A DNA stretch of 64,000 bases from Mya arenaria (lineage: Eukaryota; Mollusca; Bivalvia; Myida; Myidae): assembly GCF_026914265.1 (NCBI RefSeq), contig NC_069135.1, positions 26,632,247 through 26,696,246 of the forward strand. The letters run 5' to 3'. The notes under the pieces are model-generated. The model ran no database searches, was not told the DNA's origin, and saw only the letters and a list, made by a program, of their open reading frames with translations. Positions 1-64,000 of this stretch are shown piece after piece (position 1 is the first letter of the stretch; each line of letters opens with the position of its first letter). The translations under genes and the position numbers were made by a program.

Positions 1-1088
1 GAAGTTGCTTATAAACGAACATGTATTTCATGTTTATGGTTGCACCATCAACTGCAATACGTAGTAATTTTTCGCAATTTTTTTTGACTATTTTATAAGC
101 AAATCATGCGCCTTCGCATTCTATTCATTTTTTTCTAAATACCATTTTATTTTCAAATAAAAGTGTTTTTTTATTAAATGAATATCTTTGATACAGATTA
201 ATAAGTATGAAAATAGTAATTTGTAGGAGGTATACAGGAACAAGGGTGTACAGAAAATACTCTTTAGAGAGAGAAATTGATAAAATGTATTTGTGAACAA
301 CAATTTAGTTAAAGTAAATCATAATTCGAGTTATGCATACGTGTGAATTAGGTGAGCATGGAGTTAATACATTGTCATTGGTACAAATTTGCATGTATCT
401 TACCCGCGTAAATATTACAGTGTCATGGACCACAAGCAACGCGTTTCGACCAGTAGGGTTCTCGAAAGACGTACACGTTGCATTTACGGTGTATCCAAGG
501 GATTGTCATATGATGTTCGATCATAATAATCCTGAATGGAAAGCAATGATTTGGTTGGTTACCAATAAGGATCAAAAGAATACATTGCTCATATACATCC
601 GCATATTTTACTTAATTGTAAATGCACTAGCGATTAAAGAGGATTGTTTTTTCATAAAGGTAAACGGACTTGTAATTCAATCATGTGTAAAAATAAACAA
701 TGTCTAATCGTTACGAATAGGTTTCTTGACAAATTTTCCGCTATCCCGCGATGATGGACTTTTTTCATTTTTATTTCAAGTAAATACACTTCTTTATTTC
801 AGTGCTATACATGTAGCCAGTTCGTTCACTTAAGCATAAATTTAACCAACAATTTGCTATTATCAATTTATTACATTGAGCACACCGATTACAAACTCAT
901 TTCGACAAACGAAAGTGTTACAAATAGTGAACAAGTACGTATCTGTAATAAATTAAAATTAAATACCAAAATGGCTTCACCGTTTCAATACTCAACAGAA
1001 AAAAAATCAATGATTAAAATTGAAGATTTAAGTGTTCTTATTCGAAAACCAAAGAAAATAATTAAAAAAACAACAACTGAAAGTAAGT
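1..1088. other. AT-rich non-coding region, one unassigned ORF
   Basis: No gene can be supported here. A 124-codon ATG ORF lies at 333-707 (+). A plausible splice acceptor (TATTACAG at about 412-419) precedes a stretch with more balanced base composition, so an exon is conceivable. The translated sequence matches no family I recognise. The remaining ORFs are short and look random. Confidence 0.4.
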
Positions 1089-1335
1089 CATTGGTGGATC
1101 CAGGGCGCCCCCATCCTAAAATCGTCCAAATTTATTTTTTTATTTCAATATAGGAGATTAAGCGTAATGAAATACTCCCAAAATGCAAAAAATCGATTTA
1201 GAAATTGTCTCCCCCCCCCCCCCAATTGACAACACTTGAAACCAAATAGATTTCGTTTCGAAGGGAGGGTGCAAGTCAAAATGTAACGCCCAAAACTAAT
1301 GCCCCCTCTTACGTGATCTCATGAATCCACCAATG
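1089..1335. mobile_element. 247-bp MITE-like element with TIRs and 5-bp TSD
   Basis: The element starts with CATTGGTGGATCC (1089-1101) and ends with its near-perfect inverse GAATCCACCAATG (1323-1335). It is bordered by the direct repeat TAAGT at 1084-1088 and 1336-1340. Short length, terminal inverted repeats, a target-site duplication and no ORF fit a non-autonomous DNA transposon. It contains a run of 13 C at 1211-1223. The superfamily cannot be assigned from this copy alone. Confidence 0.65.
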
Positions 1336-1340
1336 TAAGT

Positions 1341-2884
1341 TATACCTTAAGGCTTATTAATACATTCGAATCAGTATAGAAATAATTTGATAAAACCCAC
1401 TTAACTTTACATGTATACTGCTTATTTTTTGTTTGATCATCATTTGATACATCAGTTAATCTACGGGATGCAACAGATGCTTGTTTTTATATGAATTCAC
1501 ACCTGTATTAATCACGTCATTTTCCAGCGCAAATAAATAAAAATACAACAACAAAAGGTAACTAATGTTGAAACATATAAATGTGACATGGCCCGCAAAA
1601 ATGGGTCTGACGGATTTTTTTTCTCCGTTTTTTTGAGGGGGAAATAGTGAGCTTCCTGACAGCCATGATAATTATACCTTTAAAAGTTTCACTTACTCAA
1701 TTTTACACGTCAATCAAATTTAAATACATGGAAACACTTTTACTCCTCTTGATAAAGTTTACTTTCTCCGAGGGACTTAAGACATGAATATATACTACCG
1801 GAATGCTCGTTAAAGAAGTCTTCAAATTAGAAAGATATACAGATGATATGATTCTCAATATTTGTGGTCGTTACCCCTGTATACCAGCGTTGCATGTATA
1901 TCTTAAATACAATGAAATTGAGGTGATTAACATGTAATCAGCAAATATCTCTTAATCATATTTAGCTTCTATCATGTACAACTGTTTCATCGCCCACAGT
2001 ATTTCATAATCTCAAAAAATATACAGTTATATATACATACATTTATAACTAATAATTTTCAGCAATGTCAATTTTAATAACAAACATAACTCACTCAGTG
2101 TAACAGAGTTTGTATTAAAACTTCATCACCGACAATAATTTTATTACAGTATGCTTATGTGAAATTGACAAGCTTTCAGACGAAACATCGCGACATTACA
2201 GTGACATTTATACAAATTCTATTGTCTACTGTGTCGTAAATCATGCTCACTAAAACAAACTGCACGAGTTTTATACCTGTTTTATAACTAAAGTCATAAT
2301 CTGTTTCAACATTACTCGTGACATCAATTATACTTTATGAAATTAATTTGCTTTTTTGCACCACGTCCTAGTCATATCTGACGAAAAGGTCAACGTTTTT
2401 GCAAAGAAAATCAGCTGCGACGATTATTGGTAAACATCACGTTGGGAAAGACGTCCTTTGTGCAACTTGAATGTATAGTCACCCGCTGCAATTGAAATAA
2501 GTTTGGGTTATGCATCTTTATTTTCTAAATCCTGCTGATTATCATTCCATGTACTTCAATGCCACCTTTAACGTATATGCTTTAAAACGTTTCATTTTGT
2601 ACGAAAACTGTTTGTAAGTTTTTTTTTTATATTTTGTTAAGCAAAACGATCTTGCTCATATTATTGTTTGTAGCAAAAAGATGCCATTAAATATATCTGA
2701 TGTACAAATAAGTTATAATATGTACAAATACTTTGATAAGATTTACATTTTGCGTCTTATCTTTATTAAGGATTGTTGGGATAAGAGTGAGTTTTGCACA
2801 CAAACTGGTTTAAACCCCCAGTAAATTGACATTTCACTGACCGTTCCAAGGTGGTACCTAACAATCCTTTATAAACATACCTAT
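1341..2884. other. Intergenic, no gene seen
   Basis: AT-rich sequence with frequent stops in all frames. No recognisable exon, RNA gene or repeat family was found. Confidence 0.5.
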
Positions 2885-2928
2885 TATATATATATATATA
2901 TATAATATATATAATATATATATATATA

Positions 2929-2979
<51 letters not shown>
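2885..2979. repeat. TA dinucleotide microsatellite
   Basis: About 95 bp of almost pure (TA)n with a few phase slips (ATAATATAT). It lies next to the left copy of a dispersed repeat that recurs inverted beyond the Mab-21 gene. Confidence 0.9.
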
Positions 2980-2983
<4 letters not shown>

Positions 2984-3041
2984 TGTGCTGTTTGTGGAGT
3001 TTTTTGCTGTTATTCTATGCTTCTTGTTTGTGATTTTGTGT

Positions 3042-3131
3042 TCTATGTCTTTGGCGTTTGCCCATTGCCACTAAACCGTGTTTATGTTTAGACGTTTTGC
3101 TACTGAGCTTGTTTCTGTAGCTTTTTGCATT
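3042..3131 (+). repeat. Dispersed repeat, left copy of inverted pair
   Basis: About 90 bp starting TTCTATGTCTTTGGCG and ending GTAGCTTTTTGCAT. The same sequence occurs in reverse complement at 6438-6526 with few mismatches and one small gap. The pair brackets the Mab-21-domain gene. The element identity is unknown. It is probably the tail of a transposable element. Confidence 0.7.
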
Positions 3132-3658
3132 TATATTGTCAAATTAAAGACGAACGTGTTTCATTTAGTTGCGTTCTGACCCTATATAATTTAAGTATCA
3201 TTTTAAGGAGTATTGCTGACTGATAAAAATTATCAAAAATAAATGACCGGAATACATTACATATAAGGTTATGATATATCGTACTGTTCTTTTTTCAATT
3301 GAAATTGAACGTGGAATGACCTCTTTTGCAAATTTTAAGGCATGATTGTAAAAACAATCCGGTCTGTTCTTTACATATACCTTTCTCTTGACGTCAAACC
3401 CTCTGAAATGATACCGAAAATAGTATGGCTTGAGCAGGCATTCCAAATTTACATTAATGTACTTTCGATGTCTTTCGACGGCGCACAAGCAAAAATTAAA
3501 ATTAATACATTATCATGTTTAACAAATTTGACTTTTATGGTAAAAAATAAGCATATGATTTGGGTTATTATTTTTGCATCAACATAATATTGTGCGCATT
3601 TAGAAGCGAAAACATAATACCTACATGTTAGTTTCAGGTTGATTATTGGCCGATGTCA

Positions 3659-6274
3659 CTAAAAGGTCCGAACATGACATAGCATACAGTTTTTGTGTTT
3701 TCTTTCCTTGACGTACGGCAACAAAAATCTGGCCACCTCTGGGTAATGGATATCATTGTTCTCCTCTCCTTTGACGAGCAACTGAAGATTGTCAATGGCC
3801 TGTTGTCTGTGCACGGGACGATGTATGCTGTTGTACGAGAGCGCCAAAAGGAAATAGGCATACACTATGGCATCTACAAATACGAAACCTGAAATTTGAA
3901 AGATTGTCCTCTATTTATCTAATGTTATGAAGTAGGAGATTATGAACACTTTTTATCCAATGTTCTACATTAACCACATTTTGGTCACCATAAATACTTT
4001 GTTAAAATATTGCTACACATAAACGAACATTAAAAACAACATAAAATAATACTGTTAAGGGCTAGAAAATAAACCCAAAACAATACAACTGTGTCAATTT
4101 AGCTTTCAGTCAAATTTGTATTTGTAAAACATTTTTCATTATAGATACGAGATCAAAGAATATTCATACTTTGAACTTCTTAAATATTAAGTTGCTCGAC
4201 ACACCGACATTCATAACAAAACCATGCATTTTCTTCCTTTTTGATTGAATTTGTTAACAGCATCAATTGCGTAATGAAATTCATGTATCAGACATTATAT
4301 ACTCATACTATGTCTTGTATTTCTCTCCGTTATTTACATACTGTAAATACTGTATGGAATTGTGTGGTTTTTTTATGAAAAAATAAATGTGTTATTAGTT
4401 TTGGAAATTCCAAAAAGAAAAAATTCGATACCTCTGTGATCGGTATCATCGTCTGTCATAGCTTCTCTGTCTTTCAGCATTTGTATGGCTTCAGGAGCAA
4501 ACGGGACCTCCCATGGCCCGAATGTCAGTTCCAAAGCTGCCCATTCCATCATAGATGGCGCATTTCCAATCAATGATGTAACTGATCGATGTTTCCGCAA
4601 GGCTTTCTGCCGTTTGGACGATTTCATTCTCCTTGTCTTATCACCCGTTGTGTTCACGATGTATTCGTTGAATTGTCTCAGCAGCTGCATAGTTATTTTG
4701 ATTGTTTCATCATAGTTTTCTGTCATGTAATGAAACGTTGCAAGCTTCAGTTTGGTAGTCGCAGCGTCAACGCCGATTGCACCCTCAATGAATTTCTGTC
4801 CAGTAGGCAAAATCGTCTGTGAACCTCCCTTTCTGTTGTATGGATAACTTTTTGACAATCCCAAGTAGACAATTCCAAGATGACTCTTAATCATCAATTT
4901 CATTATGCCCGTTGTCGGTACGTCTGGGAAGTGGACGGGGTCACGCATTGTCGGGTATTCAATAAACATCGTCATGGCGTCTATTGTCGATTGTAGGTCC
5001 TGTCTCTCCGTAAGACGAAGTATAACCCTTATTGCTGCATTGAAAAGGGTATAACATCTTTCTACCATGGAAACATTGCGCTCACATCCTTCGCTTCCCC
5101 AGTGAGTATCATAGCAGTCACAACGCACTTGAATTTTGTGTCTTGCGAGAAGCATGTTCATGTTTGGCGGGAGGCATTGCAGTAAACATTGCCAACCTTT
5201 TTCGAGCTGGCCAGTGACGATTGAGACCAATCTGATTCTTGAATCACCTTGAAGTTTTGGATGGAAGAGATTGTGGCTTGGTATGAAGTAATGTGGAAGA
5301 GTCCCGTCCTCTAAGCATTGCAAGAGCTTCTGCAGGCATCCAACAAAGCAAGAAGAAAGTTTGTCTTTGGTCCACTCTGTTGGATGTGTACTTTCCACCA
5401 TATGAAGCATAACGGTTTTGACATGATATGAGGATATGGTTTCAATAACTGCTGGGTTGATGACATATGTAACGAGCAACTTCAACAGGAAGAAACACTG
5501 TATCTGAGTGGTATTGAATGTGCGAATAAGCAGTTTCTCAGCAAGAGAGAAAGACCATCGCCATTCAAGATGTTTGTTGGGACTTTCCGAGTTGCCGTAT
5601 GGAACAACGTGGCATCCGTGTTGCAGTATAAACTTTTTTAGTTCAACTGTCGGCCAAATGAAGCGCCTAACTCTAAATGCCCACTCTCTAGCGGCAATTG
5701 GCCAAACTGGCGAATGGACGCACAGGATTGGCTTCACACTGCTGCGAAGAACCCCAGAAACTCCTGGTGCACTTATGGTTCCGGTTCCATTTCGACTGTA
5801 AGAATCCATCAGTAATTTAGGGGCCAAAATCATCCTCCCCTGCTCATCAGCGACACAGCAACTTGGCGTCGACATGATTGATCTGCTAGAACTTGTTCCC
5901 ATTAAAACGCATTGGAGTCGAACATACGAGGGATGATAGGTCTGAACAACTTTGAAAAGGTGGACGTCAGAAGAATGGGTATCAGATTGTCTTTGTGGTG
6001 CGATGCGCGTTCCAGAAAGTGTCATCATAACGTTGTAATCGGATCCCAGTTTTTCCAACCCGATTCCCTCGGCGTTACTCCCGACGTTTATAGCGTGGAA
6101 CATGAAATCAACGTCAGACCCATAATTGGCTATCCCCTCAAGACTAAAGAGTGAATTGGTATAGTCGCTGAGCCAGTTTCTGTTCTTGATATCTTCTGCA
6201 GACACGCCCACTTCGCAGCAAAGCTCATAGAGATGGAATGAGTCTCGCTCTGTCTGTTCAATGCCGTTCCACAT
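3659..6274 (-). CDS. Mab-21 / cGAS-like nucleotidyltransferase-fold protein, two exons
   Basis: I join exon 1 (6274 down to 4432) to exon 2 (3888 down to 3659), giving about 690 residues. The donor G|GTATCG is phase 1. The acceptor TTTCAG|GTTTCG supplies the two bases that complete a Gly codon, so the frame is kept to the stop at 3659. Family evidence: a GS motif (GSNAEG, residues 65-70) followed by SDYNVMM (78-84), a block EWRWSFSLAEKLLIR (237-251) and SYHVKTVMLH (282-291) with a downstream Trp, as in the Mab-21 domain. Exon 2 encodes a helical tail rich in Leu and Gln of the kind found C-terminal in mollusc members. The family includes cGAS and cGAS-like receptors, which make cyclic dinucleotides in innate immunity, and also non-enzymatic Mab-21 proteins. 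The second metal-ligand Asp is replaced by Asn81, so catalysis is doubtful. An additional 5' non-coding exon is possible. Confidence 0.8.
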
Positions 6275-6437
6275 GTTGCAATGCTTTTTGTGTCACTGCA
6301 ATAGACAATGCATAGACAGCTAGTTAATAAATGCCATTAATCTACAGAAAAGGGGGGTATTTACTTGTTTTGTACCTTGTTCCATTGACACTAGATTGTA
6401 TTAGCGAAACTTATAACCAAAAATGAGTGCACTATTT

Positions 6438-6526
6438 ATGCAAAAAGCTACAGAAACAAGCTCAGCAGCAAAAAGTTTAAACATAAATCCAGGTTTAGTG
6501 GCACTGGGCAAACGCCAAAGACATAG
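6438..6526 (-). repeat. Dispersed repeat, right copy of inverted pair
   Basis: Reverse complement of the 3042-3131 repeat (GCAAAAAGCTACAGAAACAA at its start). It lies about 160 bp upstream of the Mab-21 start codon, so it may sit in the promoter or 5' UTR. Confidence 0.7.
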
Positions 6527-8159
6527 ATTCACTCAATTACATAATAGGTCGTAAATAATTTATCTCTCTGTATCATTTACTTCTTTCAATGTTCTAACAA
6601 ACTGAAGGTTAATTTGTTGTACAGTGTTTCAGTTATAATTAATCTTCTTTTCGTTTCCTTTATATTGTGGTATGTGATAAATCATTGTTCATTTTACTGT
6701 ATGATGAAGGTTTGCTTTATTGGTTCCTGATAAGTAATTAGTGTATTCTACCCAATGCATCCATTTTACATAGGTTAATTTCCGTACGTACGTTTTATAA
6801 CTAAAAAATGTCCTTCTCGTACAAAGACTCAGAAGCCAGATTGGCACTTAATTTTATGGATATTCTTACAAACTTATTAAAATGCACTATAATTTTAATA
6901 TCTACTTAATATCTAGTTAAATGTCAAGTTTTTTTCGTAATTATAATTGATATATCTCGCGATTTTCACAAGCTGAAATACAGGACGGACAATATGTATG
7001 GGATGTTATATTAGGAAAGCAGACAAATGCAAAAGGTCTAATAAATATCAAAGTGATTAAATTTGACATTAGAAATGTTTAATCATTTGTGGGCCACATA
7101 TATTTCACGTAATTACAAATGCTTTCCTGCTTCTGAATAATTGACGATTCGATGTAAGCATAGAGAATTACAAATTGAAGGACTGTTAATGATAATGAAT
7201 AACATTTCTGGTTCAATGGGGGAAGTAAAATCACCTCACGTAATTGGCATGGCATTGAAAAGAGATCATACCACTACAATACATAATTTCATGGATGAAA
7301 CATCAACTTTTAGATGTTTTTAATGTTTTTTCTTCAGTATAAATTAGGTTCTTAAAGATGCGCAGTTCACGGTGCCGTTTTGCCTTTACGATACTATTAA
7401 TCGTTAGCACGTACACAAAATATAGCATTGCGCATTTTTTTCACGCAGAGTCTTATCAAATAACGACGCGCGGTATGCTTGAATCCGCAGCGGTTTGTTA
7501 CGGGTCGCCACATAACCAAATCTTACGCAACAGGAAGTAAGCTTAAAGCTCATCATATGTCTAGAATGATGAGGCCTCGCGCTCTTTCGAGTCAGTTCGT
7601 TGCATTCTTTCTTCTTCTTTTGTGTTTGTAATGGTCTTCCCATGCCTTATGATGGCTGTATTATGACATTTCCCGATGTGACCTTAACATGCAACAACAC
7701 TAGAGTGGTCCCAAGGTGGTGATATTTTGAAAGCTGCTCTTTCTATGACCACATCGCTGGTCTGCGTCGCGTCGAGGCTCTATCGGCCGCGATTATATAT
7801 TTCAGTCGGCATCCTAGGATGTCCCGTGCTTTCTTCGCGACGTGAACGCGCTAACGGATCGAAGAGGCAGGTCGTTGCATGGAAAATTCAACGTCTCAAA
7901 AACTAAATGGACTTTCTATGTACGGGGCTTATACATTCCCGCTCTTTTTTAATTGGTTAACATGTTCATTTTTAAACCGGATATAATGAAAATTTAGGCT
8001 GCTCAGCTTAAGCAACTCACCCCAGATAGAGCGGACGCCTTTGCCCGACAGAAATATATATATGCAGTTACTTTTATGGTTTGGGGAACCTAAAAGTTTC
8101 ATTTTCTGACATGTTATATAACCCTACGGGCTGAGAAATGCTTCATTTATATTTGGCTT
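6527..8159. other. Intergenic, no gene seen
   Basis: AT-rich non-coding DNA. A more GC-rich patch at about 7690-7880 (CGCGTCGAGG, CGACGTGAACGCG) stands out in composition, but it has no recognisable ORF or RNA fold. Confidence 0.4.
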
Positions 8160-11100
8160 TCTAATCTATAAAAGGAGGTTCAATATTAAAAGTACTTAGT
8201 AAATAAGATCCAATTTTGGAACCAATCTGTTAAAGGGGGCAAAATATTGAAAAACAGTATGTACAATAAGGTCCAATATTAACACAACACTGTAAATGAT
8301 TGCCCTATATTAGAACCAATCCTGAACAGGAGGTCCAATATTAGATTCAATCTGTAAAATGAGGTCTAACATTGAAACAACTCTTCAAGCGGACATCCAC
8401 TATTTACACGAATCTATGAAAGAAGGTCAACTATAGGAATCAATCTATAAAAGGTGGTCCAACATTAGAATCAATCTATAAAAGGAGGTTCACTATTAGT
8501 GTCAATTTATAAAAGGAGGTCCAACATTAGAATCAATCTATAAAAGGAGGTCCAACATTAGAATCAATCTATAAAAGGAGGTCCAACATTAGAATCAATC
8601 TATAAAAGGAGGTCCACTATTAGTATCAATCTATAAAAGGAGGTCCAAACATTAGAATCAATCTATTAAAGGAGGTCCAACATTAGAATCAATCTGTAAA
8701 AGGAGGTCCAATATTAGAATCAATCTATAAAAGGAGGTCCAATATTAAAATCAATCTATAAAAGGATGTCCAAACATTAGAATTAATCTATTAAAGGATG
8801 TCCAATATTAGAATCAATCTATAAAAGGAGGTCCAACATAAGAATCAATCTATAAAAGGATGTCCAAACATTAGAATCACTCTATAAAAGGAGGTTCAAT
8901 ATTAGAATCAATCTATAAAAGGAGGTCTAATATTAGAAAAAATCTCTAAAAGGCGGTCCAACATTAAAATCAATCTCTAAAAGGAGGTCCCACATCAGAT
9001 TCAATCCATAAAAGGAGACACTATCTGTAAAAGGGGGTCACTATTAGAATCAATCTATAAACGGAGGTCTTTTATTAGAATTAATCTCTAAAAGGAGGTC
9101 CAATATTAACAAAACACTGTAAAATAATGTACATTAGTGGCAAAACACCGTAAAACATTGTTCAACAGTGACAAAACACTGTAAAAGAAGGCCCAATAGT
9201 GACAAAACAATGTTATAGGAGTTGCAATAACGACAAAACATCGTACAAGAAGGGCCAGTAGTGACAAAACACTGTAAAGGAAGGTCCAATAGTGACAACA
9301 CATCGTAAAAGAAGGGCCAATAGTGACAAAACACTGTAAAGGAAGGTCCAATAGTGACAAAACAATGTTATAGGAGTTGCAATAACGACAAAACATCGTA
9401 CAAGAAGGGCCAGTAGTGACAAAACACTGTAAAGGAAGGTCCAATAGTGACAACACATCGTAAAAGAAGGGCCAATAGTGACAAAACACTGTAAAGGAAG
9501 ATCCAATAGTGACACAACATTGTAAAAGAGGGTTCAGTAGTGACAAAACAATGTTAAAGGAGGTCCAATAGTGACAAAACATCGTAAAAAAGGTTAAATA
9601 GTGTTAAACACTGTAAAAGAAGGTCTAATAGTGACAACACATCGTAAAAGAAGCGCCAATAGTGACACAACATTGTAAAGGAAGGTCCAAACATTAGAAT
9701 CAATCTATTAAAGGAGGTCCAACATTAGAATCAATCTGTAAAAGGAGGTCCAATATTAGAATCAATCTATAAAAGGAGGTCCAATATTAAAATCAATCTA
9801 TAAAAGGATGTCCAAACATTAGAATTAATCTATTAAAGGATGTCCAATATTAGAATCAATCTATAAAAGGAGGTCCAACATTAGAATCAATCTATAAAAG
9901 GATGTCCAAACATTAGAATCACTCTATAAAAGGAGGTTCAATATTAGAATCAATCTATAAAAGGAGGTCTAATATTAGAAAAAATCTCTAAAAGGCGGTC
10001 CAACATTAAAATCAATCTCTAAAAGGAGGTCCCACATCAGATTCAATCCATAAAAGGAGACACTATCTGTAAAAGGGGGTCACTATTAGAATCAATCTAT
10101 AAACGGAGGTCTTTTATTAGAATTAATCTCTAAAAGGAGGTCCAATATTAACGAAACACTGTAAAATAATGTATATTAGTGGCAAAATAAGCTTATGAGA
10201 GGGTTCAGTAGTGACAAAACACTGTTAAAGGAGGTCCAATAGTGACAAAACATCGTAAAAAAGGTTAAATAGTGTTAAACACTGTAAAAGAAGGTCTAAT
10301 AGTGACAACACATCGTACAAGAAGGTCCAATATTGACAAAACACTGTAAAAGAAGGTTCAATAGTGACAAAACATCGTAAAAGAAGGCCCAATACTGAAT
10401 CTACTCGATTATTGAAATAACTTTATACATTAAGAGTATATATTAGACTTCCTCCCTCTGAAGACTTAATGAAATTGTAGTAATAGGTCCAATATTATAA
10501 ACAATCTATAACACAATGTCCAGTATAAGAACCTGTCTGTTAAAAGAGGTACGATGTTGATAAAACACTGTAAAAGAAGGTCCTACAGTGACAAAACAAT
10601 ATAGAAGAAGGCCCAATATTGAATCTAATCTGTAAAAAGACATCGATTATTGAAATAACTGTCTCAAAGAACTTCCTCTTTTGAAGTTTTAAACAAATTT
10701 GTAGTAGAAGATCCAATATAAGAATCAATCTATAATAGAAGATCCAATTATAGATCATATCTGTAAATGATGCCTAATATCGTGACCAAGTTGTGAAAAA
10801 TCATTGAAATCAATCTGTAAAAGGAGGTCCAATATTGGAACCAGTCATAAAATGAGGTCCAATCATAGAACAATCAATTAAATAATTTCGGAACCAGTCA
10901 GAAAAAAGTCGTCCAAAATTCGAACAAGTTTGAACGGAGATCCAATATTGGAACAAATAGGTAAAAGGTCGTCAAATACTAAAACCAATCTGTAAAAGGT
11001 CGTCCAATACTAAAACCAATCTGTAAAAAGTCGTCCAATACTAAAACCAATCTGTAAAAAGTCGTCCAATACTAAAACCAATCTGTAAAAAGTCGTCCAA

Positions 11101-11401
11101 TACTAAAACCAATCTGTAAAAAGTCGTCCAATATTGGAACTAATCTGTATATGATGGTTAAACATTCGAACCCATCATAATCAGTAAAAGGAGGTCTAAT
11201 ATTGGAACCAATCTCTAAAAGCAGGTCTTATTTTGGAACCAATCTCTAAAAGCAGGCCTTATTTTGGAACCAATCAGTAAAAGGAGGTCTAATATTAGAA
11301 CCAATCTCTAAAAGCAGGCCTTATTTTGGAACCAATCAGTAAAAGCAGGCCTTATTTTGGAACCAATCAGTAAAAGGAGGTCTAATATTAGAACCAATCT
11401 C
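8160..11401. repeat. 31-bp tandem satellite array with sub-families
   Basis: Roughly 100 units of about 31 bp. Sub-family 1 (about 8160-9110, repeated at 9688-10170) has the core AAAAGGAGGTCCAACATTAG. Sub-family 2 (about 9110-9680 and 10190-10400) has the core GTGACAAAACACTGTAAA with the same 31-bp spacing and the shared GGTCCAATA element. A degenerate stretch lies at 10400-10950. Sub-family 3 (10950-11150) repeats AAAAGTCGTCCAATACTAAA, and a fourth variant (CTAAAAGCAGGCCTTATTTT) runs to the gap. Because 31 is not a multiple of three, periodic ORFs inside it are by-products. Confidence 0.9.
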
Positions 11402-11500
11402 NNNNNNNNNNNNNNNNNNNNNNNNNNNNNNNNNNNNNNNNNNNNNNNNNNNNNNNNNNNNNNNNNNNNNNNNNNNNNNNNNNNNNNNNNNNNNNNNNNN
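11402..11500. other. Assembly gap (99 N)
   Basis: A run of N separates the 31-bp array from the ~170-bp array. The true length and the junction between the two satellites are unknown. Confidence 1.
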
Positions 11501-14500
11501 ATTCCCGCTTTTGAACACTTTTGCGTTGACGTAGAAGGCTGGGACCGGGCGCGTTGTTCTTAGACGGCGGCTCGCATGGCGACTACGTTCTTACTTCTGA
11601 CCGATATGACGTCACTTTACGTCACCGGCTGTCACCTGGGCCCTCCCATACGGTTAACGTGGGGGACCTCGTTTCGCGCTTTTGAACACTTTGCGTTGAC
11701 GTAGAAGGCTGGGACCGCGCGCGTTGTTCTTAGACGGCGGCTCGCATGGCGACTACGTTCTACTTCTGACCGATATGACGTCACTTTACGTCACCGGCTG
11801 TCACCTGGGCCCTCCCATACGGTTAACGTGGGGACCTCGTTTCCCGTTTTTGAACACTTTCGCGTTGACGTAGAAGGCTGGGACCGCGCGCGTTGTTCTT
11901 AGACGGCGGCTCGCATGGCGACTACGTTCTTACTTCTGACGATATGACGTCACTTTACGCACCGGCTGTCACCTGGGCCCCTCCCATACGGTTAACGTGG
12001 GGACCTCGTTTCCCGCTTTTGAACACTTTCGCGTTGACGTAGAAGGCTGGGACCGAGCGCGTTGTTCTTAGACGGCGGCTCGCATGGCGACTACGTTCTT
12101 ACTTCAGACGATATGACGTCACTTTACGTCACCGGCTGTCACCTGGGCCCACCATACGGTTAACGTGGGGACCTCGTTTCGCGCTTTTGAAACACTTTCG
12201 CGTTGACGTAGAAGGCTGGGACCGCGCGCGTTGTTCTTAGACGGCGGCTCGCGCATGGCGACTACGTTCTTACTTCAGACGATATGACGTCACTTTACGT
12301 CACGGCTGTCACCTGGGCCCTCCCATACGGTTAACGTGGGGACCTCGTTTCGCGCTTTTGAACACTTTCGCGTTGACGTAGAAGGCTGGGACCGGGCGCG
12401 TTGTTCTTAGACGGCGGCCCGCATGGCGTTACGTTCTTACTTCGACCGATATGACGTCACTTTACGTCACGGCTGTCACTGGCCCTCCCATACGGTTAAC
12501 GTGGGGACCTCGTTTCCCACTTTTGAACACTTTCGCGTTGACGTAGAAGGCTGGGACCATGCGCGTTGTCTTAGACGGCGGCTCGCATGGCGACTACGTT
12601 CTTACTTCAGACCGATATGACGTCACTTTACGTCACCGGCTGTCACCTGGGCCCTCCCATACGGTTAACGTGGGGACTTCGTTTCGCGCTTTTGAACACT
12701 TTTGCGTTGACGTAGAAGGCTGGGACCGCGCGCGTTGTTCTTAGACGGCGGCTCGCATGGCGACTACGTTTTACTTCTGACCGATATAACGTCACTTTAC
12801 GTCACCGGCTGTCACCCGGGCCCTCCATACGGTTAACGTGGGGACCTCGTTTCCCGCTTTTGAACACTTTCGCGTTGACGTAGAAGGCTGGGACGCGCGC
12901 GTGTTCTTAGACGGCGGCTCGCATGGCGACTACGTTTTACTTCTGACCGATATGACGTCACTTTACGTCACCGGCTGTCACCTGGCCCTCCATACGGTTA
13001 ACGTGGGGACCTCGTTTCCCGCTTTTGAACCCTTTCGCGTTGACGTAGAAGGCTGGGACCGGGCGCGTTGTTCTTAGACGGCGGCTCGCATGGCGACTAC
13101 GTTCTTACTTCAGACCGATATGACGTCACTTTACGTCACCGGCTGTCACCTGGGCCCTCCCATACGGTTAACGTGGGGACCTCGTTTCCCGCTTTTGAAC
13201 ACTTTTCGCGTTGACGTAGAAGGCTGGGACCGGGCGCGTTGTTCTTAGACGGCGGCTCGCATGGCGACTACGTTCTTACTTCTGACCGACATGACGTCAC
13301 TTTACGTCACCGGCTGTCACCTGGGCCCTCCCATACGGTTAACGTGGGGACCTCGTTTCCCGCTTTTGAACACTTTCGCGTTGACGTAGAAGGCTGGGAC
13401 CGGGCGCGTTGTTCTTAGACGGCGGCTCGCATGGCGACTACGTTCTTACTTCAGACCGATATGACGTCACTTTACGTCACCGGCTGTCACCTGGGCCCTC
13501 CCATACGGTTAACGTGGGGACCTCGTTTCCCGCTTTTGAACACTTTCGCGTTGACGTAGAAGGCTGGGACCGCGCGCGTTGTTCTTAGACGGCGGCTCGC
13601 ATGGCGACTACGTTCTTACTTCATGACCGATATGACGTCACTTTACGTCACCGGCTGTCACCTGGGCCCTCCCATACGGTTAACGTGGGGACCTCGTTTC
13701 GCGCTTTTGAACCCTTTTGCGTTGACGTAGAAGGCTGGGACCGGGCGCGTTGTTCTTAGACGGCGGCTCGCATGGCGACTACGTTCTTACTTCTGACCGA
13801 TATGACGTCACTTACGTCACCGGCTGTCACCTGGGCCCTCCCATACGGTTAACGTGGGGACCTCGTTTCGCGCTTTTGAACACTTTTGCGTTGACGTAGA
13901 AGGCTGGGACCGCGCGCGTTGTTCTTAGACGGCGGCTCGCATGGCGACTACGTTCTTACTTCTAGACCGATATGACGTCACTTTACGTCACCGGCTGTCA
14001 CCTGGGCCCTCCCATACGGTTAACGTGGGGACCTCGTTTCCCGCTTTTGAACACTTTTCGCGTTGACGTAGAAGGCTGGGACCGCGCGCGTTGTTCTTAG
14101 ACGGCGGCTCGCATGGCGACTACGTTCTTACTTCGACCGATATGACGTCACTTTACGTCACCGGCTGTCACCTGGGCCCTCCCATACGGTTAACGTGGGG
14201 ACCTCGTTTCGCGCTTTTGAACACTTTCGCGTTGACGTAGAAGGCTGGGACCGGGCGCGTTGTTCTTAGACGGCGGCTCGCATGGCGACTACGTTCTTAC
14301 TTCTGACCGATATGACGTCACTTTACGTCACCGGCTGTCACCTGGGCCCTCCCATACGGTTAACGTGGGGACCTCGTTTCCCGCTTTTGAACACTTTCGC
14401 GTTGACGTAGAAGGCTGGGACCGCGCGCGTTGTTCTTAGACGGCGGCTCGCATGGCGACTACGTTCTTACTTCATGACCGATATGACGTCACTTTACGTC

Positions 14501-17500
14501 ACCGGCTGTCACCTGGGCCCTCCCATACGGTTAACGTGGGGACCTCGTTTCCCGCTTTTGAACACTTTTCGCGTTGACGTAGAAGGCTGGGACCGCGCGC
14601 GTTGTTCTTAGACGGCGGCTCGCATGGCGACTACGTTCTTACTTCTGACCGACATGACGTCACTTTACGTCACCGGCTGTCACCTGGGCCCTCCCATACG
14701 GTTAACGTGGGGACCTCGTTTCCCGCTTTTGAACACTTTCGCGTTGACGTAGAAGGCTGGGACCGCGCGCGTTGTTCTTAGACGGCGGCTCGCATGGCGA
14801 CTACGTTCTTACTTCAGACCGATATGACGTCACTTTACGTCACCGGCTGTCACCTGGGCCCTCCCATACGGTTAACGTGGGGACCTCGTTTCCCGCTTTT
14901 GAACACTTTCGCGTTGACGTAGAAGGCTGGGACCGCGCGCGTTGTTCTTAGACGGCGGCTCGCATGGCGACTACGTTCTTACTTCATGACCGATATGACG
15001 TCACTTTACGTCACCGGCTGTCACCTGGGCCCTCCCATACGGTTAACGTGGGGACCTCGTTTCCCGTTTTTGAACACTTTCGCGTTGACGTAGAAGGCTG
15101 GACCGCGCGCGTTGTTCTTAGACGGCGGCTCGCATGGCGACTACGTTCTTACTTCTGACCGATATGACGTCACTTTACGTCACCGGCTGTCACCTGGGCC
15201 CTCCCATACGGTTAACGTGGGGACCTCGTTTCCCGCTTTTGAACACTTTCGCGTTGACGTAGAAGGCTGGGACCGCGCGCGTTGTTCTTAGACGCGGCTC
15301 GCATGGCGACTACGTTCTTACTTCAGACCGATATGACGTCACTTTACGTCCACCGGCTGTCACCTGGGCCCTCCCATACGGTTAACGTGGGGACCTCGTT
15401 TCGCGCTTTTGAACACTTTCGCGTTGACGTAGAAGGCTGGGACCGGGCGCGTTGTTCTTAGACGGCGGCTCGCATGGCGACTACGTTCTTACTTCTGACC
15501 GATATGACGTCACTTTACGTCACCGGCTGTCACCTGGGCCCTCCCATACGGTTAACGTGGGGACCTCGTTTCCCGCTTTTGAACACTTTTGCGTTGACGT
15601 AGAAGGCTGGGACCGCGCGCGTTGTTCTTAGACGGCGGCTCGCATGGCGACTACGTTCTTACTTCTGACCGATATGACGTCACTTTACGTCACCGGCTGT
15701 CACCTGGGCCCTCCCATACGGTTAACGTGGGGACCTCGTTTCCGCGCTTTTGAACACTTTCGCGTTGACGTAGAAGGCTGGGACCGCGCGCGTTGTTCTT
15801 AGACGGCGGCTCGCATGGCGACTACGTTCTTACTTCTGACCGATATGACGTCACTTTACGTCACCGGCTGTCACCTGGGCCCTCCCATACGGTTAACGTG
15901 GGGACCTCGTTTCGCGCTTTTGAACCCTTTCGCGTTGACGTAGAAGGCTGGGACCGGGCGCGTTGTTCTTAGACGGCGGCTCGCATGGCGACTACGTTCT
16001 TACTTCTGACCGATATGACGTCACTTTACGTCACCGGCTGTCACCTGGGCCCTCCCATACGGTTAACGTGGGGACCTCGTTTCCCGCTTTTGAACACTTT
16101 CGCGTTGACGTAGAAGGCTGGGACCGGGCGCGTTGTTCTTAGACGGCGGCTCGCATGGCGACTACGTTCTTACTTCAGACCGATATGACGTCACTTTACG
16201 TCACCGGCTGTCACCTGGGCCCTCCCATACGGTTAACGTGGGGACCTCGTTTCGCCGCTTTTGAACACTTTCGCGTTGACGTAGAAGGCTGGGACCGCGC
16301 GCGTTGTTCTTAGACGGCGGCTCGCATGGCGACTACGTTCTTACTTCATGACCGATATGACGTCACTTTACGTCACCGGCTGTCACCTGGGCCCTCCCAT
16401 ACGGTTAACGTGGGGACCTCGTTTCGCGCTTTTGAACCCTTTCGCGTTGACGTAGAAGGCTGGGACCGGGCGCGTTGTTCTTAGACGGCGGCTCGCATGG
16501 CGACTACGTTCTTACTTCTGACCGATATGACGTCACTTTACGTCACCGGCTGTCACCTGGGCCCTCCCATACGGTTAACGTGGGGACCTCGTTTCCCGCT
16601 TTTGAACACTTTCGCGTTGACGTAGAAGGCTGGGACCGCGCGCGTTGTTCTTAGACGGCGGCTCGCATGGCGACTACGTTCTTACTTCAGACCGATATGA
16701 CGTCACTTTACGTCACCGGCTGTCACCTGGGCCCTCCCATACGGTTAACGTGGGGACCTCGTTTCGCGCTTTTGAACCCTTTTGCGTTGACGTAGAAGGC
16801 TGGGACCGGGCGCGTTGTTCTTAGACGGCGGCTCGCATGGCGACTACGTTCTTACTTCTGACCGATATGACGTCACTTTACGTCACCGGCTGTCACCTGG
16901 GCCCTCCCATACGGTTAACGTGGGGACCTCGTTTCCCGCTTTTGAACACTTTCGCGTTGACGTAGAAGGCTGGGACCGGGCGCGTTGTTCTTAGACGGCG
17001 GCTCGCATGGCGACTACGTTCTTACTTCTGACCGACATGACGTCACTTTACGTCACCGGCTGTCACCTGGGCCCTCCCATACGGTTAACGTGGGGACCTC
17101 GTTTCCCGCTTTTGAACACTTTCGCGTTGACGTAGAAGGCTGGGACCGCGCGCGTTGTTCTTAGACGGCGGCTCGCATGGCGACTACGTTCTTACTTCAG
17201 ACCGATATGACGTCACTTTACGTCACCGGCTGTCACCTGGGCCCTCCCATACGGTTAACGTGGGGACCTCGTTTCGCGCTTTTGAACACTTTCGCGTTGA
17301 CGTAGAAGGCTGGGACCGCGCGCGTTGTTCTTAGACGGCGGCTCGCATGGCGACTACGTTCTTACTTCAGACCGATATGACGTCACTTTACGTCACCGGC
17401 TGTCACCTGGGCCCTCCCATACGGTTAACGTGGGGACCTCGTTTCCGCTTTTGAACACTTTCGCGTTGACGTAGAAGGCTGGGACCGGGCGCGTTGTTCT

Positions 17501-19540
17501 TAGACGGCGGCTCGCATGGCGACTACGTTCTTACTTCTGACCGACATGACGTCACTTTACGTCACCGGCTGTCACCTGGGCCCTCCCATACGGTTAACGT
17601 GGGGACCTCGTTTCCCGCTTTTGAACACTTTCGCGTTGACGTAGAAGGCTGGGACCGCGCGCGTTGTTCTTAGACGGCGGCTCGCATGGCGACTACGTTC
17701 TTACTTCAGACCGATATGACGTCACTTTACGTCACCGGCTGTCACCTGGCCCTCCCATACGGTTAACGTGGGGACCTCGTTTCGCGCTTTTGAACACTTT
17801 CGCGTTGACGTAGAAGGCTGGGACCGGGCGCGTTGTTCTTAGACGGCGGCTCGCATGGCGACTACGTTCTTACTTCATGACCGATATGACGTCACTTTAC
17901 GTCACCGGCTGTCACCTGGGCCCTCCCATACGGTTAACGTGGGGACCTCGTTTCCCGCTTTTGAACACTTTCGCGTTGACGTAGAAGGCTGGGACCGGGC
18001 GCGTTGTTCTTAGACGGCGGCTCGCATGGCGACTACGTTCTTACTTCTGACCGATATGACGTCACTTTACGTCACCGGCTGTCACCTGGGCCCTCCCATA
18101 CGGTTAACGTGGGGACCTCGTTTCCCGCTTTTGAACACTTTCGCGTTGACGTAGAAGGCTGGGACCTGGCGCGTTGTTCTTAGACGGCGGCTAGCATGGC
18201 GACTACGTTCTTACTTCTGACCGATATGACGTCACTTTACGTCACCGGCTGTCACCTGGGCCCTCCCATACGGTTAACGTGGGGACCTCGTTTCCCGCTT
18301 TTTGAACACTTTCGCGTTGACGTAGAAGGCTGGGACCGCGCGCGTTGTTCTTAGACGGCGGCTCGCATGGCGACTACGTTCTTACTTCTGACCGATATGA
18401 CGTCACTTTACGTCACCGGCTGTCACCTGGGCCCTCCCATACGGTTAACGTGGGGACCTCGTTTCCCGCTTTTGAACACTTTCTCGTTGACGTAGAAGGC
18501 TGGGACCGCGCGCGTTGTTCTTAGACGGCGGCTCGCATGGCGACTACGTTCTTACTTCTGACCGATATGACGTCACTTTACGTCACCGGCTGTCACCTGG
18601 GCCCTCCCATACGGTTAACGTGGGGACCTCGTTTCGCGCTTTTGAACACTTTTGCGTTGACGTAGAAGGCTGGGACCGCGCGCGTTGTTCTTAGACGGCG
18701 GCTCGCATGGCGACTACGTTCTTACTTCAGACCGATATGACGTCACTTTACGTCACCGGCTGTCACCTGGGCCCTCCCATACGGTTAACGTGGGGACCTC
18801 GTTTCGCGCTTTTGAACACTTTTCGCGTTGACGTAGAAGGCTGGGACCGCGCGCGTTTGTTCTTAGACGGCGGCTCGCATGGCGACTACGTTCTTACTTC
18901 AGACCGATATGACGTCACTTTACGTCACCGGCTGTCACCTGGGCCCTCCCATACGGTTAACGTGGGGACCTCGTTTCCCGCTTTTGAACACTTTTGCGTT
19001 GACGTAGAAGGCTGGGACCGCGCGCGTTGTTCTTAGACGGCGGCTCGCATGGCGACTACGTTCTTACTTCAGACCGATATGACGTCACTTTTACGTCACC
19101 GGCTGTCACCTGGGCCCTCCCATACGGTTAACGTGGGGACCTCGTTTCCCGCTTTTGAACACTTTCGCGTTGACGTAGAAGGCTGGGACCGCGCGTGTTG
19201 TTCTTAGACGGCGGCTCGCATGGCGACTACGTTCTTACTTCTGACCGATATGACGTCACTTTACGTCACCGGCTGTCACCTGGGCCCTCCCATACGGTTA
19301 ACGTGGGACCTCGTTTCCCGCTTTTGAACACTTTCGCGTTGACGTAGAAGGCTGGGACCGCGCGCGTTGTTCTTAGACGGCGGCTCGCATGGCGACTACG
19401 TTCTTACTTCAGACCGATATGACGTCACTTAACGTCACCGGCTGTCACCTGGGCCCTCCCATACGGTTAACGTGGGGACCTCGTTTCGCGCTTTTGAACA
19501 CTTTTGCATTGACGTAGAAGGCTGGGACCGCGCGCGTTGT
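11501..19540 (+). repeat. ~170-bp GC-rich satellite array with CRE palindromes
   Basis: About 47 head-to-tail units of 169-171 bp. Each unit carries the landmarks TTGACGTAGAAGGCTGGGAC, TTCTTAGACGGCGGCTCGCA, GATATGACGTCACTTTACGT, GTCACCTGGGCCCTCCCATA and CGGTTAACGTGGGGACCTCG. Units are nearly identical from about 13100 onward. The first ten or so after the gap differ by scattered single-base insertions and deletions. Two alternating variants are common (TTTCCCGC versus TTTCGCGC, and GACCGCGC versus GACCGGGC). Most units contain the perfect palindrome TGACGTCA plus the partial sites TTACGTCA and TTGACGTAG. ORFs inside are shadows. Confidence 0.95.
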
Positions 19541-22500
19541 AACAACCGGCGGTGATCGAATATCATTCCAGGCAACCCCGACGGGTGCTTCTTGTAGGGC
19601 ATCGAGAACCCTAAATTTTAAGACCTTAGCGGACCTCATACCATTTTTGGTTACGGAGATATCTTCGAGATTAGCTCCCCCTTACAGGCTATATGGGAGC
19701 GCGCTAAAAGTACGAACAGTCGCGAAAATTGGCATACTTTGACGCGTTAGTTCCCAGTGACCAAATATCATCCCAGTCAATCCCAGGGGTGCTTCTTGTA
19801 GGGTTTAGATTCCCCTAAATGGCAAAATTGGTCCCAGCCTCATCACATGCAGGGATGCTGAGATATCTGCGATTATGCATACCCCTGTTTTGGGCATTTT
19901 ACGCTGCATATTACAGTATAGAATAACATTATAGCCAAACGGAGCCGGTGATCGAATATCATTCTAGGCACCCCGACGGCTGCTTCTTGTAGGACATCGA
20001 GAGCCCTAAATTTTAAGACCTTAGCGGACCTCATACCATTTTTGGTTACGGAAATATCTTCGAGATTAGCTCCCCCTTACAGGCTATATGGGAGCGCGCT
20101 AAAAGTACAGACAGTCGCGAAAATTGGCATATTTTGACGCGTTAGTTCCCGGTGACAAAATATCATCCCAGGCACCCCCAGGAATGCTTCTTGTAGGGTT
20201 TAGAGTCCCCTAAATGGCAAAATTGGTACCAGCCTCATCACATGCAGGGATGCTGAGATATCTTCGATCATGCATACCCCTGTTTTGGGCAATTTTCGCT
20301 GCATATCACAGTATAGAATAACCTTATAGGCAAACGGAGCTGATGATCGAATATCATTCCAGACACCCCGACGGGTGCTTCTTGTAGCGCATCGAGAGCC
20401 CTAAATTGTAAGACCTTAGCGGACCTCATACCATTTTTGGTTACGGAGATATCTTCGAGATTAGCTCCCCCTTACAGGCTATATGGGAGCGCGCTAAAAG
20501 TACGAACAGTCGCGAAAATTGGCATACTTTGACGCGTTAGTTCCCGGTGACCAAATATCATCCCAAGCACCCCAGGGGTGCTTCTTGTAGGGTTTAGAGT
20601 CCCCTAAATGGCAAAATTGGTCCCAGCCTCATCACGTGCAGGGATGCTGAGATATCTTCGATCTTGCATACCACTGTTTTGGGCATTTTTCTCTGCATAT
20701 TACAGTATAGAATAACATTATAGCCAAACGGAGCCGGTGATCGAATATCATTCTAGGCAACCCCGACGTCTGCTTCTTGTAGGGCATCGAGAGCCCTAAA
20801 TTTTAAGAACTTAGCGGGGCTCATACCATTTTTTGTTACGGAGATATCTTCGAGATTAGCTCCCCCTTACAGGCTATATGGGAGCGCGCTAAAAGTAGAA
20901 ACAGTCGCGAAAATTGCCATATTTTGACGCGTTAGTTCTCGATGACCAAATATCATCCCAGGCACCCCCAGGGGTGCTTCTTGTAGGGTTTAGAGTCCCC
21001 TAAATGGCAAAAGTGGTCCCAGCCTCATTACGTGCAGGGATTCTGAGATATCTGCGATCATGCATACCCCTGTTTTGGGCATTTTTCTCTGCATATTACA
21101 GTATAGAATAACATTATAGCCAAACGGAGCCGGTGATCGAATATCATTCTAGGCAACCCCGACGTCTGCTTCTTGTAGGGAATCGAGAGCCCTAAATTTT
21201 AAGAACTTAGCGGACCTCATACCATTTTTTGTTACGGAGATATCTTCGAGATTAGCTCCCCCTTACAGGCTATATGGGAGCGCGCTAAAAGTCGAAACAG
21301 TCGCGAAAATTGGCATACTTTGACGCATTGACGCATTAGTTCCCGGTGACCTAATATCATCCCAGGCACCCCAGGGGTGCTTCTTGTAGGTTTTAGAGTC
21401 CCCTAAATGGCAAAATTAGTCCCAGCCTCATCACGTGCAGGGATGCTGAGATATCTTTGATCATGCATACCCCTGTTTTGGGCACTTTTCGCTGCATATT
21501 ACAGTATAGAATAACCTTATAGGCAAACCGAGCCGTTGATCAAATATCATTCCAGGCACCCTGACGGATGCTTCTTGTAGGGCATCGAGAGCCCTAAATT
21601 TTAAGACCTTAGCGGACCTCATTTGGTTACGGAGATATCTTCGAGATTAGCTCCCCCTTACAGGCTATATGGGAGCGCGCTAAAAGTACGAACAGTCGCA
21701 AAAATTGGCATACTTTGACGCGTTAGTTCCCGGTGACAAAATATCATACCAGGCACCCCCATGGGGTGCTTCTTGTAGGGTTTAGAGTCCCCTAAATGGC
21801 AAAATTGGTCCCAGCCTCATCACGTGCAGGGATTCTGAGATATCTGCGATCATGCATACCCCTGTTTTGGGCATTTTTCGCTGCATATTACAGTACAGAA
21901 TAACCTTATAGGCAAACGGAGCCGTTGATCGAATATCATTCCAGGCACCCTGACGGATGCTTCTTGTAGGGCATCGAGAGCCCTAAATTTTAAGACCTTA
22001 GCGGACCTCATACCATTTTTGTTACGGAGATATCTTCGAGGTTAGCTGCCGCTTACAGGCTATATGGGAGCGCGCTAAAAGTACGAACAGTCGTGAAAAT
22101 TGGCATACTTTGTCGCGTTAGTTCCCGGTGACCAAATATCATCCCAGGAACCCCCAGGGGTGCTTCTTGTAGGGTTTAGAGTCCCCTAAATGGCAAAATT
22201 AGTCCCAGCCTCATCACATGCAGGGATGCTGAGATATCTTCGATCATGCATACCCCTGTTTTGGGCATTTTTCGCTGCATATTACAGTATAGAATAACCT
22301 TATAGGCAAACGGAGTCGGTGATCGAATATCATTCCAGACACCCCGACGGGTGCTTCTTGTAGGGCATCGAGAGCCCTAAATTTTAAGACCTTAGCGGAC
22401 CTCATGCCATTTTTGGTTACGGAGATATCTTTGAGATTAGCTCCCCCTTACAGGCTATATGGGAGCGCGCTAAAAGTACGAACAGTCGCAAAAATTGGAA

Positions 22501-25500
22501 TAATTTGACGCGTTGCTTTCCGGTGACCAAATATCATACCAGGCACCTTCATGGGGTGCTTCTTGTAGGGTTTAGAGTCCCCTAAATGGCAAAAGTAGTC
22601 CCAGCCTCATTACGTGCAGGGATGCTGAGATATCTTCGATTATGCATACCCCTATTTTTGGGCCTTTTACGCTGCATATTACAGTATAGAATAACATTAT
22701 AGGCAAACGGAGCCGGTGATCGAATATCATTCCAGGCAACCCCGACGGGTGCTTCTTGTAGGGCATCGAGAGCCCTAAATTTTAAGACCTTAGCGGACCT
22801 CATACCATTTTTGGTTACGGAGATATCTTCGAGATTAGCTCCCCCTTACAGGCTATATGGGAGCGCGCTAAAAGTACGAACAATCGCGAAAATTGGCATA
22901 CTTTGACGCGTTAGTTCCCGGTGACCAAATATCATCCCAGTCAATCCCAGGGGTGCTTCTTGTAGGGTTTAGATTCCCCTAAATGGCAAAATTGGTCCCA
23001 GCCTCATCACGTGCAGGGATGCTGAGATATCTGCGATTATGCATACCCCTGTTTTGGGCATTTTTCGCTGCATATAACAGTATAGAATAACCTTATAGAC
23101 AAACGGAGCCGGTGATCGAATATCATTCCACGCACTCCGATGGGTGCTTCTTGTAGGGCATCGAGAGCCCTAAATTTTAAGACCTTAGCGGACCTCATAC
23201 CATTTTTGGTTACGGAAATATCTTCGAGATTAGCTCCCCCTTACAGGATATATGGGAGCGCGCTAAAAGTACAGACAGTCGCGAAAATTGGCATATTTTG
23301 ACGCGTTAGTTCCAGGTGACAAAATATCATCACAGGCACCCCCAGGGATGCTTCTTGTAGGGTTTAGAGTCCCCTAAATGGCAAAATTAGTCCCAGCCTC
23401 ATCACGTGCAGGGATGCTGAGATATCTTCGATCATGCATACCCCTGTTTTGGGCAATTTTCGCTGCATATCACAGTATAGAATAACCTTATAGGCAAACG
23501 GAGCTGATGATCGAATATCATTCCAGACACCCCGACGGGTGCTTCTTGTAGCGCATCGAGAGCCCTAAATTGTAAGACCTTAGCGGACCTCATACCATTT
23601 TTGGTTACGGAGATATCTTCGTGATTAGCTCCCCCTTACAGGCTATTTGGGAGCGCGCTAAAAGTACGAACAGTCGCGAAAATTGGCATATTTTGACGCG
23701 TTAGTTCCCGGTGACCAAATATCATCCCAAGTACCCCAGGGGTGCTTCTTGTAGGGTTTAGAGTCCCCTAAATGGCAAAATTGGTCCCAGCCTCATCACG
23801 TGCAGGGATGCTGAGATATCTTCGATCTTGCATACCACTGTTTTGGGCATTTTTCTCTGCATATTACAGTATAGAATAACATTATAGCCAAACGGAGCCG
23901 GTGATCGAATATCATTCTAGGCAACCCCGACGTCTGCTTCTTGTAGGGCATCGAGAGCCCTAAATTTTAAGAACTTAGCGGGGCTCATACCATTTTTTGT
24001 TACGGAGATATCTTTGAGATAGCTCCCCCTTACAGGCTATATGGGGGCGCGCTAAAAGTAGAAACAGTCGCGGAAATTGGCATATTTTGACGCGTTAGTT
24101 CTCGATGACCAAATATCATCCCAGGCACCCCCAGGGGTGCTTCTTGTAGGGTTTAGAGTCCCCTAAATGGCAAAAGTGGTCCCAGCCTCATTACGTGCAG
24201 GGATTCTGAGATATCTGCGATCATGCATACCCCTGTTTTGGGCATTTTTCTCTGCATATTACAGTATAGAATAACATTATAGCCAAACGGAGCCGGTGAT
24301 CGAATATCATTCTAGGCAACCCCGACGTCTGCTTCTTGTAGGGCATCGAGAGCCCTAAATTTTAAGAACTTAGCGGACCTCATACCATTTTTTGTTACGG
24401 AGATATCTTCGAGATTAGCTCCCCCTTACAGGCTATATGGGAGCGCGCTTAAAGTCGAAACAGTCGCGAAATTTGGCATACTTTGACGCATTGACGCATT
24501 AGTTCCCGGTGACCTAATATCATCCCAGGCACCCCAGGGGTGCTTCTTGTAGGGTTTAGAGTCCCCTAAATGGCAAAATTGGTCCCAGCCTCATCACGTG
24601 CAGGGATGCTGAGATATCTTCGATCTTGCATACCACTGTTTTGGGCATTTTTCGCTGCATATTACAGTATAGAATAACTTTATAGGCAAACCGAGCCGGT
24701 GATCGAATATCATTCCAGGCACCCCGACGGGTGCTTCTTGTAGGGCATCGAGAACCCTAAATTTTAAGACCTTAGTGGACCTCATACCATTTTTGGTTAC
24801 GGAGATATCTTCGAGATTATCTCCCCCTTACAGGCTATATGGGAGCGCGCTAAAAGTACGAACAGTCGCGAAAATTTGCATACTTTGACGCGTTAGTTCC
24901 CGGTGACCAAATATCATCCCAGGCACCCAATGGGGTGCTTCTTGTAGAGTTTAGAGTCCCCTAAATGGCAAAATTGGTCGCAGTCTCATCACGTGCAGTG
25001 ATACTGCGATATATTCGATCATGCATATCCCTGTTTTGGGCATTTTTCGCTGCATATTACAGTATAGAATAACTTTATAGGCAAACGGAACCGGTGATCG
25101 AATATTATTCCAGCCGATCCGACGGGTGCTTCTTGTAGGGCACCGAGAGCCCTAAATTTTAAGACCATAGCGGACCTCATACCATTTTTGGTTACGGAGA
25201 TATCTTCGAGATTAGCTCCCCCTTACAGGCTATATGGGAGCGCGCTAAAAGTACGAACAGTCGCGAAAATTGGCATACTTTGAAGCGTTAGTTCCCGGTG
25301 ACCAAATATCATCCCAGGCACCCCCAGGGGTGCTTCTTGTAGGGTTTAGAGTCCCCTAAATGGCAAAATTAGTCCCAGCCTCATCACGTGCAGGGATGCT
25401 GAGATATCTTCGATCATGCATACCCCTGTTTTGGGCATTTTTCGCTGCATATTACAGTATAGAATAACCTTATAGGCAAACGGAGCCGGTGATCGAATAT

Positions 25501-28276
25501 CATTCCAGGCACCCCGACGGGTGCTTCTTGTAGCGCATCGAGAGCCCTAAATTTTAAGACCTTAGCGAACCTAATACCATTTTTGGGTAAGGAGATATCT
25601 TCGAGATTAGCTCCCCCTTACAGGCTATATGGGAGCGCGCTAAAAGTACGAACAGTCGCGAAAATTGGCATACTTTGACGCGTTAGTTCCCGGTGACCAA
25701 ATATCATCCCGGGCACCCCAGGGATGCTTCTTGTAGGGTTTAGAATCTCCTAAATGGCAAAATTGTTCCCAGCCTTATCACGTGCAGGTATGCTGAGATA
25801 TCTTCGAGTATGCATACCCCTCTTTTGGGCATTTTTCGCTGCATATTACAGTATAGAATAACCTTATAGGCAAACGGAGCCGGTGATCGAATATCATTCC
25901 AGGCACCACGACGGATGCTTCTTGTAGGGCATCGAGAGCCCTAAATTTTAAGACCTTAGCGGACCTCATACCATTTTTGGTTACGGAGATATCTTCGAGA
26001 TTAACCCCCCCTTACAGGCTATATGGGAGCGCGCTAAAAGTACGAACAGTCGCGAAAATTGGCATACTTTGACGCGTTAGTTCCCGGTGACCAAATATCA
26101 TCCCAGGCACCCCCAGGGGTGCTTCTTTTAGGGTTTAGAGTCCCCTAAATGGCAAAATTTTTCCCAGCCTCATCACGTGCAGGGATGCTGAGATATCGTC
26201 GATCATGCATACCCCTGTTTTGGGCATTTTTCGCTGCATATTACAGTATAGAATAACCTTATAGGTAAACGGAGCCTGTGATCGAATATCATTCCAGGAA
26301 ACCCCGACGGGTGCTTCTTGTAGGGCATCGAGAGCCCTAAATTTTAAGACCTTAGCCAACCTAATACCATTTTTGGTTAAGGAGATATCTTCAAGATTAG
26401 CTCCCCATTACAGGCTATATGGGAGCGCGCTAAAGGTACGAACAGTCACAAAAAATGGCATATTTTGACGCGTTAGTTCCCGGTGACCAAATATCATCCC
26501 AGGCACCCCCAGGGGTGCTTCTTGTAGGGTTTAGAGTCCCCAAAATGGCAAAATTGGTCCCAGCCTCATCACGTACAGGGATGCTGAGATATCTTCGATC
26601 ATGCATACCCTTGTTTTGGGCATTTTTCGCTGCATATTACAGTATAAAATAATTTTATAGGCAAACGGAGCCTGTGATCGAATATCATTCAAGGCACTCC
26701 GACGGGTGCTTCTTCTAGGGCATCGAGAGCCCTAAATTTTAAGACCTTAGCGGACCTCATACCATTTTTGGTTACGGAGATATCTTCGAGATTAGCACCC
26801 CCTTACAGGCTATATGGGAGCGCGCTAAAAGTACGAACAGTCGCGAAAGTTGGCATACTTTGACGCTTTAGTTCCCGGTGACCAAATATCATCCCAGGCA
26901 CCCCCAGGTCTGCTTCTTGTAGGGTTAAGAGTCTCCTAAATGGCAAATATAGTCCTAGCCTCATCACGGGCAGGGATGCTGAGATATCTTTGATCATGCA
27001 TACCCCTGTTTTGGGCTTTTTTCGCGGCATAGTACAGTATAGAATAACATTATAGGCAAACGGAGCCTGTGATCGAATATCATTCAAGGCACTCCGACGG
27101 GTGCTTCTTCTAGGGCATCGAGAGCCCTAAATTTTAAGACCTTAGTGGACCTCATACCATTTTTGGTTACGGAGATATCTTCGAGATTAGCTCCCTTTAC
27201 TGGCTATATGGGAGCGCGCTAACAGTACGAACAGTCGCGAAAATTGCCATATTTTGACGCGTTAGTTCCCGGTGACCAAATATCATCCCAGGCACTACCA
27301 GGGATGCTTCTTGTATGGATTAGAGTCCCCTAAATGGCAAAAGTGGTCCCAGCCTCATCACGTGCAGGGATGCTGAGATATCTTCGAACATGCATACCCC
27401 TGTTTTGGGCATTTTTCGCTGCATATTACAGTATAGAATAACGTTATAGTCAAACGGAGCCGGTGATCGAATATCATTCAAGGCACCCCGACGGGTGCTT
27501 CTTCTAGGGCATCGAGAGCCCAGATTTTAAGACCTTAGCGGACCTCATACCATTTTTGGTTACGGAGATATCTTCGAGATTAGCACCCCCTTACTAAAAT
27601 GGGAGCGCGCTAAAAGTACAAACAGTCGCGAAAATTGGCATATTTTGACGCGTTAGTTCCCGGTGACTAAATATCATCCCAAGCACCCCAGGGGTGCTTC
27701 TTGTAGGGTTTAGAGTCCCCTAAATGGCAAAATTGGTCCCAGCCTCATCACATGCAGGGATGCTGAGATATCTTCGATAATGCATACCCCTGTTTTCGGC
27801 ATTTTTCGCTGCATATTACAGTATAGAATAACCTTATAGGCAAACGGAGCCGGTGATCGAATATCATTCCAGGCACCCCGACGGGTGCTTCTTGTAGGGC
27901 ATCGAGAGCCCTAAATTTTATGACCTTAGCGAACCTAATACCATTTTTGGGTAAGGAGATATCTTCGAGATTAGCTCCCCATTACAGGCTATATGGGAGC
28001 GCGCTAAAAGTACGAACAGTCGCGAAAATTGGCATATTTTAACGCGTTAGTTCCCGGTGACCAAATATCATCCCAAGCACCCCCAGGGATGCTTCTTGTA
28101 GGGTTTAAAGTCCCCTAAATGGCAAAATTGTTCCCAACCTCATCACGTGCAGGTATGCTGATATATCTTCGATTATGCATACCCCTTGTTTTGGGCTTTT
28201 TTCGCTGCATATTACAGTATCGAATAACCTTATAGGCAAACGGAGCCGGTGATCGAATATCATTCCAGGCACCCAG
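19541..28276 (+). repeat. ~396-bp dimeric satellite array
   Basis: About 22 units of 396-397 bp. Each unit consists of two related halves of about 198 bp. Half 1 starts GGTGATCGAATATCATTCCA and half 2 starts GGTGACCAAATATCATCCCA. Both continue with a GC-rich hairpin, GGTGCTTCTTGTAGGG, and later GAGATATCTTCGA. The unit ends with CATATTACAGTATAGAATAA. The junction with the previous satellite at 19540/19541 is abrupt. At 28276/28277 the array stops within a unit, just after CCAGGCACCC, and meets the duplicated ninjurin block. Confidence 0.95.
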
Positions 28277-29190
28277 GTATTATAATCATGGATCTGCTTA
28301 ATGATGCTCAGTAAACGTAGTTATTGCTTTCTTTCAAATCTTTACTGCTCTTGAAATGAAGTTAGTGTACGAACTAATAAATTTTGAGATTGAGATTTGG
28401 AAATTTACAACTGTGCTTCTTTTATTTAAGAAAATGAGCGCATCAAATGACCATACACATCATTTAATATCATTGTTAACTTAAAGCGTGCTCTGAACAA
28501 TGTGCTACAACATGAAACATGTGTTCAATGATATGTATTACTCGTATAAATATATACATGTTTTTATATGATTTTTTTTTGTGTGTTTTTTTTTTCAATA
28601 AAAATACATGCACTTAGGATCTGCTTATTCTCTTTTCAGGTTTCCAGACATGAATTTGGCCACGGAATTATACTGTCATTCTACAGCAAATCCCTATTGA
28701 GTTGCTCACTCCTCCTCTGTGCCAGTTGCACTCTTGCAATTTATTTATTTTATTTTCAATTTTCTTTAAATAAATGTTAGAATTGTCGTGTTTTAAAAAA
28801 CCTCAAACGGAATGTACCATTATTGAATGCATATAATACTAAATACCAGCGGCTACTTTGCTATGCAAATCTCCGTCTTTCCTCCGCCTCTTAGGGGAGA
28901 TCACTGCTTATTATATAATATACAAAGCTGCAAGGGAACAAATCTTTGCATAAATCATTTGAATCGTTAGAAAATGAGTTGTCCTTCTTGATATTAGTTT
29001 AAATTGCATACCAATATAACAGTTTTACTCTATTAAAGTGGACTTTAATAACTAGTCGTACAACATATAAAGTCAAAATTAGTCACGAAATGTCCATAAG
29101 CGCTTCGCTTAAAGAATCCATAATAGTCACAAAGTTTTCATGAAAGCGTTACACTGAAATGTTCCACAATAGCCATGGCGGCATAAAGCG
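28277..29190. other. 3' flank of ninjurin A, duplicated at 56.5 kb
   Basis: Non-coding sequence that is clearly homologous to about 56500-57403 (shared GCTCAGTAAACGTA, TCTTTACTGCTCTTGAA, GTCATTCTACAGCAAAT). It includes the likely 3' UTR and downstream flank of ninjurin A. A plus-strand ORF at 28568-28780 is not conserved in the second copy, which has a stop. Confidence 0.6.
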
Positions 29191-30968
29191 CTATACTTTC
29201 TCTTCAGTCATTTCAATGCCAAACGAGCCAATGAACGCGTTTATAAAAACAATGCCAACTACAAGCACCATAGTTGCGTTGTTGAGACGCGTCTTCCCTT
29301 TGTTCCATCGAATTAGCAGCGCTCCGTCACCCGGTTCCTTTTCTGCCTCCAAGCTGGCCAACTTCACGAGAAACCCCGCAACGATGAACTGTAAACAACT
29401 TCCACTATTAGTTTGTTGTTACTGGGCGGAATTAAAACATGTCTGACAATATATGTCTTAAAAACGCCATTGTTTTTGCCTAATTTTGGTAAAACATCTC
29501 GACATTGTTTCTGAAATCAATATCTATCTGGAAAATGCTTGCTTCAAAACATTTAAATTGTCTTGAACTTGCATATACAAAACAAAATTCTGCTCAAAGA
29601 GAATCTGCATGTATGATGCTGTTTTGAACCGTGAACTTCAGAGCATAATTATGTGACTAAGGCTGTAAATGACCTACTTTCCGAGTGTTAGTCATGGAGC
29701 TCTTAATTGGAGAAGATTTTGAGGGATACAAATGTGGTCAACACAAACAAGATAATCCCAACATATACCATTATGTATCGATAAAGGCATCGCAAGTGGA
29801 AGCCAACGATTTCAGTCCATATAGGCGGATAACATTTGAGTAGTTTATAGATTTTGCAAGACCACCGAAATTAGAGGCTATGGCGATACCTCGATTATGT
29901 TTCTTTGAAAACAATCAATTATATTAGATCATAGCAATCTGATTTATGTTCAGCGTCAAACAAAGCGCAAAAGAATAGAAAAATATTATTCTTTCATGGA
30001 TGTATTTTTGTGTTTCCGGTCATGTGACCAGTGCTTGGAAAAAGTTCCATTCCCGATGGAACATGAGTCACACACATCAACGCGCCCATTGTTTCAATAC
30101 GTCACAGTGTACTTTTAATCAAATATAATAACGATATTCAAAACAGAACGATCAAAATATTAATTGTTTGAAAAATCATTCAATTATTACTAATTGTGAA
30201 AAACTATTTAACATCAAAATTGATTTGAAAAAACTGTGCATCATAACGTCAGTAAATAACGACGCCCTCGCATTTTGGTAAAAAAAATGCTATTTTTGAT
30301 ATAAGATCTTATCACATTTGCAACATGTATATATTAGTTGCCGCTAGAACACCATATTTGTGTTTAATTTTAAATGTGCTAAATATCTGCTTTTCCTTCA
30401 AGTTTTGAAGGTTGAAAACTTCCCCGTCCGATGTCGCTTAACACGGTATCAAATTGTCATGGTCTCTTACCTGCGCATGATGCATTCTCTTACCTGAAGA
30501 AGAACTGACATGCAGATGAGGACAATGTTTGGATAGTAGAATTTGTAACCCGGGCCAGCTTTGACCAGGGCTTTAAGCTGAGAGGCGTTGGCTATCACCA
30601 ATGCAACGTCAAATAAACCGCTTGCAATCGTCTTCCTGGTGTTGTAGTTGAATACAGTGTGGTCGTTCTGTAAAATAGCAGTTTGCAATTAAGTAATTGA
30701 TTTAAAATAAATCGACACAATTTTCATAATTAAAATTATTCCGTCTCTCATGTAATTTAATACTATTGGCGTATTCGAAATGAACTCTGAATGAGCATTT
30801 AAAGATATAATGTTATCGGTCCTTAAAAGACGCCTTAAGATGGTAAAATGTTCTAAATCGAAACAGATCGAAGCAGAATGTAGAACCTGTCCGGGTTCAC
30901 ACAACAAAGAGTAAAATTAATGCAATCAACAAAGTAATAATTACTCCATCTCCATCTTCGTCGGCCAT
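29191..30968 (-). CDS. NINJ: Ninjurin A, three exons, complete
   Basis: Exons at 30968-30945, 30667-30494 and 29388-29191 give 131 residues. All junctions are phase 0 (GATGGA|GTAATT, TTTACAG|AACGAC, CTTCAG|GTAAGA, TTTACAG|TTCATC). Exon 1 holds only MADEDGDG. Exon 2 has the ninjurin core NYNTRKTIASGLFDVALVIA followed by NASQLKALVK and the first membrane segment (PNIVLICMSVLLQ continuing into exon 3). Exon 3 has a charged loop, then RLNNAT and a second membrane helix ending INAFIGSFGIEMTEE. Ninjurins are plasma-membrane proteins. Vertebrate NINJ1 oligomerises to rupture the membrane in lytic death, while other members act in adhesion. Length is slightly below the usual ~150 because the N-terminus is short. 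It is closest to ninjurin B at 57.4 kb. The donor GTAATT of exon 1 is the weakest point of the model. Confidence 0.85.
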
Positions 30969-32650
30969 TTTGAAAGTTGGTGTTTTTCTTTCCTCCCTTA
31001 TTGAAGAAGCTGCCTTAAATATAACAATACAATTTCTGCACTTCTAAACCACAGTTAAGTTCCTTTTCCTTTTCTTTGTACTCACTCAATCAGCTACCTA
31101 TCACAAACTTTTAAAGATAGTTGGTTTGGAATTTTCTTCCTTTAATTTTAAATTGTGCGTCTTACACTTTTGACAGTGGACTCGAGTATGGGTGTTTGAA
31201 TAATTTGTTTTCAAACTAAATTGTGAAATGAAGCGAAGAAACATGATACCCGACTTGATTTTCGGACAGTTTTAAAAACAGGTAATAAACAAGTCAAGAC
31301 TGTATACAATTAAATAACAAGCAACGTGTGTTTAAACGCCAGCGTATGTAACACATCGATACAGATTAGTAGTTTAAACTACATGGTTATTGTGAACATA
31401 AAGAGTTGTTAGGCACTACATTTCGACTTTCTAATTTAAAAGGAGTACCGTTAATCTACAGCAATTTTGGATAAACTATTCATTTTTGGTATCGGGTGTG
31501 CACGTTGATTGTATTCAAACAGTTCCAAGACTATCCACGTCTTGTTATGTTGTTGGATATAACACACTGACAGAATATTATTATGGTGCTTTAACGTGCG
31601 TAGTTTCTAACATTGACAGATGGGACCCCTCGTTTACGTTCCTTCCGGAAGACGGTTTGCATATTTTGTAGTAAGGCTTGTGATCAGACATGCAACATTG
31701 AATTGACAGTCAAGTGACCAACCACACGACTATGTTTCCGTCAATATGCTTAATGTAAAGACCAGTTAAAAACTCACTGGACTCCATATTTCTGTTGATC
31801 GAAGCTCAGGAATTAAAGTCGATGTAAAGTCGAACCCAAACACTTTTGTTGAAAGGATTCTTGGTAAAACGAGTCATGGGAGTAGTTTGAGTGAATTTCA
31901 TGTCCCCTTTCCCACCACATGGAATATTCATAAAACAACAACAAAATCGGACCAGCGGGATAGCGCTTAATTCTGTACTGGAATAGTGTAAATATTGCAT
32001 TACATGTCACTAAAATGCTTGATTTCCGTATGTTTGATTTCTTTTCTTTTTTGCACTTGAGGCTTACCTCAGACGCTGCGTACCTTCATACCACACAAGG
32101 CTACATAGAGCTACACAAACTCCGGGAAATATGATTAATATCAGTTGTATGTCGCTTAGAATTCCTACGTACGTTTGGCAGGTTTTCAGTCCGTGCAATT
32201 ATACATTGTTCAAAAAAACTTACTATTTGAGTTATATTTGCTATCCCAATAGTATAAGGTTTACTTTATTATTTACTAAAAGAGACCAGCGGCGGTTTTC
32301 TAAACTTGCAGACAGGTTTGACAGAATCGGAAAACTTCGATGAGCCAGACAATTAAGAATTAAAAAGGGTAGAAATACAGGGCTCCTCGCCGAGTAATTG
32401 TGTGCATGAATTTGTAGAAAATGTTTTCATATTTACAATATATATTTGTTAATCTAAACATTTTAAGATTTGTACATCAATAATGGTTATAATTATAATG
32501 CAATAACCTTATTAGTTTGTATTTCACTTATTAATTATTTTCATCTCGTCGTAATGGATCCAAAGATAAATTTCAAATTATATGACATGCGCTTTCATAC
32601 ATTTGAGCTATGTTTCACAAATTTGATATCTTTATGCTGTTGAATCAAGC
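30969..32650. other. Intergenic, duplicated at 58.5-60.0 kb
   Basis: Non-coding sequence with clear similarity to about 58470-60000. Relative to that copy there is roughly 200 bp of extra sequence around 32010-32215. A short plus-strand reading frame ending at 32343 is similar in the second copy and is discussed as a finding. Confidence 0.5.
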
Positions 32651-32689
32651 GACTACTAACAAAGATTTTTTTTGTTTTCAAATTAACAA

Positions 32690-32780
32690 AGACCTCAGTC
32701 AATTATTATGGTTTCATTTAGTTCCGCTTGTGCATATGTTGCCATCGCATCGTTATACGATCGTTAAACGCTTAAGGAAG
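32690..32780 (+). other. Possible 5' leader exon of the Kv channel gene
   Basis: A strong donor, TTAAGGAAG|GTAAGTTT, occurs at 32780/32781. The same donor context (GAAG|GTAAGTTG) survives in the duplicate at about 60112. A matching acceptor with a polypyrimidine tract (TTTTTTTTAACAG) ends at 34155, 113 bp before the Kv start codon. I infer a non-coding leader exon spliced to the first coding exon. Its 5' end is not visible, and 32690 is only an arbitrary left limit. Confidence 0.35.
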
Positions 32781-33096
32781 GTAAGTTTATATTGGGTAAA
32801 TATTTGGGTAGAAACGTGATAAAATACATGTTTTCAACTGTACTGATCGCATTATCGGTCAGAAGTAAACACACACCATGCTCACATTCCGCATATCATA
32901 AAGATACTTAACAAGACATTTCTCAATCTCACTCTCAATGCACCTTATCACATAGCGGCCGAGCATCATTCTATATAATTTTTCATACACTATTTTGACC
33001 ATAAATAAAACTTATTCTACAGCAAAAAATGAACTCGAGTAATTGCTATAAATATGTTGCACTGGATGGTAGCATGCATAAATATTAACCTATGAC

Positions 33097-34007
33097 CTTT
33101 TGCCATTTCACACAAAAGTTTTCGTTATAGAATCTAAGCGGCGAAACAAACGCGTAACCGGATCCATCAGAAATTCCAAACCTTGCTATACATACTGCCA
33201 GATTAAAGATTAATAGAAATAAAACGACGAGTGGATATTTTCTGAGTGATGGACATAAATAATTTAAACCTCTGACAATAGTTGTCCTCGTAACATGCAA
33301 TTTAAACCCAATGGCTGACGTTTGACAGTAGATATCTCACAAGCGTAGCTAATGTTTGATACATGGCATTGCCCAGGGGCGAAAACAAGCCGACCCTTTG
33401 ACTTTAGAGGATAATCTGGCCTTAAGCGTAATGTATCCGTGGAAATAGCGTAATAAATCCGTAGATATCTAAGAGTTGCTTACGATTGTTTCATTCAACC
33501 TCTTTTGTTTTAAGCCTTGATGTAGCAGTATGACCCTTTAAATGATTCAAAACTTTGATTTAAAGATAAAGAAGGAAGGGAATATAATTTGTCATCAAGC
33601 CGAGCGCATTTTAATGGATTGAAAATAATATTTAGATGCATAGTGAACGCTTTGGACATCGCTTAGTAAATTAATAAAATTCGCACCAGCTGTACCCTAA
33701 TTGGAGATCAGCTACCGTATGGCCTTAAAGGACGGTCCAATTTTAACTTCACCTAAATAATTGTTAGTATCTGCATCACATGTGACATCAAAGTCAGAGT
33801 TTAGAATGCTTTAATACAACTTTATGGAGATTTATTTAGACCTACTGACGACATGCAAGCCCATACAGTTACCCCGTTTGTGATGATTGGCTACACCTCT
33901 TTGAATATATCGGAAAACACTTTTACAGTTTCCGTCAACGCTGCTGCCACATTGCCTCCAGTGGGGATTAGGTAATTGAACATTACGATGACGGATATAC
34001 CAGAAGT
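33097..34007 (-). pseudogene. Degenerate ninjurin-like exon fragment(s)
   Basis: On the minus strand an acceptor-like TTTTCTAG precedes a 38-codon frame (34007-33891) starting TSGISVIVMFNYLIPTGG. This resembles the start of ninjurin exon 3 in C and D (TGILLLILGS, TGVMLLVLGS). A similar frame is present in the duplicate at about 60500-60630 (GIFVIVIFNYLNPIGG), without the acceptor AG. Further downstream, 33300-33085 encodes a hydrophobic segment ending FNLAVCIARFGIS, vaguely like the second ninjurin helix. No exon 2 (the NASQLK block) was found nearby. I treat this as a possible relic. It may equally be chance hydrophobic sequence. Confidence 0.25.
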
Positions 34008-34268
34008 CTAGAAAACAATAATCCCATTATCAATAATAGAAACAGATAATGCACTAGTATAAAAATTTCCGTTTTTAACGTTGTGTAAAATATGGCATGG
34101 TGTCTTTTTCTTGTTGGCTGAAATTTGGGGGATTATTTTTTATTTTTTTTAACAGGCAATACACATAGATAATTCGAACAAATGCAAACTTATTTCATGA
34201 CAATGTGTTCCTCCTGGACTATGCAAGAAATGTTTTTCTTGAAATGACAAAGAAAAGATGAATGCACA

Positions 34269-36942
34269 ATGAGCAGAAAAATACACACCGACAACTCAAC
34301 GATAGTGTGGCAGATTTCGAACCAAAGTCTAGTTAAACTAGACATAGGAGGAACAGTATTTAAATGCTACCGTGAGACCTTGTACTCCTTTCCAGAATCA
34401 AAGCTTGCTCGCTTGCAAGAGGATGACTTGGTACTCGAGACCAGTACGGACAGGAATGAATACTTCTTTGACAGAAATCCAGTCTTTTTCAATATCATAC
34501 TGGACGCGTACAGAAAAGGTGTTGTCCATCTGCAGAAAGACATATGCGGGTTGGATTTTAAGAAAGAACTGGATTTTTGGGAAATTTCTCCGGGCCATGT
34601 TGCCCCGTGTTGCTGGGAAGCCTATTACAGGTAACGCAGTATCAGTTTATACAATAGTTTTACGCAATGGCATTTTATACATTCGTTTTCAAAATACATG
34701 TTAAATTCTACTGACACAGTTGATATTGCATGCTCATTTTGACATTCGTGTTGCCTTTTCTCGACCATCTGTTTATATACTGACAAACGTTATTGCGTTC
34801 AATATGCAGGGGTCAGTCCGAAGAAGATACCATGACACGCCTGATGGAAAACTACAGGGAAAACACGAACGTATGTCTGATGCTGGGGCAACGAAAAGAT
34901 TTGAAAGAGAGACTTTGGCTTTTTTTGGATGAGCCACAGTCTTCGAGACATGCATTTGTAAGTTCACTACATTGAATGTTATTGTGCTTGTCTCTGATTC
35001 ATTTTAAGGCCTTTATTCGATTAAGGCGTAAGTTAAAATTATATTTGTTTCACACTTTTGTTAGATTGCTTTATATCCGTATGAGTTAAACGAATAAACA
35101 GAATAATCTGAGTTTTGCCATCTGTTATAATCCTTCGTGTTTATGATGTTTTAAGTTTCGAATCTTGAATGAACGTGCCCATTGGATTGAATCTACACTA
35201 TGAAATAACTGCGTTACCTGTAATAGGCTTCCCAGCAACACGGGGCCCGGAGAAATTTCCCAAAAATCCAGTTCTTTCTTAAAATCCAAAACGCATATGT
35301 CTTTCGGTTACGACAATAATAAGCACTGGAACTGTCGATTAAGCGTCCAAAGTGCTGTACTCGCCTCAGGTAATACGATACACATGATCATATATGTCAC
35401 CACCTAAAACGCGTTTATTGTGGTAAAAGCCGTTGAACTGGCGGTTTTAACAATAGTGTTGATACTCAGAATCTCACTTGCCGCAACATTTTGAAACAAA
35501 TATCTCATAAACCTTATCATGTCAGTTATAATCTTCACATTTAATTAAGTCAACACCATTACCATTTTTATTTGTACGTGGATCGATTGTAAAAACATAA
35601 TAATCTGATAGTCCAGCAACACATGTGTCATTTTAGAGGCTTAAATCGTGTAAATGAAGAGCTCAAGCTCATTTTTTATATCTTAATAGATGGGCAAACA
35701 TACCAATCTCACCCCAGTAAATTGCGTCATAAATGCTACATCGGAAGGCAATATTTTGTTTTGAATAAAGTATTTAAACAAAGATAACTTCACTATTTCT
35801 TCACCATTTTAAATGAAACATAGCGCAGTCTACGCCGCTTAAGGAGCCCTGCCTTCGATCTTTTACCAGAGTTTAATTGAGGGTTTACTTTCTTAAAACA
35901 CTTCTGCAAAATATTTTTGAAATGATGTTGTAAAAGAAAAGTTATCTTTGATTTGAGTCTTCATTTTAAGCAAAATGTTGCTTTTCGATGTAGCATTTAT
36001 GACGTAATGTATCACGTGGTATACACACACTGTCTGTGTTATTTAACAAACAAATTTATAATTATATTTTTCTTTCAGATCTGGGCAGTGTTTATGTCAT
36101 TTATTGTGGTAATATCGACGGTTTTACTGTGCATCGCAACCTTGCCCATCGCATTTGACAAGAGTTCTGAAGAGGATGATAAAATTCTCCAACGAATGGT
36201 AGATATTTTCGGCTTTAAAAATCAAACGGGGAAAAAGTTGAAAGATTTGAAATGGAATGATGCATTCTTAACAAGTATGGCCGCATTGGTGCTTATTATG
36301 ACAGCGGAGATGTTGGTATGTTTCATCGTATACCCGGTTAGGAGGCAATTCTGGAACACTCGAAGAGTTCTTACATTCCTTGGCTACATTTGCTTTTGGA
36401 TAACTTTTGGTTTAGAGTTGAATCTCGAAATTTTGACGACAAAACCAGGTCTCGTACTATTTGTGATAGTGCGGTATGGAATTATTCTGCAGTTATTTCG
36501 GCTGTTTGATTTTGCACGCGCAATTAAGTCTTTTAACATTATGGCACTTACCGTTCGTTCCTCAAAAGAGGAACTTAAAATGGTTCTCTTTTTGATGGCA
36601 ATACTTGTGTGTCTGTTTGGGTTTTTCATGTTTGCAGCTGAATATTCATATAACGAGAAAATGAACAACGCATTTAGCGCAATGTACTGGGCGTTGATCA
36701 CCATGACAACAGTCGGATACGGAAATTACGTACCGGAAACAGTATTAGGCCACGTAATTGCTTGCGCATGCGCAGTGTGTGGTGTTATTATTTTGGCTCT
36801 GCCAATTGGGGTTATTTCGTCAAATTTTTACAGGTTTTATAATTATCACAAATATGCAGAGAGACGCTTGACCGAGTATGGAGCTCATCTTAAAGGAAAA
36901 GTATATCCGTATCATTCCAAACGATCGACTACAGCAATGTAG
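34269..36942 (+). CDS. Kv-type potassium channel (Shaw-like T1), three coding exons, degraded voltage sensor
   Basis: Exons 34269-34630, 34810-34957 and 36079-36942 give 457 residues. Donors are TTACAG|GTAACG (phase 2) and GCATTT|GTAAGT (phase 0). Acceptors are ATATGCAG|GGGTCA and TCTTTCAG|ATCTGG. Residues 21-118 form a T1 tetramerisation domain with the non-Shaker zinc motif HX5CX20CC (His87, Cys93, Cys114, Cys115). FLDEPQSS (159-166) precedes S1 (about 171-192), as in Shaw/Kv3. S2 is about 232-253, S3 268-285, S4 296-322, S5 335-356, pore 370-388 and S6 393-420. The filter is TVGYGN (381-386), with Asn where most Kv channels have Asp. S6 has ALPIGVI in place of the PxP hinge. S4 keeps only part of its charges. 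K+ selectivity is expected, but classical voltage gating is not. It is the only plus-strand gene among minus-strand ninjurins. Confidence 0.88.
35209..35306 (-). repeat. Inverted partial copy of Kv exon 1 inside intron 2
   Basis: Reverse-complement copy of 34535-34638, covering the last ~95 bp of coding exon 1, its donor and the first intron bases (shared GAAAGAACTGGATTTTTGGG and CCTATTACAGGTAACGCAG). It differs mainly by a deletion of about 8 bp and a few substitutions. It lies in the intron after exon 2, so exon 2 sits inside an inverted repeat with a spacer of about 570 nt. Confidence 0.9.
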
Positions 36943-38144
36943 CCCTGTGGATATTGCAGGATTTATTCAAAGTCTTGTCTACTCCATTACTATTATTTTG
37001 ACTGCTACCCTTTAATGACATTTGATGTTATTGCAGCATTTCAAGGCACTTTAGAGTTTTATTGTTTTAGCTTAATTATTGAAATATTCCATGTTCGGTA
37101 TGTATTAATTCTAGGGTGTTATTCTTTTCATTGCAATATGTTGTATTTGTTGTGCATTCTGTGTTTTTGGCTTTGCATGTGGTTCACTGTTATAATTATT
37201 GCTTGCAGTAGAAACCACAGTAACCAACATGAGATTTGAGAGATTACCAGTGAGAATTTCAGCTCCATAAACTTGTAAGTGTATATGTAGCTGTTGATGC
37301 CATGTGAGTGTTGTTATTGTTGTCATTACTGTTATTTTGTATGGAATGTCATTTATCTCATTAGTCCTTTGTTGATACGGGCTACTTAGCAGATACTGTC
37401 TGATACAAACCTTTTTCATATTATATAATAAATAGAAATACGTGTGATGTTGCGTTTTATTTTATATTGTTATTACATGTAATTATATGTATGTTTGTTA
37501 ATTCAACTGTATTGAAGCATACTGGAACATTTGGATTACATGAACACTAAACCTACCGCAGATCAATTTTGTTGTATTTACCCCAAAGGCAGTATTTTAA
37601 CTTTTATAGACATTTCTTGCGTGAATCAAGCTTACAGTAGCTTGCTCTGACAAATTATTATTAGTTTCAAAGCTTTCATTCGGTCCAGAAAATAATCTAA
37701 ACTCCCAATATTTGTTATTCGATCCTCTATGTGAGTCTTTTTAACACACGATGCATGAATACATATCTTCATGTATACAATAAAACTCCTGTGTACCCTT
37801 TTTCTTGCCTTATATTGAATTACATTACCATCTTATTAAAGCAGCACTAAATAAAACAGTCGCTACATGCAAGAAAGTCTGTATATATATTTTGTCCCCA
37901 GGGTAAATAACTCTGTCTATATGTTGAAATGGTTAAACGCCTATTCAAAGACAACCCAAGTTTTCTTTTGTATGTTACATCTTCCTTTATAGTGACCATA
38001 TATAAACGCATTTTATGTATAAGACAAATGTAAAATATCACAGTTCTGTATTTATAGAAGTGTTAACCAATGTAAAATGACTTCTGTCGTTAGATAAAAC
38101 CACTTCGTTTCAAACCAACGTCTGATCAATTCATCTTACACTTG
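36943..38144. other. Kv 3' flank and intergenic DNA
   Basis: Probable 3' UTR of the Kv gene. A polyadenylation signal AATAAA is present at 37427-37432, about 485 bp after the stop, and another at about 37779. From about 37.8 kb the sequence is homologous to 62.8 kb onward in the duplicate block. No other gene is seen. Confidence 0.5.
37427..37432 (+). terminator. Candidate poly(A) signal of the Kv gene
   Basis: Canonical AATAAA downstream of the Kv stop codon and before the convergent ninjurin C gene. Use of this site is inferred. Confidence 0.4.
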
Positions 38145-39681
38145 TCAAAGCTTTGCTTCAGATTGAATTTGCTCCGTAAGTCTTATTCCAAACGCCGCAA
38201 TGAAAATGTTAATAACGGTAATGACGAACACAAAACCAACGATGACGTCATTAAGCCGATGCGCGGTACGTCGTTCCTCTAGGTGCTTGCCGTTCGGTTC
38301 CATGCTTCCAAGGATCAAGAGTAAGATTCCCGTGTCTATCTTAAATGTGAATAAAATATGAATATATAATTGTAATAAACAGTATAAGGACACATGTTTG
38401 TGCAATAAACATATACGGATCATGCCACTAGAAAAGATGTTACTACATATGTAATCCATTTGAGGAAATTAAGAATTAATTCTAAAGGCTTTATCAGTAT
38501 CTGTTTGCTCAAGTGTTTTCTTCCTAGCCTTTAATGGCCAAATTGAATCAATGCTGTTCCATTTAGGATACTTCTGATAATTTTATACCAAAACATTTAC
38601 AGTGTATACTTTTGAGAAGATATCGAACAATTCTATGTTATATTATATCATAAATATGATATTCATCGGTATGTTTGAGCACGTTATCTTTTTTTTGTAA
38701 AAACATATGACCACATAAGCCATCTGAAACATATCGTCACATTGCCAACAATTTTGTGGTCTAACAAAGCTTTATTAAACATTAACAGTAAAGCTAGACT
38801 TACAAATAAGTCTGTGTTTAATAGTTACAACCATTACTTTTATAAAAGCATATAACTTATGCAGAATATTTGTGATATTAGCAGTTTCTAAGTTATCAAA
38901 AACGTAAAAGTTACTAGAACACCCACTTACCTGTAACGAAATTGATAGGCTTATAAGGACCATGTTAACATGGAAGTGTTCCTGCTCTGGCCCCAAGCTG
39001 AGTAGTGATTTCAGTTGGGAGGCGTTTGCGACCAAAAGGCCAATATCCAGAAGGCCTTTAGCCAAGGTCTTCTTTGTCGCGTAGTTGTTGTAGCCGAACT
39101 GCAGTTTTGGATGAATAATTACCTATTGGGAAGAAAGTATTAGCGTGAATGTTTGCCTGTGACTTAAATAGTAAATCATGATTCAACAACGTCACGGTTT
39201 ATGTTCAGTATTATATTACTTTTAATATATGTTTATTCAACATTCAACAGTAAATTGATTATTGAACAATAACACGTTTAACAATACATTTAAACATATT
39301 TTAGAAGTACATCGTTTAATCTGAACATCAACATTTACAAAAGTCACCTTTGATTAACAAATTTAAAATAATTAAGCATATTTCACACATTTTCGTATTA
39401 AACGCTCCGATTTGATAAATGAAAATTAATTGTACTCCTTTATAGTCTAAAAGACCAGTAAACAGAAACAGTGTTAGGCTTATCAACAATGCGACCAAAG
39501 CTTATGTTTGACTGGTAATTTTAGTATATTCTTTGTCTTCCAGAATAAAACGAAAAAAAATCCCTCTTACCGGACTTCCATCTGTTGCGGTTCCACTCGC
39601 TCTCAGTTTCACTTCAGAAGTCTGTTCTGTTCCAGTACCGGGCGTTTCTGATTTTGAATATTGGACTGCTTGAGTTGCCAT
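38145..39681 (-). CDS. NINJ: Ninjurin C, three exons, complete
   Basis: Exons at 39681-39571 (37 codons), 39122-38931 (64 codons) and 38339-38145 (64 codons plus stop) give 165 residues. All junctions are phase 0 (AGTCCG|GTAAGA, CCAATAG|GTAATT, TTACAG|GTAAGT, TTTAAG|ATAGAC). Exon 1 is polar and rich in Thr and Ser, as expected for the extracellular N-terminus. Exon 2 carries NNYATKKTLAKGLLDIGLLV, NASQLKSLLS and the first membrane helix. Exon 3 completes that helix (TGILLLILGS), then has a basic loop and RLNDVIVGFVFVITVINIFI with the FGI ending typical of ninjurins. The NYATKK block matches vertebrate ninjurins better than A and B do, so C is the most canonical copy. Exon 3 is closely matched by ninjurin E at 63.2 kb. 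It converges on the Kv gene, with about 1.2 kb between the stop codons. Confidence 0.9.
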
Positions 39682-40486
39682 TTGAACAAAATTAATTAAA
39701 TACGCAAAAAAACACTTTAATTTTATAAACTTTCAATAAAAATGATTGAATATAAACTAGACTTACTTCAAAACGTATGTATGTTTTCACAATGTTGATG
39801 AATGCTACAAAGCGCTGGTTTGGCTTGCGTTTTTTCAAACAGCTGGTTTTATATAAATGCATCGCCCCCTCATGATTTGTTCCTGTAATTTCCGATTATG
39901 CATGTTTAGTCTTGACAGGATCTTTCCCTAATTAAGAAGCTCAAACAATACAGCTCATGCATTTGGTTTGTATTGTATACGATTTCTCTATATTTAAGAT
40001 ATATTTATAAGATTCTTGTGGAAATTAATAACCTTGTGAAAGTGCTTTGGTATTCATAAACTTGATTCATTGATTGCGTAATATGGTCATTGAACAATTC
40101 AAAATGATTGTTTTGAACCAGGATTTGACGAGAAAATATACGCTATTTTATCACCTCTTATATTAGCCATTGTCGCATGCACGTTGTGTTTCTACACAAT
40201 AAGGAAGTTAATTTGGGTTAAACTTATTCATTTAAGACGCACTATATAAGATGATGCAAAAAAGAAAATCAATGCATTATCATGTTTAACTCATTTGACT
40301 TAAATGATGAAAACAACGACATGCATATGATATAGGTACAGTTAAAAAGATGTAAGCTCTCGAACTTTTTAACTTGTGGATTTGTAAAAGACGTGTAAAA
40401 TGGTCAGGAATAGGCAATGTCAATTTGGTCTAATTTTGACAAAGGATCATAACACAAGAGCTACAAATCCAACCAGAATCAGTTAC

Positions 40487-40546
40487 CTGGACTGCATTTT
40501 TGGCCAGTCGAGCTATCTGATTCGAGCGACTCAGTGATGTCTTGGA
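40487..40546 (-). other. Possible 60-nt alternative exon
   Basis: A 20-codon open segment bounded by TTCTCAG| and |GTAACT on the minus strand. It would be phase 0 at both ends and so compatible with ninjurin C exon 2 at 39122. Its product (SKTSLSRSNQIARLAKNAVQ) is basic and polar and has no initiating Met. It may be chance. Confidence 0.2.
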
Positions 40547-40619
40547 CTGAGAATTATAAAACAAAAATGGTGTTTTTGTACTCTTTATACACATAATGAA
40601 CAAATAACCCACTCTTCAT

Positions 40620-40720
40620 CGTATATTTTTACAGATTAAATATTTTAATATTTCATACAAACTTTATCATTCATAAAGATTGTATGACATATTAAAATAT
40701 TTAATATGTAAAAATATACG
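40620..40720. repeat. 41-bp inverted repeat (AT-rich hairpin)
   Basis: 40620-40660 and 40680-40720 are reverse complements with two mismatches, with a 19-nt loop. The outer part is CGTATATTTTTACA and the inner part is ATTAAATATTTTAATAT, itself palindromic. It could be a small MITE or a transcribed hairpin. Confidence 0.8.
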
Positions 40721-41925
40721 ACCCAAAGTGAATTATTTGTCAAAACTTTAACAATGAAAAGGTCAAAATTCAAAACCAATTTTAGTGATAATTTAATCGC
40801 TGAAATTTCCACCTATGCGTTGATTACGTAATTAATCTCAATACAGGTTTACGTGTCCTACGTTTCTAATAGTTTAAAATAGGTTGAGAATAAGAAGTAG
40901 ATTTAATGAAATCGACTCAAAAATCAGTAAATACAGATTTGTGATGTTTTAAGTTGTTTCAAATAGCTATCATAAAGGTCAGAGAGAAAGTAAAGTGTGT
41001 TAACATGGTAAAAATGACAAGTTTAATGTAAATATGCATGGTGTGCTTGAATGATCTACAGATCGAAGAGTCTATGATGCAATGGGTGACAAGTGGATGT
41101 AGAAAAATGTATAAAGATTATCCTAGAATACCGTATAATTGCCCAATAATTAGTTTTTAAACAATTTGCATACATTACCCCCTGAAATTCTCCACAAGTG
41201 CCGCTCTTCTTTTACGAACAAACCAAACACTTAGACATGGTGAAATCGATAGAGTATATCAATGCTGAGCTCTAAATACAAGCACGGAAGTGAGTGATTT
41301 ATTTATTAACTGTCATCATCGCCACGTTGACTAGTCGATATAACAAAGTTATATACCAAAGACGGCATGCTGCATTCTTCGATACCTAGGGGATGTCGTC
41401 AAGCTGGTGTATAAAGTGGCAGTTTAATCTAACAAAGTGCCTGATACTTGAAATGCGTTTGCTATATGTCCGATTAGTATTCTCAAACCACTTGTTATTT
41501 TGTGGTTTTGTTATACATAGGCATAATAAACAGGAATGGCCTTCCGTAAAGAATGCAATTTGAACTAAATAAACCCTAGTTTATCCATCAAAGGATTGAA
41601 ACACCTGAGAGTGCGAATGTCCGAGGTTAAAAGTCGGAGGCACTTGGAAACGTCCAAGGTTGTTGTTTTTTTCAATAAAACAAAACGTCCAAATCCATTT
41701 CGGAAAGACTTGTGAATAGCGTAGAAATAACCGATTACGACCATCATGGTACAAAGCGGTCAAGTTCCGCATACAAATACAATTTACTTGTAAACTGTTT
41801 TTATACTCATAATCAAACCTGAGTTATGGCCAGTATTTTTTATATGTTTTTTATATGTTTCTTCCTTTTTGGCTCATGAATACCTTTCCGTCGGTGGGAT
41901 GGACTTCATCTCAGCGGAATTAAAA

Positions 41926-42585
41926 TTTCGATCCTTTTAAAGTATGACCTACTACCACACAGCTTCGCCAACTTTAAAGTTCATTTGGTGCCTAATAAAT
42001 TTATACTTAAGAGCAAATGGTCGTCGTAATTCTAATTATGTATTTCCATGTATTTTAAGGCAAAGTCTAACGATTGTGTTTACATATTTCAGATTGGTGT
42101 CTTTAAAGGAGGCGGGGCTATTCATGTAGAAAAAAAATCACTCCGTAACTCAAAATTTGCAAGAAAAAGTATTTTACAGTCATTCACCTAAATAAACAAG
42201 CACTCCCTTGCCATCTAAGAAAAAAAGATTCATCCCTTGAAGCATAGAAATTATCCAATGCAAACGAAGGAATTTTTTTTTCTGAGATGGCAAGGGAGTG
42301 CTTGTTTATTTAAGTGATTGACTGTAAAATACATTTTCTTGCAAATTTTGAGCTACGGAGTGATTTTGTTCTCGACATGAATATACCCGCCTCTTTTTCC
42401 CTTTAAAGACACCCATCTGAAAGTATATAAACACAATCGTTAGGTTTTTGTCTTATAATACCTGGAAATACAGAATTGGAATTACGAAGATCATTTGCTT
42501 TTAAGTATTAATTCATTAGACACCAAATGAACCTTAAAGTTCGCGAAGCAGTGTTGTAGTTGGTCTTACTTTAAAAAGATCGAAA
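41926..42585. mobile_element. 660-bp foldback (long inverted-repeat) element
   Basis: The left arm (41926-42227) and right arm (42272-42585) are about 300 bp each and reverse complementary over their full length with scattered substitutions and small indels. Shared blocks include CTAACGATTGTGTTTA, CTCAAAATTTGCAAGAAAA and AATAAACAAGCACTCCCTTG. The loop is about 45 bp. There is no transposase, so it fits a foldback or palindromic MITE. The 61-codon ORF at 41944-42129 lies inside one arm and is not a gene. Confidence 0.85.
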
Positions 42586-43096
42586 ATGATATCAATTCAG
42601 TTATTTGTCAATTTGCATGTTATGTCACACATGAGGGCTATTGCAAGCTTAAACGCTGTTACCTCACTGCGTTTATAAAATGCATGTATCTATCTAATTT
42701 CAAATACTCCCAATGTTTACTCCCATATTCATTCTGTCATTCAAATATATTTACATAGTTACATAGATTCAAAACACTTCATATTAACTACACACATACA
42801 GCTTGATGGCATTACAGCTTGACCTAATTTCTTAAACAATCACAAGGATTTTTTTGAAAACGTGAAACTGTAAAAATGTAAGTGAATTATCGTTTAAAAT
42901 GCAGATCAAACACTGTCCAAACTTAATTTCCGTATGTAAATGTTAGTAGCATGACTGAACTGCCTGTTTTAGCTCATTTCATTGGAAAGTAAAGTGAAAC
43001 ATGTCTGTTGACAGAACTATATACAACATGTACAGTACCATTTCATAGTAAGGTATGGATATTCATGGATTTACATATCAACAACATTTTTGCTAA

Positions 43097-46000
43097 TCAG
43101 TTTCCTGTCCTTTTGATTCCAAATGCACCAACAAACACATTTATCACCGTAATGGCAAATACAAAGCCGACGACGACATTGTTTAGACGGTTGGCGGTAC
43201 TCCGTTTCTCTAGATTATTGCCGTCCATGCTTCCGAGGACAAGAAGCATCACTCCGGTCATGACCTGAAATGGAGATTTTAGCATTTAAATCGCCGTAAT
43301 TGAATATGCAAAGCCTATGACAGCTTTGTTGTTAAGCTGGTCAGCGTTACGTATTTTTGCAATATGCATGCAAGTACCAGGAGAAAACCCTAGTCACAAT
43401 CTCTAAAATGAGGGAGTTCATAGAAAATACAGTCATCACCAGCCAATGACGGCTGATGGGCTGTCTCGTTCCTATGAGTACTCGTCGTACATGCCTCCAA
43501 GAGGCATGTAAAAAAAATACAGAAAAGGGCAATTTTAAAAAGATGTAATATATTATGTAGTACAGTTATGACAATCCGGCGACAGTATTCAATGTTTTTT
43601 TCTGAAAGAGGGGATTAAAATTAATGATATTTTATCACTGTGAGAGCAAACACAGCCCTTTGACGATGGTATCTAGCCCGATCGCATATATGCTCGTCTT
43701 CAAAGCCTTTACGACGCAGAAAATAGAGAATATGACACAATCTGGAAACGAATACGCTTAATAGTTTTGAACCAAGTTTATATGAATTTTAACTTTAAAA
43801 ATTTCAAACAGTACAAAACGGTACTGAATGTTTCCATTTAAAACGGAATCGCTTACGAGATTGTAAAATGCCAGTATACCATATCTATGTATTAATGATA
43901 TCTAAATAAGGAGAGAAGTCTTAATATCAGCTCTACGCTATCTCTTCAATCCTTTACCCTGTATTCTTGCAAAATGCTGATTAACAACATATGAATAAAT
44001 ACTGTTTAAACCAAAACGCCAGTTGCACGTATCCGTTTTCTGTAAATCAAGTATGTGAAGAACGAACAAACTGTAAGCCAGGCCATATACTACAAAATGA
44101 GTTTCGAAATCTTGATATTGACAAATTAACCAAATGACTAACAATATTATAAGCGATTATTACACATGACATCAACAACATTGAAATTGTGTTTTTTTAA
44201 TGAAAAGTATTTAACCTGGTAGAACATGAAAGCAACTGAAAGTTAAATCGGAGACAAACTGTTGTTTTTTTTTAAATATGCAGATCACATGTCAAGAGGT
44301 ACTTTATACACATATATATTGATTACGTTGCAGAAAAGTTCATTCACAGAAAGTTGTTAACACGTACCCACGTTCGTCATTGTGTACTTGTTATTGGTCT
44401 TACCTGAAGTGCTATAGAGAGACATATCAGTACCATGTTGGGGTAATAATACTCCGCGTCGGGTCCCAGACTGATGAGGGATTTAAGCTGGGAGGCGTTC
44501 GCCATCAGCAGCCCAATATCCAGGAGGCCCTTCGCGAGAGTCTTCTTAGTGGCGTAACTGTTGAAATTGAATGGGGCCTTGCCGTCAGCCTGGTGTAAAA
44601 GCAAACATTCTAGTTTAGTTTGTTTGTATGTACTTCATAAGTTTAGTTCGATTTTGATTATGCTGACTGTGAATAAGCTGATATAACTCTCGAGTTTGTA
44701 CCTTGAGAATAAACCAGTGTCCTGGTATCTTGATTAAGAGGACAAGAGAACGTATCCTTTGTTAGCTGATGCTTCTGAAACCCCCGAAACATATTCTGAC
44801 TATTTTCACTCAAGGATGTATTATTACTACTAGTATTACGTTAAACTCCCTGATGGAATAAAACGTTTACGATCGAAAAAGTACAAAGACTATCTTTATC
44901 TCGTCGAGCTTATACGATTTCCATATTGTTCTTTAACTTTTTGATTTCAAACATCAGACATACTCATATGCGTGTTATGTATATAGGATCTGACACGAGT
45001 TGTCATTTAATACAAGATTTTATTAAACGAGTTCATGAAATTTGTAAAGCGAGCCTCTGGCGAGCTTACTAACAACTTTCATGGACGAGTTTAATAATAT
45101 TCTTGAATTAAATGACAACGAGTGTGAGATCTTTTTTTATCACATGCTTAAAACGGTGTTTTTATTACCAATTAAGTTCCACTTTCTAAACCGATTGTTT
45201 GACAGCCAAAGTACTCAGAGTAGAATGTCAACGATGCGCCATATAAATAGTTCCAAATTAAAATGACAAAAGTAACTAGCATTTATCAAGTTTTAAAAGC
45301 TGATAAAGCGCTTAACAAGTCACAAATATAAAAATGTGTAGTAAAATATCCAACAACATGCATAACGAACGATTTTAACCAAAAAACCAAATAAGTACAT
45401 AATTTGATGACGTCGCACTCAGAGTACATGCATTTATGCGCTTTATGTGACGTACATCGGTCCGTCAAGTTTTCTGTGTGCACGGATTTAAAAGATATTC
45501 GCTGTCGCTTTCTACGATGATTTTGCAGCGTTTTCTTGGTGTACATGGTGTTTCACAACATGCAGATGATAACGGCGAAGCATTACTCTGTACTGCATGG
45601 ATGTTGCTGTTGAAAAAGTTAATTCCTACCAGGAATGTTTCCAGAGAACATGATGTTCTAGCCGCTATGGGATGTGTAATGTAAATGAGATGTCTGTGCT
45701 GCGGAATTCGTATTTGTGTTTTCGGTAACCGACAGCTGATTAAATTGGCAAGCAAATGGCATTGATTGCATATTGCTTGTGTTGGTCAAGATGGATATGT
45801 TTGAAATGTTCTTGTGGTGTTTGTCACTATTGTGGCTGTATTTGTTGACTGACTGGATATTTCTGTGACTAGTAATGTGCATTATCTGATTGGCGGAACA
45901 TTGTTATCAGAAAGTGTTTGTACAAGATGCTTTCTGGCACTATGATTCGTTAGCCATTTCTCTCCCGAAAGTCTTACAGCTTCATTATTACGGTAAGTAT

Positions 46001-48065
46001 TTGTTGGCATTTAAACCATTTTGTTTACAAATAATGCGGAGGGATATCTAGGTTGCGTGTGATTAGTCTGGCCAATCGAAATGTCTGATAGGTTATCTTA
46101 CACATGTGTAAGATAAAAATATTCGTAATGGGTATATTACACGGAAAACAAGGGTAAGCATGTGATAAAAAAAATTCCGTTCGACCGTGCGTTTGTTTGT
46201 ATTTCTGATGCTGTCCGTACCTAGTATTTACCTAATTTCGAAATCGTTTCATCAAAATGTATTGAACTTACTGTTACCTGTTCCGGATCCACTTTTGTCC
46301 CTGTCATTTTTTTACCTAATCCTAGTACATGTACAACAAAGTTCCTTAATTATTTTGATCTTTTTTAATCCTTTTTTCGCGGTTATTCCAGATTTTCCCA
46401 GTTTTTAGCCCAGATATATCCATCAACTTATAAAGTTTTTATGGTACTCTCTTGCTTTTATATTAAAAAACACTGTGCAGATTGACACACACCGAATTGT
46501 TCAATAATCTTGGACTGATTAGTTTCGTTTGGACAGATGATAACAAATATATTGCGCCTACTCCCAAATCGAAACCTTTATCTTTACAGGTAGTGTAATC
46601 TATGCTCAAATTTCAATTGATCTTCACTTCACATTTTCCTGACTACGACCTACTTTTATAGCATCTACTGAGGCCGTTATAATGTGACCATTGTGTTTTG
46701 AAAGTCTCGTAGCTTTAAAAATTTTAGGACGCCACTTTTTGGCGTCCACCTGTATACAATGCAATGTGTCCTGCAAGGCGTAAAAGTTATCGTTATGTCT
46801 ACTAAAATTAAGTATTATTATAGCAACACACACGTCCTGAGCTTGAAAATGAGCTTAAATACACACATTATGCTTTAATATATGATAACCTGAGTGAGAG
46901 ACATGTCTCATTTTGGTATAGCTCTTGCAAACACGCCTCTCGTTGTAATACAATTATTGAATACTTAGTACATTTTAATGTATTATTAGTATTCATTCAT
47001 GTATTAGTGCATAAAACTATGCTACCAAATTAATGTTAAATTCACTATTTGATTCGTACATAAAATTGAATCTTGAACATATTTTTGAAGTATTAGTAGT
47101 ACCCCATTTTGGTTATCAGGAATTATAATGTTAATACTCGTCAAGTCCGTTTATCATCCCCGATAAGGCGACAGAGTCGTGAGTTCGATACAAAGATCAA
47201 TATAAGAACAGATCAGGGCTTATCTCAGCACGAACGTAAACAAAATGTTCACGACATACTGGAGTGTTATATCATGTCACACTAAAGGCACTCGTTCACA
47301 GATTTGTAGTTGGCAACAAATCGTGTTATATTGCTATACAGCCTTAAGTTAAAACGTATACAAAGCACCTTCTAATTAGTTATTATTTCAGAAGAACCTT
47401 GCACTAATGTCTTGGCATGAACTCATGACCACTTAGTTGACGCGCGATGTGCCCTTTTCTCTCAAAAAGCTATTACATAATTGTAACATGACCTTGGTAA
47501 TAACATGCAGGCTAACGTGCAGAACTGTGAACAAATTATATATATGTAGTTGTAACCATTTGACGTCAATTATGTTTACATGGACGTCCGTCCGTGTGCC
47601 TGCCCATTCATTACGAGTCTAGTCAATCCATTCAGCTTGGAGACGTTGGTTTGACTTGTGTGTATTGCATGTAAAGTGAAACTCGCATTTAAAATCAATA
47701 CATACACACGTATAACAAACATTAATTTTGATATATAATCTTTTAACTGCTTACTAAATAATGCATTTATGAAACATATTAATACTTACTACTTATTACT
47801 GGTTACAAAATTGTAACCGTCAATTTAATTGCTGAAAACGCACAAATATTAAATGACTAGTTATTTGTGGTACATCCTATTTTGGAGTAAGAGAACATCC
47901 TTGACAATTTACAGCGTCCCTTACTGTACGTTTACTTTCAAACCTTCGGGTTATAAATATTCCATCTCTATGTAACAATAAAGATGAATTAAACTGGATG
48001 ATTTCTACTGTATTTCTTATTGAACTTACTTCTCCTTGGTCCGGTTCCACGTTTGTTCCAGACAT
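43097..48065 (-). CDS. NINJ: Ninjurin D, three exons, with two alternative first exons
   Basis: Core exons are 44589-44404 (62 codons, acceptor ACACCAG|GCTGAC, donor TTACAG-like CTTCAG|GTAAGA) and 43264-43097 (55 codons plus stop, acceptor TTTCAG|GTCATG). They carry NSYATKKTLAKGLLDIGLLM, NASQLKSLIS, a first helix ending ICLSIALQ, TGVMLLVLGS and a second helix VVGFVFAITVINVFVGAFGI. Two 12-codon first exons fit in phase 0. The distal one (48065-48030) begins MSGTNVEPDQGE and the proximal one (46307-46272) begins MTGTKVDPEQVT. Both end at GTAAGT. Using either gives 129 residues. The distal choice implies a 3.4-kb intron and the proximal one 1.7 kb. The product should be a two-pass plasma-membrane ninjurin. 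The assignment of exon 1 is inference from similarity between the two candidate exons, position and phase. Confidence 0.85.
44590..46271. other. Intron of ninjurin D, no nested gene supported
   Basis: AT-rich intron. A minus-strand frame at 45755-45465 contains a basic patch TPRKRCKIIVESDSEYLLNP but has no clear splice borders or recognised homologue. A perfect 24-bp palindrome centred on CACATGTG lies at 46093-46116. Confidence 0.4.
46093..46116. promoter_or_regulatory. Perfect 24-bp palindrome
   Basis: TTATCTTACACA followed immediately by its reverse complement, with CACATGTG (an E-box, CANNTG) at the centre. It lies about 155 bp downstream of the proximal first exon of ninjurin D, in the intron. 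A regulatory role is only a possibility. Confidence 0.4.
46272..46307 (-). other. Proximal alternative first exon of ninjurin D
   Basis: 12 codons (MTGTKVDPEQVT) ending at a consensus GTAAGT donor, phase 0. They are similar position by position to the distal exon (MSGTNVEPDQGE). The sequence upstream is also duplicated (46440-46580 versus 48230-48390), so exon and promoter region were copied together. Confidence 0.6.
46308..48029. other. Between the two first exons of ninjurin D
   Basis: Non-coding. The part just upstream of 46307 is the duplicated promoter region. A short perfect stem (GGACGCCA/TGGCGTCC) occurs near 46727-46747. No gene was recognised. Confidence 0.4.
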
Positions 48066-48599
48066 TTTTCTTTCCTTTTATTTTACTCTTGATTACACAG
48101 TTTCCTGATATTTTTTAATACTTTGGTTTCGAACGCCTGTCTATTTCGCTGTCATTCCAGATTCTCCCTGTATTGGAACGTATACTTTTCCGCCGTATAT
48201 ATTCATCAGCTGACGAACATTCATGATATCATCATTATTATCACCGCTGTGTTTTTATAAAAAAAATCACTGTGCGGACTGACATGTGTTTATCAACACT
48301 GTGGGTTGCTTCACAATCTAGGGCTGATTAATTTCGTTAGGACATATGACAAAAAACCTAGTGCGCCTAAACCAAACTAAAATATTTTATCTTTTCAAGG
48401 GTGTATACACCCAGGCAAGAGAGAAATGTCCATTGATGTTCGATTTAATAGTCTCTTTACTTTGGCATAGTTTAAAATGTGTTACAGTCGCCGTTATGTC
48501 AAAGACAATCGCTGTTAAAGTAAATTTAAATATTTTCAAAAGGAGAAACCTTATTCGGCTTTTATCTGCAATACGACAACTAATAAAACCATGCACTGT

Positions 48600-51500
48600 A
48601 TACCGATTTAACCATGTAATGTCTACCGCTTCAACCATGCAATATCTACTGCTTCAATCATCCAATGTCTACCGCTTCAACAATGCAATGTCTACCGCTT
48701 CAACAATGCAATGTCTACCACTTCAACAAAGCAATGTCTACCGCTTCAACAATGCAATGTCTACCGATTCATCCATGCAATGTCTACCGCTTCAACAATG
48801 CAATGTCTACCACTTCAACAAAGCAATGTCTAGCGCTTCAACCATGCAATGTCTACCGATTCATCCATGCAATGTCTACCACTTCAACAATGCAATGTCA
48901 ACCGCATCAACCATGCAATATCTACCGCTTCAACCATGCAATGTCTATCGCTTCAACCATGCAATGTCTACCGCTTCATCCATGCAATATCTACCGCTTC
49001 AACAATGCAATGTCTACCGCTTCAACCATGCAATGTCTACCGCTTCATCTATGCAATATCTACCGCTTCAACAATGCAATATCTACCGATTCAACCATGC
49101 AATGTCTACCGCTTCAACCATGCAATATCTACCGCTTCAACCATGCAATGTCTACTGCTTCAACCATGCAATGTCTACCACTTTACTATGCAATGTCTAC
49201 CACTACAACATTGCAATGTCTACCGCTTCAACAATGCAATGTCTACCGCTTCAACCATGCAATATCTACCGCTTCAACAATGCAATGTCTACCACTACAA
49301 CCATGCAATATCTACCGCTTCAATCATACAATGTCTACCGCTTCAACCATGCAATGTCTACCACTTCAACAATGCAATGTATACCGCTTCAACAATGCAA
49401 TGTCCACCGCTTCAACCATGCAATATCTACCGGTTCAACCATCCATTGTCTACCACTTCAACCATGCAATGTCTACCGCTTCAACATTGCAAAGTCTACC
49501 GCTTCAACCATGCAATTTCTACCGCTTCAACAATGGAATGTCTACCACTTCAACCATGCAATATTTACCGCTTCAACAATGCAATGTCTACCGCTTCAAC
49601 ATTGCAATATCTACCGCTTCAACCATACAATGTCTACCGTTTCAACCATGCAATGTCTACCACTTCAACAATGCAATGTCTACCGCTTGAACATTGCAAT
49701 ATCTACCACTTCAACCATGCAATATCTACCGCTTCAACCATGCAATTTCTACCGCTTCAACCATGCAATGTCTACCGCTTCAACCATGCAATATCTACCG
49801 CTTCAACCATACAATGTCTACCGCTTCAACCATGCAATGTCTACCACTTCAACAATGCAATGTGTACCGCTTCAACAATGCAATGTCTACCGCTTCAACC
49901 ATGCAATGTATACCGCTTCAACAATGCAATGTCCACCGCTTCAACCATGCAATATCTACCGCTTCAACAATGCAATGTCTACCGCTTCAACCATACAGTA
50001 TCTACCGCTTCAACCATACAATGTCAACCGCTTCAACCATGCAATGTCTACTGCATCAACAATGCAATGTTTACCGCTTCAACAATGCAATATCTACCGC
50101 TTCAACCATGCAATGTCTATCGCTTCAACCATGCAATGTCTACCGCTTCATCGATGCAATATCTACCGCTTCAACAATGCAATGTCTACCGCTTCAACAA
50201 TGCAATGTCTACCGCTTCATCGATGCAATATCTACCGCTTCAACAATGAAATATCTACCGATTCAACCATGCAACGTCTACCGCTTCAACCATGCAATGT
50301 CTACCGCTTCAACCATGCAATGTCTACCACTTTACTATGCAATGTCTACCACTACAACATTGCAATGTCTACCGCTTCAACAATGCAATGTCTACCGCTT
50401 CAACCATGCAATATCTACCGCTTCAACAATGCAATGTCTACCACTACAACCATGCAATATCTACCGCTTCAGTCATACAATGTCTACCGCTTCAACAATG
50501 CAATGTCTACCACTTCAACAATGCAATGTCTACCGCTTCAACAATGCAATGTCTACCGCTTCAACCATGCAATATCTACCGGTTCAACAATGCAATGTCT
50601 ACCACTTCAACCATGCAATGTCTACCGCTTCAACATTGCAAAGTCTACCGCTTCAACCATGCAATTTCTACCGCTTCAACAATGCAATGTCTACCACTTC
50701 AACCATGCAATATTTACCGCTTCAACAATGCAATGTCTACCGCTTCAACATTGCAATATCTACCGCTTCAACCATACAATGTCTACCGTTTCAACCATGC
50801 AATGTCTACCACTTCAACAATGCAATGTCTACCGCTTGAACATTGCAATGTCTACCGCTTCAACCATGCAATATCTAACGCTTCAAACATGCCATTTCTA
50901 CCGCTTCAACAATGCAATGTCTACCGCTTCAACCATGCAATATCTACCGCTTCAACCATACAATGTCTACCGTTTCAACCATGCAATATTTACCGCTTCA
51001 ACAATGCAATGTCTACCGCTTCAACATTGCAATATCTACCGCTTCAACCATACAATATCTACCGTTTCAACCATGCAATGTCTACCACTTCAACAATGCA
51101 ATGTCTACCGCTTGAACATTGCAATGTCTACCACTTCAACCATGCAATATCTACCGCTTCAACCATGCAATTTCTACCGCTTCAACAATGCAATGTCTAC
51201 CGCTTCAACCATGCAATATCTACCGCTTCAACCATGCAATGTCTACCGCTTCAACCATGCAATGTCTACCACTTCAACAATGCAATGTGTACCGCTTCAA
51301 CAATGCAATGTCTACCGCTTCAACCATGCAATGTCTACCGCTTCAACAATGCAATGTCCACCGCTTCAACCATGCAATATCTACCGCTTCAACAATGCAA
51401 TGTCTACCGCTTCAACCATACAGTATCTACCGCTTCAACCATACAATGTCAACCGCTTCAACCATGCAATGTCTACCGCTTCAACAATGCAATGTCTACC

Positions 51501-54500
51501 GCTTCAACCATGCAATGTCTACCGCTTCAACCATGCAATGTCTACCGCTTCAACCATGCAATGTCTACCGCTTCAACAATGCAATGTCTACCACTTCAAC
51601 AATGCAATGTCTACCGCTCCAACCATGCAATATCTACCGCTTCGACCATTCAATGTCCACCACTTCAACCATACAATGTCACCCTCTTCAACAATGCAAT
51701 GTATACCACTTCAACCATACAAAGTATACCGCTTCAACCATGCAATATCTACCGCTTCAACCATGCAATGTCTACCGCTTCAACCATGCAATGTCTACCA
51801 CTTCAACAATGCAATGTCTACCGCTTCAACAATGCAATGTCTACCGCTTCAACAATGCAATGTCTACCGCTTCAACCATGCAATTTCTACCGCTTCAACA
51901 ATGCAATGTCCACCGCTTCAACCATGCAATGTCTACCGCTTCAACAATGCAATGTCTACCGCTTCAACCATACAGTATCTACCGCTTCAACCATACAATG
52001 TCAACCGCTTCAACCATGCAATGTCTACCGCTTCAACCATGCAATGTCTACCGCTTCAACCATGCAATATCTACCGCTTCAACCATGCAATGTCTACCGC
52101 TTCAACCATGCAATGTCTACCGCTTCAACCATACAATGTCTACCTCTTCAACAATGCAATGTCTACCGCTTCAACAATGCAATGTCTACCACTACAACCA
52201 TACAATGTCTACCGCTACAACCAGGCAATGTCTACCGCTACAACCATACAATGTCTACCACTACAACCATGCAATGTCTACCACTCAAACCATACAATGT
52301 CTATCGCTACAACCAGGCAATGTCTACCGCTACAACCAGGCAATGTCTACCACTACAACCATGCAATGTCTACCACTCAAACCATGCAATGTCTACCGCT
52401 TCAACAATGCAATGTCTACCGCTTCAACCATCCAATGTCAACCACTACAACCAGGCAATGTCTACCACTCAAACCATACAATGTCTACCACTATAACCAG
52501 GCAATGTCTACCACTCACACAATGCAATGTCTACCACTCAAACCATGCAATGTCTACCGCTACAACCATACAATGTCTACCACTCAAACCATACAATGTC
52601 TACCACTCAAACCATACAATGTCTACCACTACAACCAGGCAATGTCTACCACTACAACCAGGCAATGTCTACCACTCAAACCATACAATGTCTACCACTA
52701 CAACCAGGCAATGTCTACCACTCAAACCATGCAATGTCTACCACTACAACCAGGCAATGTCTACCACTCAAACCATACAATGTCTACCACTACAACCAGG
52801 CAATGTCTACCACTCAAACCATGCAATATCTGCCGCTTCAACCATACAATGTCTACCGCTTCAACTATACAATGTATACCGCTTAAACCATCCAATGTAT
52901 ACAGCTTAAACCATGCAATGTATACCGCTTCAACCATGCAATGTCTACCGCTTAAACCATGCAATATCTGCCGCTTCAACCATACAATGTCTACCGCTTC
53001 AACTATACAATGTATACCGCTTAAACCATCCAATGTATACAGCTTAAACCATGCAATGTATACCGCTTAAACCATGCAATGTATACCGCTTAAACCATGC
53101 AATGTATACAGCTTAAACAATGCAATGTCTACCGCTTCAACCATGCAATATCTGCCGCTTCAACCATACAATGTCTACCGCTTCAACTATACAATGCATA
53201 CCGCTTAAACCATCCAATGTATACAGCTTAAACAATGCAATGTATACAGCTTAAACCATGCAATGTCTGCCGTTTCAACCATGCAATATCTACCGCTTCA
53301 GCTATGCAATGTATACCGCTTCAACCATGCAATATCTACCGCTAAAACCATGGGATGACTACCGCTAAAACGACACAATGTCTACCGCTTCAACAATGCA
53401 ATGTCTACCACTTTAACCATGCGATATCTACCGCTTCAACAATGCAATGTCTACCGCTTCAACAATGCAATATCTACCGCTTCAACCATACAATGTCTAC
53501 CGCTTCAACCATACAGTGTCTACCACTTCAACAATGCAATGTCTACCGCTTCAACCTTGCAATGTCTACCGCTTCAAAAATGCAATGTCTACCGCTTCAA
53601 CCATACAATATCTACTGCTTCAACCATGCAATGTCTACTGCTTCAACCATGCAATGTCTACCGCTTCAAAAATGCAATGTCTACCCCTTCAACCATGCAA
53701 TATCTACCGCTTCGACCATTCAGTGTCTACCGCTTCAAACATGCAATTTCTACAGCTTCAACCATGCAATGTCTACCGCTTGAACCATGCACTGTATACC
53801 GCTTCAACAATGCAATGTATACCGCTTCAACCATACAATATCTACCGCTTCAACTATGCAATGTATACAGCTTAAACCATGCAATGTATACAGCTTAAAC
53901 AATGCAATGTCTACCGCTTAAACCATGCAATGTCTGCCGCTTCAACCATGCAATATCTACCGCTAAAACCATGGGATGACTACCGCTAAAACGACACAAT
54001 GTCTACCGCTTCAACAATGCAATGTCTACCACTTTAACCATGCAATGTCTACCGCTTCAACAATGCAATGTCTACCGCTTCAACCATGTGATATCTACCG
54101 CTTCAACAATGCAATGTCTACCGCTTCAACCATGCAATATCTACCGCTTCAACCATACAATGTCTACCGCTTCAACCATACAGTGTCTACCACTTCAACA
54201 ATGCAATGTCTACCGCTTCAACCTTGCAATGTCTACCGCTTCAACAATGCAATGTCTACCGCTTCAACCATACAATATCTACCGCTTCAACCATGCAATG
54301 TCTACTGCTTCAACCATGCAATGGCTACCGCTTCAACAATGCAATATGTACTGCTTCAACCATGCAATGTCTACAGCTTCAACAATGCAATGTCTACAGC
54401 TTCAACCATGCAATATCTACCGCTTCGACCATTCAGTGTCTACCGCTTCAAACATGCAATTTTTACAGCTTCAACCATGCAATGTCTACCGCTTGAACCA

Positions 54501-54545
54501 TGCACTGTTTACCGCTACAACCATGCAATGTCTACCCTTTAACCA
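48600..54545 (+). repeat. 23-bp satellite array, open in all three forward frames
   Basis: About 258 units with the consensus CAATGTCTACCGCTTCAACC plus ATG. Three units (69 bp) equal 23 codons, so every forward frame reads the same cyclic peptide (QCLPLQPCNVYRFNHAMSTA followed by STM). This explains several overlapping forward ORFs, the longest 48346-53070. Blocks differ: CTTCAACC units (48600-52190), CTACAACCAGG and CTCAAACC units (52190-52830), and GCTTAAACC units (52850-53330). Longer segments are duplicated with a ~1.15-kb offset (about 49.1-49.7 kb and 50.27-50.83 kb), and a 621-bp (27-unit) block at 53340 repeats at 53961. I call it a satellite, not a gene. Confidence 0.9.
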
Positions 54546-55297
54546 TACAAAGACACTCTTCATTACATAGTATGTGTATAGATGAATGACTGGACATTTT
54601 CAGCCGTATCGATTGTGACGATATAAAATATTGGATCTGATCGAAATATTGGAACTAAACTCGGTGCATTTGAGTGAAGGACATAGAACTGAAACAATCG
54701 TAGACATGTGCTTCAAAGTACAGTGTGAAAAATGCCAGAAATATACTTGGAAAGGTGAATTTTATTCATTTACTTTAACGTTGTTAAGTTTATAAATTCT
54801 GACATCAGATTAGTTCACACGGTTTATCAATGAAGTACACTTCGTTGTAATTGTAACTTCGCTATTTGATTATGCTAATCTATTTAAAACGCGAAATGTC
54901 GGTTATAAACTATTTATATCAGAAGTTTTCGTTCATGTGTTTACATATATATGGACATTTCTATAGTGCATACAGTACATAGGCATGATAAGATATTGAT
55001 CAAGGAAGTAGTTTATCGTTGTACTTCGCTATTTGTTTTAATATGTAAATTAAAAACACCAAGTTTCGGTTACAAATATTTTGTATTGAATTGAAAAGGT
55101 CAGTAAATTACCCTTTTATGGCCTAAAAAAGTTGTAAAATCAATCGTTTAACGTCGAGTTTAATAAGAGATAGGATATAACTAGAATATTTTTTTTATTT
55201 CTTATGTAATTTAGGTCTTTTATTTTACATAGTAGAAAAAAGAAAGCAATACCCCTTTAAAAAATACCAGAGTTACGAGGCATACACTTTTAACATT
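54546..55297. other. Spacer between satellites, no gene seen
   Basis: AT-rich sequence without supported coding potential, RNA gene or repeat. Confidence 0.5.
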
Positions 55298-55712
55298 AAT
55301 TACAATGGCTTGGTATCTAACCAATGACACGGTTAATTAACAATGGCTCGGTTAATTACTAACGGCTCGGTTAATTACTTTCGGCTCGGTTTATTACCAA
55401 CGGCTCGGTTAATTACTTACGGCTCGGTTAATTACCAACGGCTCGGTTAATTACCAACGGATCGGTTAATTACGAACGGCTCGGTTAATTAACAACGGTT
55501 CGGTTAATTACTAACGGCTCGGTTAATTACCAACGGCTCTGTTAATTACTAACGGCTCGGTTAATTACTTACGGCTCGGTTGATTACCAATGGCTCGGTT
55601 AATTACTACCTGCTCGGTTAATTACCAATGGTTCGGTTAATTACCAACGACTCGGTTAATTACCAATGGCTCGGTAAATTATTAACGGCTCGGTTAACTA
55701 CCAATGGCTCGG
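55298..55712 (+). repeat. 19-bp tandem satellite
   Basis: About 21 units of 19 bp with the consensus GGCTCGGTTAATTACTAAC, alternating ACTAAC and ACCAAC. The units contain the 8-bp palindrome TTAATTAA or the near form TTAATTAC. Confidence 0.9.
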
Positions 55713-57403
55713 TTAGTTGGGGTCACCAGGCATACCCATAATTTTGTATCAATAAATCCAAGGGGACGTATGGTTCTTTTCTGTTTCCAACAAGCAATGA
55801 AAAACAGTATATATAAAAATGTATTAGTAATGCTTAAATTATTTAATCTCCAAATCTAGCCATTTTAAACTTGTTAAAGCTTCTGGACGCTTTATTCTTT
55901 AAAAGGCTGTAAAGTAGTATATTTTATTTGGTTCTTGTTGTTTTCTTCCTTTATTGTATATATCCACCTGTAAGTATGTTTTACATATCCAGGGTGTGGG
56001 AACCACATCGAAAGGGTGTTGAAGGATGTACCGGAAGACCAGCGATGTAAGTGTCCGAGGGACTAGCACTTGTGCGCAGTTTATCTCAGGGTAAGACTAC
56101 CGGTGGTCAGTTTGAAAACCATTAATTGTGGATTAAAAGATATTTGAGTAAATGTTTCTTTGTTGAAAAAAATGATTTTTACGTGGTGTTTAAACGAATA
56201 AAAGAGATATATTAACAATAAGCATATCATGTTTATAATAATATCCAAATATTAATCCACTATTACAAACTATTAAAGACTAATTTCACTTTAATGAAAC
56301 GGGCCCCTAACGTTTTCTATAAGGTGTACAATGATACAATGACGGTGTTCTCTAACCGATATTGCCATTGTTCAAATCAACACAAAACAATAATTCCAAA
56401 GAGATTATTATTTGACACGAGAGTCTCTTTAAAATCAGTCACAAGTTTTATGTTATACGTTTGCGGTATTGATCAGTCTTATTGATTTCAGTTCGCATTG
56501 CCTAATGATGACATTATAGATTTGCTTAATGGTGCTCAGTAAACGTAATTATTCCTTTCTTTTAAATCTTTACTGCTCTTGAACTTAATGTACGAACAAA
56601 CAAATTTTGAGATTGAGATTTTGAAATTTACAAATGTGCTTCATCTCTTATTTAAAAGAATGAGCGCATCAAATGACCATACACATCATTTAATATCATT
56701 GTAAACTTTAACGGTGCTCTGAACAATGTGCTACAACATGAAACATGTGTTCAAGGATATGTATTACTCGTATAATTATATAGATGCTTTTATATGATTT
56801 CGTTTTCATTTTGTTATGTTTTCTCATAACAAAAACATGCACTTAAGATCTGCTTCTTTTCTTTGCAGATTTCCGGACATTTATTTGGCCATGGAGTCTT
56901 AGTGTCATTCTACAGCAAATCTCTATTAAGTTGCTCACCCCTCCTCTGAGCCAGTTTTGCAATGTATTTATTATTTTTATTTTTTTTTAATTTCTAAATA
57001 ATAAATGTTAGAAAGGCCCTGCTTTTTAAAACAAACGGGATGTATTATACACAATGCTGCAAGGGAGTAAGCTTTGCATAAATCATTCATCGTTAGAAAA
57101 TGAGTTGTCTTTCTTGATATTAGTTTAAACTGCATACCAAAGAAACCGTTTAACATTATTAAAGTGGACTTTAATAACTAGTCACATAACATATAAAGTC
57201 AAAATTAGTCACGAAATGTCCGTAAAGCGGTTCGCTTAAAGGGTCATAAAGTTTTCATGAAAGCGTTACAAATATTCAACAATAGCCATGACGTCATTAA
57301 GCGCTATAGCGTTACACTGAAATATACCACAAAAGCCATGACGTCATTAAGCGCTATAGCGTTAAACTAAAATGTTCCACAATAGCCATGACGTCATAAG
57401 GCG
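55713..57403. other. Flank of the second ninjurin block
   Basis: Non-coding. Homology to the first block (28.28 kb) begins at about 56500. A local 50-bp tandem triplication ends at the ninjurin B stop codon and is listed separately. Confidence 0.5.
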
Positions 57404-57411
57404 CTATACTT
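57262..57411 (+). repeat. 50-bp repeat x3 overlapping the end of ninjurin B
   Basis: Three units of 50 bp with CCATGACGTCAT at 57287, 57337 and 57387, each followed by AAGCGCTATA or AGGCGCTATA. The third unit contains the ninjurin B stop codon. The A copy has only one unit and lacks the TGACGTCA form. The triplication therefore arose in copy B from the gene's 3' end. Confidence 0.8.
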
Positions 57412-58467
57412 TCTCTTCAGTCATTTCAATGCCAAATGAGCCGATGAACACGTTTATAAAAACAATGCCAACTATGAGCAGCACAGTTGCGTTGTTGAGA
57501 CGCATCTTCCCTTTGTTCCGTCGAACAAGCAGCTCTCTTTCTTCCGGTGGCTTTTCTGCCTCCATGCTGGCCAACTTCACGAGAAACCCCGCAACGATGA
57601 ACTGGAAACAACTTCCATTATTAGTTTGTTGTTAGTGGGCGGAATGAAAATATGTCTGACAAGATACATGTATAAAAAAATAAAAATTGTTTGAAAAATG
57701 TTTCAATTATTATTAATTGTGAAAACTATTTATCATCAAAATTGATTTCAAAATACTGCGTCAGTAAATAACGACGCCTTCGCAGTTTGGTGAACATGTA
57801 CAAAAACGGGGTTTTCTTAAAATAGATCATATCACATTTGCAACATGTATGTATATATTCCCGCTAGTACACCATGTTCGTGTTTAAATTTGAATGTTGT
57901 AAATATCTTCCTTTCCGTCAAGTTCCGAAGCTTGAAAACGTCCCCGTCCGGTGTCTCTGAAAATAAGATCAAGTTCTCATGGTATTTTACATTTGCAATA
58001 ACCGTGAATAAGGCATTCTCTTACCTGAAGAAGAACTGACAGGCAGATAAGGACAATGTTGGGATAGTAAAAATTGTAACCCGGGCCAGCCTTGACCAGG
58101 GCTTTAAGCTGAGTGGCGTTGGCTATGACCAATGCAACGTCAAATAAACCGCTTGCAATCGTCTTCCTGGTGTTGTAGTTGAATAAAGTGTGGTCGTTCT
58201 GAGGAATAGCAGTTTGCAATTAAATTATTCATATAAACTTAGTAGACAGTGATTTATGTAATATATTACTTTTGGCGCAAACGAAATTAACTCTGAATGA
58301 GCATTTAAAGATATGATATTATCGCTTCTTAAAAGAGTTTTAAAATGTTTACAAAGTTCTAAATCGAAATGGATCAAAGCCGCCTGTTCACCCTTTTGGG
58401 TTTGCACCTCAAATAGCAATATTAATGCACACAAGAAAGAAAAACTTACTACCTCTTCGTCTGCCAT
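57404..58467 (-). CDS. NINJ: Ninjurin B, three exons, complete
   Basis: Exons at 58467-58450, 58198-58025 and 57601-57404 give 129 residues. All junctions are phase 0 (GAGGTA|GTAAGT, CCTCAG|AACGAC, CTTCAG|GTAAGA, TTCCAG|TTCATC). Exon 1 is only MADEEV. The rest parallels ninjurin A: NYNTRKTIASGLFDVALVIA, NATQLKALVK, a first helix PNIVLICLSVLLQ-FIVAGFLVKL, an acidic and basic loop, RLNNATVLLIVGIVFINVFI and the end GSFGIEMTEEKV. Most differences from A are in the loop between the helices, while the helices and N-terminal core are conserved, which suggests selection on both copies. In A and B the usual NYATKK block reads NYNTRK. Confidence 0.88.
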
Positions 58468-60870
58468 TTCCAAAGTGTATGTTGTTTTTTTCCCCTTTTT
58501 GAAGAAACTGCCTTAAATATAACAAAATACAATATCTGCACCTACACCAAAGTTAAGTTTATTTCCCTTTGCTGTGTAAGCATTCAATCAGCTACCTTTC
58601 ACAACTTTATTGAGAGTTGGTATGGAATTTCCTTCCCTCAACTTTAATTTGTGCGTCATACACTCATACACTTTTAACAGTGGATTTGAGTATGGGTGTT
58701 CACGGGTTGAATAGTTTGTTTTTAAACTTAACAGTGACATAAAGCGAAGAAATAACATCCCCGATGACGTGATTGTATGACAGTTTTTAAACCAGGAAAT
58801 AAATAAGTCAATGCTGTAAACAGGTAAATTACCATCAGCGTGTGTTAAAGCGCCAACGTATGTAACACATCGATACAGATTAGTATTTAAACTGCATGGC
58901 TATTGTGATCATAAAGGGTTGTAAAGTCACTATATAACAACTTTCTAATTTAAAATGAGTACCTTTAATCTACAGCAATTTTGAATAAACTCCTGTTCAT
59001 GTTTGGTATCGGGTGTGCACGTGTATTGTATTCCAACATTTGACTGTCCATTGTCGGCTTGTAATGTTGTGGGGTATAGAACACAGACAAAATGGTAGTA
59101 TGTTGCTTTAACGTGCGCAATGTATAGCACTGACTTGTTGACGTTCCTTCCGAAAGACTGTTTGCATATTTTGTAGTAAGGCGTGGGGTCAGACATGTGA
59201 CCCTGTGTTGACAGTCACGTGAACACCACTAGACTACGGATCCGCAAATATGCTTAATGTAAAGCACCCTTTACACTTCCCTGGACTGCATGGTTCCTGT
59301 ACAAAGCGGCTGTTACTCGCTCGAAGCTCAGCAATTGGAGTCGATTTTAAGTCGAACCCTAACACTATTATTGAAGGGATTCTTGGGAAAACGTGTCATG
59401 GAAGTAGCTTTAGTGAATTACATTGCCCCCCCCCCACACACACACACACACCCGCACCACCACCACATGGATTCCGAAAAACAAAAATAATCGGACGGGC
59501 GGAATAGCGATAAATGATGTACTGGAATAGTTTAAATATTGCATTACCCGTCCCATTTTTTTACTATTTTTAGTTATATTTGCTATTACTGTAGTATCAG
59601 GTTTACTGTATTATTTACAACATGAGACTAGCGGCGGTTCGTAAACTTCAAAACAGGTTTGAAAGACTCGGAGAACTTCGATGAGCCAAACAACTTAAAA
59701 TCAAAAAGGGTAACGTATACAGGGGCTCTTTGCCGAGAAATAATGTGCATGTATTCTTCCGAAGTGTTTACATATTATTATATGACATATCTTAACAATT
59801 GATTTAAATATTTAAACATTTTTACATCAATAATGGCTATGCGATAACATTATTTGTTGTTGTTTTTTCACATATTAAGTATTTTTACCTCATCGTAATG
59901 CATACTAAGATAAATTTCAAATCATCTGACATCCGCTTTCATAAAGTTAAGCTATGTTTCACAAACTTGAGCTCTTAATGCCGTTGAATCTACTTACAAA
60001 GCATTTCTTTGTATTTAAATTTAATGATGACCTTAGTCAAATGGTTATCATGATTTCATTTAGTGCTGCTTGTACATATTTTGCCACCGCATTATTCGTG
60101 TAAAAAAGAAGGTAAGTTGATATTGATATTTGGAACGAAAACGTGATACAATACATGTTTACTACTGTAATGATCGCATACCTGATAGCAACAAACAAAA
60201 AACTTTTGCACATTGCACATATCACTGGGCTACTTAATAATACATTTCTCAATCTCAATTCACTACACCAAATGAAGGCCTAGCATGATTCTATATAAAT
60301 TTTCATCGGCTCTATCGATAAAACCTTTAAGAAAAATAATGCGGATATTGTCTGAGTGATAACAGAAATAATTAAACCCTCTGACAGATGGTTGTTCTCA
60401 TACGCGGCAATTTCAACCCAATGCCTCTCGTTTCACCGTCAGTCTTTAGAAGACGGTCCAAATTAAACTTCATAATTTTAATTATTTTCATCATATGTGA
60501 CATTAAAAGAAACATCGTGAAACACTTCTACAGTTGCCGTCAACGCTGTTGCTTCTTTGCCCCCGATCGGGTTCAGGTAATTGAAAATAACGATGACGAA
60601 TATACCAGTCAGGAAAACAATAATCGCATTATCAATATTAGAAACAGATAGAGTACTAGTATCAAAGTATAGTAGTGAACACACGTTGTGTAAAATATAC
60701 CAGGGTGTCTTGCTCTTAATAAGTTGACTGAACTATGAAATTGTTAGTAATCAGATAATACAAATATTTCGAATATATGCAACTTAAATCCATGACATTG
60801 TGTATTTCGTGAACAATGCAGGACTGTGTTTCTTTTGTCACTTTTCTTGAAATGGGATGAAAAAGAGGAA
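58468..60870. other. Intergenic, second copy of 31.0-34.2 kb
   Basis: Non-coding sequence homologous to the first block, with several insertions and deletions. It includes a C-run plus CA microsatellite at 59427-59462 and the conserved donor-like GAAG|GTAAGTTG near 60112. The ninjurin-like relic frame recurs at about 60500-60630. Confidence 0.5.
59427..59462. repeat. Poly-C and CA microsatellite
   Basis: A run of C followed by (CA)n and CACCAC repeats. It is absent from the matching position of the first copy at about 31.9 kb. Confidence 0.85.
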
Positions 60871-60876
60871 CGCACG

Positions 60877-62720
60877 ATGAATAGAAAAATACAGACTGAC
60901 AACTCAACGATAGTGTGACAGATTTGACCATTTCATCAATTAATTCGAACCAAAGTGTAGTTACACTTAACTAGAGGAACAATATTTAAAAGCTACCGGA
61001 GACACTTTACACCTTTCCGGAATCAAAGCTGGCTCGCTTGCAAAAGGATGACTTGCAACTGGAGGCCAGTACGGATAGAAATAAATACGTCTTTGACAGA
61101 AATCCAGTATTTTTCAATATCATACTGCACGTGTACAAAGGCGTTGTCCATCTACCGAAAGACATATGCGGGTTTGATTTTAAAAAAAGGAGTTTGAATT
61201 TTGGGAGATTTCTTCGAGCCATGTTGCCCCGTATTGCTGTGAAGCCTACTGCAGGTCTGGAAAGCAGTATTACGTTAAACAATAACTTTAATGTCGTACA
61301 TGCGTTTTTACGTGTTCATGTAATATTCTAACGACACACATGATATTGCATGCTCATTTTGACATTCATTTTCTCGATCGTCTATTTATATACTGACAAA
61401 CGTGATTGTGTACAAAGATTGTTCAATAGGCAGAGACCAGTCTGAAGAAGATACCATGCCAAGCCTGATGGAAAACTACAGAGAAAACCCGAACGTCTGT
61501 CTGATGCTTGGCATACGGAAATATTTGAAAGAGAGGCTTTGCCTTCTCTTTATTAGCAACAGTCTTGATGGCATGCATTTATAAGTTGATTGCACTGACT
61601 GACATGGTGCTTGGCTCTGTTTCATTTACTGCCTTTATTAAATCTTATGAGTACGTTGAAAATACCTAAGTGACATACGTTTGTTAGATTGCGTCAATCG
61701 TTTGAATTTTGTGCAATGAAACAAAATAATCTGAGTGTGGCCATCTGTACTGTTTGACAGATTTGTTTGACGGATTTAATATGTTTGAAGCTACGAACAT
61801 TGAATGAAACAAACTAATGAGGATTATTCTACATCATTTATTAACTTTCAAAATATTCATTTTATCGTATATGGTCGCAATGGTGACTTTAACATTGTTT
61901 AAGCGAGCTTTCAAACGCTTTCAGTATCAAACAAATAAGCACTGGAACGCTCTATCGAGCGCCAAATCTGTTGTACTGGCCTCAGGTTTTAAGATACATT
62001 ATAAGTGTCTTCCATGGCCGAGAGTATTAGATAGGTTCATCCCGACCCGAGCGTATGGTGTTTTGCGGAAGCGATGTTTACCGAGTTTCCGCAAAACACC
62101 CTGCGCGATAGTAGTGAGGAACCTATAATACACGAGCGGCTATGGTAAGTGCTTTTTCTGATGCAGATCATGTTAATAGTCAAATCGGTCTTTAAATAGT
62201 TCTGAGGAAAGTGATTTTTTAATTTCTTGAAAGGTGCGCGAAAACTTTTTTATGGTGACATTTGAAGCGAGAAATAATTCGTAAGCATTCAAAATGATAC
62301 AACAAGACTAGGTTTCGATGATGCTATAGATGACAGTATTCAACAAGGGAGGTAGTTTCAATGTGATGACCATAAGAAAGGAGTTCCATACGGGTACTTG
62401 TTTTATCTTTGCCCATGGGCAAATTAACCATATCATATCAGTTATTATCTTCAATTTTAATCAAGTCAACACCACTTTTCTATTATTCTCTAATTGAATC
62501 GACTGGAAAAAAAAACATAATTATCTGATAGACCAGCAAAAAAGGTGTCATTTTAGAGGCTTATATAGATTGACTTAAGGGCCTTGAACCTATGATCTAT
62601 ATTTTAACAGATGGGAAAACACACCAATCACACTCTTTGTAATTTAACAAACAAATTTATCACATTTTTTTTTCTTTCAGATCTGGGCAGTGTTTATATA
62701 TATTTTTGTGGTAATGTCGA
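60877..62720 (+). pseudogene. Kv channel pseudogene, pore exon deleted
   Basis: Decayed duplicate of the gene at 34269-36942. The equivalent start codon is at 60877. An in-frame TGA (60916-60918) replaces Trp codon 14, and small insertions and deletions follow. The T1 region is still readable in part (VFDRNPVFFNIIL, GVVHLPKDICGFDF). The exon 1 donor has changed from CAGGTAAC to CAGGTCTG. An exon 2 remnant lies near 61432-61580 (SEEDTM, LMENYRENPNVCLMLG). Of exon 3 only about 40 bp after an intact TTTCTTTCAG acceptor remains (62681-62720). The sequence then jumps to DNA homologous to the region after the active gene, so S1 onward and the pore are missing. It cannot make a channel. A short T1-only product is also unlikely because of the early stop. 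Confidence 0.9.
61820..62680. other. Intron 2 of the Kv pseudogene
   Basis: Non-coding. It includes a perfect 14-bp stem (GGTGTTTTGCGGAA at 62057-62070 and its reverse complement at 62087-62100) with a 16-nt loop. The 103-codon ORF at 61817-62128 spans this hairpin and has no recognised similarity. Confidence 0.5.
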
Positions 62721-63165
62721 CAAATCAATATTCTGTACCTGAATCAAATATCTGTTTTTGTTTTTATCATTAAGGCATTAATACGTATTAAAACAGTACT
62801 TAATAGAATAGATGTTAAATGCAAAAAAGTCTTAAGATGTCATTTGTCACCAGGGTTAATAACTCTGTTTATACGCTGAAATGGTAAAACACTTATCCAA
62901 GGACAAACCAAGTTTTCTTAAGTTTGTTACATGAACAAAATTGTAAAATATCACAGCATTGTATATTTATTACATCTTTAATTATATCAACCATATATAT
63001 ACGCTTTTCAGACATGAACAAAATTGTTAATATCACAGCATTGTATTTGTAGAAGTGTCAATCAGTGGCTAATGACTTCTGCCGTTAGATAAAATCACCC
63101 ATCAGACAGACAATTATGAAGCAGTTCGTTTCAAACCAACGTCTGATGATTACATCTTTGTCATG
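62721..63165. other. Flank between Kv pseudogene and ninjurin E
   Basis: Homologous to about 37.8-38.1 kb of the first block. No gene is seen. Confidence 0.5.
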
Positions 63166-63360
63166 TCAAAGCATTGCTTCAGATGGAATTTGCTCTGTAT
63201 GCCTTATTCCAAACGCCGCAATGAAAATGTTGATAGCGGTAATGACGAACACAAAACCAACAGTGACGTCATTAAGCCGATGTGCGTCACGTCGTTCCTC
63301 TAGGTGCTTGCCGTTCGGTTCCATGCTTCCAAGAATCAAGAGTAAGATACCCGTGACTAG
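63166..63360 (-). CDS. NINJ: Ninjurin E, last exon (partial gene at window edge)
   Basis: A 195-nt exon, the same length as ninjurin C exon 3, runs from acceptor CATTCTAG|CTAGTC at 63360 to the stop at 63166. It reads VTGILLLILGS, a basic loop with HLEERRDAHRLND, then VGFVFVITAINIFIAAFGI and a polar tail ending SEAML. It differs from C by only a few residues and has no stop or frameshift. Exons 1 and 2 should lie beyond 64000: sequence matching the region just 3' of ninjurin C exon 2 (CTAACAAAGCT) already appears at about 63915. Whether the whole gene is intact cannot be judged here. The shift of the acceptor relative to C makes the splice uncertain. Confidence 0.7.
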   Translation of the reverse strand, partial: LVTGILLLILGSMEPNGKHLEERRDAHRLNDVTVGFVFVITAINIFIAAFGIRHTEQIPSEAML

Positions 63361-64000
63361 CTAGAATGAGTAAACTGAATAAATAATTGGTTTGAACAAT
63401 ATAAGGAAACATGTTTGGGCAATATACATATTAGCATTGTCCCATTACAAAGTATGTTATTATATGTGCTCCATTTGAGGAAATAAGAATTAATTTTTAA
63501 ATTTCTTTATCAGTACACGTATGCCATAGTGTATTCTGTCTAGCTTTCAATGGGCAAATTCAAATCAATGCAGTTTAGGATTTTCTTTATAATTGTAGAC
63601 CAAAATTAACATATTGTTTTAGAAAATATCGAAAATTGTTTTCTTATATTATATAATAAATATGTGATTCAATCAGTGTGTTGTGAATACAATGTTCACA
63701 TGTTTTGTGACACATATTATCACATATGCCATCTTAAAATAATCATCTCTTTTTAGACCAAATTTTACATTTTTTTTTGTTTAAGCATATTAAAAAAGAC
63801 GTAATTTTATCATAAACATGTGCTTAAATCGGTGTGTTGTGAAAACAATTTTCACAATTGTGGAACATATAATGCCATCTTACAAATAACATGGCATTGC
63901 CGAAACATTGTTGTCTAACAAAGCTGATGGCTTACTTGTTTAGTATTTTTATCCATTACGAACATACATCAAAGGGAATTTATCAACTGTTGTTACAAAA
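63361..64000. other. Intron of ninjurin E
   Basis: AT-rich DNA homologous to the intron between exons 2 and 3 of ninjurin C (38.34-38.93 kb). It contains an internal direct duplication: GTGTGTTGTGAA with AAACATGTG-like flanks near 63680 and again near 63830. Confidence 0.5.

Follow-up and report, generated by a model that had tools for sequence, protein, structure and literature searches.

A lineage-specific tandem ninjurin array in the soft-shell clam Mya arenaria

Ninjurins are small membrane proteins tied to cell adhesion and cell rupture in other animals. A cluster of apparent ninjurin genes in a 64-kb stretch of the Mya arenaria genome (the window) raises the question of how such a set arose and whether its products would break membranes or hold cells together.

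The ninjurin array and its genes

The preliminary description of this locus assigned its genes to the ninjurin family, and profile searches bear this out. Pfam PF04923 matches all five loci in the window, with E-values of 2.3e-25 (A), 7.4e-26 (B), 1.1e-31 (C), 1e-35 (D, exons 2 and 3), and 1.5e-7 (E, exon 3 alone), and scores of 88.9, 90.5, 109.2, 122.1, and 31.7 bits, respectively, at a cut-off of 26. A six-frame scan of stop-free pieces of at least 15 residues, using a profile built from the same window ninjurins, recovered nine exons (four exon 2 and five exon 3) with E-values no higher than 9.5e-25, the runner-up scoring only 0.19. Searches of the PDB returned both NINJ1 and NINJ2 (best E-value 4.3e-23 with C, 1.2e-14 with A), and alignment to these solved structures implies two membrane helices whose ends would be extracellular. 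Rfam gave zero matches in the window at gathering scores.

All members of the originally described cluster of five loci in 34 kb are present, but the array extends beyond the window: a whole-genome search places ten loci over 72 kb, a larger tandem expansion than first proposed. The array consists of three copies (units 1–3) of one cassette containing an A-type ninjurin, a potassium-channel gene, a C-type ninjurin, and a D-type ninjurin. Because A and B, together with C and E, belong to one duplicated block, the loci do not represent five independent duplications. Intact three-exon models were obtained for 8 of the 10 array loci; ninjurin F is broken by a stop in its frame, and the sequence of E covers exon 3 only. 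Eight further loci outside the array bring the genome total to about 18. Ninjurin K is a chromosome-1 copy related to the A class, and the frame of exon 2 is broken in ninjurin M (C14, near 28.31 Mb). In the array, a known family has expanded in a lineage-specific manner. Judged by titles and abstract openings, none of the papers listed for ninjurins in molluscs or bivalves deals with such an array; term searches found no ninjurin in the main text of the 2020 M. arenaria genome paper (PMC7531772) and no "Ninj" in the 2023 one (PMC10663159).

Within the window, four three-exon genes are complete and a fifth is represented by its last exon, all on the minus strand at the positions first given. 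The introns modelled in A, B, C, and D (8 of 8) conform to GT/AG and to phase 0, the phase having been proposed at the outset. Every exon 2 and exon 3 matches Pfam Ninjurin. Ninjurin A comprises an 8-residue exon 1 (30945–30968; ATG and GT donor, phase 0, with counterparts in H and K), exon 2 (30494–30667, AG/GT), and exon 3 (29191–29388, from AG to the stop). Ninjurin B has exons at 58450–58467 (six residues, or five if an earlier GT is used), 58025–58198, and 57404–57601, and ninjurin C at 39571–39681 (37 residues, with a counterpart in I), 38931–39122, and 38145–38339. Exon 3 of E occupies 63166–63360, the remainder of the gene lying beyond the window. Ninjurin D has exons 2 (44404–44589) and 3 (43097–43264); its exon 1 was the weakest part of the models, two 12-residue candidates fitting (48030–48065 and 46272–46307), each with an ATG and a GTAAGT donor. 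D is very likely complete, since both candidates recur in unit 3 and the related gene G has, roughly 300 bases upstream of exon 2, a first exon matching the 48030–48065 candidate.

Lineages and residues linked to lysis

The two N-terminal types noted initially, NYNTRK in A and B and NYATKK in C and D, correspond to real lineages in our trees, although D actually reads NSYATKK. A, B, H, and K group at 100/100, and C groups with I at 96/99 in a 17-row tree and 100/100 in a 12-row tree. The 12-row tree places ten clam proteins on one side and NINJ1 with NINJ2 on the other at 100/100, yielding no one-to-one orthology to either human gene, whereas the 17-row tree leaves half of its inner forks (7 of 14) open, with the clam proteins except C6 joining at only 84/57. 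The 12-row tree omits F, two C6 rows, and two C9 rows; F enters the 17-row tree and the residue table with X at its stop, E enters only the table and by exon 3 alone, and M (for its frame break) and C6c (exon 2 only) enter neither trees nor table.

To compare the copies with proteins of known behavior, we used residues reported in two papers. In the NINJ1 structure paper (PMC10307626), mutation of eight sites (K45, D53, I84, Q91, G95, T123, I134, and A138) reduced lysis; K45 and D53 form an intermolecular salt bridge, and these two with I84 and Q91 are needed for filaments and lysis. K45 is present in 11 of the 11 array-type rows that cover it, and D53, I84, and Q91 are present in 15 of 15 rows. 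The remaining sites are more variable among the 12 array-type rows: G95 is found in 8, the four A-class rows having Ala, A138 in 7, I134 in 4, and T123 in none. C and I thereby keep 7 of the 8 lysis sites and D, J, G, and L keep 6, marking these as likely polymerising members, and the A class keeps 4. At one or more copies, the clam proteins differ from NINJ1 at 6 of 10 interface sites mutated in that study (44, 47, 95, 123, 134, and 138).

Three other residues, Ala47, Gly93, and Phe117, have been suggested to account for the difference between lytic NINJ1 and non-lytic NINJ2 (PMC10307626 and PMC12547243, in part). None occurs in the clam: Ala47 is found in 0 of 15 rows, and Gly93 and Phe117 in 0 of 16. 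Position 47 is bulky in all 15 rows (Leu or Ile, with Phe in the C9 and C6 genes), position 93 is Ile, Val, Met, Ala, or Asp, and position 117 is polar or charged in all 16. The lysis part of the suggestion that the copies are diversified cell-lysis or adhesion effectors is only partly supported: core polymerisation residues are kept, but these sites are unlike NINJ1 in every row. N-terminal amphipathic helices were also considered as a test and dropped, as the moments of the two N-terminal helices did not exceed shuffles for NINJ1 itself, NINJ2, or any array copy (lowest fraction 0.138, in G); only helix 1 of two C9 genes reached a shuffle fraction of 0.04–0.05.

One reading of these residues, which we regard as a real but minority possibility, is that the copies are purely adhesive, non-lytic surface proteins like NINJ2. 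The bulky residue at 47, the non-Gly residue at 93, and the polar or charged residue at 117 resemble human NINJ2 (PDB 8szb) in kind, and in Drosophila, NijA is a haemocyte adhesion molecule and NijA and NijB act in haemocyte adhesion, according to PMC11664169. Because of this role of NijA, we consider adhesion by the clam ninjurins at least as likely as lysis. The fly proteins NijA, NijB, and NijC, likened here by description only, are likewise invertebrate PF04923 ninjurins with N-termini of widely varying length (PMC11664169, in part); they are encoded by three genes, compared with two in humans (PMC11664169 and PMC12547243, in part) and about 18 clam loci. Against a purely NINJ2-like identity, all 15 rows have the NINJ1-like Q63 and the C/D class has the NINJ1-like L57, where NINJ2 has Arg and Phe; no row has the NINJ2 set of Val47, Val93, Phe57, Arg63, and Gln at the 117 site; and the 12-row tree puts the array outside both human genes.

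It is somewhat less likely that the genes, diversified by duplication, specify NINJ1-like executioners of plasma-membrane rupture in lytic death. The array types share the Ninjurin domain and the K45, D53, I84, and Q91 core with human NINJ1 (PDB 8cqr, 8uip, 8sza, and 9bia), the C/D class also keeps G95 and, except in F, A138, and D is identical to NINJ1 at 51 of 107 aligned residues and to NINJ2 at 51 of 116. However, Ala47, Gly93, and Phe117 are missing from the clam rows and Thr123 from the array-type rows, and A47L NINJ1 is non-functional in cells even though it forms filaments in vitro (PMC10307626, in part). The A class is further altered at G95 (Ala95), I134, and A138 (Ser138), and A, B, and H have only 17–19 residues before K45, whereas NINJ1 has 44 disordered residues there (PMC12547243, in part).

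An exon-by-exon genome search for gasdermin (PF04598), the usual upstream partner, is a weak one; it gave no match at 0.001, which speaks slightly against executioners; absence is not implied, as control genomes also gave none. At E up to 10, weak matches appeared at 1.28 and 3.23, and the control genomes gave one, below the cut-off.

Duplication, decay, and constraint

The stretch of unit 1 spanning A, the channel gene, and C exon 3 (28401–38729) is colinear with the stretch of unit 2 spanning B, a channel remnant, and E exon 3 (56624–63738), in nine plus-strand pieces of 73.6–84.2% identity (about 75%), whereas units 1 and 3 are 94.6% and 93.7% identical over their two longest pieces. Between A and C, on the plus strand, lies a Kv-type potassium-channel gene with a BTB/T1 frame (34248–34634; Pfam BTB_2, 1.3e-22) and a channel exon (36082–36942, start approximate; Pfam Ion_trans, 2.4e-24 on 35926–36942) whose best PDB match is Kv1.2 (E 2.6e-32). 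These exons are open in units 1 and 3 and broken in unit 2, where a BTB exon copy (60862–61255, plus strand) has stops and frame breaks and no channel exon matched within the DNA examined. A 23-bp minisatellite of about 259 copies (48587–54550) separates unit 1 from unit 2, and after unit 3 comes a shorter array belonging to the same minisatellite family.

Such decay would fit largely neutral amplification in a region prone to duplication, a scenario that we nevertheless judge unlikely. F is broken, G contains an exon-3-like remnant with a stop, M carries its frame break, and the second channel copy is defective. Constraint (calculated for 12 pairs and one exon-3 pair set, the deep pairs A/C, A/D, and C/D being saturated or nearly so) is not significant in the youngest pairs, with dN/dS of 0.60 for A/B (p 0.11), 0.49 for A/H (p 0.17), 0.41 for D/J (p 0.053), and 0.38 for C/E exon 3 (p 0.057), so some young copies may drift. 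Most array loci are intact, however, and older copies are clearly depleted in amino-acid changes (A/K 0.18, p 8e-12; D/G 0.28, p 4e-7; J/G 0.24, p 9e-8). That unit 3 is an assembly artefact, an uncollapsed allele of unit 1, is improbable: some 200-base stretches differ by 0–1% and bivalve heterozygosity is high (PMC10663159, in part), but other stretches differ by 9–12%, three do not align, synonymous divergence is 0.06–0.10, and about 9.8 kb examined past the unit 3 minisatellite holds no match to unit 2.

A proposed origin and role

We consider it fairly probable that this is a lineage-specific array built by cassette copying, with a mainly adhesive or scaffolding role and possible rupture by the C/D class. 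A cassette of A-type, Kv, C-type, and D-type genes would have been copied into three units. Divergence of the units would have followed, with decay of a Kv copy and of a ninjurin and, probably, later homogenisation of parts of the units. Each predicted product is a small protein in which an N-terminal helical segment precedes two membrane helices; the K45–D53 contact would let these proteins self-associate in the plasma membrane. With its fewer lysis sites and very short N-terminus, the A class more likely supplies partners for adhesion or modulation. Most likely, the array proteins would serve in adhesion at the cell surface and in scaffolding of the membrane, probably in haemocytes or epithelia; rupture by the C/D class is possible and should not be assumed.

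A far more speculative extension is that mixed filaments form, in which C/D proteins polymerise and A-class proteins cap or tune them, class dosage setting the rupture threshold of clam cells and the alternative first exons of D tuning its N-terminus. Retention of the K45–D53 contact in the A class alongside altered membrane-helix contacts would suit such an arrangement, and it is the N-terminus that reportedly turns NINJ2 lytic (PMC12547243, in part).

The soft-shell clam hosts a transmissible cancer, where cell-death control is of interest, although a link to the array is speculation. The clam set offers a ready collection of natural variants with which to ask what residues enable a ninjurin to rupture membranes.

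Ninjurin genes in the window and the array to which they belong

All five ninjurin loci of the preliminary description (A to E) were borne out, each giving a Pfam Ninjurin match above the curated cut-off. On the minus strand, three exons make up A (30968-30945, 30667-30494, and 29388-29191), B (58467-58450, 58198-58025, and 57601-57404), and C (39681-39571, 39122-38931, and 38339-38145); D has exon 2 at 44589-44404, exon 3 at 43264-43097, and two candidate first exons, and for E, exon 3 alone was read (63360-63166). GT/AG borders and phase 0 fit all eight introns of A to D. When all six frames of the window were scanned with a profile built from these proteins, exons 2 and 3 were recovered, nine in all, and no further piece scored better than an E value of 0.19. 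The candidate first exons of D (48065-48030 and 46307-46272, minus strand), each of 12 codons running from ATG to GTAAGT, resemble each other and both lie upstream of exon 2. Homology suggests that both may serve D as alternative first exons: J, its copy in a third repeat unit, retains both with start and donor; gene G has one, ≈300 bases ahead of exon 2; and M, a D-like locus elsewhere, has a similar stretch that has lost the donor GT.

We searched the genome (1,216,080,610 bases, 18 contigs), in which the window is C14:26632247-26696246. The array on contig C14 spans 26661437 to 26733521 on the minus strand and comprises, by ascending coordinate, A, C, D, B, E, F, G, H, I, and J, where H is A-type, I is C-type, J is D-type, and F and G are D-like. 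Alignment divides it into three units, A-Kv-C-D, B-Kv remnant-E-F-G, and H-Kv-I-J, Kv being a potassium-channel gene on the strand opposite the ninjurins. Units 1 and 3 are 94.6% identical over 6574 columns and 93.7% over 4564 (other pieces, 81-99%); unit 2 matches both at ≈75% in long pieces and 70 to 84% overall. Three-exon models are intact at eight of the ten loci. Exon 3 of F carries a deletion and a stop, and the sole first-exon candidate found upstream of it has six codons and is unlike other first exons; G contains an additional fragment that resembles exon 3 and carries a stop. Stop-free Kv BTB and channel matches occur in units 1 and 3; the unit 2 copy has a broken BTB exon, and the DNA read there gave no match to the channel exon. 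Thus, of the genes in unit 2, ninjurins B and G and exon 3 of E kept open frames as the Kv copy and F decayed. The array is a real, well-formed, lineage-specific expansion of a known family, exceeding what could be seen in the window, and its history is clear.

Several other features were observed in this region. The end of the Kv BTB exon (34535-34640) recurs as an inverted repeat at 35208-35305 (90.6% identity). A 23-bp minisatellite of about 259 copies (48587-54550) produces very long open frames from repetition alone. A second array from this repeat family, shorter and diverged, comes after unit 3. A run of 99 N directly precedes two adjoining satellites (170-bp unit, 47 copies, 97% matches, 11502-19540; 395-bp unit, 22 copies, 92%, 19550-28274), whose GC content is 0.46 to 0.57 versus 0.32 to 0.42 in the remaining 4-kb steps. 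A 639-residue open frame on the minus strand (4373-6292), about 23 kb from the array, has Mab-21 domains (PF20266, 4e-21; PF03281, 6.7e-6) and cGAS-like receptor 1 (8gjy, E 1.1e-19) as its top solved-structure match, and is likely a cGAS-like receptor gene.

Constraint and possible homogenization among the copies

We estimated dN/dS for ten pairs with a one-sided test per pair (nominal p). Older pairs are under clear constraint; the youngest are not. The values are 0.18 for A/K (p 8e-12), 0.24 for J/G (9e-8), 0.28 for D/G (4e-7), 0.21 for C/I (0.016), 0.45 for B/H (0.033), 0.51 for G/L (0.042), 0.41 for D/J (0.053), 0.38 for C/E (0.057, exon 3 alone), 0.60 for A/B (0.11), and 0.49 for A/H (0.17).

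Between A (29191-30968) and B (57404-58467), synonymous exon changes (10 of 89 sites) are fewer than intron mismatches (≈155 of 648; Fisher p 0.006). Synonymous sites likewise diverge less than introns in B/H (p 0.03); A/H shows no such contrast (p 0.68), and its introns 1 and 2 differ by 0.4% and 9.2%. Units 1 and 3 were compared over two stretches, where divergence per 200-base window ranges from 0 to 12%, apart from three unaligned exceptions at 41901-42576 (41-50%). Gene conversion, possibly centered on exons, would explain both the exon-intron contrasts and this patchiness. Alternatively, the silent sites may be under constraint or the introns misaligned.

Ninjurin lineages across the genome

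The genome holds at least about 18 ninjurin loci, a lower bound because the search scores only the best candidates. Outside the array are K (contig C1; A-type, three exons), L (C14 near 28.1 Mb; D-like, no first exon found), and M (C14 near 28.3 Mb; frame break). Lone copies of the C-type first exon lie downstream of L and M (C14 28096509-28096601 and 28314890-28314985), as if a C-type neighbor had been lost. More distant in type are three genes on contig C6 and two on C9 (C9:36606557-36606859 and C9:33225594-33225896); in the C9 pair and two C6 genes, the reading frame crosses the exon 2/3 junction uninterrupted by an intron. The C9 genes are nearly identical to each other and very divergent from the array; their domain is encoded without an intron and preceded by a stretch rich in Lys.

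When the tree is rooted on human NINJ1 (lytic) and NINJ2 (nonlytic), ten array-type proteins group opposite them (100/100), with a long-branched A, B, H, and K clade (100/100) and a C and I clade (100/100). These clades show that the two N-terminal types described from the window are lineages, the second splitting into distinct C and D types. In a 17-row tree adding F and the C6 and C9 genes, seven of the 14 inner forks stay open, and the node uniting the clam rows outside C6 has support of only 84/57.

Residue conservation and possible functions

Sites for comparison came from passages of the NINJ1 structure paper (PMC10307626) and a review (PMC12547243); the array-type rows were A to D and F to L, plus E at exon 3 sites. 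K45 is present in 11 of 11 array-type rows and in two of four C9/C6 rows (Arg in the other two), and D53, I84, and Q91 are each present in all 15 rows. Array-type rows keep G95 in 8 of 12 (Ala in A, B, H, and K), A138 in 7 (Ser in A, B, H, K, and F), I134 in 4, and T123 in none. By these counts, of the eight NINJ1 sites at which mutation lowered lysis, seven are kept in C and I, six in D, J, G, L, and F, and four in A, B, H, and K. Ala47 is absent from all 15 rows (Leu or Ile in array types, Phe in C9/C6), and Gly93 and Phe117 from all 16, the latter being Arg in 11 of 12 array-type rows, with the F alignment uncertain there. If Ala47 and Gly93 are vertebrate novelties, their absence in the clam says little about lysis. 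Before K45, A, B, and H have 17 to 19 residues and D has 27, shorter than the 44 disordered residues of NINJ1, whereas C, with 54, is longer; the review excerpt gives 30 for NINJ2 (PMC12547243).

The conserved polymerization residues suggest that array products would self-associate in the membrane, with the C/D class as putative polymerizing members and the A class perhaps a short, altered partner. As to the diversified lysis effectors proposed earlier, the residue evidence leans somewhat against plain NINJ1-like activity. Ninjurin-1-like transcripts are described as changing in mantle and haemocytes of scallops with shell infestation (in part of PMC6281612) and with temperature in virus-challenged oysters (in part of PMC7578350). 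Adhesion is the role directly supported in an invertebrate, by an excerpt on the fly proteins NijA and NijB in haemocyte compartments (PMC11664169); lysis by the array ninjurins is possible.
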